From contig MU004196.1 in assembly GCA_010093605.1 (NCBI GenBank), positions 894,255-958,254 on the forward strand: 64,000 bases of DNA, in the 5' to 3' direction. The notes beneath the pieces were generated by a model. It had not been told where the DNA came from. It saw only the letters and a list, made by a program, of their open reading frames with translations, and ran no database searches. The DNA comes from Lophium mytilinum. Lineage: Eukaryota > Ascomycota > Dothideomycetes > Mytilinidiales > Mytilinidiaceae. The position numbers and the translations under genes are program-made. This document shows positions 1 to 64,000 of this stretch, in pieces (positions within the stretch are counted from its first letter, which is position 1; each line of letters begins with the position of its first letter).

Positions 1-201
1 AGCAGTCACTGCGTCAAAAGGTGATGTGTAGCCAACACCCTGACGCCAATAGTTCCCCTGGAGAGCATACCGTACGTCGATCATCCTGAACTCAGGATCA
101 ATAAGCACGAAAGCACCGAGATGCCTTTCCGCTACGTGAAAGGCCCGGACGGACAGCCGATTATGCCTGAAGTGAGTTCGTAGAGTCTTCTTGACATTGC
201 T
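1..201 (-). CDS. Possible partial gene running off the left edge
   Basis: On the minus strand one frame is open from about position 216 to the window edge, with no ATG. A plausible splice acceptor (CAG at 204-202) would start an exon at 201. The reading contains LGAFVLIDPEFRMIDVRYAL and then NYWRQGVGYTSPFDAVTA, which looks protein-like, but I do not recognise a family. The plus strand also has an open stretch (about 32-183, after a TAG acceptor, ending at a stop), so the coding strand is not settled. Function unknown. Confidence 0.3.
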
Positions 202-216
202 CTGGTCATAGGGAGT

Positions 217-658
217 TCACTAATGGCTGCAACAGGGCATGGTAGAACTCATCATGAAAGATTCCGAGAGGGGATTTGGCGACCTCCTATGAGGGGGAAA
301 GTCACGTTTGATCGATCTGGGTACATCAGTCCACCATTGTGTGCGGTGACTTGGGGAATTTTCTAGGTGTTCAAAGTGATAGACTTCCATCCTGTTGGAG
401 TTCTCAAGAAACCCTCAAGACACCACAAGCAGCGATAAAAGAGTGCACATATATTCGATTACCGTACCTTATGGGGAAAATGTCACGTGCTCGTATGAGA
501 CTGAGAATTAAAAGGCGATAAAATTCTATCTGTAAGAGCGCGTGGGCCCTCATAATCATACTTCTTCAACCGGCCGACTAGTATAGAAAGCGCTTCAAGC
601 AGCTCCAGAGCAAGGAATCAACCATTTCGAATATCTATTCACTATAACCTCAAATAGT
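217..658. other. Intergenic, nothing recognised
   Basis: No convincing gene. Short open frames here lack family features. The right part holds the 3' flank of the MDR gene on the minus strand. Confidence 0.5.
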
Positions 659-1792
659 CTAAGGATTGAACATCACCGACTCACCCAGCCTACCAGATTT
701 CGCTGCCAGATCAAACGCCTTCTCCCACTCCTCAAGCTTGAAAGTACCTCGCACCTTGACGATACTCCTAACGTCCAGTATACCCGTGTTTAGCAAACTG
801 ATGAATGCCACATTGTCCGCTCGCGAATACATCCACTTTCCCCTCAACGTAATATCAAACCTCATCACGAACCTGTGCGGAATCGGCACATCTTCCAGGA
901 AGCCCCCCATAAGACTGACCCTCCCCTCCGGCCTCAAGCTTAGAATCGCCGCTCTGAAATGCGTCGACCCCTTCGCCTCCGCAGGCGAGATATCAAAAAA
1001 CGCATCAATCCTCCCAAACTTCTTCAACGCCGCCATCTCCTCCCCCAAATCCCCCGTCATCCTTACCGTCTCCACCCTCCCCCCCAACTCCCTCTTCAAC
1101 CCCTCCAACGCCTCCCCATTCCGCCCCATCGCAATCACCCTTGCCCCCATCGCCAACGCCACCACCACAGCCGCCGACCCAAACCCCCCGGTCGCCGGCG
1201 CCACAACCACCGTCTCGCCCGCCTGCACCCCAATACTCCGCAGCCCCCCATACGGCACCAGCGCCTGCAGCATCCACCCCAGCTGCTCGGTGCTATACCC
1301 CAGCCCGCCCTCGGCGGGGCTGCCACACAGCCTCGCCTCATCCAGCACATGCACGTTCTCGAGCGGCGCCTTCACGTACTCGGCAAACGTCGCGTCGCGC
1401 CACTCCCCCCGCATCAGCTTGCGGCTCGCCTCCGTCATGCCCTCGGCGATGCCCATGATGATGATGGCGCCCGGGTCGTCGCGCCCGCGCACGATGCCGT
1501 CGACGTAGACGAGGTCGTGCGGTTTGAGGAGGACGGAGTCCGGGCCGGTGGCGGCGACGCGGCCGATGGCGGAGGTGCCGGTCACGAGGGGGGTGGGGTA
1601 GGCGTAGGCGCGGGTGCCGTTGTAGACGTCGCGGAGGTAGGGCATTATGGGGGCGTGGAGGATCTTGATTATGGCGGAGCCGGGGGTTGGGAGGGGGGTT
1701 GGGAGGGTTTTGGCGATGAGGGGGGCGGCGTAGGTTTCTTGGACGAGGGCGGTGTGGGTTGGTGGGAGGGGGGTGGTTGTGGGAGTGGACAT
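659..1792 (-). CDS. MDR-family (zinc-independent) alcohol dehydrogenase / quinone oxidoreductase-like protein
   Basis: Single-exon 377-residue protein, ATG at 1792. The N-terminal half resembles the GroES-like fold of medium-chain dehydrogenases (PTPGSAIIKILHAPIMPYLRD, VTGTSAIGRVAATG). The C-terminal half is a Rossmann domain with a nucleotide-binding loop (VVVAPATGGFGSAAVVVALA, then GARVIAMGRN). The cysteine cluster that binds structural zinc and the usual Cys/His catalytic zinc ligands are not apparent, so a quinone-oxidoreductase-like NAD(P)H enzyme is likelier than a zinc alcohol dehydrogenase. Substrate unknown. Codon use is striking: the coding strand is C-rich at third positions in the 5' third (1792 to about 1450) and G-rich after that. 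This creates long antisense open frames on the plus strand, which are shadows. It stands alone, facing away from KEX1. Confidence 0.85.
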   Translation of the reverse strand: MSTPTTTPLPPTHTALVQETYAAPLIAKTLPTPLPTPGSAIIKILHAPIMPYLRDVYNGTRAYAYPTPLVTGTSAIGRVAATGPDSVLLKPHDLVYVDGIVRGRDDPGAIIIMGIAEGMTEASRKLMRGEWRDATFAEYVKAPLENVHVLDEARLCGSPAEGGLGYSTEQLGWMLQALVPYGGLRSIGVQAGETVVVAPATGGFGSAAVVVALAMGARVIAMGRNGEALEGLKRELGGRVETVRMTGDLGEEMAALKKFGRIDAFFDISPAEAKGSTHFRAAILSLRPEGRVSLMGGFLEDVPIPHRFVMRFDITLRGKWMYSRADNVAFISLLNTGILDVRSIVKVRGTFKLEEWEKAFDLAAKSGRLGESVMFNP

Positions 1793-3560
1793 TTTGGTGG
1801 ATGGTAGGGTGTTTGGAAGGAGACTTGAGGCGGATGTGAGAGTTTGATGAGACGATGAAGCTGGAGATGTTGCGATTGAAGTGATTTGGATATGAGAATA
1901 GAAGATCTCATGTCTCTTATATCATAGCAAAGTCAGGCCTCCCAACTGGTCGTCTTACTACCGAAATAGGCCTAAAGACCCTCCGATGAAGCCCTTGGAG
2001 CAAACATAAGCTTCACTAAGTAGACGTCCCCTACCGAAATAGCCGCAAACCCTTCGCTGTCGTCCCAAAACAGGTATGAGAGTAATCAACACAGTCGCCC
2101 CAGATCTTTTCGACGTACCATCGGCCGAGCAGTATCTCCGTGTACACAAGCTTGAAATCCTTCTTTGGCTTTTGGTGCCCTGCAGTAGCGTGGTTCATTC
2201 TTGCGTAAGAATCGGCATTTAGCGGAGTTAAGGAGTAGTGATATGGGCCGTTTGTCAGGTGTAGGTGTTTCGAGGATGGTTTTTAGCTTTTTGTATACTG
2301 TATAGGTACGATGCTAGAGGGGAGACGAAGCTGTACTGATCCGCGAGCTTTCAACCAGTATCACGTGACATTGTAGTTCTACTACAGTACCCCCTCTGTG
2401 CCAGTAGCATGAGACAAGTATATAGAAACGCGTAATCAAGTAAGGAACGAGGGAAGCTATAAATGAAAGACTCGCATATGGTAGAGCAACTAGGCATGAG
2501 AAGCACACGAGAAAGGTGCTCGAATATCAAAAGCAACACGAATAGCGAGGCGTTACCTCTCGTGAACTGGAAGGCTCGATTGACGGCTAAAGGTAAGCTT
2601 AAATATACATCCCCATACCGGATCTACAGGAAGACCGTCCTGCAGGAAGACTGTTCCACTGAAAGATGGTTGAGACAGAGGGAATGCTTGGTTGTTGACG
2701 GCTAAGATGGATGAAACACGAAGGATCTGTGAAGCTCTTTTTCATAGCTAAGGATAAGCTTCGATCTATTGAAAGAAGTGCTCATGCCGAATCCACAGAA
2801 GGATGAAAAGAGGGTCCTCTTCTGAGGGTACCTGAGACGTGGAAAATGTGAATTTCTTGCCCTATCACAATTCAGATATTCGGATAGCTCTAGAGCCGCC
2901 GCTGGGACCCGCCACAAGGGTTCCCGGAGCCTCTTCTCAGATCCGCAGGGTTAATGTTAGATGCTGGCGCAGGCTGAAGCAGGCGCTGCGTCGTCTCGGC
3001 GGCCTGAGGTTGGAGTAACAACGGGGTTCACAGAGGAGTGCAGCTGAAACTGGCGTGGAGTGCGGTATGGAGCAGAAAGCCAAGGCCGCGCAATAAATCC
3101 CCAGTGCCCCGGCCCCTTGCTGGCCCTTGTCGGTTGGTGGAATTCTAGGGCTAGTGGCTGTGAAGACAACAGGACAAAGCGTCGAGGGATTGCCCTTATT
3201 CACGCTCAATAGGCCTCTTAATACATTTCTGCACCAGGCCTGCTGCTGCTGGCCCGTCTAATACCTCCACCCTCCCCGTGCTTCTCTACGCCGCAATCTC
3301 GCCGGTCATTCATTCTTGTCAGCCGAAACCCAGGACTCGTGGCCTTTCAACCGTATTGCGGGCACAATCATAACCTCAAGACCTCGCCCCTTCTAAGCCA
3401 CGCGACCTGCCGACAGCGGACGGCACAGTTCCTAGAGCAACTACCCGTCAGATATCTCACCTGGCTCCTCCACACGCCAGGCCATATTCCATGCGATAGC
3501 TAGGGCTCTCCGGACTTCGACCGGCGTCACGTCGACGACGACCCTTGCTCCCCTCCCAGC
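1793..3560. other. Divergent intergenic region between the MDR gene and KEX1
   Basis: About 1.8 kb without a supported gene. Open frames of 60-90 codons at 1958-2149, 2463-2705, 2702-2917 and 2937-3209 show no family motif or splice continuation. The 3230-3560 stretch is pyrimidine-rich, as expected for the KEX1 promoter and 5' leader. Confidence 0.5.
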
Positions 3561-5637
3561 ATGCGCCTCTTCACACAATCACCCTCGCGATGGCGGAGTG
3601 GTGCTTCGTTGGCCGCGCTGGCCTGCAGTCTGTTCTACTCAGCAGCCCTGGTCCCTGGTGCCCTTGCGGAGAAGACGGCCGCAGATTACTACGTTCACGA
3701 ATTACCTGGGGCTCCGGAGCCACTATTGAAGATGCATGCAGGGTGCGTGGTACACCATCTTTGAAAGTACAAGATGAGCTAACTCGGGAGTAGTCACATC
3801 GAAGTCGATCCTGCGCATCATGGAAACATATTCTTCTGGCACTATCAGAACCGTCACATCGCGAATAAGCAAAGAACAGTAATATGGTTGAATGGAGGTC
3901 CAGGCTGCAGCTCCATGGATGGTGCTATGATGGAGATCGGTCCATACCGAGTAAGAGAAGGTGGAAAGCTGGAATACAACGATGGATCGTGGGACGAGTT
4001 TGCCAACGTTCTTTTCGTGGATAACCCTGTTGGAACAGGCTTCAGCTATGTGGACTCGAATAGCTATCTTCATGAGCTCGACGAGATGAAGGACCAGTTC
4101 ATCATTTTCTTGGAAAAATGGTTTGCACTCTTTCCAGAGTACGAGCACGACGACGTAGGTTTCATCAATCATAGGCATAGTATAGACATTGACGTAGGGA
4201 TAGATTTACATCGCCGGAGAGTCGTATGCTGGCCAACACATTCCATACATCGCCAAAGGGATCATCGAACGCAACCAAAACGCCAATAAGAGACCCTGGA
4301 AACTCGCTGGTCTGCTAATTGGGAACGGCTGGATCTCGCCCTTGGATCACTACTTCTCCTACCTTCCCTTTGCGTACGAAGAAGGATTGATAGAAGGAGG
4401 ATCCGAGGCGGCCAAACGTATCGAATCGCAAGTAGCCATCTGCACAAAGCTTCTCAACGAAGGCGCTAAGGACCACGTCGACACCTCCGAGTGCGAGAAG
4501 ATCATGATGGACATCCTCGACGAGACCAAAAACAAGAAAGCGGACTCAAAACACCAGTGCCTAAATATGTACGACATCCGCCTCCGAGACGACGACTCCT
4601 GCGGCATGAACTGGCCCCCAGACCTCGCAGACGTGACCCCCTACCTCCGCCGCCAAGACGTAATCGCCGCGCTGCACATCAACCCAGACAAGAAAACCGG
4701 CTGGCAAGAATGCAGCGGCTCCGTCTCGGCCAACTTCCGCGCCCGCAACTCGGTCCCCAGCATCGACTTCCTCCCGGACATCCTCGCCCACATCCCCGTC
4801 GTGCTCTTCTCCGGCGCCAAAGACCTCATCTGCAACCACCTGGGCACCGAGTCCCTCATCGGCAACCTCGAGTTCAACGGCGGCAAAGGCTTCGAGCTCT
4901 CCCCCGGCGTCTGGGCGCCCAAACGCGACTGGACCTTCGAAGGCGAGCCCGCGGGCATCTACCAAGAAGCCCGCAACCTCACCTACGTCCTCTTCTACAA
5001 CTCGTCGCACATGGTCCCCTTCGACTACCCGCGCCGCACCCGCGACATGCTCGACCGCTTCATGGGCGTCGACATCGGTTCCATCGGCGGCTCGCCCGCC
5101 GACTCGCGCATCGATGGCGAGAAAGGCCCGCTCATCTCCGTCGGCGGCCACCCGAACTCCACCACCGCCGCCGAGGCCGAGAAGGAGAAGCTCAAGCAGG
5201 CCACCTGGAAGGCGTACTACAAGTCCGGCGAGGTCGCGCTCGTTATCGTCATCATCGCTGCTGGGCTGTGGGGCTGGTACGTGTGGCGCGACCGACGGCG
5301 GCGCGCGGCGCTGGGGTATAAGGGGCTTGGGACTGGTGGCGAGGGTGAGGGGCGGGAGAGCCTTATGGCTGGGATGGGTCTGGAGAGCTTTAGGCGGAGG
5401 GATAGGGGGGATCGAGATGTTGAGGCCGCGGATTTCGATGAGAGGGAGTTGGATGAGGTGCCGAGTCCGCTGCCGAAAGCGACACCTAATGGGAGTGGTG
5501 CTGTGAATGGAGGCGCGGAGGGGAAAGAGAGGAGACGGTATAGTCAGGATGTGGAGCTGGTGGATGATGGGACGTTTAGTATCGCTGGGGAGAGCAGTGA
5601 CGGCGACGCGCCTGGGAGGAGTAGGGAGAAGGCGTAA
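3561..5637 (+). CDS. KEX1: Pheromone-processing carboxypeptidase Kex1 (serine carboxypeptidase S10)
   Basis: Three exons: 3561-3742, 3794-4154 and 4204-5637, giving 658 residues. Introns use GTGCGT/TAG and GTAGGT/TAG and restore the conserved joins MHAG-HIEVDP and [12 protein letters not shown]. Kex1 is a Golgi membrane carboxypeptidase that trims C-terminal Lys/Arg left by Kex2 on secreted precursors. Visible features are an N-terminal signal peptide (residues about 15-37), the [14 protein letters not shown] oxyanion motif, the nucleophile in GESYAG (Ser about 188), Asp in GAKDLICN (about 388), His in SSHMVPFD (about 450), and one transmembrane helix (about 524-545). A basic then acidic cytosolic tail follows. 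Length fits the family. Within exon 3, third positions are almost all C up to about 5220 and become G/T-rich in the tail. A 382-codon antisense open frame is a shadow of this bias. Confidence 0.95.
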
Positions 5638-6137
5638 CACTTTCGTTTTTTGAGCGCGGATCGAATCGAAGCGTATGCTACTTAACTTATTACGGATCGT
5701 TGGCTGCATTGGTGGCGTTTGGGGTTCAATATCTCGGAAGGGATTCCGGCACTAGGTACTATTAGATAAAATGCTATTGGTACTTACCGAGTCTCTGGAT
5801 TCTGTTTCATCTGTTTATGTGAGCATGGAGATATCTTGATGTTGAGCTCTCGAACATGCCGAGGACGTTGTTATGTTGAACGCTATAGGTTTCACACGAA
5901 TCACTCTGGCATCTGGAAGTAAGTTTAGACTAGCAAACAGTCTTTTAGAATATTTAGAGAATTAAGAGCATGTTGACAGCCTCTGGATATGAGGTTGAAA
6001 GGCGCTGCGGGAGGGGACTACCAGCTGGTGACCTTGCTAGGTCTACAGTAATGCCCCACCCAGTATCTCTACAATCAGCCCTTCCTTGATACTTATCAAC
6101 TTTTGCTGGATCTTCGGTTGTCTAGCACTGTGCTGGT
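5638..6137. other. Convergent 3' intergenic region
   Basis: 500 bp between the 3' ends of KEX1 and the BTB-like gene. Only untranslated or terminator sequence is expected, and no gene or repeat was recognised. Confidence 0.5.
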
Positions 6138-8623
6138 TCACCAGAGCCAGGACCACTCCTCAGTCGACTCATAGGGAGACGAACTAGCCCGATAGTTGTG
6201 CTTAGGCTTAGCCTCGGCCGCAGATGGGGTTTCTTCCGCTGCTGGTTCTCCCTTGGCCTCGTCCGCTGGTGGCTTCGCCTGAACCGCTTCCACTGGTGCC
6301 TTTGCCTGAGCGTCTTCCACCGGTGGCTCTACCTTAGCCTTACCTCCATCCGCCCGTGACTCTGCTTTGATCTCTTTCACTGGTGGCTTCGACTGAGCCT
6401 CGTCCGCTGGTATAACCTGAGCCTCATCCGCTGGAATCGCCTGAACCTTATCCGCTGGAGTGGCTTGAGCGTCATCCGTTGGAATAGTCTGAACGTCATT
6501 CGCTGGAACAGCCTGAACCTTATCTACTGGCGTAGCCTGGGCCTCATCCACTGACATAGCTTGAGCTTCGTCCGCTGGTAGCATGGCCTGAACCTTGTCC
6601 GTTGGTGACTCTGTCCTGGCCTCGTCCGCTGATGGCTCTGTCTTAGCCTCGTCCGCTGATGGCTCTGTTTTGGCCTCGTCCGCTGGTGGAATCGCCTGAG
6701 AATCGTTCACTGTTGATACTGTCTCGGCCTTGTCTGCTAGCAGTTCTCCCTTAGCTTCTTCCACTGGAGACTCTGTCTTCGCTTCGTCCGTTGGTGGCAT
6801 CACCTGAGCATGGTCCGCTGGTGACTCTGTCTTGGCCTTGTCCGCTGGCGGGTCTCCCTTGGTGTCTTCCGCTGGGAGCATCGCCTGAACCTCTTCCGCT
6901 GGTGGCATTGGCTGAGTCTCATCCGCCAGCGGCTCTACCTTGGCGTCTTCCGTCATTGACTGAGCTTGAGCGTCTTCTGCTGTTGGCTTCTTCTGGGCCT
7001 CTTCCGCTGATGGCTTTGCCGGAGCGTCTTCTACAGGAGTCTTCACCTGAGCAATCTCCATTGGTGACTCTTCCTTAGTCTCTTCCATTGGCTCTACCTT
7101 AGCCTCTTCGACCGTTGACTTCGCCTGAGTATCTTCCGTTGGTGTCTGTGCCTTATTCTCTTCCATCAGTGACTTCGCCTGAGTTTCTCCCGTTGGTGTT
7201 TCTGCCTTGGACTCTTCCGCTTGTAGCTCGGCCTCAGTCTCTTCCACTGGTGACTCTACCTTGGCCTCTCCCGCTGGCGAATGTGCCTCTGCCACTGGCG
7301 AATGTGCCTCTGCCACTGGCGAATGTAAATCTTCCGCTGGCCAGTGTGCCTCTTCCACCGGCGAATGTGCCTCAGAACCACCACCACGAAAGTCCGCCAC
7401 TTCGCCTTTGTACTTCATGGCCAGCAGCTTCTGCTTATGATCATTTCTACCCAGCCAGCTGACATACCAAGACGGTTCGCCGTGCGTGATCCGGCATCTA
7501 GAATCCCACAGCTTATCCACAGACCCGCATTGACGCCAGTAGTTCTCATCGCCATCCCTACCTCTGCTCCGTTCCATGCAGTCGAGACACAAGCCATCGA
7601 AGTATGCTTCAGTGGCACGGACGGCACGGAAGACCACGCCAACCCAATTGATGTTGCAAGTAGTGCAATTGGGTGCGGCAGAGTGATGTTTGAATTGGCG
7701 TATGCGGTGCGTAATATCAGAGAGAGACGCGCGGTGGAGGAAGTCGTCCAAAGGGAACACCTCGAGGTTGACCAGTTCGGATAGGTATTCTGAGATGGTG
7801 ACTTTCCAGCACTCGCACAGGTGCGGAGTGCGCAGAAGGTTGCGAGGATGTAGCCAGAGGCGGGAATGCAGGATCGTCTTGAGGCGGACACGGGCCTGGT
7901 TCATGGCGCCTGTTGGGTTAGCATTACGTGAGTTATATGGGACACAGAGGAAACAAGAGATCGGGAGTGAGAGTAGGGTAAGGAATGAGGTGGAGTAGGT
8001 GGGAGAGTGCATCACCTACCAATGAAGTCTGGGAGTGCAAAACCAGGTCTGAACCTGATCTGAACCACTGGTTTCCTCTCCGTCATGGGTCCGCCATGGT
8101 TGTAGACAAGCCATTTTGTGACCTGTGCAAATCCTTCTGCGTGGTTAAACAAGTAGCAAGGTAGCACAAGTTCGCGGGCGATATCAAGCTTCAACGCGTC
8201 GAAGGAAACATTGCGGGCAAGCCAAGCGGCGAAGAAGTCCTTGAGATGGCCATTGGGATAGAATCCGTAGTTGTTACCAATTTCGATGATGCGCCACAGC
8301 TGGTGGCGTGGGATGTCCAACAGATCTTGCGGAACACGCCCGTGAAAGGTTCCGAGCCAGGCCTCCAAGCCGTCAAGAGTGTCTCCCCGGCGATCGAAAG
8401 TGATCAGATCCGCCTTAGGATCCTTGCGCCAGAGTCTGACAAAGTGATCGGCGCTCTTGAGGAGAATGGCCTTGTTGCATTCGAAAGTAGTAATCCGACT
8501 TGCCTCTTGACCAGCTTCCACATAGTATTCCGTGATCACGACAGTGACGTCGTTACGAGCATCGGGGTCGATGCCATTGCTGTCATTGCCGCCATTGGTC
8601 ACGGGTTGTGTAGAGCCCACCAT
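6138..8623 (-). CDS. BTB/POZ-like protein with a long 9-residue tandem repeat tail
   Basis: Two exons, 8623-8020 and 7909-6138, giving 791 residues. The intron (GTAGGT donor at 8019, CAG acceptor at 7910) joins PDFIG to GAMNQARV. An upstream in-frame ATG at 8707 would add 28 low-complexity Pro/His residues, so I prefer 8623. Residues about 20-160 resemble fungal BTB/POZ proteins (TFECNKAILLKSADHFVRLW, then an AWLGTFHG stretch), suggesting protein-protein interaction. A Cys-containing middle region follows (CTTCNINWVG, CLDCMERSRG). From about 7375 to 6225 the protein is a run of roughly 40 degenerate 9-residue units of the type ADEAKTEPS, some shortened to 8 residues, acidic and Ala/Pro/Glu-rich, then a short tail ending EEWSWLW. 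No pathway can be assigned. Confidence 0.75.
6225..7375 (-). repeat. Coding minisatellite, about 27-bp unit (9-residue repeat)
   Basis: The second exon of the BTB-like gene carries about 40 tandem units. On the coding strand a typical unit reads Ala/Val-Asp/Glu-Glu-Ala-Lys/Gln-x-x-x-Pro. Two adjacent units, ADEAKTEPS, are identical at protein level near 6630-6690. A run of 8-residue variants lies near 6390-6560. Three near-identical short units sit at about 7266-7325. Length changes occur in multiples of three, so the frame stays open. Unit divergence suggests an old array with limited recent expansion. Confidence 0.85.
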
Positions 8624-8991
8624 GATGTCGATTGATGGATGGGGAGGTGGGTGGGGAGGTGGATGGGGGGAGGATGGATGAGGAAGGAGGTGTGAGGATG
8701 AAGCCAAGTGAAGTCGAAATAGAGGCCGGCACTAATGACATGACCCCAACCAACCCACGTGGAAAACTTCTCTCTCACCCGTCAGTTTCCGTCGAACAAG
8801 GTGGCTTAGGGAGCTATCAAGCTCGTCAAAACTATCGTTTCATGTTTCGTGATATCGCACCAGGGGCTTCAAAAGTGCTAGACAAGCGTACACAACCACA
8901 GCAAGAGTAAAGCATAAGAAGTTTTAGAGTGGCATCACGGATGCGTGTCTGCTACTTTCTGCTCGCAGGAGCCTGCCCGTTGACACCTCTC
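8624..8991. other. Intergenic region 5' of the BTB-like gene
   Basis: Holds the G-run tract and the presumed promoter of the minus-strand BTB-like gene. No gene recognised. Confidence 0.45.
8634..8680 (+). other. G-run tract at the 5' end of the BTB-like gene (possible G-quadruplex)
   Basis: The plus strand has four G-runs of three or more separated by short spacers just upstream of the 8623 start codon. It is the template strand for the minus-strand gene. One spacer is about 8 nt, slightly above the classic limit, so the call is tentative. Confidence 0.35.
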
Positions 8992-9321
8992 CTAAGATCC
9001 CATACCGCGCCTCCTCTCAATCATCATGCCAGCATCAACGCCGACCGGCAGTCCCCGTTCGCGCTCAGCCTCTTCGTGGAGTGTAATGAACATAATTACA
9101 GCGAGAGGCACACAGAGCAACAAGCAGAGCACTAGAGAGAGCACCCCTACCGAGAGAATGAAGTTGACTGCGTCTCGAACGGCGTAACGGATGCCTGCAG
9201 GTGCGAAGTACATGACGACACACGCAACGATGAGGAGCTTCGTGAGCGCAGGAGCAAAAGCGTTGTATCTCGCGCGTTTATCGGCCCTAGCGCGACGTCT
9301 GTTGTTTGTGTGGGTATCCAT
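8992..9321 (-). CDS. Small hypothetical membrane protein
   Basis: 109-residue open frame starting at ATG 9321 (MDTHTNNRRRARADKRAR). The frame continues upstream to an ATG at 9453, but that extension is low-complexity and Pro-rich. A basic N-terminus is followed by two or three hydrophobic segments (LLIVACVVMYFAPAGI, then FILSVGVLSLVLCLLLCVPLAVIMFI) and a short charged tail. The positive-then-hydrophobic layout fits a small integral membrane protein. I know of no homologue, and coding status rests only on this hydropathy pattern. Confidence 0.4.
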   Translation of the reverse strand: MDTHTNNRRRARADKRARYNAFAPALTKLLIVACVVMYFAPAGIRYAVRDAVNFILSVGVLSLVLCLLLCVPLAVIMFITLHEEAERERGLPVGVDAGMMIERRRGMGS

Positions 9322-10621
9322 GACTGTCTCCAGATAAGCACAGGCTTTGGGTAGTCGAATCGTAGATAGTTCGTGCGGTGGTGGAGTGGTTGGGTGGCAG
9401 GGCCATAGACGTGGTGAAGTGGGTGACGAAAGACCTGAACTCAATGAATGCACTGCAGCACTTCAAACATCGTCAGAATTTGCCGTTAGAGGGATCACAT
9501 GTGGAGAGAAAACCCTGCTCACCGACTCACTTCTCAACGACTCAAGTAAGTCTAGACCTGGATCTATCGCGCTCCTCAACTGCCCACAACCATCCCAGCA
9601 TCGGCCCCAACCAACCGCTCCTCCTCGTACCCCTCCCTCATCCTCATCAGGTCTGATGGAAGCATCGAATACGTATATTGTCCACAAAATTGCCTCGAAA
9701 GTTGCCTCAAGAACAATCCAAGCCTCGTGGCGAATGCGGTGGGTGGGTATACGCGCCCATAGATTTAGATGGTGGAGAAAGCAATACATGCGAGCGAGAA
9801 GAGATTAGTGTGAGGTCCGTAGAGCCTTTTGGTGGAACCGCAGTGGAATCGAAAGCAGCGGTGAAGTTAGAGAAGGAACGGATCTTCGACGAGGTAATTG
9901 TCTTCGGACCTTGCTAGCTTAATGAAAGATGGTTCGATCCGGATGTGATGAAGATGATGAGGTGCGTGATGTGGTTGTGATGGATTGTGCAGATGATGAA
10001 GCGAATCGATATACGGTGACGCGCGCTTACTAGACAGCCGCGCTGCTGCTGTCACCTTACGATGGTTTTAGTCAAATGAAAGAGACTACAGCGTGATAAT
10101 AACACGAGCGAGAGAAGCACGAGGAAACACATTCTGGTCTACGACTGTTTGAAGAAATTCATATCATGATTATTTCTGCTAAGATGCACATTATGTTTAC
10201 GAGCATATGCGGATAAGATACCAAAATAAAAAGCCGCTCAAAATGGGTATACCGAGAAAGCAAACAAATGGAATAACATGAAGCGAAACTTGACCACAAG
10301 TCTTACATAAAAATTCGACATAATACATGCCATGCCCAACGTGCCATCACCAACAATCATCCCCACAAGTGACTAACACCTACGTCTGTGACATAGTGGC
10401 TACTTGAAAGTATGCCGAGTGTGCTTCAACATCTTGGGTGAAGGGCCATGGTGTGATACGTCAAGCACTGATCCCGCGTCTGCCTGCTGTGTCTTCGTCT
10501 AGGAGGCTAGAAATCGGCTTGCTGAAAGTACGTGGCTTCGAAGACGGCTTTCAATGCCTGATGCATGAAAACAAAAGTGTGGTCCACGCTTGCGGAGTTT
10601 TGCGTTGACTCTGCTGTTCAA
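9322..10621. other. Intergenic, nothing firm
   Basis: Open frames at 9347-9808, 9463-9789 and 9678-9917 overlap each other on both strands with no motif. From about 10080 to 10600 the sequence becomes A+T-richer, consistent with the 3' flank of the HET gene. Confidence 0.45.
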
Positions 10622-12632
10622 TCATCGCAACTCAAACACCCTTTCAGTCACCTCCTCTGAACCCTCTTTCCACGCATCAACAGCTTCCTCGTGCATGATA
10701 TCACCAATGTAGCACTCGCCGATGAAACGATAATAATCGCCTTCAGGACGAATGACAAAAGGAACCTGTGCGCCAAACAAAACGCAGATAATATCATCGT
10801 TCTGAAGAGTGCCCGGACCAAGACCAAGCTTGCCTTTTTTGGTGTGGAATGGCGTCCGGTAACAGCTGTATCGCCACAGCGCTTCTTTACCGCGGTCTGG
10901 GTTGCCGTGATCAGAGGCGATTTCAAGAAGGCGAGGGTAGTCATCGGGCCAGTTCTCCTTGACCCAATCTGGGTCTTGCTCATCGAGGAAAGCGATGAAG
11001 TCGCCGATATGCCTGTCGTCGTCGTCAAGCAACCAGCCGTGTTCGCACCGGCCCGCAGTCAAGGTGTTCGCAATCATCTCTGCAGTATCGCCCTTGGAAG
11101 CGGCAGACTTGACCCAATTGACGAGCTTGCTCTCGGCGTCAATGAGGTCGCAGAAGGGGAAGTAAGGGAGTGCGGTCGTCACAACGTCAACCTCAACACC
11201 TTTCAATCTGAGCCAGTTCGGGTTGTCACAGGGTATCTCCTCCATGGGCATGGAGGTGGATGCCTGGAACCCGTTGCCGGAGCCGAAACCCATGAATGGG
11301 AAGACTACAATCTTCTGGGACCAGTCGGGCACCCAGGAAGGGAATTCGAATTTAAGCTTGCCCTCAGCATCGATGCTGGTGTACTCGTGTGTCACGAAGG
11401 AAAGCAAGTCTAGAGTATTGTCCTGGTTGAGGACCTTCTTTGCCACCTCAGTGTAGATTTCGTGCACCGTCTGAGTGTAATCAGGTTCGAGAAAGACGTC
11501 GCCTTTTTCCAGGTTGGTGTGTTTAGTAGGAAACCCCAGCAGGCCATAAATCTTGTCGCGAGGATCCGAAACGTCAAACGATCGGGCCCAATCAAGCAAA
11601 TGCAGGAAAGGATGGGTATTGGGGTTTTTGTCCAACTGTTGTCCGCAAATGTAGTGCATGAAGTAGGCGTTTTGCATGTTGCGCGATTCGAGCAGTGCGT
11701 GTAGCTTTGTGTCCTGGCGAATATGATCCACAGCTATGCCAACCCATTTCCAATCGATTTCCACATCTCCCCAGATCAGTGTCGCCTCTTGCGCTAGGAC
11801 AATTTCTTGGATAACCCACATCCGCACGAACCAATTGTTGAGGAATAGCGACGTCACGCTTCGCCATAGTTGAGACCCCAGATCTGGAGGATATTGAGTA
11901 TCGGTAGGAGGAGGGTTCTTTCGCAAGGATCGGAAGGTGGCAGGTCTCTGGACCCAAGGATTCATGTGGCTAGTGTTGGCAATGGCGCAGACAATAGAGA
12001 AGGCATTGTGTCCTTCATCGTAGAAATCATCGCCGAGCCATACAATGACTCTACAAGCGCCTTTGTAGATGGCGTGCATTTGGCGAACTTGGTGTCCCCT
12101 TTCGCCGGGGTCTTCTTGGTTGATACATCTGCATAAAGAGTATTAGAAATCGACCTCAACAATGCCATTGTAGCAACACTAGCGCTTTAGAGAATACTTA
12201 CACAGCATCGACCCAAATCCACCTCGCGACATCAGGCTTCCTGAGCCGCTTGAGCGCTTGGTGGAGGTTGCCAGTGACGAAGACCTTTTGTTTATTGCAA
12301 ATGACCTCCTTCGCGTCGGACCTTTGCCCCCAGACGTACGACAAAGCTTCGTAAGCTTGGTGACCCTCATGCAGTCGTGTATGCGATAGATTGCAGGTAA
12401 TTATGTCGTCCCCAGATCCGCGCTCCAGCCGGAGAAGGCGGACAGAGTCGTCGGTAGGAAGATCGTCATAAAGCGCAGGCGTGAAAATAGAAAGGCGATT
12501 GGATTTGCGCCGGGATCTGCTCTTCTTTTCTGAGGGGAGCGTGTCGGCGTTGACGTGGATAGGTCGTGGGGCTTGGCCTCGAGGGTTCTTGGTGAGGTCC
12601 TTGCCGAAGCAGCAGAGGAACTTGGAGGGCAT
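10622..12632 (-). CDS. Heterokaryon incompatibility (HET) domain protein
   Basis: Two exons, 12632-12202 and 12128-10622, giving 645 residues. The intron (GTAAGT donor, GCAG acceptor) restores the HET signature WVDAVCINQEDPGERGHQVR followed by MHAIYKGACRVIVWLG. HET domains (PF06985) occur in proteins that trigger cell death after fusion of incompatible hyphae, and many are orphan paralogues with unknown partners. The earlier HET block YEALSYVWG is at about residues 90-100. The N-terminus MPSKFLCCFG carries adjacent cysteines that could be lipidated, which is inference. No partner domain (NACHT, ankyrin, WD40) is visible in the C-terminal region. Flanks contain no recognisable partner gene. 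Confidence 0.92.
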
Positions 12633-13663
12633 GGCTAATTCTACTTCCTGTTTGGTTTGTGTAGCACCGGTAGAAGCAAGAGGTGGATACCCTCGGATTC
12701 TTTTAAGGCGAATGCTTCATGGCCAGCTGGGCGGGGCGAAGTATGAGAACAATTGGGAGGTGTGGTTCCCCTCATGCAATGCATGGCCTCTTACCTCGTC
12801 GATTGGCGGCAGAGAGGCTGGGATAAGGATCCGTCCTCGAGGTTCGAGGCGCAGGCCTCAGGCAGGAGGCTGTGTGGCTGTGGAACCGGGGCCTGGGGGC
12901 CGTTTATATGTAGAACTATTGGCCCGCTCCCTCTACCAAGCATTAGCAACAAGACTAATGTGTCTCCCTAGGTCGCCGGACGCACGCCGTAATCGGACAA
13001 ATCACAGGCACTTTGACTTCAAGCAACTCAGGCGCAATGTAGACGTCGAATTCTCGTATAATACCAGATCATTCGTGCAGTATGGCCAACACTGAGCCCA
13101 CCCCACCCTGGCAACTCCGAAATTTCAATCACGTCGTCGCCTCCACGCCTGATTACGGACGGCGTCCTTTTGTTGTATATTAGGGCTGGTGGGCACACAG
13201 CACCACCATCGAAGCTCTTTTCACCTTGCAAGCCCATAGATGGGTTTGATAAATGTCCCCAAGCCTTGCCACCAAGTTGATAAGTCATCGTCAGCCTTAT
13301 GGGTGGCATCGCACGCTGATTCACGCAACGTCGCCACGCCATTCAGTACATCTTATCAAAGAAATAGATTACTGTGTATTCTAATCCAAGCTTTATAGGC
13401 CTTGCCAAGACCTGTGGCTGCGCTGTGGCTGCGCTGTGGCTGCGTTGGCTCGCGCAGACCTCGACTCTGGCTGGCCAACCTACCCGTGGACGACTCATGA
13501 ACACGTGCGACAGTGCGATGTGCTGCGCCCTATGTAAAAAATGAGCTGGCTTCCTGGCTCTCGCGCTAACCCGAAGTGGGAAATGGTTCATCTATACTAT
13601 CCGGTCAGCGAAACTACCTCTGCTAAAGTACTGCTCGTAGAGCGATGGTAAAAGAGATGCACC
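12633..13663. other. Divergent intergenic region with a short triplicated 11-mer
   Basis: About 1 kb between the HET gene and the SDR gene. No supported gene: open frames at 12481-13095, 13028-13342 and 13343-13591 lack motifs. Three tandem copies of the 11-mer TGTGGCTGCGC (last one partial) lie at 13413-13444. Confidence 0.5.
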
Positions 13664-14761
13664 TTGCTCGACAGCATTCAACGGAATTTTGATTTTCTCG
13701 ACATGACAACGACAGAAAGAATCGAACATCTCGACAGCAGCTTAGGGCCTGATCCTAAAACACCGCCTACATCACACTGTGTCTTTCTCACTGGTGTAAC
13801 TGGATTCGTCGGCGGCACTATCCTCTCTTGTCTCTCCAAGGCACATCCTAATGTTCGCGTCAAGGCTTTGATCCGTCAGGAAGGGGATGCCAAAGAACTT
13901 CAATCGGTCTATTCAAATCTCACTCCCATCATCGGCGATCTCTCTTCGCTTTCTCTCCTCACATCCACAGCAGCGGAGGCCGACTTCGTCATCCATATGG
14001 GAGGTGACAATGTCCCCGCCGTGTGCGCGATGATAGATGGGTTGGCCTCCCGCACCACCACTGGATCGCCCCCGCCACGTCTCATCAGCCTAACCGGCCC
14101 GCGCAGTCTTATCGACCTCTCGAACCCCATCACTGGGAATCTCAGGGCGAGCAGCCGTCCCTGGAGCGATGTCACCGACGGGCATGCAATACTGGCTCTT
14201 CCTAAGGATCGGATGCACGCGGGCGCGGATCAAACCATCATCGCTCACAGTGTTGCCAAAGGGGTGGGCACAATACTAGTCTCGCCCGGTCAACTGTGGG
14301 GCAGGGGTAAGGGCCATCTGAAGAAGGAGAGCAATGCGGCGTTTTATTATACAACGGTCAAGAGCCGTGGACGAGCCTTTGTCATCGGCGATGGTACCGC
14401 AACATGGTCGTGGACTTCCATTGGTGATTTGGGTGATGCGGTCGTGTTCCTGATGGAACAGGCACTAATGAGTGGGAGCGAAAGACGCGGACAAGTGGGA
14501 GTCAATCAAGACGGCTACTATTTTGTGCGCACTGGAGACTTGAGTATGATGGAAAGGGCGAAAGCTGTCAGTGAGCGCTTAGGTCTCGGAGTAGTAGAAA
14601 GCATCCCGGTCGGGACCGCAAAAGAAATTCATCCGTTTGGCCCTGTCATGTGGGGTTGTGGTGAAAGAACGAGAGCTGACAAGCTGGCTAAGTTGGGTTG
14701 GAGGCCGAAAGAGACTGATTGGAGAGTTTTGATGGAAGGAGAAGGGGGAGAGAGGGCATAG
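13664..14761 (+). CDS. Extended/atypical SDR, NAD(P)-binding epimerase-like protein
   Basis: Single-exon 365-residue protein. ATG at 13664 is the first; a second at 13703 (MTTTERIEH) is equally good and still precedes the domain. VFLTGVTGFVGGTILSCL gives the TGxxGxxG dinucleotide-binding loop, followed by VKALIRQEGDAKEL and GDLSS, the usual second and third strands of NmrA/nucleoside-sugar-epimerase-like SDRs. VSPGQLWGRGKGHLKKE and the WTSIGDLGDAVVFLMEQAL stretch are typical of atypical fungal SDRs. A classic YxxxK catalytic pair is not obvious, so the substrate and even catalysis are uncertain. It converges on the MetRS gene. Confidence 0.85.
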   Translation: MLDSIQRNFDFLDMTTTERIEHLDSSLGPDPKTPPTSHCVFLTGVTGFVGGTILSCLSKAHPNVRVKALIRQEGDAKELQSVYSNLTPIIGDLSSLSLLTSTAAEADFVIHMGGDNVPAVCAMIDGLASRTTTGSPPPRLISLTGPRSLIDLSNPITGNLRASSRPWSDVTDGHAILALPKDRMHAGADQTIIAHSVAKGVGTILVSPGQLWGRGKGHLKKESNAAFYYTTVKSRGRAFVIGDGTATWSWTSIGDLGDAVVFLMEQALMSGSERRGQVGVNQDGYYFVRTGDLSMMERAKAVSERLGLGVVESIPVGTAKEIHPFGPVMWGCGERTRADKLAKLGWRPKETDWRVLMEGEGGERA

Positions 14762-15528
14762 GGGTAGTACTGTAGCAAGACGGAAATACTAGAATCTCTA
14801 ATATACTGTCTAAGTGGGTGGTAGAGGGTTTGTGGTATGCGGTGCTCCTTGCTGCGCCTAGGCTACGATAGGCAAAGCGAGCACGTAGACTATAGATCTG
14901 TGCAAGAACATTAGGCGGGTTTGGCTCGCGGTAGACTCGAGACGGACCGGGGCACGGAACTGTAGTAGGGTGAGTGAATGCCTCAGCCACAGTTCACCAC
15001 ACCATGACGCGGCCATGGCCTATCAGCTTCAGGAGCTGGAAAAGCTCTTGCCACCCGATCTGGCGTCTTACTTGAGGGGCAAGAGCCTTAGCAATGTAAA
15101 GCTGCCTGGTTCGTGGAATATGGCGACCCTTCTGGCTTCTTTTGCGGACTGTTTCTCAAGGCTGCAACTCGAACAAGCCATTTGATACATTTCATACTTA
15201 CGCGTGTTGCATTGCAGCGTGGCGTACTTTCCAAATAGCGACTGATTAGCGTTTTCTCTATCATCCAGCATGATATAGTAGGTGCCAGGCAACCAAATGA
15301 TGGACAATACTGCTCATTGATCTTGTCACAGAATCATGCTTAGTTCAGATCATGTCTTTGAATTTTTGCAGCATGTTGAATCGCCCTCACTCGCTGCGCG
15401 GGTATCCGCTCATAAACTCCCCGATGAACCCATTTTCCCCTTACAAGTCATAAAAACAGAAGTTCTATATTCCAGACATGCTCCTTCACCAATAGAATAT
15501 GTCGAGACCGTTACAAGGCTGGACTCGC
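14762..15528. other. Convergent 3' intergenic region
   Basis: Between the SDR gene and the 3' end of MES1. A 56-codon frame starting at 15014 (MAYQLQELEKLLPPDLASYL) is mildly protein-like but short and unsupported, so it is not called a gene. Confidence 0.45.
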
Positions 15529-17883
15529 TCACGAGGAAGGCAATACAACCTGCTCAACACCCTTAGTGACTTGGTCGACCGCAGTTTCGCCCGCCGGCAA
15601 CTGCTCCGATGCACCCTTTTCAGCCGCCTCCACACCCCCTACCTTAGCTGCTTCTACGCCTCCTGCTTTGCCTTTCGCCGCCTTCTCCTTCTTGGCCAGC
15701 TTCTTTTTATCTTTCTCGGCTTTCTTAGCAGCAGCTTTCGCAGCCTGCTCTGCCTTCGCCTTCTTTTGCGCTTCACCACCAAAGAGTTCTCGCCATTCCT
15801 GCTCTTTTTCTGCTTTGATAACGCTAAAGAGGAGAGCGGCTTGGCCAATCTTGTGGCTAGGCGCGATGCTATCCGCTTGCCAAACGTCTGGAATGATGAG
15901 CAGATCTTTGTTGAGCATCTTGAGGATGGAAGTAGTAGTTTCGGGCATGTAAGGTTCGATGAGCGATGCGAGGAGGTGGATCTGATTGAGAGCAAGGCCT
16001 ATGACTGCTGCCGCCTTGTCTGGCTCCTCGGCTGCAAGCTTGTTGTCGAGCTTGTTGTGCTGGAGTAACGAGTTGCCGAGGCTGCTCACGCGCAATACGG
16101 TCGCAAGGGCGGCCCTAATCTTGACAGCTTCCAGTTCTTCGTTGTACTGAGCCAACGCAGCATTGACCTCTTTCTTGTGATTCTCGAACGCAGTTTCCGT
16201 GTATTTCGTCCATTCCGGTACCACTGACTCGTATTTGGCGTTGGCGAACTTGATGACCCTGTTGACAAAGTTCCCAAAGTTCTTAAGGAGCTCGTTGTTG
16301 TTCGCGTCGATGAAGCCATCCCATTCGAACTCGGAATCGCTGGTTTCGGGTCTCCTGGCAAGCAGATAGTATCTCCAAACGTCTGATGGAATCCCGGTGT
16401 CTTTAGCATTGGTTCCGAACACGCCGATACCCCTTGATTTGCTGAACTTTCCGTGCTCGTAGTTCAGATACTCAGTGGTTGACAGCATATTTAGCTGAGT
16501 CCACTTATCTCCAGTCCCGATTTGGGAGCCCGGGAAGATGACGGTGTGGAACGGAACATTGTCTTTGCCCATGAACTGGCTTCAGGACTGTCAGCATCGA
16601 CGCTCAATGTGCGCCACGGTACAACCTACTAGAGTTTCACACGTTCTGGATTCCTCCACCATTTCTCCCACTGGTCTGTGTAGTTGGCCGTTATTGAGAC
16701 ATATCCAATGCAAGCATCAAACCACACATATAGAACCTTGTTTTCGTAGCCGTCAAGGGGAACTTTCGTACCCCATTTGAGATCTCGGGTGATACCACGG
16801 GGTTGTAGCCCTTCGTTCAGCCACGATCTATGAAGTGAGTTGTTAGTACGTCATCGCCACAGGTTCTTCAACATATACTGACTGGGTGATGTGGATCCCG
16901 TTTGACGACCATAACCCTTGCTGTGAACTCTCCTCGAACCACTTGGTTATCGCCGGCTGCAGTTTGTCAAGTTCAATGAATATATGTGTTGTATCACGAG
17001 GCACGGGTGTTGCTCCGTCGAGTTTGCATTTGGGGTTAATGAGCTCTAAAGGGTTGAGAAGGTTCCTGAGACTCCCCTTAGCACTACTCGAAGGCACTGA
17101 TTAGAGGATACCTACCCGCACTTGTCACACTGATCTCCTCTGGCATCCGGATACGCACACGGTTTGCCGTCGTCCAGCAATTTGGGACTTTGTTCCTGTT
17201 AGCGCCCGCCAAAACGGGGGACCCTCGGACTGCAAGCTTACCATGTACCCTCAACGAAGCGATCCGCCAAGAAGCTGCTGTGTGTCTCACAGTATGGCTG
17301 CAAGGTAGTCTCCTCTTTCAGGTATCCATTCTTATGTAGCTTCAGGAAGATGTCCTGGGAGATGTCCGTCTGCTGCTGCGTTGGGGTCCGACCAAAGTGG
17401 TCAAAGGAGATGTTGAACCACTCATAGACCTCTGAGTGTATTTTGTAGTATTTGTCGCAAAGCTCCTGGGGAGTGACGCCCTCTTCTAGGGCCTTGGTTT
17501 CAGTGGCAGTGCCATATTCGTCCGTTCCGCAAATGTAGAGAGTTTGGTAGCCTCGAGCTCGGCAGAAGCGAGCGAAGACATCGGCTGAGAGCACCGAGCC
17601 TACAACATTCCCTGAGGCTGGGGATTAGTTTCTGTTTATTTCTTAAGCTGAAGAGAAAGCTCTTCGACTATTGGTGACAGTGTTGGGGCTTTCTAAGCCT
17701 AAGAAGACTCCTAATGAATACCAAAACGCTCATCTTTGGTGGGGTGTTGCGGGGCACTGCAAACATCACGAAAGTCGCAAACTCACCTAGATGGGGAACA
17801 TTGTTGACGTATGGAAGAGCGGAGGTAATGAGAATGTTCTTCTTGCCGTCGACGGGGAGGACAATTTTCTTTGCAGCCGCCAT
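15529..17883 (-). CDS. MES1: Cytosolic methionyl-tRNA synthetase
   Basis: Six exons: 17883-17787, 17611-17242, 17187-17116, 17065-16883, 16827-16630 and 16579-15529, giving 656 residues. The exon sum is a multiple of three and every join restores conserved sequence. The enzyme charges initiator and elongator tRNA-Met. Features are [16 protein letters not shown] (HIGH-type motif, residues about 26-31), [13 protein letters not shown], a zinc-knuckle-like region ([14 protein letters not shown], then GDQCDKCG), [10 protein letters not shown], and KFSKS at about 351-355, the variant of KMSKS found in this class. The tail (about 590-656) is Lys/Ala/Glu-rich and low complexity rather than an EMAP-II tRNA-binding domain. 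The start [10 protein letters not shown] is preceded by in-frame upstream ATGs. It shares a short promoter with LTO1. Confidence 0.95.
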
Positions 17884-18119
17884 GATGTGATGTGATGAAG
17901 TCGGAGTCATTGTCGTGTGTGAGTCCCGTAAGACCAAAACTCCGACGCGAGCTTATCGCCACGTGACCATCTTATCGCGCCACTAATTCTTGATCAAAGA
18001 CCTGCACGCACGGACTCTAGACGTCAATTAGTACTGAACGAAACGTGCTCACTCTGCGTTGCAACCAGATTTTCACCGCGTATCAAAACCCCTCAAACGG
18101 TGCGGGAAAAATATCCAAA
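17884..18119. promoter_or_regulatory. Bidirectional MES1/LTO1 promoter with CACGTG flanked by two CTTATCGC copies
   Basis: 236 bp separate the two start codons. CACGTG lies at 17960-17965, with an identical 8-mer CTTATCGC on each side (17952-17959 and 17971-17978). CACGTG is the core of bHLH sites such as Cbf1. GCGATAAG (the reverse complement) resembles the PAC motif GCGATGAG of ribosome-biogenesis genes. Binding and function are inference. Confidence 0.5.
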
Positions 18120-18770
18120 ATGGAAGACGACCCATTTGTAGACGTCCTTGACCTCGAGGAAACCTACTACCAAGAGGGCTACGCACTAGGAGTAGAAGAC
18201 GGCTCGCGAGCGGGACGCATAGAAGGCCGGGTCTTCGGCCTTGAGAAAGGATTTGAGAAGTTCGCTGCCATGGGTCTGCTGCATGGGAAAGCAACTGTCT
18301 GGAGCTCCCGCATTCCAGGACCAAAAAGGGAGCCTGAAAGGAGCCTCGTGAACCCCAAGGAGTTGACGGAATCCTCCAGACATGCAGCTCCAGACGGCCA
18401 ATCATCATCTGAGCAAGCTAAGGCTGTTCAAAACGGACTCCTGCCTCTCCCAGAGAACCCCCGCCTGGCTAAACACGTCACTACTCTGCATGCCTTGACG
18501 GAACTTCCCACATTCTCGACGGCCAACACCGAAGACGCAGTCGCGGATTTTGATGACCGGTTCAAACGTGCTGGAGCAAAGGCGAAAGTGATTGACCGAA
18601 TCCTAGGCGAGGGTGACGCCAATGCTACAGTCGAAGCCGAAGTGAACAGTTCTCAGGCTGCGTCAGGTTCGAGCACAGGAACGAAAGAGAAGAACCATGG
18701 CGTGAAGCTTTCCCGAGCAGAGAGACCTGCAGACAACATGGAAGATTTTGGGGGACGAAGGGGGATGTAG
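18120..18770 (+). CDS. LTO1: Lto1/ORAOV1-type deca-GX3 protein
   Basis: Single exon. I choose ATG 18120 (MEDDPFVDVLDLEETYYQEG), not the upstream ATG at 18045, because the family motif starts just after it; this gives 216 residues. The defining feature is a glycine every fourth residue (YQEG YALG VEDG SRAG RIEG), continuing RVFG LEKG, one degenerate unit, AAMG and LLHG. In yeast, Yae1-Lto1 is an adaptor that brings the Fe-S protein Rli1/ABCE1 to the cytosolic Fe-S targeting complex, linking it to ribosome recycling and biogenesis. The C-terminal half is low complexity and longer than in yeast. Divergent pairing with MetRS is consistent with a translation role. Confidence 0.88.
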   Translation: MEDDPFVDVLDLEETYYQEGYALGVEDGSRAGRIEGRVFGLEKGFEKFAAMGLLHGKATVWSSRIPGPKREPERSLVNPKELTESSRHAAPDGQSSSEQAKAVQNGLLPLPENPRLAKHVTTLHALTELPTFSTANTEDAVADFDDRFKRAGAKAKVIDRILGEGDANATVEAEVNSSQAASGSSTGTKEKNHGVKLSRAERPADNMEDFGGRRGM

Positions 18771-19010
18771 TCGAGTTCTCTCAATGTACCACAAGCTAGT
18801 TGGAAATAAGAGATAGGAATAGTCGATGAAGTCTCCAGTTTCTATCTAGATCCAAAAGAGCGACTATAGACCTAAAGCGCCGGCGTCCTGACCAAAGGAA
18901 GGGTAATCATAAAGAGTTGGAAGGGATATCACGATCCGTAACTCCAATCAGCAACACCAAAAAAACACCTTCGCACGCCTATTACAAGACAGGATATTTG
19001 GCACCAAAAA

Positions 19011-21399
19011 TCACATCATCATACTTCGCCGTCTCCCAGCTGCTCTCCCTTCTCTGCCACTACCTCCTGCGCTCTCATCTCCAGAAGCGACCCCTGAAGA
19101 AGTCGTAGTCGTTGAGCGCTTCACGGTGCTGCTGCTCTTCCTCTCACTTACACTTTTGCCTGCAAGGTTGGATGAGCTGGAGCTTCTTGATGTGGTAGAC
19201 TGCTTCAAAATCGATGGTAAAGTCCCGGATGAAGAATTCGACGAACCGGACGTGGGCACAGACGAATGTCTTCTGCTTGTCTTGGTCTGCTTTGCGAGAT
19301 CGATGCGTGAACGTCCGGTAGTCGGCGCATCGGTGGGGGATGAGTCCGTAAAATCGTAGATGGCAAGGCCGTCTTTGTCCTTTGCACTTTCCTTTTCATG
19401 CAGATGCTCCCGTGTCCTATCTCTTCGCTCCGAATCATCACGGCCCCTGTCTACCTCCGCGATTTGCACCGACTTCCTCCTCGAGTTCGCGGTCGCCGAG
19501 ACTAACTTCGAAATTGCGTGTGCTGTTGCCGAAGGATATTGAGTCGGTGGCACTAGGTCGTTGGCACTTTGCTGTCCGGCCTGAGCCATCTGTCGCCCTG
19601 CCTTCTTACTCAAAGGGCTGTCTTTCTCCCCAACCTCGTCTCGTTCAGCTTCATTAGGCTTTGGTAGACTTTTCCACGCAGAGTCTGATCCCTCGTCCTT
19701 TTCTCGCTTGATCACCACGTCTCGCCGTTTACTCTTGTCCCCAGTCGCCGGTTCAGCACTCATTGAGCCACGGTCCTCTTGTTTCGGACCAACAGCATCG
19801 GCAAGCTCTTTCGTGGGCCGACGCATTTTGGAGATTAAGTTGGGTTCGGCGTAGTTGACTTGAGGTCGTGCACGACGGGCGGCACGTCCAGCCAAACCAT
19901 TGGCATCAGCTGAAGTGCTAGATGGATTAAGGTCAGCCGGTGGAGGGGTATCTCTCGTTTCTGGACGTTGTGTGGATGGATTCGTTGGCGGTGGTGAAAA
20001 CATATCGTCCATTGCAGGGGTTTTCGGTGGGAGAAATTCGACGGGTTCTTCGAGAGGCTCAGTCTGGATCGTGGCCAAATCGACGCTCTCAAATCTCGGG
20101 CGCCGATTAGGAAGTCGTTGACTACGAGAGGAGGCCTTGGGTGGCTTTTTCGCTTCCGGCTTTTCGGCAGGCGTTGGCTTTGGTTTCTTGGGCGACAGAA
20201 CAGGGTCCGTGTTCACGGGCTCTAGAGTTTTTGATTAGCATGGACAGCTGGCTAGAATGGGAGACGTGAACGTACTGCTCCCTAGGATCTTCCTCTCAGG
20301 CGCGCTCAGAGGATGGGAATCGTTCCTAAGATTTATGTCGGTGTCATTGCCAGATACGCTTGAATTCCCTCTCCGAGTGTATTGGAACGAGTCCGGCGTT
20401 GTTTCCGCTACCTCTTGAGCATCGTCCTCTTCTCTTACGCTGAGTTTCCTCTTGGCTCCAACTTTGAGCCCACCATTCTTATCATTAGAGGATGCTTCCT
20501 CTTCACCTCCTTCTGGTGACGATTGATATACGGACATGCGACGGATGGTAAGCTTCGGATTGCTCTCCCGGCGCTTTCGACGGGTTTCTAGCATAACGTT
20601 CTGGCCGGGGTTTAGGTCTTCGGACTCATTCTCGACCGTGTTCTGGCTTGCTGATGGTCGAGGGTCGAACTGAATAGGCTCTTCGGTATCGAAGCGGGCA
20701 ACCGGTGGTGGTCCAATATCCGGAGACTGGGAGTCTGGATCCTCTAACATTCCGCGTAGCTCATCCGCACTACACGGATTAGTCTCTTTCAAATCTCTCA
20801 GAACCGTGTGGGAGCATACTTCATAGTCTTTCGCGGATAGTATTTATCCTCCGTAATTGTAGGCAACTTGCCATCATCACCCTCGAACTGTCCATACCCA
20901 GCCCCGCCCCGCCAATTCCTCTCATCCGGGCTTCTCCTTGTTGCTGCCGTCTGTGATTTGCACTGTCTTTGGCGCTCCGGATTCTGTAGCTGGCCCAGCT
21001 CAGCGACCAGTGTACCCAGTTCGTGTATCTTTGCCTCTAATTTGTCTCTGACGACATGTATGTTCTCTGCCGAGGGGCCGATCGACTGGTTATCAAGTGC
21101 TGTCTGTAGGTTGATAACCTGTTCACGTAGCGAAAGGTTTTCGGCAAGGAGACGCGAGCCTTCATTTTCCAAGTTACGGATGCGGACGGATTGGGTAGAG
21201 TTGGTTCTGTTGACTATTAGCATGACATATAAACACTGAGTCTACATCGCAATACTGACTTGGCTAGCTCTCTGTTCTGCCTGAGGAATCTCCGCTTGAC
21301 TATAAAGCTATCAGCAATGTGTTGTTGTTGCCGGGTTGTCAGTAACTTACGAGCATCGACGCTCTCAGTACTTGTTGGCGCCTCGTTCAGGCGCGCCAT
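19011..21399 (-). CDS. SGO1: Shugoshin (centromeric cohesin protector)
   Basis: Five exons: 21399-21351, 21299-21260, 21206-20820, 20769-20276 and 20221-19011, giving 726 residues (sum divisible by three). The N-terminal coiled coil is LKRRFLRQNRELAKTNSTQS and then VRIRNLENEGSRLLAENLSL (residues about 17-60). The basic shugoshin C-terminal motif RRARPQVNYAEPNLISKMRR lies near residue 435. The middle and tail are disordered and Ser/Pro-rich, with many possible phosphosites. Shugoshin recruits PP2A and shields centromeric cohesin from separase. The second exon is only 40 nt. The intron at 20819-20770 (50 nt) is chosen because it keeps the frame and has an ACTAAT branch site. Divergent with DAD2, convergent with LTO1. 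Confidence 0.9.
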
Positions 21400-21740
21400 A
21401 TGCGCCGGCTAGGTATGTGGGTAAGTATGATGCGGCGAAACGTGTCAAGCTGTCCAGTACAGGTATTTGAGACATAGAGGGGCGTGGCTGCCGTGGTCCA
21501 GGTGGTCGGTGGTAGAAAGGGTGGTTTGGATGATGAGGGCCACTGTTTGTTGACAAGGCGGCGATCGGAGCAACCAGAAAAAGAGCTGCCCTGTGCGCTA
21601 ACACGTGAATTGCTCGAGTCGCGTCAACCCACCAGAACCTCACGACACAACGGCGGTCACTTGAACTGATTGTTACCGCAAGACAAAAGTTATATTGCAC
21701 TCTTTTGCCTCCTTGTGATTGACACTCAACCTCCTCAAAT
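21400..21740. promoter_or_regulatory. Bidirectional SGO1/DAD2 promoter
   Basis: 341 bp between the two start codons. A CACGTG box lies at 21602-21607, and TCGCGT, close to the MCB core ACGCGT, a little downstream. Cell-cycle co-regulation is inference. Confidence 0.4.
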
Positions 21741-22269
21741 ATGTCGTACGGCCGCCCCATCCCATCCCACCTCCGCAACGCCTCGCTCTCCAACCCACAG
21801 TCCTCCACCGGGCAAAGCCCCGTTCTCGTTGCGCGCATAAATGAGAAGAAGGCGGAACTGGCCAATCTGAAAGATCTACAGGCACTGAGTGCTGGCCTAG
21901 CGGACCAGATGCAGATGCTGGAGGACAAACTAGCGACCTTATCAGACGGAACTGAAGGTAGACTCGCGCTCTACCGTTGAGGCATGTCGGGGGACTAAAC
22001 GCTTACAGCTATTGCGGCTGTACTTTCAAATTGGCATAATGTGCTCAGGGCGATCAACATGGCATCAAGTGAGTGTCCCCATGAAAGTAGTATGTTGAAC
22101 ATCAACTTACGTCTCAAAAGTGAAAATCCCCAAACCGAAAGACGCCGACGAAGAAGCCCCTGAGACCAAACCCCAGACGGAGGTCCCACTTCCACAGCCT
22201 CTAGTTCGTATTCCTACGGAGCAAGCTGCACTGCTTCCACAGTCGACCTCTGGGAGTATCGCCGATTGA
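21741..22269 (+). CDS. DAD2: DASH complex subunit Dad2
   Basis: Three exons, 21741-21957, 22009-22068 and 22121-22269, giving 141 residues. The core SPVLVARINEKKAELANLKD, then LQALSAGLADQMQMLEDKL, AVLSNWHNVLRAINMAS and MKIPKPKD matches fungal Dad2: a heptad-rich helix, then the SNWHNVLRAI block. Dad2 is part of the DASH/Dam1 ring coupling kinetochores to microtubule plus ends. The C-terminal extension (EEAPETKPQTEVPLPQ) is disordered. Introns of 51 and 52 nt use GTAGAC/CAG and GTGAGT/AAG. Confidence 0.92.
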
Positions 22270-23321
22270 GCACGATGCCTCAGTTTCAATATACCACTAA
22301 GCGATACGAACTGACGCGGTGAGACGGTAGCCAGCCAGTGATAAACACAGCTACTCTCTCTCATCGCTTGGTCAGGGAAAGGCGGAACAACAGTGCCAGC
22401 TTTGTCCGCGCTTTTGAGCTGGCCCTTGGAGACCATTCTTGGTACTTCAAGGAGCCCAACCCCATCTGCGAGTCAGCGAGGTTGACGAATAGAGCCAACG
22501 TGAGCGACCAAGTAATATCAATGCGTATTTGGGACGATGGCGTTGTGATAGTACAAAACTTGGCCATATACAAACCTAGAAAAACAACCAGGAAAGCATC
22601 CCGGAAGCAATCCGAGTCTTGACTTTATCCAAGCATATATCCCTCCCATGCGTTTTGCGTTTAGGCGCCTTAACAGTGCCCGAACCCCATGGCCTCATTC
22701 AATGCCATATTGATGCCGTATGACTCGGTCGTTACATAGGAAGTTTACTAGGCGGCGCTCATGCGAATCACCAGACGGTCCCGCGTATAGGTCATTACCC
22801 CGCTTATAGCATCTTCTCCCAGGTCTACACCAAGAAAGCTTGTGCTTTTTCACAGTAGTTGTGCTCCTGTCGGACTACAAGTTCGTCGAAGTACCGAGAA
22901 ACCTATAATCGACGTCGCCAGCACGACATCGAGTTTCGTTGAACTGCATTCAATCCGTCTTAGCGGCTCCCCCGTATCTCTCCGATTCGCAATACTTGAC
23001 TCAAGTGCCAGTATGTGGGAAGATGTCTCATTCCCCCGCAATCCACTATCCCCTGTTGAGTACCTGTATCCCTACCTTGACTACTAGTCGACAGCAAGTA
23101 TTCGACTGAAAGCACTGTGGCTCTAGCATATGACTGACATAGCTTTACCGGCTATCAGGTTCTCCGTATGCAACAAGGTAATGCCCAGCAGGATGGTAAA
23201 CATTTTCCGACAAGAGCTAGAAGAGTGTGAGAATATAGATATCTCTTTACAGCCCTTTGGCTAGTCTATCCTTTTGTAAAAGCTCCGACAAAGTTCGGTG
23301 CAGCTAGACGTACTCATCAAC
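22270..23321. other. Intergenic region between DAD2 and the MFS transporter
   Basis: About 1 kb. Open frames at 22338-22622 and 22842-23087 have no motif, and I treat them as chance. The last few hundred bases should be the transporter promoter. Confidence 0.45.
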
Positions 23322-25355
23322 ATGGCTCCTCTACCAGGCATGCGCAAACAGCGCATAAATGCCTTCCAAGTACTAATACTTTGCTTTGTCGGGCTCGGCT
23401 CGATGACTTACGGATACACTGCTTCAATTATTGGCACCACTCTAGGTATGGATCCAACCAGTCCCACCAATTCGTCACTAATCTTCTGGTCAGGCCAACC
23501 ATCCTTCATCGAATACTTTGAGCTAGACACAAAAGAGAACGGGACTGATCTCATTTCCACAACCAACGGGCTCTTCCAAACGGGAGGAGTCATCGGAACT
23601 CTTCTTCTTCCTCTTATCTCCGACAAGTATGGCAGAAAATGGGGCATCGCAGTTGTGAGCCGAATGCTACTTTCAAAAATCGCATACGCTTACGCCCATT
23701 AGAGTGCTATTTTAGCTGTGGTTTCAGGAGCCTTCTTGGCAGGGAGCACTAATATTGCGGAATTCATTGTCTTTCGCTTTGTAGCTGGTGCTGCTGCTTT
23801 CATGAGTTTGGCGGCTGTTCCTGTAAGTCTTGTTCTATGAGTGCTAGGTTTGTTTTTGCTAATTTCCGAGAAGATTTGGATGAACGTAAGAAATCGATAC
23901 CTTGACTTAATTTGAAGGCTTCACTCATGATGTTACCAGGAAGTTGCCCCCGTCAAAATGCGCGCAGGTCTGGTCGATATCCATGCCGTGTTGCTCATCT
24001 TTGGATACACCGCCCAAGGATGGGTAGGTTTTGGGTTCTACTTCTGGAAACAGGGTTCGTCTCCCACCATGCAGATGCTTAACGGCCTCAGCTTTCCCCT
24101 CATTCTTCTTATGTAATTCCACTGACGATAATATAGGTGGCATCAATACATGGAGACCCCCACTGGCACTTCAATGTGCCTGGCCTCTTCTACTTCTTTG
24201 CGGCCTCTATTGGATCCCAGAATCTCCGCGTTGGCTGATGATCATGGACCGCGAAGAAGAAGCCCGAGATATCCTGTACAGGCTTCATGCAGATCCGAGT
24301 GATCCGGACAACGAGTTCGCAAGATCCGAATACTATCAGATCAAAAAGCAAATAGCCATCGATCGTACGCTAGGCAGCTCTTGGAAAGTCATGTTCACGA
24401 AGCCGTCATATAGGAAACGAGCTTTCCTAGCCATGGGCCTCACGTTCTTCATTCAGTGCTCTGGTGTCCTCGTTATCAACAGTGAGCAACATCCTCTACG
24501 AGTAAGCCGTATACATCTAACTTTGCGACAGACTACGGCCCAACTCTGTATAAAAACCTCGGCTTCAGCCCCGTCAAGCAGCTCCTCTACCCCGCCGGCT
24601 GGCTCACTTTCGCCCTAGGCTTGAACATAGTCGCCATTTTCGTTGTCGACCGCTTCCCCCGAAACAAGTACATTGGCGTCGGAATCCTAGGCTGCATGGC
24701 CACTCTCGTCGTTGAAGCCGCGCTAGTCGCGAACTTCGTACCCTCGAATAACAAAAGCGCCCTTCAAGCTGCCGTTGCTATGTTCTTTGTCTTTCAAGTG
24801 CCGTACAGTCTTGCGCTTGATGGGTACGTGACTGGCGTCGTTCTGGTGTGTCACTGGAGCTAATCGGTACACAGCACGCAGTTCTCCTACCTAGGAGAGA
24901 TCTTCCCAACCCACCTCCGCGCCAAAGGCGTTTCCCTCGGCGTTGCCATGATCTCGCTCACTAATATCGTGTGGTTGCAAGCCGCGCCTACCGCCTTCAT
25001 GTAAGTATCCTCTTTTCCCTTCTCTGTCCCCAAAATCCGCCCCAAAATCCGCCCCAAAACTAACAAATAGTCCTACAGCACCATCGGCTGGAAATTCTAC
25101 CTCGTCTTCATTATACCCGGCACTATTGGCGGTTGCATTATCTTTTTCTTCTTCCCGGACACCAAAGGCCTGCCTCTAGAAGAGGTAGCGGCGCTGTTTG
25201 GAGATGAGGACGAAATCGCGGTGTACCAGCGCGAGATCGATATTCATGGGAACGAAATTGTGGATCGGCATGGGGATTTGAAGGAGAAGGAAGAGGTGGG
25301 ATACTTGGAGGATGTGAATACAGGGGCGGGGGAGGGGAACGGGAATAGGGTGTAG
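23322..25355 (+). CDS. MFS sugar (hexose-type) transporter
   Basis: Eight exons: 23322-23654, 23703-23822, 23874-23885 (12 nt), 23940-24054, 24137-24481, 24532-24823, 24875-25000 and 25079-25355, giving 539 residues (sum divisible by three). Family marks are LLPLISDKYGRKWG (loop 2-3), VPIWMNEVAPVKMRAGLVDI, WIPESPRWLM, SYLGEIFPTHLRAKG and FFFPDTKGLPLEEV at the end of the last helix, so this is a 12-helix sugar porter of the plasma membrane. The third exon encodes only IWMN. An alternative acceptor three bases upstream would make it 15 nt. Exact sugar unknown; the divergent loop after helix 1 (about 45-85) is typical of fungal hexose/lactose permeases. The cytosolic C-terminus is acidic and Gly-rich. 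Confidence 0.93.
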
Positions 25356-26460
25356 GATTGAGGTGAGATTCCATCTCCAGCCACATCTTGGCGGACATGG
25401 TATAGAATTAGTCAGTGTTCTAAAGCCTGGGGTGAAAGCTCATGTTTGTCGTTCTAGGATGGGATACCGTAGTTAATTCAAGGGCTCGTTATAACCTTAC
25501 TGACCCATACTACGTGTCTACACTATCGGTACAAGATATCACTATTAGACCAAAGTATATCGTAGAACCATGCTGAGTTTTCACGCTCTTGGCCTAAGGT
25601 ATGATGGTTTAACTAAATAAGCCCTCCCTCTGTAGGACGCTTTCGGGACAACATCCGAGAAATACAAAAAAAGTAAAGATTATGGGCACATGGTGTGCCC
25701 CAGGCTTTTAGTCTAAGACACAAGACGTAGACCGAAAGTGGACATTATGTGCCGTCTTCTCACCTTCTTTAGCAGGCGTTCGATTTAAGAAACAAAAGTG
25801 AGACCCAGAGCGTGTGGAGAAGATAAGGGGACGAAGATATCGAAAGAGAAAGTAATAAGGTGTGTAGGTAGTGAAACGGGGGTTTCAAGGGTATATAATA
25901 GTTATATTGCTTAGCAAATCCAAACTTTGGAGCACTGCTACAACGTTCACCTGGTCTTTAAGCCTGCCCCAGTGGTCGAGTTAGCGCCGTTCAAGCCCGT
26001 CCGTGGGTGAGGGAATGACGTTTCAAACATTGACTCTTCTGCACCACTGGGTAGGTTGACGGATCATTTGTGCTCACTATCAGTCTTCGAACCCCTTTTT
26101 TGCTGTTTCCCTCCTTTTCAGAGGTCACGCCCATGTGACCATCACTTGACCATGGTGTATGCGTCTCGATTGAAATGACTTAGCCCCTACGCGGTCTTCT
26201 AGTATCTTCCCCTTCTTCGCCCTTTATACTACGCGCCCATACTAGGTGTTTAGCTTTTTAAGACAAGTTGTATTGTCTCTAGTTAAAGCCTCCCCTATAT
26301 TACCACGCTCTCGGTCTATAATACACCCATTTTATCAGAAGTATGCACACCCCGGCCCCCTACCAACACCCAAGGGGGCCTCTTTCAACCCACCATCTTC
26401 TTTTTCGCCAAAACCTCTGCCGCCTCTCCTCTTAACTAATACCACCTACCCTCTCCTTCC
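25356..26460. other. Convergent intergenic region
   Basis: About 1.1 kb between transporter and hydrolase 3' ends. Nothing recognised. A TATATAATAG stretch near 25890 has no gene to serve. The frame at 26246-26557 is Pro-rich and overlaps the hydrolase antisense. Confidence 0.45.
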
Positions 26461-27700
26461 TTACACGTGTTTATCCAAGAAACTGTTCACAACCCCAAAC
26501 CACCCCGTCGCATTCCCATGCAAATTCATCCCATGCCCAGTATCCGGCTGCAAATAAAACTCCAACGGGCTCGCCTTCGCAAACAGCAACGGAGAGACCG
26601 AGTACGGCCCATCCAAAATCCCCTTACAATCCGCGCCACAGAAGATAAGATCAGAATCCCCGTCAATCATCTACGCCCTCATTAGCTCCGACCCTCAAAC
26701 CATAACAAAAACAGATTTAGACACGACTCACCAAAATCGGTCCCGTAAACGCCGTCGCCGCATACGGAATTTTCCCAAACGTCACCAGCTCGCCCAGCGT
26801 AAACGGGAACTTATGCGCCTCCGCATACTCCAGCACCGCCGGCTCGAAATTAGGATACTTAAGGAAGCTGTACTGGTTTGCGAACTTGTCGCCCCAGGTC
26901 AGGTACCCCGAGGAGCGCTTGCCGAAGCGCGCGGGCTGGTTTTCGGACGCGAGGTGGAAGCCGCTGGAGACTTCAAATAGCCCCTCGAAGGTGGTGTTGT
27001 GCGAGAAGCCGGTGAGCACGACGCCGTTGGAGAGGTCGGGCCGCGTGGCGATCAGCGCGTTGGAGAGCTGCGAGCCGTAGCTGTGGCCGACGTGGACGAT
27101 TTTCGCGGGCTTGGGGATCAGGTGGGAGAGCGTGCCGGATTTGAGGCCTTCGGTGAGGTGGGTTAGGAGGGCGAGCTCGAAGGGGGCTTGCACGACGTTG
27201 TAGGGGTCCTCGACGCTGGAGAGCCCGGTGCCGACACGGTCGTAGGAAAATGTGGCGTACCCTGCGGCAGTCGCAGCGGCGATGTAGTTGTACGTCGTTT
27301 TTGGGGCGCCGAAGTTCCAGTAGGTTTTGTCGAAGCCGAGGCCGTGGGTGAGAAGTTGCACTATTGGGGCTTTCTTGGGGTCAGGATGGGTCGTAGGAGT
27401 GCAGTAGAGCGCGCTGATGGAGAGGGGAACGGTGATGTTGCTTGGGGGTCCAAGGAGGGCGGATGGGTCGGCGGAGGCGTCGCGGTCTGTGAAAGCGAGG
27501 TTGAGAGCGGTTGATTCGTAGCCATTCTTGAGTGCAGGGAGGAGGAAGGGGTAGGAGGGGGCGGTGAGGGAGATGGAGAGGGTGAGGGGGATGCAGTCGG
27601 GTGAGTGGGGATTCGGGTGTGGGGTTGCGCTTGTGAGAAGGGGGAGGGAGAGAAGAGAGGAGAGTATGATGGGAAGCATTGTTAGAATGGATAGAGTCAT
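26461..27700 (-). CDS. Secreted alpha/beta hydrolase
   Basis: Two exons, 27700-26732 and 26670-26461, giving 392 residues. The intron (GTGAGT/TAG) joins TGPIL to MIDGDSDLIFCG. I prefer ATG 27700 over 27754 because it puts a clean signal peptide first (MTLSILTMLPIILSSLLSLP). The fold is seen in LLTHGLGFDKTYWNFG (oxyanion region), YDRVGTGLS, and the nucleophile elbow GHSYG (Ser about 207). GDSDLIFC fits the acid position and DTGHGMNLHGN supplies the catalytic His near the C-terminus. Several N-x-S/T sites fit secretion. Substrate unknown; related fungal proteins are annotated only as alpha/beta hydrolases. Third positions are C-rich for most of exon 1 and switch to G near 26900-26850. Confidence 0.85.
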
Positions 27701-29122
27701 GATGAATTGACGACGGAGAATCTTACGTACTGGACATACTGCCAGAGCCTTCATTTATGTATTTTTTGGCCTCTGATGTGTTCAAGCTAACATCTGGCTA
27801 GGAAAGCGTCTACTTTGCTTTCTCATCGTAGTAAGCATACTGTAATGCGCTAGGGATTTGGAATGCCTCGATAGGTGCGTGGATGATTACTTCGAGAGGT
27901 TGCTCGGCAAGAGGTAGAGATGTAGTTGCTCACTCATCGTGGATTTTCGGCCGAAGTCGCATTGGCGCATTACTCATCCCTGCGGAGCATATTGTCCAAC
28001 GAGAAAATTGACCGAAGAGGGAAGTAATCAGAACTATGAGCTAATGGGCGATTTGAGTGTGTACTATTTGAGTGTGTACAAGCCAATCAGGTGTCGTTGT
28101 TAGAATGCTTAGTCTTGACTAAGCAAACCTTGTCGTTTGATTGGAAGATTGATAGGAAAACCCCTGTGCCCCGTAAACCTGTCTCTGATAGACCTAGTGT
28201 GCACATTCCGAAAACGGCCTGTAGACGAGTCAGGAGGCATAACAAAGGAAAAAACTTCGATGAGTTGATAGGTTGACCTGCTAAAGCGAAGTACCACATT
28301 GGGTGTAGGCGGTTTCGCTTGGAGAAATTCTAAATTTAACTGCGCGAACATGTAATTTTAAGACGCAAAATGGACATAGCAGTCTCTTCTTACTATTCGA
28401 TTGAGCGACAAATGTAACGTTGATAGAAATAGGTATCTGTTTACCTGCCGAGGCATCTCATGAACAGATTTTGCCGTTCTGTGAGAAGATGCTTCAATTT
28501 GAACCGCGCGGTCGATCTCGACGACACAGAGCGTATTTGCCTGGGATGTATGATGACGTGACCGACCTACTCCTGTCCTTATTGAACCACGATGTCAACG
28601 TCGGTCACCTGATGCTAGGATCACGTGATGCGGTCGCGCACTTGGTAGAATTGTCGATTTTTCGTTTTATGCGTATGTGCTCGCCATATGCTTCCAAGGC
28701 TCTGAGATACATGTCAAACTGTTTTACAGGAAATAGGGCTTCCACCTTAACATAACTCACGCGGCATCCATATCTGTTTAGCGCAATTTACACGTAATTA
28801 CAGCCGAGGATCACCTCCAGGCATGCACGCCCGTATCTTGAGCACAAAACTTTCCACCTTTGCGCTCTTAGGTGCGGTGCTCGAGAAACCGTGAAATGCT
28901 GGTATTGCTCAGGGGCCTGGCTGCGACATCTCGCGGCATCTGCACAGCCACACGCCTACATCCGGGCTGTGCCATCGTGCATGTTGCTCTCAGGGGTGGC
29001 ACTAGCTCCCAGGCTGCCTGACGACCGCTCTGAATTCCTCATGTTTCCTACAATTCTAGCTTCAATAACTTGTCCGACTATCTCCAAGTTCATAGAGGCT
29101 TTCAACGCCTGTTCTGATCGGG
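27701..29122. other. Divergent intergenic region
   Basis: About 1.4 kb with no supported gene. A 15-bp near-duplication (TTTGAGTGTGTACTA, then TTTGAGTGTGTACA) is at about 28051-28080. A 111-codon frame at 28420-28755 has no recognisable motif. Confidence 0.45.
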
Positions 29123-31517
29123 ATGAAGGCACCGCACTTCGATTCGAAGGTCGACTTGTATCAGCCCGAGGCAGTATACAGCCAGCACGTTACCTCCACT
29201 CAGCAGTATGAAAGATTGTGCTTAAATTGCAAGGGTATCACGATCGAAGGTATAAGAGACGAAACCAGCTACTATCACCATCACCATGATTTTCACCAGA
29301 TCGTCAAGTCCGCCTTAACTTGCGCTATGTGCGAACTCATCCGGGATGGCCTTCGACAAAGTTTTCCTGACCCACAGTGGTACAATGGACGGGAAGATGC
29401 ACTCGATCTACACTTGGAAGCCTCGACGACGAGCTTAAGCAACCATCCGATACTCATTCGTGGAGATACGTGTTCTGCCACAAATGGTCGTTTGAACCCA
29501 CGCGTGGGTTTCAAGGCATTCATTCCCGGTCATGTTTCCTGTATCTTCAATCGTTACCCTTCCTTTGGTAGGTATACTCCTGGATTCCTCGCTCAAAAAG
29601 CTTGAAGGCGCTCGCTAATCATGTTACTGTCAAGAGGAAGGACCTTGGTCGCCGGTCAGACCTATTGGCTTGAAGAAACTTGAGTTGGCACGGGAATGGC
29701 TTTCAGACAGCTCGTCCACAGGACCACTAGAACAAGCAGTATCGATAATCAGCAAACCTCTCCAGCGGTGCCGAGTAGCAGATGCAATTGTTCCGCCAAC
29801 CAGGCTTCTAGATCTTGGTATCGCGCCATGGACCAGTCCACAAGACTTGCGACTATGCTTGACAGACTCAATGAGCATAGATCTCCTAGACCATCTGACG
29901 TATGCCACGCTCAGTCATCGATGGGGAAACTCTCAGCATCTAAGAACCACACAGTCGAATCTATCCACACATCATCAAAACATACATTTCGCGGACCTGC
30001 CAGGGACCTTCAGGGATGCAGTTATCCTTACTAGATATCTTGAAATTCGTTATCTCTGGATCGATGCCCTCTGTATTGTGCAGGACGATATTCTGGAATG
30101 GCACCGTGAAGCTATAATGATGGGGAACATCTACAAAAACGCCAAAGTTACGATAGCCGTGCATCACGCGGGAGACGACAGCGAAGGATTTCTACACCAC
30201 ACACTGAGTGCTCCAAAGAGCGTGGAGCTTGGATACACTCGCGACATGGCCGGATTCACAGCTAGTCTACGAACTAACTTCAAGGCTGAGGTGGAGCGTA
30301 GTCCATTGAGTGCCAGAGGCTGGGTTCTGCAAGAGCGATTTCTAAGCCAAAGAACTCTTCATTTTACGTCAGGGTCCATTTTCTTCGAGGACGAACACGG
30401 TGTGAAATGCGAAGAAGACGGCGTGTTCAAAACGTCCTCCAGCCCTGATTGCATGTCTACCTCGAGTATGTCCCATTCGATTGTGTCTTCTACAGGCTCT
30501 GCAGTATTCCGAATGAGTGCAGTAGGCTCGAATGGTCCGGGCTCTGTTATCGCAAGTACCTGGTGCAATGTTTCAATGCAACTTTCGAATTACTGGTCGC
30601 CTATGGGCGCAGAAAAAGCATTATTGACGCCCTCTTTTGGCTCAGCAATAGGGCCTCTCAACATTGTGGCCAAAGTCGATCAACACGAAAAAAGAGATTC
30701 CCTCGTAACTAAGTGGCTCACAATCGTGGAGAGGTACTCGCGGACCCAATTGACGATGGCATGCGACAAGCTGCCCGCCATCGCCGGATTAGCAAGTTAC
30801 ATTCAAGAGCACACAGGGGTCTCATACTATTCTGGCATCTGGGCCGACTCGCTCCATTCCGGGCTGCTCTGGATGTCTGACCGACGGCCATTGATTTGTC
30901 CGAAAGTCCAAAGAGCACCGTCTTGGTCTTGGGCATCAGTGGATGGCCCATTGCGCTTCCCAAGCGGTCGCATTATAGGGGAACAGCCCTGTAAGCTGCT
31001 GGCTATCGAATCGTCCCTGAAATCGTCCTCAAAGCACGGCTTAGACTTTTATAATGGCCTTGCTTCCTTGCGGCTGCTCTCTTCAGTGAAAAAACCCGCA
31101 CATTTTTCTTTGGATCTCTCAGCACTGCGCGATACATACAAATTCAAAAATGGCGGCTATTACAAAGATGGCGGCTATTACACTGTGGAAAAGGGCGCCA
31201 ATATCCATTTAATATTGGCATTGAAGCAAGATCAACCACTTATATGGTTCTCTCCGACAAAAAGGGCTGAAGAGGCATTGAAAGTCCGCCCTCCACATAT
31301 TGGTCCTATTGGATGGGCTTCTTTCGACTGCGACACAGAGCTCGACTTGAGTCAAGTAGTACTCTGCTACGTAACCAAATCTTGGAAAATTCATCACGTT
31401 CTGCTACTTGTCAAGACGGGCTTAGCGACGGATGAATATCGCAGGGTGGGCGTCGGGGAAGTCTGGCAACAGAATTGGTTCGATGATGTGCGACCCACTG
31501 CTATTACTCTTGTATAG
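29123..31517 (+). CDS. Heterokaryon incompatibility (HET) domain protein
   Basis: Two exons, 29123-29567 and 29635-31517, giving 775 residues. The intron (GTAGGT/AAG) joins YPSFG to the codons for EEGPWSP. The N-terminal region has a Cys-rich entry (CLNCKGITIEG, later CAMCELIRDG) common in long fungal HET proteins. The HET domain is at about residues 225-380: YATLSHRWGNSQHL, LPGTFRDAVILTRYL, YLWIDALCIVQDD and MGNIYKNAKVTIAV. Later conserved blocks are RGWVLQERFLSQRTLHF and APSWSWASVDGPL. Role by family: incompatibility or cell-death signalling, partner unknown. It is not a close copy of the other HET gene at 10.6-12.6 kb. The first 200 codons are less certain because the first Met is chosen only by frame. 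Confidence 0.9.
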
Positions 31518-33606
31518 CCGGAATTGAAGCTGATGGTTGCTTTCCCTTCTGAGGACTGCGGGGAATCAAATTCAGAGCACATGAGGCCATGATGAAGCAC
31601 TTTGACGACCAACCGGTTGCCTTCAACCTACTCTGGTAAGAATGAGAACTCTCTTCGAGGGACAACAGGATGAGAAGAAATTGCAATGTGTTGACTTTGA
31701 AAGGCTCACTTAAGAGAATTACTATACTAGAATTACCGACATTAATGCTTCAGCATCGACAAATCGGAAGCTAGCAAGCTTCATTGCATAGTAAAGCTAT
31801 AATCTTGTTTTCCTCCCCACACGGATTTTCTAGATGGACTATATTTGCGTCGCCTCTGCGTTGACAAGTACATCCACATACTGCTCGATGCGGTCGGATC
31901 CAACAGTCTGGTGCTTATGTGTTAACACTCACATTCTACGACCGGTACTACGACGCCACCACCACCACCACCCGCGAGGTGCCCTTTTACGTTCAAAAAA
32001 GACCTTTAGGTCAGTCGCATGAGTCCGTTCTCCGATTCTCACACAATGGGAGCAAGATGATCTGGCTAGTCTGGAGTCATACCGCAGAATACTGCTTTAT
32101 AGAAGACATTCAGGTGTATTGATAGCAACTCTTGATGCATCATCTCGGACCGCACCCGCACATACTTGTCCGTGTCTGTGAACTGGTCTCTGGCCTCTCA
32201 CTTCCTTATACCCAATCACCAACCTACGGACCGACAGGCTCTAGTAAAACTTCTTGTATAAAATTTACCATTAGGTCCTCCTTATTAACCGCTTCTTACA
32301 CGAAGCCTCTACCCTATTACTCCTATTACTCCCATTACTCCTATTACTCCCTTTACTTACACTTCTCACACTTCTTACACTTCTTACACTTCTTACACTT
32401 CTTACACTTCTTACACTTCTTACACTTCTTACACTTCTTACACTTCTTACACTTCTTACACTTCTCACACTTCTTATACTTCTTACACTTTTTATATTAC
32501 TTCTATTACTCCCATTACTTCTATTACTCCCATTACTCCCATTACTCCCATTACTCCCATTACTCCCATTACGCGTCCACTAAGCCCTCGTCCTCTAACC
32601 TCCCTTCATGTTCCAAAACGCATATATCATCCACGCCACGTGCAACAGCTCTCTGCGCTTCAAATAGTCCCCTTTAGTAATTGCGAGGTTATTATCCGGT
32701 ATTCATCAATTAGCCTAGTAGCGTAGATAGATAGAGAACTCCCTCGGCGATTGTTCTGTCCCCTGAGTAAAAAAGCTATTATCAACGATCAACAAACCCA
32801 AAAACGTCTGCTTTGTTCGCGCCGGACGACTACGTCCCAAAAAGAGATGCTAAAAGCGTAGAGGACAAGCATGTTAGCAATCACGCAACCCTCATTCCCC
32901 TACAAATAGCGCGGTAAGTCCCTGTTACCAATTGCGAACATACATCCCAAGAGCGCCTTCACAGCATCATCAAACCATCGGACCCAAAATATTCATTTCG
33001 CACTACCAATACACCCGCCCACCGGGCCCTCTATTACAACAACCCGCCACACCGCAAACCCCATACCCGCACCGCCCGCAACCGTCCTCGCAACCATGCC
33101 GGGGCAGCAACCACTCAAGAAAGAATATCACAATAAAGGATTCCCCCCCAAGAAACCCCAACCCTTTCCCCGAACCGGCACCGCACCCTCTGACCCCAGA
33201 TCCCCGCCCCTGCACATGCGAACAAAAGAAATAATTTGATTCCCAGAAAAGTAAAAGTCCCGGCCCCCTTAACCCGGGCCGGCCGTTTCTAACCCAGTAA
33301 AAAAGCGCCTTTTCGCTCTTCTAAAACCTGTAAGTTTCCCCTGATTTCGAATTCCCTGTAGGCGACGTGTATGTTGCTGCACTAGCACACGTGCTCTCGT
33401 TTTTCTTATTCTCGATAAAACGCCGTATTTCATGCATGCTTTCGGTTCGTGATTTGTAGTTTTGTTGGTTTCTTTAGATGTTTCAGTGTGTTGTTCGGTG
33501 TTGCGTTGCGTTGCGTCGGCTGAGGCGGCTGTCTGGTTTATTGATAGGAAAGCCACAGCAGCCCGGCGCCGACTAGCGCGACGAGAGTCCACTCCATCAA
33601 AGATAG
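31518..33606. other. Gene-poor region around a satellite
   Basis: About 2.1 kb. Contains the 9-bp-unit array at 32314-32572 and a C-rich, G-poor stretch at about 32930-33230. The open frame at 32132-32677 is repeat-encoded (HFL and HYS units) and is not called a gene. No other feature recognised. Confidence 0.5.
32314..32572. repeat. Satellite of 9-bp units, plus strand free of G
   Basis: Outer parts are repeats of CTATTACTC/CCATTACTC. The core (about 32354-32490) is a run of CTTCTTACA with a few C/T variants. All units are 9 bp, so the two types are probably related. The plus strand has no G from about 32306 to 32573. Confidence 0.9.
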
Positions 33607-34599
33607 TCAAGTCTGGCGGCACACGACGCTCAGCGGTAGACTGCGCATCTCTGGGGATGCGGCGGGCGAGTCTGCGCTGGCGAGACGCCATTTGTTCTGG
33701 CGGGCTGACCAGAGGACGGTGCGCTCGTCGAAGATTTCGATGAAGCATTCGTCGAGGATGCGCGCTTTCGGGTCTGCGTAAGTGTGGTACTCGCCGAAGA
33801 TGGCTTCCAATTGCTCGCCTTGGCATTTGCGGAAGCACCCCGTGACGCAGCCGGTGCGGTGCTGAGCGCATTTTAGCCTTGAAGTCTAGGTTGCGCACGC
33901 TGGGGGCGAAGAGCTTTACGTACCTTTCCCTTGTTGCAGTGAACCAAGATAGGATGATTGCGCCTGTCCAGGAGGATCGAAAGTGCTGCCGTCATCTGGC
34001 ACTGGGGAACGCGTACAGTCTCCTTGTTCGCCGGGATATGGACATGGAAGTGTTGTATTCCATTCGCATCCATGAAGTCCACGTTCGCGTCGGGGATCTT
34101 CTCGGGGACCAAGGTCCTGAGAAGATATTAGCGCAATCTTTTCAGATAGCAGTAGGTCCTTACAATATGCTCTTGAGCCCCAGCGTCTCCAAGAACTCGA
34201 AGTTTTCAGGCATCGGGTAGCTGCTGCGGTAGATGCTTCCAGGGACCACTGCGCCGAAGTTGGCGGGTGGGAGAAGCGACCGGAGGCGATCAGGGCACTT
34301 GTTCTCGACACGGGGCACGCGAGGTACTTCGATAGCGACTACCAGGAGTTCCGCGATTGCTATGAATAATACTTAGTCAGAGTTGCTCACGTTGTGAAGA
34401 GATGTATTGGGGGAGGCTTACGCTCTTCACGAGGTAGCTTGACAGCACCGGCTGGGACATCTTCGTGCGGCTTGCAAGCGACATGAGATAGACATTTCGT
34501 ACATCCTGCTCCAGACGCGGCTTGTATAATACTACGATAATCTGTGAGGGCTTTGGGAGCCTCGCCATCGACAGCCTCCGGGGCTGTAGGGATAGACAT
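33607..34599 (-). CDS. SIW14: Siw14-type atypical tyrosine/inositol pyrophosphate phosphatase
   Basis: Four exons: 34599-34422, 34359-34164, 34116-33924 and 33861-33607, giving 273 residues (sum divisible by three). The order matches Siw14/Oca proteins: PPANFGAVVPGSIYRSSYPM, FEFLETLGLKSILTLVPE, the P-loop HCNKGKHRTGC (Cx5R, Cys nucleophile) across the exon 3/4 join, then EYHTYADPKARILDECFIEI. In yeast, Siw14 hydrolyses the 5-beta phosphate of inositol pyrophosphates. Oca1/Oca2 are close relatives, so the paralogue is not certain. The first 60 residues, before the catalytic domain, are unique and Ala/Pro/Lys-rich. The tail after FDERTVLWS is short. The next gene on the right is on the plus strand and divergent. 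Confidence 0.85.
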
Positions 34600-35976
34600 G
34601 TCCGCGAAGTGGTGTAGAGGACGCGCCAAAAGGGCTCGAAAGTGCCCAGCGCTCTTGACGGTGGATGGGGTTATGGACTAGGACGGTGTAAAGAGGGTAT
34701 TAGGGACGGGTGGGCGAGGGCGACGGGTTGCGAGTGTCGGGCGTGCTTCGACACGAGGCCGAAGCGGTCCGGCAGGCGGAGCTGGAGAGCTTAAGAATGA
34801 GGATAGTGAGTTAGACGGGTCTGTCCATGGTGTACCAGAGCGAGGTGATGGATGATTCGCGGGCTGCATTTCCCTGGAAGAGTGAATGACTTACCTACGG
34901 GTCAGGTCTGGGCTAGCACGGGCATCTTGACGAAGAAGCGAGGCTTTTTGGGTTAGAGAGCTTCATCGTGTGGTGGTGTGAAAGTGGCGTTTGAAGGCTT
35001 GTGGAGGACAAGAGGGAGAGGTGGTGGTGCGTGGAGAGGGAATGGCGGAGGAAGGCGTGGGATGTGGTGGTAGTGAGGGAGGTTAGCGATGGCGTTCCGT
35101 AATTCACTACACGGAGAAGCGGTGATTTCTGAGACGACCCTGCGTCGCGACTTGCCAGCCTTGTTCACCAACTGTGGCTCGAAGCCAAACTGCGTCACCG
35201 CGCACATGTGCTGCTGGTGATTGGTGGGGGCGCGGCCAGGGAGCCGTGGGAGCCACAGTTCGAGCGGATGTGCCCGGTCAGGCCAGTGGAGCGACAAACC
35301 CGACTTCTTCCACTCACTACAAGAAAAACTCGTTGGCGAGGCCCGAAATGGCATTCCGTTCGCACCAAGCTCCTCGCTTCGACGTGCCCGGGTGAGGTGT
35401 CCTAGGCCATAGTCTGGCCAGTCTTGGCAGCCGAGAAACCAGCCGCTGCAGAGGTAAAAGAGACCGCAAATGGAGCTATCGTGGTGTACTAATTTTGCAC
35501 TACTTTACAGCCTGTCTAGTAACATATAGTACACCTCAACACCTAGGAATACTGTTGAATACGTCACAGTAGACAAATGACTTTAAAGGTCAAGAGATCA
35601 CCCCGCGTGTTCATTGCACGGCCTCCCAAAGCCTCTGGCAGATTAAGTTTTTGTATTATTGCACCCATTGCATCCACCTGAGCTGCTGCGAGCCCTATGC
35701 TATCGTTCTTTCCATCTACGGTAAAAACCTCAAAATATCACACCATTAGACGGTGAATGCTTGACGAGAAGTCGCATCGCAAACATGTGAAACTCGCCTC
35801 GGCCGCACCCAAAGCAGGCCTAGTGAGAGATCTCCCGGAAGCCCGTGACCTCAAATCATCCCAAGCTTCACTCCACTTCATATCTTACATCTACACCTCC
35901 ATCTCCTTCATTCAAACCCCAATTATCTCGATCTCATAGCATACCACACCTCAATTCCACTCCAACCAACACAAAA
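34600..35976. other. Divergent intergenic region between SIW14 and the DUF3984-like gene
   Basis: About 1.4 kb. Small frames at 34678-34869, 34913-35107, 34953-35354 and 35174-35412 overlap on both strands without motifs. A GTAGGTAAGT string near 34900 on the minus strand could be a 5'-leader splice donor of SIW14. Nothing else seen. Confidence 0.45.
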
Positions 35977-37248
35977 ATGACCTCCACACCCCGCCGATCG
36001 CGGCGCTCCCATCCAAACCTCACCCACCTCTCCCTCGCACCCCTCTCCTCCAAATACCCCCTCGACGCCTCGACACCCCCCTCCCCCTCCTCCCCAACCG
36101 CCCAAACCCCCTCCTACATCGCCAACCGCTCCGCCCCAACCACCCCAGGAATCCTCTCCCTCTCCCAATCCCGCAGCACCTCTGCAACCCGCTCCCGACG
36201 CCGCCCCAAAACCCCAACCGCCGCCTTCGCCCACGACGGCTACTTCCCCGCCACACCCACCGAAACCCCGCAACGCGCCGTCGGCGAGATCCCCAAGGCC
36301 AAAAGCACCAGCGTGCTCGTCCCCGGCCTCTCCTCCATCACTACGCCCGCGACCCTCGCCATCGCCGGCGAGGGCAAGAAGCGCCACCACCTCCGCACCC
36401 GCACCGGCGGCGACTTCCGCCTCCCGACCCCGCTACAACGCCACCACACAACCCACGAGGCTGCTGACGAGTGGCTGCACCGCGCAGGCCTGGCGATTGC
36501 GGGCGAGACGCGCGAGAGCAAGGGCCAGAGCTGGCTGGTGCGCCGCGCGAGCTCGACGAGTTTGGTGCGGCAGAGCGATGGGTGGGATGAGCATCCTAGC
36601 CACGAGCATGAGGGGGTGCAGCTCATGAAGTTGTTATCGGGCGAGCATTTTGAGGGCGGCGAGGCTGGGTGGGTCAGCAGTCCGAGGGTGCTGTCGCGGT
36701 TTGGGAGTCGGGCGGGGAGCAGGATACAGAGTGCGAGGGGGAGTCGGAGGGGGTCGAGGGTGTGGGGGAGTAAGGGGGATTTGGGCGGGATGACATATGT
36801 GCCAGGGGGTGGTGGGGAGGAGGGGTATTTTGGGGAGGAGGTGGTGGAGGCGGATTTTGTGGGGAGTGATGAGGAGAGTGTGGGGGATGAGGAGGAGGTG
36901 GCGAGGTTGGCGAGGGAGAGGGGCTTTGGTTTGGGTGGGTGGATGGACCGGTTAATGGGGTGGACGCTGTTCAGTGTTGAGGAAGATGGGGAGAGTAGTG
37001 ATGAGGAGGGAGAGGAGGAGGAGGAGGCGCTGACGAGGGAAGAGGTGTTGTTGAAAAAGGAGGTGGAAGCAAAAAGGAGAAAGATGGAGCGGGAGACTAT
37101 CATTGCCGCTTCGGCGGCGGGATCTAAGGGGAAAGAGGTTGAAAACGAGAATGATGTCCCAATACCAGAGCTTGTCCCGGCGGAAGGTGAGGGTGGGTGG
37201 CAGGATGCTGCATGGCTTCTGAGCGTTGCATCAAAGGTCCTTTTGTGA
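35977..37248 (+). CDS. DUF3984-like fungal protein
   Basis: Single exon of 423 residues. ATG 35977 is chosen over 35845 because the conserved start MTSTPRRSRRSHPNLTHLSL follows it and the upstream part is a pyrimidine-rich leader. SHPNLTHLSLAPLSSKYPLD, then SAPTTPGILS, GYFP, AADEWLHRAGLAIAGETRES and QSWLVRRASSTSLV is the pattern I associate with PF13136 (DUF3984). The protein is basic and Ser/Thr/Pro-rich at the N-terminus, Gly/Ser/Arg-rich in the middle and strongly acidic with a possible coiled coil in the last 130 residues. No catalytic motif or membrane segment. Function unknown. Third positions are nearly all C up to about 36530 and nearly all G afterwards, the clearest such switch in the window. 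The 346-codon antisense frame is a shadow. Confidence 0.8.
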   Translation: MTSTPRRSRRSHPNLTHLSLAPLSSKYPLDASTPPSPSSPTAQTPSYIANRSAPTTPGILSLSQSRSTSATRSRRRPKTPTAAFAHDGYFPATPTETPQRAVGEIPKAKSTSVLVPGLSSITTPATLAIAGEGKKRHHLRTRTGGDFRLPTPLQRHHTTHEAADEWLHRAGLAIAGETRESKGQSWLVRRASSTSLVRQSDGWDEHPSHEHEGVQLMKLLSGEHFEGGEAGWVSSPRVLSRFGSRAGSRIQSARGSRRGSRVWGSKGDLGGMTYVPGGGGEEGYFGEEVVEADFVGSDEESVGDEEEVARLARERGFGLGGWMDRLMGWTLFSVEEDGESSDEEGEEEEEALTREEVLLKKEVEAKRRKMERETIIAASAAGSKGKEVENENDVPIPELVPAEGEGGWQDAAWLLSVASKVLL

Positions 37249-37336
37249 GCGTTCTCATCGAAAATATTATAATTATACAATAGAGCTCTTTTGACGTCTA
37301 TCTTTCATCTATTGCTGTTGCTCTGCCAGCGAAGAA

Positions 37337-39488
37337 TTATTTTCCTAAACACCACACTACAACGTCTCCCCTTCTCCTGGAGTCGTCGTGGAAGTGTGTG
37401 TTGAACCTCCTCCAGCATTCGGTATATCTCGTTCCTCGGAGCACCTCCGTCATCGTCTCTTCCAACTGTTCGAAGAAAACCAAGTATCGAGGCCAGGCTC
37501 TGGCTCTGAGGCTTTTATTCGCGATTACGGAAGCATCTCCCTCATCCGCGCCTTTGCCGATGCTATCGGCGCTCACTGTCCGCAAATCAGCCATATGCTT
37601 GTTAATCCAACCGGAAGGCCCCGGCTCAATGTAAAACTGGTCAGCCTCATCTAGGTACGCCCCTCGCTCGCTCAGAGGAACATCAAGCGGCGGCTCGCAA
37701 GTCAGCGCCCAGGCATCGATGCCTGGATGCACGAAATGGCTTCGCCACGGGGTGCTGTGACAGGGCATTAGAAAGCCCACGTCGAACGGCTCGAGCTGCT
37801 GTGTCTCGTGTTGGTGCCGCAGGTATGACATTACGTCGATGACCCCGCGTTGGTGCACTTGAGAGACATAGCCCGCAATGATGAGGTTGAGAAAGAGGAG
37901 GACAGCGAGGATGGCCTTGCGAGAGGTAGTGAGCGGATTCAAGAACGCGCTTAATGGGCCCGCGGCCAGAACGTGTAGGAAGGGTAGCACCGGGTACAAG
38001 AACCGCACTTCCTTGTGCGATATCAGGCTCATGGCAACGGCCACAGCGATAGTGGTGCATGCCAGACGTCTTAAAATGGTGCGCGCAAACGCATCCCGGG
38101 CACTTCGAGGCGCGGCAATTGCCGGGGGCTTCGGGAGGTTTTGCCAGATGCCCACGGCTGCAAAAGGCAACGCAGTGGTGAGCAGAAGCGGGACGCCCTC
38201 AGTCAGGTAGTAATCAGGGCGGTTTCTCCCGTAGAAGACGGCCAGCGATTGTGCAATGTTGAAGTACAGGAACCGGACCGGCGGGAGCGTCCAGAAGCCG
38301 TAGAAAAGCCTATCTGAGAGGGCGGATAATACGAGTACTGCGGATCTGAAACAAAAGGCGAACGTTAGCTAATCCAATCAGCCAGCAATGTTGCTGAAGG
38401 AGCCGTCTGCAGTTGTCGTTCAGCTATAGGACCCACTTACCCGCATACCAGGACTTCTCGGACCAAGACATAACGCCCGCGAGTCGTAGCTCGCCACAGA
38501 GTCGGGACGGCGATGCAGGCCCAAATGAGGGCATTTGTGGGCCTGAGAATACACGCAACAGCAGCTAAAAGTAGCGACAGTCTTAGCCTGTGATAGCGAG
38601 TGTGGGGAATCAGCTTCTCGGCACTACGGGATCGTGAAGGATGTTCGCGTACTTGGATGGAGCGCCGACGGCGTTGCTCGCACAATGTTCTGGTTTGAGT
38701 GTGTCCTTATCTTTCGACGTGGTGTTGCTGCTAAGGTCAGGCCGTTGCCAAGGCCAGTGGTATACGGCAATCGACGTCAATGTTGTCTCGAGGCAATTAG
38801 ACAAGGTGCGGGGAGCGCAGAACCACTGCCACGGGCTGCAGACCGATAACGCAAGCTGCCGAAACAAACAGGCAGATCAGCTCAGCTGTGCAGAACAAAC
38901 AGACATAATCTTGCAGCGGAACGTACAGTGACCCATGCCGTGCGAGAGCTCCGGCCATAAATCTTCTGGGCTAGCCTCCACGTGTAACAATCGAGCAGCG
39001 CAGCAAAAACGGCCTGCACGACCTTGGGTGCGGCGAGAAGCAGCTCGGCTCGCAGGCGTGGAGAGGCCTGGCACAAATTGGCAAGCGTTGCCGCGACGTG
39101 ATAGACGGCCGCAAATAGCGCTGGGTGCAGCGAAGAGCGCAGTTGGGCCCGCCATTCCTGCAGACATCGTGAGATTGCAGCCCAGACGGCCGATTGGCAT
39201 GTGAGGGCGAAGACGGGATGGAAGCAAGAAGAAGACTCTGTATACCCATGTTATCCAGGCACCGGCATGCTGGCCAAATGCGAGCTGCCAGGCCGGCTCC
39301 AGGGACTGAAAGTACTCGTCCGGCTGGAAGAAGGTGCGGAGGGTTAGTGCGCTGACGATGCGGAGGGCCACCAGCAGCAGCAGTACGTATGGCGTGGACA
39401 GAGATTTCTCGCCAGTCGCGGGCCTCGTCGTGGCCGTCGCTCGGTGGCCGCCTCCAGCGCCGGGTCCGCGGCGGACAGGCATGGGCAA
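37337..39488 (-). CDS. GPI10: GPI mannosyltransferase 3 (Gpi10/PIG-B, GT22)
   Basis: Five exons: 39488-39246, 39157-38927, 38855-38653, 38587-38441 and 38345-37337, giving 610 residues (sum divisible by three). It adds the third mannose to the GPI anchor precursor in the ER lumen. [20 protein letters not shown] carries the acidic loop of GT22 enzymes. Next come [52 protein letters not shown] and [16 protein letters not shown] (the HKE-RF motif). It is multipass, with a C-terminal luminal region [20 protein letters not shown]. The third intron (38652-38588, 65 nt, branch GCTGAT) was chosen because the raw frame breaks there and only this join keeps phase. Convergent with the DUF3984-like gene at 88 bp. 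Confidence 0.92.
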
Positions 39489-40633
39489 TCAAATCAGGGC
39501 GTGAAGAAAAGCTGGCGGCCAGAAGCGTGCTGCTGTGATCAAGCTGGGACAGCTCGCGACGTCTGGAACGCTCGGGGTGCAGGCTGGCGGAGGACTGGTC
39601 GATGAAGAAGTCCAAGCGAGAGAGCACGGCCTGGGATGCGCTGCACACGGCCATTTTCATCGCGATACCGCCAGCCACAAGCGCTCCGTCAGGCACCGTT
39701 GTCGGACCAGCGTCCGTGCTGCGAAAAGCTTCCTATCGTGAAGTCCCACTCGGGCTTAGCGTGAGAAGGCGTGGTGTTGCGCGCGTGCCAAGGCAATATC
39801 GTGACAGCCTCCCACCCGATGGAGGATGTGACTGCTCACATTGCCGGTCGCCCCCGTCTCACCACTCTCGAGCGTCATTTACTGTTCGACCCCGCTGGTT
39901 CGAGTGCTGCCGCGCTGCGTGAGGAGGCGCATCGGCCGATCCGCGGAGAAGATGTCGAGAACCGTGTCCCATTCACGGCGATCAGCAGACCGTGACAAGC
40001 GACAGGCTATGCAGCCAATCCCCGGGCCAGCTAGCAGCGGCTTTCCGTCTCGGCGTATGACGGACTCTGGCTGGGCGGTGGCGCTGGGATGGATGGTTCG
40101 CCGTCCTGCGCGGGAACCAACAAGCAAAAAGCGGAAAATCTGGGGAAAGCGGCTGATCCAGCAGGAGGGGTGACGGCCACCAGGCCACCCTCATCATGAT
40201 GAGTCTCGGAATCAGCACCGCCGCCGAGCAACGTCGATGCGCAGAGCGCGGCTGGCAAAAGTGCAGGCCTTGACTGGCCTCCTGCAGCTCGTGGGCTTTC
40301 TGGGAGCGCTGCATAAGTGCAGCACCAGCGCCGCTGGCCCCGGACGGAAAGAAACTTTCTGCTGCGTCTGGCGGGGGTGTTGCCAGGTGTGCCAGGGCGC
40401 GAGGAGTGTCCTGCGTATGTGTCCTGCGTAGAGCATCTGATGTCCGTGGTTCATATCAAATGGCGTTGAGTGTTGAAGCCGATCGTTTGGTTGAGGCCTC
40501 ACCACCAGCCCTGCTGGGGCAGCCTGCAGCTTGTGCAGCGAATTGCAAGGCATCGTCACTGCCCCCAGCATGCCCAGAAGACGCCCTCTCTGCTCGCGGC
40601 TTAGGGCCGGTTCGTGAGCGGCGTGCACCCTTC
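39489..40633. other. Region between GPI10 and the transposon
   Basis: About 1.1 kb, G+C-rich, with many overlapping open frames on both strands (39535-39995, 39841-40314, 40212-40730) that lack motifs. Probably the GPI10 promoter side of what was one GPI10/kinase intergenic region before the transposon inserted. Confidence 0.45.
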
Positions 40634-40638
40634 CCATG

Positions 40639-40667
40639 CACGCGGGGGACAAAAAAAGCCGTACACC
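40639..40667 (+). repeat. Left terminal inverted repeat
   Basis: 29 bp, exact reverse complement of 42051-42079. Confidence 0.9.
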
Positions 40668-40742
40668 GTAAGCGAGCTGGCACACCGCCCCACTAAAATT
40701 TAGCCTGCCCCTAATGCTCCACCACCACAACTACATTCACTC

Positions 40743-41922
40743 ATGGCTGACAACGCTGCTCATTCAGACCACGAGACACCGGTTAAGGCTAAGGTTAAAG
40801 GGGCCATTAAATTCCTTAAAGCCAAAGGCATAAAGGGGCAAAAGGAGGATGTTTTTAGGCACTTTAAAGTGTCCCATACCGAGGGCTATTAGATGCTCTC
40901 AAATCACCTAAGAAGACACTATAACAATCCTGAAGTGGAGGAGAATAGGGGCAGGAAGTCCCTTATCTCTTAGCAGGACCTAAAGAACATGGAGGGTATT
41001 CTTAAAGAGCATAGCTTCTCAGCAAGAGCATTTAGCTGGGAGCAGCTAGCCTATAAAGCTGGCATAGAGGATCAGTATAGGGATATTATAGCTGGCAAGA
41101 CTATTAAGCGTGTAATAGGTAGAATAGATTATCACAAGTGCATTGCCTGCAAGAAAGAATGGGTAAGTAATAGTATAGTAAAGAATTAAAAGGAGTATGC
41201 CAAAGTTATGCTTAAGAGGTACCTAGAACTAGAGAATTAGTGGAGAGTTTACTTTTCAGATAAATGCCATTAGGGCATTAGACCACAAGGTACATTTCTT
41301 ATGCCTTAGCGTTTAATTCTTATGCTTCGGCGTCCAATTCTTATGCTCTACAGGCAAGCTTTAAATTATCTAAAAACCAGGTGAACGCTACTGCCATAAT
41401 TGCATTCAACAAGAGGATAATCGGCAGGTAGAGAATGCTCAAAAACGGCTGCATTCTTAGGCTGCTGCCGGCCATAACTTTATATCTCTATTGCATTTCT
41501 ACAATATTCCAAGTAATAAGAATAGGAAGATAACACACGTGGGGTATATTGATATTCTTAACACCATGGTAAAGCCCTGGCTTAATGCTAAAGAGAACTT
41601 TATCTTAGAGGAAGATAGGGATTCTAGGCATGGCATAGGCAAGAAGAACATTATTTAGACGTAGAAAGAAGAGAATAGTCTTAAATCATACTTTAATTGT
41701 TATAATTCACTAGATCTAGCCCCTATTAAGAACTGCTGGCAGCCTCTAAAGCAGTATATTAAGAAGTTCCCTCACTGGGATAAGGATACAACAAGAGAAT
41801 TAGCTTAAGAAGGATGGGATAAGATAAGAAGAGACTATTCATTCATTAATTGAAAGGTGGACTTAATGCCTAAGAGGCTGCAGGCTGTTATTAATCAGGA
41901 CGGCCAATTGACAGGCTACTAG
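40743..41922 (+). pseudogene. Transposase remnant (Tc1/mariner-like), inactivated
   Basis: Reading starts MADNAAHSDHETPVKAKVKG, with a helix-turn-helix-like N-terminus, then FSWEQLAYKAGIEDQYRDII and GRIDYHKCIACKKEW. Catalytic-core traces follow: YFSDKCH, LHFYNIPSNKNRKITHVGYI, FILEEDRDSRHG, LAPIKNCWQPLKQYI and LMPKRLQAVINQDGQLTGY. Many in-frame stops interrupt it, including TGG-to-TAG changes inside the HS*AAAGHNF and II*T*KEEN blocks. The expected acidic residue in API(E)NCW is Lys. At least one frame slip lies near 41290-41370. It cannot encode a working enzyme. Confidence 0.8.
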
Positions 41923-42050
41923 CTAGTGAATGTATATTTGTGTCCCATATTATGCTCCTGTAACATCTGCATGCTGCTGGCCATTAATTTGGCTGTATTC
42001 CTCGTACAAAGTTGATGGTTGAGGCATTTGGTGGTCGCGGCGTCATTTCG

Positions 42051-42079
42051 GGTGTACGGCTTTTTTTGTCCCCCGCGTG
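42051..42079 (-). repeat. Right terminal inverted repeat
   Basis: 29 bp, exact reverse complement of 40639-40667. Confidence 0.9.
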
Positions 42080-42084
42080 CCATG

Positions 42085-42778
42085 GTGGGCGGCGGCCATT
42101 GACATATCGACGTCTGCGCGACCCATTATTGCTCGGTCCGCCTAGCCTGCGAAGCCCTCTTTCATCCTTTGTCTGCTGCCCCATACCGCGCCCCCGTTAG
42201 CGTATCACTTACCTTTTATTGCCAGTCCCCAGAGAAGGCCCGCGGTGCTTCGTAGGTAGCGCCATCTGCGCCCGAGCCTCCCACCCTACCCTCGTCCCGC
42301 TCTCGTCACAAAGGCCAGGGCGTCGCCGTGAAGCCATCGTCATAAATTTCCTCCTTGTGCCATTGCCAGGTAAATCGCGGCTGGTGCCCCTCTTCGCGTA
42401 CCGCCACACACGCACCCAGACTGATCTGCTTGTTGCGAGCCCATAGTGTCCAAACTCGTCGTCAAAGGTGGTAGACTGCGTATATCGCCCTCGAGAGTCA
42501 CCACACCACCACGGCCGTCGGTACTCTACCAACCCAAGCACCCCAGCCCGCCACCGCCCGCGCCCCCATATTGGAGCCTTCGCAGATTCTGGCAGTTACG
42601 TCTGTCTGAATTGTCGCCGTCTGTGAAGCCTCTCCCCTCCCAGTCGCGGCTACACAGGATGATACGGCCTCCACACACTGTCTCCGTGGTCTACGCCTAG
42701 CAACACTCGAGCTCTGCGCAATAATATGGGAAACTGCGCGCCTACATTTCTTGGAGAACCGGCCTGAGCGCCTGAACC
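42085..42778. other. Promoter/5' leader region of the kinase gene
   Basis: 694 bp between the transposon and the kinase ATG. Pyrimidine-rich with no supported gene. Open frames at 42209-42541 and 42446-42700 lack motifs. The transposon therefore sits about 700 bp upstream of the start codon. Confidence 0.45.
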
Positions 42779-45700
42779 ATGAGCTCCTCCGAACACAACG
42801 ACCCCGCTGTCATGGGCGACCCAGGTGTGGACGTCATGGCCACGGCCATACACAGTGAAGGCGAGCCAGAGCCAACATCTCTCCCGTCCGTAGTCTCTCA
42901 TGAGAAGCGTCGGGAGAGCGCCGTGGAAGAGCAGGAAATACCTCGCGCCGTCGCGGTGGATCCCGCGGTGAACGATGAGGCGGTAGAGCCCACCGATTCA
43001 AGGGTACGACCAGGCGACGAGTCCGACAGCACCCCACGGTCGGAGGTTCCGTCTGGAGTGGACGGTTGGGACCACAATGCCCATCCAGACCAGACGGGAC
43101 ACTCGGAAACAGGCTACTTTGCTCCACAGCCGTTGCGATATTTCTCCTCCAAACTTCCGCCCACAACGTCGTCTACAGAGCCGTCGCCAATACCGAGCCT
43201 CAATGCCTCGACTACCTCTGTCAACCGGCTTCACGTCGAGACTACTACCAACTCCGCCGCCGCTCTGGAGCATCAGGATCGACCTCCTGTCCTCAGGGAC
43301 CTCTCTACCACTTCCACGGCGAGCACGTCTACCGTAAGAGCACCGTCAGCGGAACCCACATATCAGTTCACCACACCTCCAAAGCCTCACAAAGATATCC
43401 CAAGCTATCCCAACCAAGCTTATGCCGCCCTTCAGACACAACATTACCCACCGCCCTACTCACCGCAGATACTGCGCACACGAAGCTCTCACGCGGCACA
43501 CTTCTCACCTTCCTCGAAAGCAGCAGCGTTCGGCCTTGCCAACGAGGAGCGTAGCATGCTAGACACAGGCTCTAGGACAGTAGGCAACTCCCCTGCGAGT
43601 ACCCCTGGGTTATTTAGCCCAGCCACACCCTCGTCCTCGTATTCACACGACGACCACGGCTCCTATCCTAGCCCGTATCTTCATTATACGCACCGGCAGG
43701 CTCCCAAAGAAACTCACGTTGCTGATGTTGACGTGGATCCCATTTCAGGACGCAAGATCATCAACTCCTACGAGGTCATTGATGAGCTCGGGCGCGGAGT
43801 CCACGGCAAGGTCAAGCTTGGTCGTAACCTAGAGACGGGCGTCTTCGTTGCAATCAAGATCGTAGACCGATACTCCAAACGCCGCCGTCTCGGTAAGAAT
43901 ACCAACCACGAAGACAAAATTAAGAAGGAGATTGCCATCCTCAAGAAGGCGCGTCATCCGAACATTGTCAGTCTGCTCGAAGTGATTGACGACCCGAGTC
44001 GGAAGAAGGTGTACATCGTCTTGGAGCACGTGGAGCTCGGTGAGATAAAATGGCGGACAGAGGCAGCAAAAGAGATTGCACAGGTAGAGTTTAGGAGATT
44101 CCAAAGGGAACGGCGAGGTATCTTCGATAATGATGCTGCCGTGCATGAAGATGACAGCATCATCAACACAGCTCATCGCCGTTTAGAGAGGCGTGAGAGA
44201 CAAAGGTTAAAAGAGTTGCACCAACGTCGTATGCTGCAGGAGCCGCAACTGCAGAGTTGGAGTTTTGAGCATGGCGGCGACTCGGATGAAGAGACGTCAG
44301 ATAACGAGATCAGATCCAGCTCAACAGAGAACCGTGCGGTGGAACATGTTAGTGGTTACGACAATGGCGATGAGGGCCGAGCCGAACAGCGTCAACAAGG
44401 TAACATCCTCACTGCTTCGCGATCACAGACCCCTATCGCCGGGTCCCAGCACATTACTCAACACGTAGATCTCACAGGCCTCGAAGGGACTATGTACGGA
44501 GCATATGAACCCGAAATATTCCGCGGACGCACCCCGAGTCTCGCTGGGAGTCTCTCTTCACACTACACCGACCCGGACGATATGAGCGACATAGAAGAAC
44601 ATTTCCGATATGTACCCCTCATGACCTTAGAGGGGACCCGGGAGGCATTCAGGGATACCGTACTCGGGCTAGAGTATCTCCACTACCAAGGTGTCATCCA
44701 TCGAGATATCAAGCCCGCAAATCTTCTCCTAACCAAGGAGCATCGCGTCAAGATCTCGGATTTTGGTGTATCCTTCCTTGGCAAGCAGTCGCCCGACGAA
44801 AGCGATGACATGTCAGAGTCGGAAGCGCACGACGCCGACGAAGCTATCGAGCTCGCGAAGACCGTTGGTACGCCTGCGTTCTACGCTCCGGAACTGTGCC
44901 GGACGGACATCGATGCAGAAACTCCTCCGGTGACTGGCAAGATCGATGTGTGGGCTTTGGGTGTCACTCTGTACTGTCTCGTATTCGGCCGAGTACCCTT
45001 CCATGATCAGAACACGTTCGCATTAATGCGCGCCATCACTGAGGAAGAAGTATACATCCCACGCTACCGGTTGAAGGCTGTCGCCGAGAAGTCCAATTCA
45101 AGACCCAGCTCGCATGGCCCCCTATATCACTCTATCAGCAGCAACAAACGAGCACCTCACGATCTTGAGTACGAGCCAGTCAATGACGATCTTCATGACC
45201 TGATCAAGCGACTACTTATCAAAGATCCCCGCAAGCGCATCACGCTTAAGGAGATCAAACATCACCCATGGCTTCTTCAAGGCATTGACAACAAGGTTGC
45301 TTGGGTCGAGGAGACGGATCCAACAAGACAAACGAAGGGCAGGAAGATTGAAGTCTCCAAGGACGAAGTTGCCCAAGCCGTCATGCCAATCAAGTTTATG
45401 GATCGGGTACAGTCCGTTTTCAAGAAGACCATAGGGGCAATGACAGGGCTTGGCACCCGAGCTGGATCAAGAAGACGAGCGCAAAGCTCCGCAACCAATC
45501 CCGACGGCCCGGGCCAGTTATCGACGGCTTCGTCAAGCAGCACAATTAGTCAAGACGGTCGCAGGCCGAGTCTCGCCATGAACGAGTCGATTTATGCTGC
45601 CTTGAGAAGCTCCAGAGAGCCCGATCATCCTCTTTCCCATAGTGTCACAGTGAGCCCAGAGGCTAAGGAACATTCCCACTATTTTGAAACTCCCGGTTCG

Positions 45701-47154
45701 CATTCAAGGCCGGAATCACCAATCAGCTATAGTGAGACCTCGGAGAATCCAAGCCCTCTCGCAAGCTCTTCAAGGCCACATCATCTTGAGCGTGCTCAAT
45801 CGACAATGTCGACGGCAGCTTCAGTAAGAACTATTAGGCAATCGGATATGCTCAACACGTCTCGTACTGCTTCACCGCCTCTTCTACCAGCTCTTCCGGG
45901 TACACCACTAGCCTTGGATAGCCCAGGCGGGTCCAATCTAGGAGGAATATTTGGAGGCCTCCCTCGTCGGGTAATAACAAGTGTCAGAAGCCGGGACAGA
46001 AATTCAGGTCACCGACAGAGCCATAGCCGAGCGAAATCGATCGACCGGCTAGTCGACGCCGACGATGACGCTCATGGAGGACCGACCCTTGCTTTGAGTA
46101 ACACACTCGCCGCGGGGCATGTAGACCCTCCTGCCGTTCTCAAAGACCATTCTCCAATTCACGCTGCTACGCGCCTCTTTCCTGATCCGATAGAACGTAC
46201 ATCATCACGACAGTCTTCAATCTCGTCAACATCCTCTCGTCTGAATTCGGTATACACTATCGAAGAAAGAACGTCAGCTCAGAATCCTGGCAGCTATCCA
46301 TTCCCTTCGCTGCAGCGAAACACTTCAGAGGACCGCTTCAACCGCGCAAAGGACGAGCTCATACGAAGACGAATGCTTGAAGATAACCAGCGTCGCGAAA
46401 GGCCACTGTCTGGAACTTATTCACGCCCAGCCAGCGCTTTGAGTCAAATTGCTTGTCCACCAAGTCCTGATGACGAAGTCTTCTTCGAAAGACAAAGACT
46501 AGACGACATGTTCGATCGTCAGCATCCTGGTCAAGGTTCATCTATGGAGACTAGTCCAGTTGGCTATCCTGGAAGCATCAACACTGTACAGTCTGCAGCC
46601 TTGACATCGAGTTCTTCCGAGGAACACTTCACGTCCATGTCGCAATCTACATCAAACCCCTCGATACCGTCTGTCATCTCAGCGACGTCGTCCATGGCAC
46701 TTGACGACGGCTTTGCTGTGGATCTTACCAAGGATCAAGGTGCGCAAACATCTCACGATCCCAATGTCGCCATCGCCGACGACTATGCGGGCTACGACGG
46801 AGAGTAAGTAAAGTCCTTTCAGTATTGCCGTAGAGCGGGCCCCATCAATAGCAGTGTCCCTTCTATATTAAACCAAGCTAATTTCATATCGTTATCTTAA
46901 GTCATGCTGTAGAGATTGGCGACGAAGAAGACGATTCCGACGAAGACGACTTTATTGTCATGAACAAGAAGAGCGGAGTCAGAAGAAGCGATTCTATTGC
47001 GAACGGTGTGCTCGCGCGCTCCTCGGATCGAGGGCTATCTTTCTCATCACGCAGGAGATCCAATCGCAGCGGCAGCAATGGCACCGTGAAAAAGGTCCGA
47101 CCTCTCGAAGCAACCGATGATGATCGCCATCAATCACCCGACACGACCTCCTAA
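42779..47154 (+). CDS. SNF1-activating / CaMKK-like Ser/Thr protein kinase
   Basis: Two exons, 42779-46803 and 46902-47154, giving 1425 residues. The intron (GTAAGT/TTAAG) avoids an early stop and adds an acidic tail (DEEDDSDEDDFIVMNKKSGV). The disordered N-terminus (1-325) is followed by the kinase domain at about 330-850: ELGRGVHGKV (P-loop), VAIKIV (Lys about 357), HRDIKPANLL (about 640), DFGVS (about 660), VGTPAFYAPELC (activation segment) and VWALGVTLYCLVFGRVPF. The set matches yeast Sak1/Tos3/Elm1 and fission yeast Ssp1, kinases upstream of SNF1/AMPK. An insertion of about 190 residues, charged and Ser/Gln-rich, interrupts the domain after the hinge (VLEHVELGEI) and before VPLMTLEGTREAF. 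The 550-residue C-terminal tail is Ser-rich with many possible phosphosites. Which paralogue it is remains open. Confidence 0.93.
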
Positions 47155-49328
47155 ACTCAACGATCTCAGATACCCATCATATGCAACGAACTTTCCACGA
47201 CATAATCCTTTCACCTTACTACGTATCTTCAATCACGGGGCCATCGCACACGTTTCAGATATGGAGCGTAGCGGTTCCCAGTTCGGCACCACGGCCAACT
47301 ACATTCCGCCCTGTCTACTAGTACAATCCTACACCAGTAGGATGCAAGCCCCACCAAGGCCATGTACAACTCATTTTGCTCATGATATCAAAGTCCTCTA
47401 GCACGGCGTCGAAAGGCGTCTCCATATTTACGGCTACGGCAACTCGGCGAAAGATGCGATGGGTTGCACCCGCATACCTCGAGTACAACATCATCAACAC
47501 GCTGGCCTAGATACAGCTTGCGTCGTTCGTCTATTCTTTTTTCTCTCTTCAATCCCACTTCAAAGCCTTGTATACGTTTGTCGTGTGTGCGTATTCACTT
47601 CTTCTTGGGTTCCTTTGGGCGAAAAGGAAAATTATAGAGATTCTTTTGGTGGCTGGCATGGCACTCTCCTCCCCTCTTCTACATTCTTATTATTCTGCTT
47701 TTTTCCTTTCTGAACGAATACGCGCTGTATACGCTTTTCTTCATCATTCTTATGCTTGGGGCGAAACCTGGTTGCGAGCATCCTCGGCGTGGCGTGGCAG
47801 GCCGTTGGTAAAATGTGGATGTGATGTGCATGGCTATTTAAAATGACCTGGGGCGGCTTTAGTTATTTCTGTGTTGCTGCGCATATCCATACTCATCATC
47901 GTCACTGCGTTTTTGTTGATGTATTGGATCATACCTGAGGTGTCTTTGAGAAGCGGCTTTGGGCGACTTTGATTGCATTTTGTGGAGTGGGTGGGTTGAT
48001 AATGGCAGGCCATGACACTTAGGGGAGTGAAATTCACGCGAGATACTGTGAGGTATGCGCTCGCTCGCTACTGCTAGCATGATCTAGGCGAGTTTTATAG
48101 TAGGATCTAGGCAGTCGAACAATACCTACAGTATACCAGACAATAAATACAACTTCTGATACCTCGAGCGTGCGACTCCAAACAAGGTACAGCGAAGGAA
48201 ATTCCGATTTTCCCGTTGTCCCCTCCCATCTAATAAAGGGAAGAAATGTCAGTACCACAGATCTGCGCCAGCCTCTCATTAACCCCTCCCCTCTACCGCG
48301 TTCTGGCTTTGTCAATTTCGTTGGGAAAAGGGGCCTACAACATGCCCACACCGCGTCTACGCGGCGTTTACCAAAGAAAGTTCCATGCGGTCGAATCTGT
48401 AATTTCTTCTAACACTTCGCCTCACTGCGTCCCCCAACGAGTACCGCATCTAGTAAGGCTACCGTCACTAAGCGTTATTGTTCGTACAGTCTACCCTACC
48501 ATTAGACTGTCCGCCTTATCATTGCACCAAAGCGCTACCATACCCTGTGGAGACGGGGTTGAACATTTCAGGAACGACTAAGAATCACTCCTCACCCACT
48601 ACATATTCGTTAGCCCCTAGCACAATATTTCATTTCAAGCGCACAAACCACTACCTTTCACGTACTTGTTAACCTACTCATGTAGTAATTGAGGTTGACC
48701 AAGCCCCATTTCTAGGAGCGCCCTATCCATATTTTCAAGTCGGGTCCTTTTACTATTTTCATTCGCCCTCTAATCCCGGGTGAAATTATGCTCTCACGCA
48801 CCGCACCGTCGCACATACCTCTCAAAAGGCTCTTCGCCAATAGCAAGCCAAAGTGACAGACGCGCGGCAGGATTCAACCAGTCCTTGCTCTAAGAGCGAA
48901 TCGAATCGAATCGAGTCGCGGAAGAACGCCTTCTCAGGGAATTGTCTCGATACTTCGCGTATACCACATATACACTGACTCCACAAACGGAAAACCCCAC
49001 CAGCACGCCTCGCTTTCCTCGCTCCCACCCCATCTCCGCCTACATCGCGCTTCGCGTCTCTCACTTAACCAGTGTAGTGATCTGCACACAGCCCCATCGA
49101 TGTAGCATAGCTGCCAAGCCCCAACCCGACGAATGCGAGACACGAGGAGCGGAGCCAATCAGCGACTACGCCGTTGCGCATTTAGAGCAAACAGGAAAAT
49201 TGGTTTCGCTCTCCTCGCGTTAGGGAGGGGGGAGGCGGCGCGATGGTAGATAAATGCGAGGTGGGACGCTGTTTTGGGGAGGGAGGTGCGTGGCCTTGAT
49301 GGTGAGGCTGATTTGGGGTGCTGTTGAA

Positions 49329-49354
49329 GGGGATGGGGAGGGGAGAGGGATGGG
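49329..49354 (+). other. Potential G-quadruplex next to the RTA1 TATA box
   Basis: Five G-runs of 3-4 (49329-49332, 49335-49338, 49340-49343, 49347-49349, 49352-49354) with 1-3-nt spacers on the plus strand, ending directly at the TATA box. Meets the standard sequence rule for a G-quadruplex. Confidence 0.6.
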
Positions 49355-49362
49355 TATATAAG
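49355..49362 (+). promoter_or_regulatory. TATA box of the RTA1-like gene
   Basis: TATATAAG, 195 bp upstream of the start codon at 49557, with CTTATC (a GATA-factor core on the other strand) just downstream at about 49371. Confidence 0.5.
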
Positions 49363-49556
49363 TAAGTGGACTTATCAAAGAAGGTGGAGAGCTCATATAC
49401 TGATTACTTGATAGGGTTCGTTAGAGAATTTGATCCTGTCTACGAAGCTTAAGAAACCTTCCCGTTGTTGTATCATTCTGCCGCCTTACCTCCATTTCGG
49501 TCGTCTTCAATTACCTCTTTACTCGAAAGCATTTGCTCGAACAAAAGTTGCTCAAC

Positions 49557-50627
49557 ATGGCTAAAGACAATGACGCGACTAACGACAGCATCTGGCTCTA
49601 CACCCCCTCCACCGCCCTCGCCATCGTCGTCGCGACCCTCTACCTCATCCCCACCTCCCTCCTCTTCTACCAAACCATCCTCAAATACCGCAGCTGGTTC
49701 TTCCTCTGCGTGCTCATCGGGAGCTGTCTCGAAGTCGGGGGCTACATCGCGCGTGCCGTGAGCACGAAGCAAGTCACCGAGATCGTGAGTAGCCTTCCCC
49801 CTTCCCCATCTCAAAGAAAAAGATGACGACTGCTGAGGTCGATACTGTTGTGGATACTGACGTTTCATGCCAGCCCCCCTTCGCCGCCTCCTCAACCCTC
49901 ATCATCCTCGCCCCGATCTTCGTCGCCGCGGGAAACTACCTCCTCATCGGTCGCCTGATCCGCGTCGTCCTCCCGCCCCCCTCTGCGTCTGCCACAGCAA
50001 CTGCTTCCACCTCATCTGCCAAGCGCATCTTCGGCCTCCGCGCGCAGCATATCACCCGCATCTTCGTTGGCTGTGACGTTCTTTCCTGCTTGATCCAAGC
50101 CTCGGGCTCTGGCATCGCGTCGTCGGGCAATTGGACCGGGAACAGCGCGAAAGTGGGCACGGATGTGCTGATAGCGGGACTGAGCACGCAGGTGGGGACG
50201 TTTGTGTGGTTCCTCGCTATCGTGTGGAGATTCTCGGTACTGACTAAAAGAGGGGGTTTGGTGGTGGACGGGGCGCCGGAGGGGTGGCTGAAGGTGTTAT
50301 GGGCCATTTATGCGAGTAGTGCGTTGATTCTAGTGAGTTCTGTTCAACCTAGGTGTATTTGGAGCTAGGTGGTGGTGGTGGTGGACTAAGTTGCTGAGTT
50401 GATTGGTGTGTTAGGTCCGCTGCGTTTATCGAGTCATCGAGTTTGCGCTTGGGATTGATGGATACCCGTTCACGCACGAGTGGGTATTTTACGTGTTTGA
50501 GTCGCTGCCGATGTTGCCGGCTATCTCGGTGTTTTGCGTGTATCATCCGGCAAGGTATTTGGGAAAGGCTGGGTGGCTGCAGAAGCAGGTGAGCGAGGAG
50601 CCGGGGGTGGAGTTGCTGCCAGCTTAG
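49557..50627 (+). CDS. RTA1-domain membrane protein
   Basis: Three exons, 49557-49784, 49874-50332 and 50415-50627, giving 299 residues. ATG 49557 (MAKDNDATNDSIWLYTPSTA) is preferred to 49533. There are seven hydrophobic segments. SCLEVGGYIARAVST, APIFVAAGNYLLIGRLI, RIFVGCDVLSCLIQASGSGI and VYRVIEFALGIDGYPFTHEW, then YVFESLPMLPAISVFCVYHP are hallmarks of the RTA1 family (PF04479). These are fungal lipid-translocating or stress-resistance membrane proteins such as Rta1, Rsb1 and Pug1. Substrate not predictable. Introns use GTGAGT donors with CAG/TAG acceptors. Third positions are C-rich to about 50100 and G-rich afterwards. Convergent with the Zn2Cys6 gene. Confidence 0.92.
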
Positions 50628-50979
50628 TAGACGAGAAGGGAAATCGGAGGGCACTGTATCCTAGGTCGAGGGTTAGACTTGTATTGAAGCAACAGATCAG
50701 GCGATTGAAAGGGTTCCGTAGCGAAAGACTTGGGATGGGTGGGTGAGAGCATTCGGTTCCATCGAGTAGATCCGTGTAGGAGCAGGGGTACCGGTAATGT
50801 TCCATCTCGATAAATCTCATAGCGATTGTTCATAGAATGATTAGAAAAGGAAGACCCAGATACGCCGTTTGATCATCCAGGGGTATAGTCTTTAAAACGA
50901 AAGTGCAGCCGGACGCCTGACTATGTTAGTGCATAGCGCCAATGAGTACTGATTGGATACGATATACCTGATGATTATA
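50628..50979. other. Convergent 3' intergenic region
   Basis: 352 bp between the 3' ends of the RTA1 and Zn2Cys6 genes. Nothing recognised. Confidence 0.45.
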
Positions 50980-52477
50980 CTATGAGTCGCCGTTAGTGAG
51001 TTCCTGTAAGCTACCATTGAAAGCTGGATCATAGATCTCCAATTGGCGCTTCTTGAGAGCTCCGTGGAATCTATGAAATGGATACGTCGAGATAGTCCTG
51101 CACCACTCAACGTGGGACCTATAGCTTGCTGGCAGGCTCCGGTAGATGTTGAGAATCCATTCCATGAATGCAGAAGGCGCATTCACGCCTTGAAACCCCA
51201 ACCGCTCGAACATCAGTATGGGAGTCAAGATGGCCTGGATGGCGATCCAATGCGCGAGAAGTATCTGCGCCACGCAATTGTTTGGATCGATGAAGGTTTG
51301 GAACTCCTCATGGGTCCAGGTCGACGGAATGTTGTAGGTTGTTACAAAAGTTGTGTAAGCTGCCTCCACACTTAGTGACCGTTGATGGGGAAGGTAGTAT
51401 AGGGCCTTACCTGCGACTGGATCATTGTAGGCGTGTTGGACCGTCTGAACTAAGGTAGAATAGAAAGCCCTCTCCCAGTCAGCGAGAGCCAGCGTTTCTA
51501 CCATCTCTAGGGACTCGGCAGCTCTGTCAAGATGATCAGGAGATATCGCACAGTAGGCGGAGTTCGCAAGTCGGTTCTGCATCGTTGCGAGATGGCCCTC
51601 CGCGCGGAAAGCGTGGAATGCCGAATCAGCGTTCATCAGCTGGTCTTTTCCAGCAATGAGATTGCACCCGCGGACCATGGTCAGAAACTCGTATAAGCCA
51701 TCCCGAAGATGACTTGACTGGAAAGCCAAAGCTAATGCAGCTGCCATCCGGGCGTCGCTCTCGCATCTGGTTTTGGCAGGATGCGAGAGGGCATCGTTCA
51801 GGGACTTCATCGCAAGGATGCGATGCGATAGTGCTTCTTCTGCAACATTGGCACTAGACACTGCGTCTAGATGGGAAGCAGATAGAGCGAGAATCGAATG
51901 AATGAGGAACTCGTACTGCATTGATTAGCTGCGGTGTTGTGAATGGAGCGAAATGCCACGTACGTTATGTGCAAAGCTGGGGATCACAGTGATCCAGATC
52001 TTATCCGCTCCGACAGGAAGATGTGGATACGCAGTGATGAGGAAGTGATGGAAAAGCCTGAATCAGATAAGTATAGGTTTCATACATCATTACCAACGCC
52101 CATCGTATCTACCTCATGTCAGACATGGTGAAGTTGCCAGGCGTGCTCCTCAAGGTCACTGCATCTTTGGGCGCAGGAGGCTGATTAAGTCGCTGTGCTG
52201 CTTGGATGATATTCGCAGGATATTCGCAGTCCAAGCCTGCTTTGTTGCAATGATTGCATTCTGGATAATTCTCATTGCACTTGATTCTTCGACGCTTGCA
52301 GTTGAAGCACCCGCGTCTTGATTTAGTATGTCCTTTCCGTGGAATGGGCCTCCTCGCCACAGGAGAAGAGACTGAATCACTGCCAGACGGCTCGGTGCAA
52401 AGAGGCTTGTCCAAATTGGAGTCGCTGGACGTGCTGGGGGTAGCTATGGAGCTATTCATGACTGACAGACTGCTCAA
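50980..52477 (-). CDS. Zn(II)2Cys6 transcription factor
   Basis: Three exons, 52477-52113, 52057-51964 and 51915-50980, giving 464 residues. The zinc cluster CFNCKRRRIKC, then NENYPECNHC and NKAGLDC has spacing C-x2-C-x6-C-x6-C-x2-C-x6-C (about residues 57-84), preceded by the basic KGHTKSRRG. The effector half (YEFLIHSILALSASHLDAVS, later LRDGLYEFLTMVRGCNLIAG) is the helical fungal-specific domain common in small sterol-uptake/UPC2-like regulators, so a nuclear DNA-binding role is secure but its targets are not. Exon 3 contains a 51-nt stretch (51410-51360) with full splice signals whose removal keeps frame, giving a 447-residue form. The adjacent RTA1 gene is a conceivable target, by position only. 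Confidence 0.9.
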
Positions 52478-53276
52478 AGCAATTCATTGAAGCTTCGACA
52501 CGACCGTATAGCAGAAGGAGAACAGAACTTGTCATCTGCGAGGGTTGTTCCTGGACATGTTATGGTGTTCTGTCTCTAGTCAACCTTGTAGTTAACTTAG
52601 AAGTACGAGTGTGGTGGCTTAGACTAGGGTCGCTAGGTGTCGCGTATCCACCTGCGTCGATGGCTGGCGTAGCAGCTGAGCGTTGAGGTGGCGCCCTCGT
52701 TAGGCTGACTCAAAGCCAGCCAGCTACTGCACGAGAAATATGAAGGTGGATGCGAGATCGACACGTCCGCGGCATGCCCGTGGGCCAATGGAGTATGGTG
52801 ATTTTCCTTTGTTCTTTACGACGCACCCCTCACCGGCCACCGGCGCCCAGACGACGTAGAGAGAAGGCAGCCATATAGTCGTAAGCTTAATCTCTCGAGG
52901 ACGCTATAAACAGCAACACCATCACGATGCAGCCGCCAATCGGATCTTAGTGTGTGAGTGAAATATGCAGGTAAGTGCATGTGTGCCGACCAAGGGCATC
53001 ACGGAGAAGTAGCGAGAGCCCGACTCTAAGACCCATTGCTCATTGCATTGCCTATTTCGTACAGTCCTGCCGACCCTTCGTGACGGCGACCATTGTTGTC
53101 TTGTTCACCGCGCCCTTCAGTGCTTCAGCCCTTCGAGGTAGTCATCTGGTTGATGAAATGATTCGTCAATCTCGCAGCAGCCACGCTCGAGTCCCTGGCT
53201 TTCATTGGCTTTTCGGCCCCATCCGAATTGATCACAGATTTATCCTTTGCCGAACACCACGAGTCTACCGGAAATC
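52478..53276. other. Intergenic region 5' of the Zn2Cys6 gene
   Basis: 800 bp. A 103-codon plus-strand frame at 52975-53286 has no motif. Nothing else recognised. Confidence 0.45.
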
Positions 53277-54814
53277 TCACGGGTAGCCTCCCGAGTCGCC
53301 TCCTGAGTATCCCGGGTACGAGTAGTCAGGGCCAGCACCGTTGCCGTACTGGGTCAACGGGACTGCTGCGTCATCGTTCTTCAGGTCTGTTGCTATACCC
53401 CTAACAATCTGCTTAGTCTGTGTGTCTGCAGCACGGGGCCCGTCGATTGTTTCTGAATCTCGGAACGTTAGCCCTGATCTATTCGAGTCTCGCTGTGACA
53501 TATGCCGTAGGGGAATCAGAGTGAAATCCGATGTAATCTCCCTTGCGGAGAAGGAACACTTACGGTAGAAGGCCGTGATCAGAGGAAAGACGGAGGAAGC
53601 GAGTAGCGTCAGCGACATCAGCTGCGCAAAGGAGTAGTCGTTGTTCTTTGCGCCGAGGTACCACTCATCAATCTCTTGCCCAGTCCGCAGTTTGTTGTTA
53701 TAGTATGTCGCAGCCCCTGCAACGACGAGATTGGAAAATGTGATACCACACCGGAAGAAGAACCCGATTCTTCCCTCCAAGAACTCCGAAAAGGACTCGA
53801 CAGCTAAGAAAATGAGACCAATGATGAAAGAGACAGTCATAGGTATTAGTAGGCCCCAGAACTGTGTCGTAGACCCACTGCCACTTAGTTGGGGTAGCAG
53901 TGCCGTAGATATATTGTGAGTCTCGAAGAACTCGTGGTTCAATAGGCTGTCGGCCCCAGTAATATAGCAGGATATCGGCATAATTGCAGCTGAGCCAGCA
54001 GTCATTGGGAACCCCTTGACATCACGGCTCTTATACAATAGCCATGTAAAGCAAAAGGTAAGCAGGATACCAATTAGCCGAAGGCTAGCGAGCCAGCCAT
54101 TCTTGCGGAACCATTTCGGTATGTTGGTTATGGCGAAGGTATGCGTGATCATCGCCATCAAGAGCAGATAACAGACTATGTTGTATTGATATACAGAGAG
54201 GTCACAGCTTTGTAGGAGTGTTGCAAAAGCAAGTGCAATCCCAGCGGTGAGAGCTGCGTCACTAAAAGTGTGGAGTATGGTGTCAATGCTGTGGATGATC
54301 CGCTTGTACTTCTTATGACTGCGTGACAGTTAGTACTCGCCGCCGATTTCTGTGGACGTAAACTTACTCTCGTCTTGTTTGAGATGGTGGTTGATAGCGG
54401 GCATGGAAGATGAGGTATGAATAGTCCATCAGTAGCAAAAATGCAGCTACCAAAGCAAGGAAAGACGTGATTTGGAAAGCACGAATAACCTGTTCAATTG
54501 TTAGCATGAATCATAAGATGTGCCCGTCCCATGTTATCTCAAACCCGGAGCCCGCGATGTCTTGCAAATATTCCCAGTGACATGAGTGTCTTCAGTGTAC
54601 TTATTTTATACGAGGGGTTGCGAGGATATGGAATGTTGTGGGTACGATGAGCACGTCTTGCTTATCAACTTACATTGGTTCCAGTAATATCGTTGTTGGG
54701 CACCAACTTCTGGTCGTCGTCGAGATGGGTAGCGTTCGCATAAAGCGCAAAGTCGCAAGAAATAGTTCGATTAGGGCAATGGCCCTTGAGACCCGCGAGA
54801 AGACCTTTCGCCAT
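53277..54814 (-). CDS. Fungal multipass membrane protein, function unknown
   Basis: Three exons, 54814-54674, 54489-54368 and 54318-53277, giving 434 residues (sum divisible by three). The N-terminus is MAKGLLAGLKGHCPNRTISC, then NDITGTN joined to VIRAFQITSFLALVAAFLLL. After that come THTFAITNIPKWFRKNGWLA, a hydrophobic RLIGILLTFCFTWLLY, and several more helices. I count seven or eight hydrophobic segments, then a soluble Ser/Asp-rich tail ending in a Gly/Tyr/Pro-rich YPGYSGGDSGGYP. SCDLSVYQYNIVCYLLLMAM resembles an uncharacterised family of fungal integral membrane proteins. Exon 1 is the least certain part, because a 54660-54500 gap could hide another small exon. Confidence 0.75.
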
Positions 54815-55948
54815 GTTCGACGGCGACTTTGGCAAGCGAGGGGCCCACGCTACAGAGATCGATTGATGGAGGATATCGAAGAGAGCTTAGAGAGAAGGTG
54901 ATGTGGAGGGAAACGTAGGTAGTATTGAAGTGTATAGTCGGCTCTATTCACGGCTACAACTACAAGATGATTTGGAACGAATGTCAATACAGCCTCAGGG
55001 GAAAGCGCAGCGGTTCAACGTCCTTAAGAGAAATTCCTCACACTCCGCTTTCCCTTTCCAAGAGGTTTCCAAGAGGCTTCCAAGAAGCTAAGACGAGGCT
55101 GAAAAGATCAGACTCAAGGGTCTGGTCTTTGTAACCTCCTCAGCGCCTTAATTCTGAGCAAAAGACCAAGCATCCTTGCAAGAGAAGATGCTCCTAGAGG
55201 TTATACTGGCTAGGTCTAGATGAAAAGGTACGGAGATGCCCACTGGGCCTCGGCTGAGAAAGCCTAACTCACCGGCCATGCAGGTCGCGCAATTTTTAGA
55301 GCCTTACTAACCCACTAAAACGACTCCGGATGTTTAATTTTTAGGGTCGTGCATCTTAATAGTTGGGGCTAAAAGGTGGTGGCGCTTGCTGGATCCTGGC
55401 GATGGAAGGGAGTTAGGCCTACCCGAGACACAAGCCCCGTGAATGTGCCGATATCGTAGCAAAACGGGCTGGATAGCCAGGGGGATGGCATCTCCATCTT
55501 GACCGGTCGACAGTCGCGTGCTGATGATCGCTAAATGTCCTTGCTGGGCCTCCTTTCTAGGATTTATAAGCCTATCTTGGGATTTAGTAAGGTCCCTATT
55601 GCGAAAATAGATAATATCAGAATTCTCCGGTCAACGCGAACCCAGTAATGGAAATAAGAAGGGTCATCAAGTGGACTGGACTTCGCAGAGAAGCTGCTTC
55701 GTACCTGCATCGAAATGTGTCGTGATGTAAGACGCGTAGTTGGTGCCGGAGGAAGTTGAACGCCACTTTGTGTGCCAAGAAGAGTGTAGCATCGCCCCTG
55801 CATTCGGCCCCCAACGATAGCCGTGCTCGTCTTATTCCCGTATTTCAAGATTGCTTAAACCTTCAAGCCTCTTTCTATCCGGCCCCATACACACTCAGTG
55901 GTCTACTCCGTTGCTGTGCGCTTTGCTTACATTGACATCATCTACAAT
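54815..55948. other. Divergent intergenic region
   Basis: About 1.1 kb. A roughly 11-bp unit containing TTCCAAGAGG is repeated three times at about 55043-55085. The frame at 55564-55848 (minus) has no motif. No gene recognised. Confidence 0.45.
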
Positions 55949-56572
55949 ATGCCTATTCTCGAGGTCTGCCTGCTGCGACTGAAAGATGGACTGTCAGCCT
56001 ACGACCATGCATTACTCAAGACTCTGTCTACAGTACGATCGGTCCTGAAGACTGACTCCAAGTTCTATAACTGCATCGAAGACCCATCTCTCGTCTACAT
56101 CCTGGGAATATGGCCGACTCACGAAGCCCATAAAGCTTTTCTTGCATCACCTGAGAAGGAGAAGGTCCTTGGCCCACAAGAGGATCAGCTTGAATTCCAA
56201 TGGATACTTCACATGGAGCTTGACGACATATCATTGTTGCCTCTGGACGCACCGGTTATGGCGATAGCGAGGCTATTTATAAAAGGAGGCAAGCACATCG
56301 AGGAGTACAATCGGATAGTGAGCAAATATCGAGCAACCATTGTGGACGGGACCAAGCCGTACAACGTAGTCGATGGGTGGAGGAGCGACTCGGAGCCTGG
56401 GAAACAAGAAGCACTCATGTTCTCTGGTTGGGCGAGCATAGAAGCACACAGGGCATTCACGGCAAAGATGAGAGGAGAGGAGGATTATGCAAGTGTGCGT
56501 AACAACTACGAAGGGATGGAGGTTCGACATGCCCGAGATATGGAACGAATCGCCAGAATACCGCAGGAATAG
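55949..56572 (+). CDS. ABM-like dimeric alpha/beta-barrel protein
   Basis: Single exon of 207 residues. ATG 55949 (MPILEVCLLRLKDGLSAYDH) is chosen over 55898 because the domain begins right there. Two repeats of the ferredoxin-like pattern are visible. The first is VCLLRLKDG with LVYILGIWPTHEAHKAFLAS, the second is IARLFIKGG with ALMFSGWASIEAHRAFTAKM. This is how fungal antibiotic-biosynthesis-monooxygenase/Dabb-type proteins look. Many have no proven enzyme activity, so a catalytic role is not claimed. No signal peptide or membrane segment. Confidence 0.75.
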   Translation: MPILEVCLLRLKDGLSAYDHALLKTLSTVRSVLKTDSKFYNCIEDPSLVYILGIWPTHEAHKAFLASPEKEKVLGPQEDQLEFQWILHMELDDISLLPLDAPVMAIARLFIKGGKHIEEYNRIVSKYRATIVDGTKPYNVVDGWRSDSEPGKQEALMFSGWASIEAHRAFTAKMRGEEDYASVRNNYEGMEVRHARDMERIARIPQE

Positions 56573-57133
56573 GCTTTGCTTTGGCCATCTCTCCTCCGCA
56601 TTAGCATATCAGATCTCTTCGGCAATCGACACTAATCTTTCATATTGTCAAAGACACCTCAGGGTGCACGATTGCTAACGTTGTTCGCCTAAAACTCTAG
56701 TACTTTCAAACTAGGGCAATACAGGTATTATACGAAAAATACAATTAGGCAAGAATGAAAGCTATCGCAAAGATTCCTATTTAGGTATTGTACTGGCCGC
56801 CTTGTGCTTCAAAATCTCGGCTTCATGTTGTTCATCACCGAGGGCTACCAAGTACTTACCTCGCATGTCAGAGCGGAACAGCCGCAGCCCACTGTTTATA
56901 TTGACTATTCCCTGACGATACCCTTGCAGGAAGATCCCGAGTTACTGCCAGCTTGAGCAGGCTCGTTCTCACCTTGATAAGACTTAGGGTTAACCCCGCA
57001 GTTACGTTGCATCGTACCAAAGTACTCGCTACCATGCATCTTCGGATCTCAAGCCGCTTTCCTCGCAGCTTAATACTCCGAACGCCACCTTGGGCTTCCC
57101 TGCAGTAGAGCCCTTTCTTCCTCACTTTTCAGG
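56573..57133. other. Intergenic region 5' of the GH92 gene
   Basis: 561 bp, A+T-richer. No gene recognised. Expected to hold the GH92 promoter. Confidence 0.45.
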
Positions 57134-59711
57134 ATGCTCAATTCACGCTCTACGTCAATTGCTATCCTCCTACTCTTCGCCCATACTTGGACAACATCTG
57201 CCAATAAATTTGAGAAGCGCGTAGGCGACTTCGATCCTCTTGCCTATGTCAATCAATTGATCGGTTCTACCAATGACGGAAACGTATTCGCAGGTGCGAC
57301 ATTGCCCTATGGAATGGCCAAGGCCGTCGCCGACGTGAATGGTCAAAATACGGGAGGATTTGCCTTCGACGGCAGCAATGTCACTGGTTTCTCGAGGTAT
57401 GGAGTTTTTCTAGTATCTAATGTTGCATCCAAAATTGACTTTCGACAAGCTTGCACGACTCAGGCACTGGAGGCAACCCATCACTGGGCAATTTTCCTCT
57501 ATTTCCACAATACTGCCCAGAAAACGAACTGGACAATTGCAATTTCCCAATTACTTCCCGCGCTACTCCCTATCTCAACGACTCGGTTAAGGCCAGCCCA
57601 GGCTATTTCGCATTGTCATTGGAGAATGGTATCCACGCGGAGATGACCGCAGCTCAACACGCTGCATTGTACCACTTTAGCTTTCCCTCCAAGAAGTCGA
57701 GTAATGGATCGGCATTGAATCCACTCATCATGCTCGACCTGACGGACCTGTGGGCGAGTAGACAAAATGCGTCAATCAGTATAGATGAATCCACAGGAAG
57801 AATGAAAGGCAATGGCACTTTCCTTCCCAGTTTTGGCGCTGGGTATTATGTTGCACATTTCTGCGTTGACTTTGCTGGAGCATCGATCCTCGACTCGGGA
57901 GTTTGGGTCAACAACCGAGCTGACACCGAGCCTAAGGAGTTGTTCGTTACGAGGGGTTTCAATCTGTTCTATCTCCAAGCTGGTGGATTCGTGAGATTCA
58001 ATGGTCCCATCGAAGATAACTTAACCGCAAGAGTTGGAGTGAGCTTCATTAGTGCAGATCAAGCATGTCAAAATGCGGAGAAGGAAATACCAGGCCCAGA
58101 CTACGACTTTGAAGGCATTAAGAGCAAGGCAGAGGATGCATGGAGAGAAAAACTCTCGCCCATCTCGATTGAAGCTGGAGGCGTGAACGAGACGATGCAA
58201 ACAAATTTCTACAGTGGAATGTACAGGACTATGATCTCACCACAGGATTATACTGGAGAAAACCCTAATTGGGAGACCTCAGAACCGTACTTTGACTCCT
58301 TTTACTGGTAAGTTTGTCAATGTAAATCCGAAAGCAGGTCCTTACAAGCACTGCTAATCTATGTCCCACCAGCATTTGGGATGCCTTCAGGGTACAGCAC
58401 CCCTTCTTAACTATTGTTGATCCCGTCGCGCAATCGAAAATGGTCCGCAGTCTCCTTTCCACATACCAACACGAAGGCTGGCTCCCGGATTGCCGCATGA
58501 GTTTATGCAAAGGCTGGACGCAAGGCGGGTCCAACGCCGACGTCGTCATTGCTGATGCCTACATAAAGAACCTCACAGGCATCGACTGGGATCTCGCCTA
58601 TCAAGCAGTTGTCAACGACGCTGAGAATGAGCCCCTTGAGTGGTCCTATGAAGGCCGCGGCGGGTTGCAAAGCTGGAAGCGCTACAACTACATCCCCTAT
58701 CTCGATTTCGACTACCTTGGGTTTGGAACGAACTCGAGAAGCATTTCCAGAACTCTTGAGTATTCCTACAACGACTACTGCATCTCAACACTGGGGAAAG
58801 GCCTTGGAAAGGATGAATACACAAAATACCTCTCCCGAGCCGGGAACTGGCAAAACCTTTTCAAAGCAGACCAGAAATCCCTCATCAATGGCACAGACAC
58901 CGGCTTCACTGGCTTCTTCCAACCAAAATACCAGAACGGCACCTGGGGCTACCAAGACCCGATCGCCTGTAGCCCGCTCACAGATTTCTGCTCCCTAACC
59001 TCCAACCCCTCCGAGACCTTTGAGTCGTCCGTATGGGAATACCTCTTGTAGGTCCCCTGCCCTCTATTTCCCATCCTCATCCTCCATGGACTAACCAACC
59101 TCACCAACCCCAGCTACGTCCCCCACGACATGCCCACCCTGATCACCCTCCTCGGCGGCCCCACCTCCTTCATCGCCCGCCTCGACTACTTCCACACCTC
59201 CGGCCTCGCCGACATCGGCAACGAGCCCGTCTTCCTCACCATCTTCCAGTACCACTACGCCGGCCGCCCCGCCCTCTCCGCCGAGCGCGCCCACTACTAC
59301 CTCCCCTCGCGCTTCTCACCCACCCCCGGCGGGCTGCCCGGCAACGACGACTCCGGCGCCATGGGCGCCTTCACCGTCTTCGTGATGATGGGCCTATTCC
59401 CGAACCCCGGGCAAGACGTGTATTTCATCATCCCGCCGTTCTTCGAGAGCGTGAGCGTGCGGAGCCCGCAGAGCGGGAAGACAGCCACGATCCGGAATGT
59501 GAATTTCGATGGGGGGGAGTATAAAAATATCTATGTTCAGAACGCGACGTTGAATGGGGAAGTGTATACGAAGAGTTGGGTAACGCATGATTTCTTCGCG
59601 CAGGGGTGGACGCTGGAGTTGGTGCTGGGGCCGGTGGAGAGTGCGTGGGGGACGAGGGAGGAGGATTTGCCGCCCGGTGGTGTTGGGGAGGGGGGGATGG
59701 GGGGTTTGTGA
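57134..59711 (+). CDS. Secreted GH92 alpha-mannosidase
   Basis: Four exons, 57134-57396, 57450-58307, 58373-59047 and 59114-59711, giving 797 residues (sum divisible by three). Signal peptide at residues 1-23. GH92 enzymes are calcium-dependent exo-alpha-mannosidases, mostly acting on alpha-1,2 links. Typical blocks are GDFDPLAYVNQLIGSTNDGN, FAGATLPYGMAKAVADV, HDSGTGGNPSLGNFP, YSGMYRTMISPQDYTGENP, FDSFYCIWDAFRVQHPFLTI, GWLPDCRMSLCKGWTQGGSN, a VFLTIFQYHYAGRP block, and LPGNDDSGAMGAFTVFVMMG near the C-terminus. Joins at the second and third introns restore FYCIWD and LFYVPHD. Several N-x-S/T sites fit secretion, and a role in N-glycan or mannan turnover is likely. In exon 4, third positions are almost all C to about 59435, then G. 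The 163-codon overlapping frame is a shadow. Confidence 0.93.
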
Positions 59712-60394
59712 GGTGGACGTTGTTGGGTTTGCTTGAAGAAGCAGTAGGGGTAAGATGGGGAGAGTTGCCAGAGGGGATTAGACTCGAGATATCTGGATCA
59801 CGATGGTTAGACAACGAAGCACTAGCATACCTCACATCAGCCGAAGAAGCAACTTATTTTCAAGATTATTAATGGAAGACTCAAAATCGGTCAGCTCGAT
59901 GGCTCCTAGCTAGCTACACGGCCCCCCACCACCACACATTCCCACCACTCTACTCATATTTACACACTTCAGCACCTCTATTCCCTCAATCTATCTATCC
60001 CCACATCTGCCTCCCGACTTCCTTTCTCTCCCTCCGCATACCACACCAATCATCCCCCTTTCTCCCTCAAAAAAACACTACAAGAAATTAACACCACTTA
60101 TCGCCAGCTAATACGCCCTAGTATGTACCGTCGTCGCATCCAAGGAAGGAAAACGGAATACACAAAAAACCCCACAAGCCACCGAAGAAGAATAAGCCCT
60201 CGCCGATCCCGTCTATAGCAAAAAAATAAATCTGTTTGTTTTTTTCCTCAAAATCGTCCATCGTTCGTGTATAGCTAGCTCGGTGCCAATCCACTCAACT
60301 GAAATAAAACACGTCTCTCACGAAAGAGGTTTTTTGCTGTTGCAAAACCTCAGAAGGCTTTTTTTTCGTGCGATACTTCAAATCTAGCAAGCGC
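59712..60394. other. Convergent 3' intergenic region
   Basis: 683 bp between GH92 and SKG6-like 3' ends. Pyrimidine- then A-rich untranslated-type sequence, no gene. Confidence 0.5.
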
Positions 60395-62692
60395 CTAGGC
60401 AGGCCGACCCAGGTTCATCTGCGGCCTCAAGCTCTCCATGAGGTCGTCGCGGGTGCCGACGACCTCCTTAGGCATACGCGAGACGCGGTACGCGCCGGCG
60501 CGGATGCTGTTGAGCTGGACTTGGGACATGGCGGAGCGAGTGGAGCGGATGGAGCCCGCGTCGGAGCCGGAGCCGTTGTCGCGGAACTTGGGCGGCGGGG
60601 CGAAGTCGAGCGCGGTGAAGGTGCTGGACTTGCGGAGGGCGTGACTAGGGCAGGTTAGCTTACGGGCTGGTAAAGAACTGCTTTGAATAGTGACTTACGG
60701 GCTGGGCATAGCAGGAAGGTCGTCGAAGGCGCCCACTAATGGCGTATGAGCTCGCACTGCAGGGCTATACGGTCTCGGCGCACCGAGAGGACTGTCAGGT
60801 CGTCGACCAGCCTGGCGATCTCTGTACGAGACAGGAGGAGCAAAGTCGAGAGGGTTGAAGATGGCCGAATCTTCCTTGAGCTTGCCAGGCGTTGGGAGCG
60901 AGGTGAGAGGCGTAGGGGGTGGCAGAGGTCTCCGGGGAGCAGCCACGCGTCCGCTCATGGAAGAGTTGCCGCGAGGAGGCGGCATGAAATGGCCGGTAGA
61001 ACCGCTGGAGGCTCGGCCACGGCCAGTCTGGCCCTGGAAGCGTGGGGGAGCACGAGGAGGCGGTGTCATGGCCCGGCGGCCAATGGGCTGAGCGTATGGT
61101 GCCTGAGCCATGACAAAGTTGCCAGTCTCGGGGTCGAAGATGGTTCCGTCCGCAAGGTACTCTGGGTTGTAGTCCTCGTAGTAACCCACAGGGTCCGGCT
61201 TAGAGTCATCAAAGTACTCCTTGTAGAAGGAACGGATACGGTTGGCACGCGTTTCGGGGTTATCGGCTGGGTCATCTGGGGGCAGAGGACGAAGGCTCAT
61301 CGACAATCGACGAGGGTCATAGCCAAGATCATCCACCCCGAGGGCGAAGGCGTTGTTGTTGTTGTTGTACGATTCCTCGTGTTGAACTGGCATTGGAGCA
61401 TCGACTGATCTGCGGCTAGCATTGCCGCCATCATAGCTCTGTTCACGAGAAGGAGGTGTAACTTTGAAGCCATCGCCGTAGTCGCTGGTGTCACTAATGC
61501 GGTTCATGTTGTTGGCATTAGATATGACAACAGCCTCCTGCGATTGGATTCGTGGTGGTGGCCGAGGGTGCTCGGGGAGCAGCTTGGCTGGAGGGGAAAT
61601 TGGCCTTGGAGCATGGATATGAGGAAGAGTGGGTTCGGGAGGCGATTGAGCTTGTCCAGGGGCCTCAACAGTCGAGCCATCTCGGCTGTGGATGAAGGAG
61701 CCCAGGTAATTGTTGCTCGCCCTCATAGCATTGGCGTTGTTATCAAAGTAGGAGTCGCGTCCACCATCGGCAGGGTTGGGTGCAAGTCCGCCGTTCGATG
61801 CAGGCGCACGTGGCGGTGATCGATCTTGGGGGTTCGAGGGAGGCCCAGCTGGCTGTGCAGTCGCAGCTGGAAACTGGATCTGTGGCGGCTTCTCGCTGAG
61901 TGGAGATCCTACCTTGGAGTCGCCCCGGGGCGGGACCGACTGCGACATGCGCTGAGCGTTCTTCAATAGGCTTCCGTTCATCCTATCGGTACCCCCACTC
62001 GACCCCGTATACATTGAAGAGTTGTCGCGGGGAGCACGCGTGCTGCTTCCAGTTCTCATGCTAGCACTGTCTTTGATGAAAGTTACCGGGCGGTAGGGGT
62101 CATGCGGATCGTCCATGGAGCGCGCCATGGAGTTGACTGACTCTCGCGAATTGTTCAGGCCGGCTGGGAGAATGTAAGGGCTTCCAACTCCAAGGTCCAT
62201 GGACAAGCCCTTGTCACCCCGAAGTGTCTTCTCGGTGTCGGTGATGGTCATCTCCGGGATCCCCTTTCCTTTCTGACTTGGCATGCCCGTCGTCTCCAGG
62301 CCGAAATCGAGAGATTTGTGGGGATCATTCCTGTCCTCTTCCTTGAGTTTCCTCTGGTGGCGGCGGTGGAGAAATAGAAGGACTACGATGGCCAAGAATA
62401 CGGGAATTCTACGAAAGATCAGTACACATAGTACACAAGAGATGGAACTGGCCTACATAACGGCACACACAACGGGAACAAGATAATCGGGAGTCGGCTT
62501 CTCGCATTCGTTGGCGGACCCAGTACACTTGTCACGGGGTAGCAGGGCGCGAGTTATCGAGTGAAGAGCCCGGCTCGGGATCTCCATGACTGGGTCAGCA
62601 GGAGCAGGGCCTCGAGGCAGCAAGTCGGCAGATGCTACTGCGGCGTCTCTCCTCGCATGGTGGAAATGGTTGTGAGAGTGGTGTTGATGCAT
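60395..62692 (-). CDS. SKG6-like single-pass membrane protein
   Basis: Three exons, 62692-62457, 62408-60699 and 60644-60395, giving 731 residues (sum divisible by three). ATG 62692 (MHQHHSHNHFHHARRD) is chosen, with an in-frame ATG at 62746 possible. There is a short His-rich N-terminal part, then one transmembrane helix YLVPVVCAVIIPVFLAIVVL (about residues 70-95) whose codons span the first intron. The stop-transfer HRRHQRKLKEEDRNDPHKSL follows, then a 600-residue Pro/Ser/Asn-rich cytosolic tail. Blocks such as SFYKEYFDDSKP and YYEDYNPEYLADGTIFDPET are conserved-looking islands in the disordered tail. The layout recalls fungal SKG6/AXL2-type polarity or cell-wall proteins, but this is a resemblance, not a firm family call. 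Confidence 0.8.
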
Positions 62693-64000
62693 CTTGGCGG
62701 CAGTCTTCACAGGGTGTTCATTCGGCCGCGACGGCGATTCTTCCAAGGAGTTCGTAATTGGCGCCCAGTAGAACGGCGATGACGGCAGGAACTCGAGTGA
62801 ATAGACGAATGGCGGTCGTGTCGACGGTATTTGGTTTAGATATTAACAGCGTAAGGTCGTAAGGCAATCGGTCATAGCCGGTAGTGCTGGACAGAGGCTA
62901 AAGGAGTGACGAAAGGTAAAAAGCAGCAGCAGCAAGAATCCGAACCCTGAAAAGAATGACTTGGGTAAGAGGAGGCGGGGAATGCTGCGAGATTAGTGAG
63001 TGCCCACGAGGGTGGTGGTGTTGAGAGAGCGGCGTGGTGAAGAGGAGAAGGGATTGACAACTCGGGGCTGGGTGGATGATGAGCGCGGAGCTTGCACGCA
63101 ACGGGACAGCTTGTCGACGGCAGGCGGTGATTGGGCGGGATTAGGGAGGGTAGCTTGCGTCGCACCAGCAAGAAATGGCGGAGAGCGACAGGGGCAATAA
63201 ATGAAGCCCAGATTGGGGCGCGGCACAGTGCGCATTCCATGCCGTGCGCAGTCCGTCATCCTTCACCACAACACTGCTCCAGGTGGCAGATTCTGCCGGA
63301 ATGACAGCAGAAACTCTGACGCACCTCAGGGGACGTCAATTGCAGCTATCCACGGCAGTGGCAACGGGCGAGGAGTGGCACACCATCAGGGAGGGCGTCT
63401 TCAGCCGCGTCGTGGTTCCTGAGTGGTTTGTTGGCAGCCTCGTAAATTGCGAACGCTCAAGATAGACTCTAGCGCCTACACTATCGCGGAAGAAGCAAAG
63501 CGCCAGGTACACCTTTCCGAGGCCGAATCAGCAGCCGGAGCCCCTGTTGGTCGCGCAAAACCACAACTCCAAGGCTGACCCAGCCACGCCAGCCAGCCGC
63601 GAAGCGCTGAGATTGCGTGCCGAACGACCTGCCCCAAAGAGAGAACACCATGCTCCTCACCCCGCAGCGATGGGGATGCTCTCAAGCCTCTTTCAGCTCT
63701 ACGTTGAGGTTAAAAGGCACTCCCACCATCACCGACATCTGTAACTCGTCCTCGATGTCTGATCCGGAGCACGTGTGTGCGCCTGGCCTTCTCCCGGCCT
63801 TCGGTGCCACGAGGTTTGGAAACGAAGGACGAAGGATCCTTCACAATTTCCTGACTATCCCCTCGTCCTCGCTTGCCACCTCCATGCCCGTGATCGTGGT
63901 GATCTTCGCGGTCTCGAGGGCTGCGCAATTCCCACTCCAATCACAATCCTGGCGTGCCTGCACGAAATAAGATGCCTTCTCAGTAATAATAGAGCTGTTA
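62693..64000. other. Right-edge region, no gene supported
   Basis: About 1.3 kb: promoter side of the SKG6-like gene, then sequence with overlapping open frames on both strands (62872-63259, 63476-63685, 63547-63970) without motifs. A gene beginning outside the window cannot be excluded. Confidence 0.4.

What the first reader, a model, noticed from the sequence alone, without database searches (positions are those of the whole stretch)
659..59711. Abrupt switch from C-ending to G-ending codons inside six unrelated genes
Seen directly: the coding strand uses almost only C at third positions upstream, then switches over a short distance to G (or G/T) for the rest of the gene. Approximate switch points are MDR near 1450 (minus), KEX1 exon 3 near 5230, alpha/beta hydrolase near 26880 (minus), DUF3984-like near 36530, RTA1 near 50120 and GH92 exon 4 near 59435. 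It follows the direction of transcription on both strands and is independent of function. It also explains most of the long antisense frames. MES1, SGO1 and the kinase do not show it clearly. A transcription-linked, strand-asymmetric mutation or repair process changing along the gene body is one possible cause. I do not know of a named description.
Basis: partly seen in the sequence, partly recalled or inferred. Interest (0 to 1): 0.7.

Follow-up and report, generated by a model that had tools for sequence, protein, structure and literature searches.

The report
Abrupt C-to-G codon switches in genes
In this fungal genome some genes change sharply, each at a point of its own, from codons ending in C to codons ending in G; introns change too, so a process acting on DNA rather than a choice of codons seems to be the cause, and the form is far sharper than the weak average trend already published for fungal genes.

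Summary
The six change-points are 1442, 5265, 26861, 36459, 50119 and 59459; for each, 0 of 1000 synonymous-codon shuffles reach the observed value. A GC-skew scan without gene models gives the same six as the window's largest upward jumps and finds similar points on 200 kb of another contig. Of 66 coding segments, 11 switch C-to-G at p<=0.002 and 2 switch the other way. The unit is a point with a C-rich and a G-rich arm of about 0.7 kb. Codon positions 1 and 2 and 11 of 12 nearby predicted introns go the same way. Two-fold codons show an A>G and C>T excess on one strand, mirrored across the point. Direction is no evidence for transcription, because C|G is its own reverse complement. A weak averaged form is published (McLean and Tirosh 2011); this abrupt form is a stronger variant. 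Best reading, unproven: outward error-prone DNA synthesis from long-lived break sites inside genes (0.35). Transcription (0.30) and replication initiation (0.17) stay open; that the skew fades within 150-300 bp outside the coding region speaks for a gene-bound process.

The parts
659..1792 (-). MDR-type (zinc-binding dehydrogenase) gene; switch at 1442
   Evidence: C3 0.83 before, G3 0.71 after, z 13.8
4204..5637 (+). last exon of a KEX1-like serine carboxypeptidase; switch at 5265
   Evidence: C3 0.68 before, G3 0.56 after, z 9.4
26732..27700 (-). alpha/beta hydrolase, first modelled exon; switch at 26861
   Evidence: C3 0.68 before, G3 0.56 after, z 12.5
26671..26731 (-). predicted intron on the 3' (G-rich) side of the hydrolase point
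   Evidence: C6 G22
35977..37248 (+). DUF3984 gene; switch at 36459
   Evidence: C3 0.75 before, G3 0.58 after, z 12.3
49874..50311 (+). RTA1-like gene, exon holding the switch at 50119
   Evidence: C3 0.63 before, G3 0.52 after, z 8.5
49785..49873 (+). predicted RTA1 intron on the 5' side, nearly without skew (against the reading)
   Evidence: C23 G21
50312..50414 (+). predicted RTA1 intron on the 3' side, strongly G-rich
   Evidence: C10 G39
59114..59711 (+). last exon of a GH92 gene; switch at 59459
   Evidence: C3 0.79 before, G3 0.62 after, z 7.7
59027..59113 (+). predicted GH92 intron on the 5' side, C-rich (one search drew it 66 bases long instead)
   Evidence: C35 G12
   Evidence: jump 0.63; C42 G12

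Best explanation
SHOWN: each switch is the centre of a C|G dyad, a point with a C-rich arm on one side and a G-rich arm on the other, about 0.7 kb each inside genes, at all three codon positions and in predicted introns. To the right of the point the strand read left to right prefers G over A and T over C; to the left it is the mirror image. INFERRED: the points are long-lived sites inside genes from which DNA is repeatedly re-synthesised outwards in both directions, most likely after double-strand breaks whose 5' strands are resected and filled in again. G-T wobble errors in the newly made strand (G opposite T gives A>G, T opposite G gives C>T), accumulated over long times, would give this mirrored pattern. 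A small extra AT-to-GC bias (factor 1.2-1.5) and some transversions towards G would raise GC at the centre. The limit at gene ends would follow if the process needs the sequence similarity between homologues that genes keep and intergenic DNA loses.
For: Point-anchored arms, fading by 800-1000 bp; GC 0.60 at the centre of 31 upward jumps against 0.52 beyond 500 bp. Two-fold codons 150-600 bp from the point, 15 genes: C/(C+T) 0.81-0.91 on the 5' side and 0.20-0.35 on the 3' side (baseline 0.59), G/(G+A) 0.34-0.42 and 0.85-0.90 (baseline 0.57); strand-asymmetric factor 3.0 and 4.5, with bootstrap intervals clear of 1. 11 of 12 predicted introns within 600 bp have the expected sign. Flat gene starts far from the point (esterase gene). 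A Spo11-type match and six MutS-homologue places make recombination possible. Exonic recombination hotspots are known in Zymoseptoria (1435 of 2578 in Z. tritici exons, passage in PMC5844332).
Against: No break, recombination or mutation data of this species. Polarity is opposite to the human meiotic-hotspot asymmetry as I read it (PMC7615360), so it needs errors in the new strand instead of damage in the single strand. The skew fades within 150-300 bp outside the coding region although it reaches further inside genes, which a plain break model does not predict. No shared motif at the points. Z. tritici, the fungus with exonic hotspots, shows weak or no GC-biased conversion. Spo11 and MutS hits show no activity, and one MutS place carries 15 stops in the matched frame.
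Confidence: 0.35

Rival explanations
1. Transcription-coupled mutation or repair that changes along the gene (the McLean-Tirosh idea), or sense and antisense polymerases that start or meet at a fixed point inside the gene.
For: The published fungal trend has the same sign. Genes without a strong point show it weakly here (skew -0.16 to -0.01 from first to last fifth, second half higher in 36 of 46 segments). The skew fades within 150-300 bp of the coding ends.
Against: Point positions are tied neither to the start nor to the stop (165-1877 bp and 215-1258 bp away); starts more than 1 kb away are flat in 5 of 5 genes; one strong point at C1:1,004,775 looks non-coding, though an unrecognised transcript is possible.
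Confidence: 0.3
2. Replication initiation inside genes: an S-jump in which error-prone synthesis near an origin leaves G and T excess on the right and C and A excess on the left.
For: Same polarity, GC rise and 2-kb scale as reported for human origins (passages of PMC9645720). TA skew also moves upward, from -0.10 to +0.06 at 200-400 bp. Strong points about every 19 kb (14 jumps of at least 0.7 in 264 kb).
Against: No skew beyond 1 kb that is specific to the points: downward control points gave the same right-left difference (that script stopped early). The gene-end limit is unexplained. Origin positions are unknown.
Confidence: 0.17
3. Ordinary GC-biased gene conversion at recombination hotspots, without strand asymmetry.
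For: GC peak at the points; AT-to-GC factor 1.5 on the 5' side, interval above 1.
Against: On the 3' side C/(C+T) falls below baseline (0.20-0.35 against 0.59) and the AT-to-GC factor of 1.2 cannot be told from 1.
Confidence: 0.05
4. Selection on codons, translation or protein composition.
For: The pattern is strongest at third positions, and amino-acid-coding positions shift too.
Against: Predicted introns and near flanks share the sign; most genes of the same families lack it; synonymous shuffles exclude amino-acid order as cause.
Confidence: 0.05

Closest known systems
Opposite GC skews at the 5' and 3' ends of fungal genes (McLean and Tirosh 2011, PMC3315797; parts 1-3 of 4 read)
   Same: Coding strand C-biased towards the 5' end and G-biased towards the 3' end, also at fourfold sites, with an effect on amino acids and some spread into flanks.
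   Different: Theirs is averaged over genes, graded, tied to gene ends, with flat AT skew. Here a minority of genes carry an abrupt, point-anchored form with GC rise, and A/G and C/T preferences flip together.
S-jumps and mutagenesis at human replication origins (Murat et al. 2022, PMC9645720; outline and passages seen)
   Same: Local GC rise and base-composition skew around a point, domain of about 2 kb, strand-biased errors.
   Different: No origin is shown here; no skew beyond 1 kb specific to the points was found.
Strand-asymmetric mutagenesis at human meiotic break hotspots (PMC7615360; passages and legends seen)
   Same: Mirrored strand-asymmetric changes on the two flanks of a centre, with A>G and C>G among the types, on a scale of 1-2 kb.
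   Different: As I read it the polarity is opposite, and the human data are new mutations, not standing base composition.
Exonic recombination hotspots of Zymoseptoria (PMC5844332; passages seen)
   Same: Hotspots inside exons of a filamentous fungus, 2578 in Z. tritici.
   Different: GC-biased conversion weak or absent there; no skew dyad in the passages seen.

Membership tests
McLean-Tirosh fungal intragenic GC-skew gradient | coding strand C-biased at the 5' end, G-biased at the 3' end | tested here: met
McLean-Tirosh fungal intragenic GC-skew gradient | also at fourfold sites and in flanks | tested here: met
   fourfold sites; flanks for about 150 bp only
McLean-Tirosh fungal intragenic GC-skew gradient | graded ramps tied to start and stop | tested here: not met
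   sigmoid fits better in 14 of 14 genes tested, AIC gain 2.8 to 66.1, five of them below 6; gene-specific positions. Genes without a strong point do show a weak gradient
McLean-Tirosh fungal intragenic GC-skew gradient | flat AT skew along the gene | tested here: not met
   third-position A exceeds T on the 5' side and T exceeds A on the 3' side within 600 bp
McLean-Tirosh fungal intragenic GC-skew gradient | weak correlation with expression | not testable with these tools
   no expression data
Replication-origin S-jump | GC and TA skew jump upward together | tested here: met
   200-400 bp: GC skew -0.41 to +0.43, TA skew -0.10 to +0.06
Replication-origin S-jump | skew continues over the replicon | tested here: inconclusive
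   hint equalled by downward control points, which stopped before its last controls
Replication-origin S-jump | mapped replication origin | not testable with these tools
   no origin data
GC-biased gene conversion hotspot | AT-to-GC bias on both sides of the centre | tested here: inconclusive
   factor 1.5 on the 5' side (log-odds 0.17 to 0.63), 1.2 on the 3' side (-0.07 to 0.51)
Meiotic break hotspot with human-type mutagenesis | C>N and A>N on the forward strand to the left of the break | tested here: not met
   composition here implies the excess on the right; human polarity as read
Meiotic break hotspot of any type | breaks or crossovers concentrate at the point | not testable with these tools
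   no cross, population or break data held

The most novel reading that the evidence does not exclude
A filamentous fungal genome carries hundreds to thousands of fixed points inside genes, readable from raw sequence as C|G dyads, at which outward-running error-prone DNA synthesis (break repair or replication start) has for long times imposed a mirrored A>G/C>T bias, so that codon choice and even amino acids record where DNA breaks or starts to be copied inside genes.
Probability: 0.45. Interest if true: 0.78.

Novelty: new variant of a known kind. Interest (0 to 1): 0.57.

Why it matters
If the points are break or replication sites, they could be mapped from sequence alone in any genome that shows them, and codon bias, GC3 and even protein composition of these genes would have to be read as a record of DNA metabolism and not of selection. 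Codon-adaptation indices, antisense open frames and tests of selection could mislead in such genes. Even if the cause is transcription, the abrupt form gives a sharper test of the 2011 fungal skew hypotheses than gene averages do.

Tried and rejected
Codon or amino-acid selection: not supported, because of shuffles, introns (38, 39) and same-family genes without the switch (32). Direction as evidence of transcription: dropped, since C|G equals its own reverse complement. GC-biased conversion alone: rejected by two-fold codons (63). A motif at the centres: over 31 foci the commonest 6-, 7- and 8-mers were no commoner than the commonest in 60 block shuffles (57); single words such as GACGAC (15 foci, 4.75 expected) stood out but were not tested for multiple looks. 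Replicon-scale skew: a hint was equalled by downward control points; that script stopped with an error before its isolated-control and circular-shift steps, which were not rerun. Mating-type family PF04769: no match, but no control genome rang either, so uninformative (55). Literature: searches missed the prior description, one search found it; one search lists 4 papers with its title phrase (itself, two fungal mitogenome papers, one on brain abscess); one search was off topic. The gerbil paper uses 'GC skew' for AT-to-GC excess, not for strand skew.

Rows dropped: the profile uses 16 of the 28 foci modelled (the rest lacked a convincing gene model); one search tests 14 genes, of which C1:1,064,288 is weak (p 0.039); searches use those 14 plus the esterase gene, whose point (59250) I set by eye. 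The focus gene models used third positions, so they serve for introns and profiles and not as proof of a switch; the 66-segment test used a caller blind to third positions. No intron is confirmed by transcripts.
Full report
WHAT WAS CHECKED. Its genes (HET, RTA1, DUF3984, GH92) point to a filamentous ascomycete (recalled, not tested). Positions on C1 below are 1,000,000 plus the position in that stretch.

THE SWITCH IS REAL. Third codon positions go from mostly C to mostly G. Change-points are 1442, 5265, 26861, 36459, 50119 and 59459; for each gene 0 of 1000 shuffles of synonymous codons reach the observed value. Pfam confirms all six coding strands. A scan for GC-skew jumps that knows no genes returns the same six as the largest upward jumps of the window. 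On C1 most of the 15 strongest jumps shown (output partly cut) lie in open frames whose third positions go from C to G.

HOW COMMON, AND ONE-WAY. A caller that ignores third positions gave 66 segments of at least 120 codons. With 500 synonymous shuffles each, C-to-G switches reach p<=0.05 in 29, p<=0.01 in 20 and p<=0.002 in 11; G-to-C switches in 5, 3 and 2; z exceeds 5 in 8 against 1. The single reverse case above z 5 is the outer edge of another dyad: an esterase gene on C1 that is flat, then C-rich, then G-rich. Among the 17 homology-located loci only KEX1 and one MFS gene (L031) show the switch in the matched exon, so many conserved genes lack it.

ANATOMY. Around 16 points with gene models, third-position C is 0.62-0.65 within 400 bp on the 5' side and G is 0.55-0.58 within 600 bp on the 3' side; both fade by 800-1000 bp. 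With 400-bp arms and a jump of at least 0.5 there are 31 upward points in 264 kb (12 in the window, 19 on C1) and 36 downward ones. GC is 0.60 at the upward centres and 0.52-0.53 at 500 bp; downward centres have 0.49, and several of them are outer edges of upward points. Codon periodicity (largest phase at least 1.4 times the mean; my count) is seen in 22 of 31 upward and 14 of 36 downward points. One strong upward point, C1:1,004,775, is skewed in all three phases alike; the longest open frame there is 164 aa and three frames gave no Pfam match, so it may be non-coding.

INTRONS AND OTHER POSITIONS. Of 12 predicted introns within 600 bp of a point, 11 have the expected sign (my count). Strong ones: C10 G39 and C6 G22 on 3' sides; C35 G12, C42 G12 and C38 G18 on 5' sides. 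Nearly flat ones: RTA1 C23 G21 and C1:1,123,905 C16 G14. One has the wrong sign (C1:1,089,400, C11 G32), in a model that scores hardly better than the other strand. Pooled intron skew is -0.43 at 200-400 bp on the 5' side (358 bases), +0.06 at 400-600 bp on the 5' side (80 bases), +0.26 at 0-200 bp and +0.60 at 200-400 bp on the 3' side (167 and 104 bases). Codon positions 1 and 2 shift in the same direction, so proteins are affected. No intron is confirmed by transcripts.

WHAT KIND OF CHANGE. At two-fold codons 150-600 bp from the point, in 15 genes, C/(C+T) is 0.81-0.91 on the 5' side and 0.20-0.35 on the 3' side, baseline 0.59; G/(G+A) is 0.34-0.42 and 0.85-0.90, baseline 0.57. Split into two parts (100-600 bp), the strand-asymmetric factor is 3.0 on the 5' side (log-odds -1.46 to -0.83, bootstrap over genes) and 4.5 on the 3' side (1.20 to 1.88); the AT-to-GC factor is 1.5 (0.17 to 0.63) and 1.2 (-0.07 to 0.51). 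An excess of A>G and C>T on one strand, mirrored across the point, dominates. At fourfold sites C or G reaches about 0.7, so transversions must contribute too (inference).

DIRECTION. C-rich|G-rich is its own reverse complement. Any such point inside a gene reads C then G along the coding strand, whatever the gene's orientation. The argument from both strands therefore says nothing for or against transcription.

WHERE IT STOPS. For 9 genes whose stop lies within 700 bp of the point the skew is +0.67 in the last 50 codons, +0.27 in the first 150 bp after the stop and -0.01 in the next 150; for 9 genes whose start lies within 700 bp it is -0.62 in the first 50 codons, -0.34 in the 150 bp before the start and +0.06 in the 150 before that. 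In 33 models without a strong point the values are +0.03 and -0.06 after the stop, -0.19 and -0.04 before the start. At like distances inside longer genes third positions are still strongly skewed. This speaks for a gene-bound process, or for one that needs the similarity of genes between homologues; neither was tested. Against a skew tied to the gene start, 5 of 5 genes whose modelled start is more than 1 kb away have flat first codons; some of these starts are model limits and not proven starts.

PRIOR WORK. McLean and Tirosh 2011 (PMC3315797; parts 1-3 of 4 read) report that most unicellular fungi they studied have coding strands C-biased at the 5' and G-biased at the 3' end, averaged over genes, with flat AT skew, and propose transcription-phase mutation or CTP economy. 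Genes here without a strong point show just that weak trend: skew -0.16 in the first and -0.01 in the last fifth, second half higher in 36 of 46 segments. Whether strong points and weak trend are one continuum is open. I found no description of the abrupt form in ten searches of an open-licence library; subscription papers were not searchable.

MECHANISM. Three causes fit the mirror image: outward fill-in synthesis after breaks, replication start, and transcription that starts or collides at the point. If a strand newly made outwards collects G-T wobble errors, it gains A>G and C>T, the observed polarity. Human meiotic hotspots show, as I read the passages, the opposite polarity, explained there by damage in single-stranded DNA and translesion synthesis (PMC7615360). 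Human origins show skew jumps, a GC rise and a 2-kb domain (PMC9645720). I found no skew beyond 1 kb specific to the points. A Spo11-type match and six MutS-homologue places, one of them full of stops in frame, make recombination possible and no more. I put break repair at 0.35, transcription at 0.30 and replication start at 0.17. The dyad and its spectrum are shown; the initiating event is inference.

Noticed in passing
window 6262-7373 (-): A large open frame (6141-8015) without a Pfam match holds degenerate tandem repeats of 21-27 bp and their multiples, read as repeated acidic units; its third positions are A/G-rich over the repeats.
   Followed up: partly
window 32313-32572: Arrays of 9-bp repeats (CTTACACTT about 15 copies, ATTACTCCC about 9 copies); one 100-bp stretch from 32460 holds no G at all.
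   Followed up: no
window 41001-42000: AT-rich kilobase (GC 0.382 against 0.526 for the window).
   Followed up: no
L009:4475-5175 (C1:1,004,475-1,005,175): Strong C|G point (jump 0.88) equally skewed in all three phases, without a long open frame or Pfam match; G reaches 0.60 in one 100-bp bin and the arm ends abruptly 400 bp to the right.
   Followed up: partly
L019:3272-4944 (C1:1,103,272-1,104,944): A gene with a CCCH-type zinc finger near its end in which third positions go C, G, mixed, then up to 0.88 G, then flat, as if two points lay in one gene.
   Followed up: partly
L033, near position 1660 (C18 locus): An upward skew jump of 0.70 inside an MFS open frame whose third positions look flat; not explained.
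   Followed up: no
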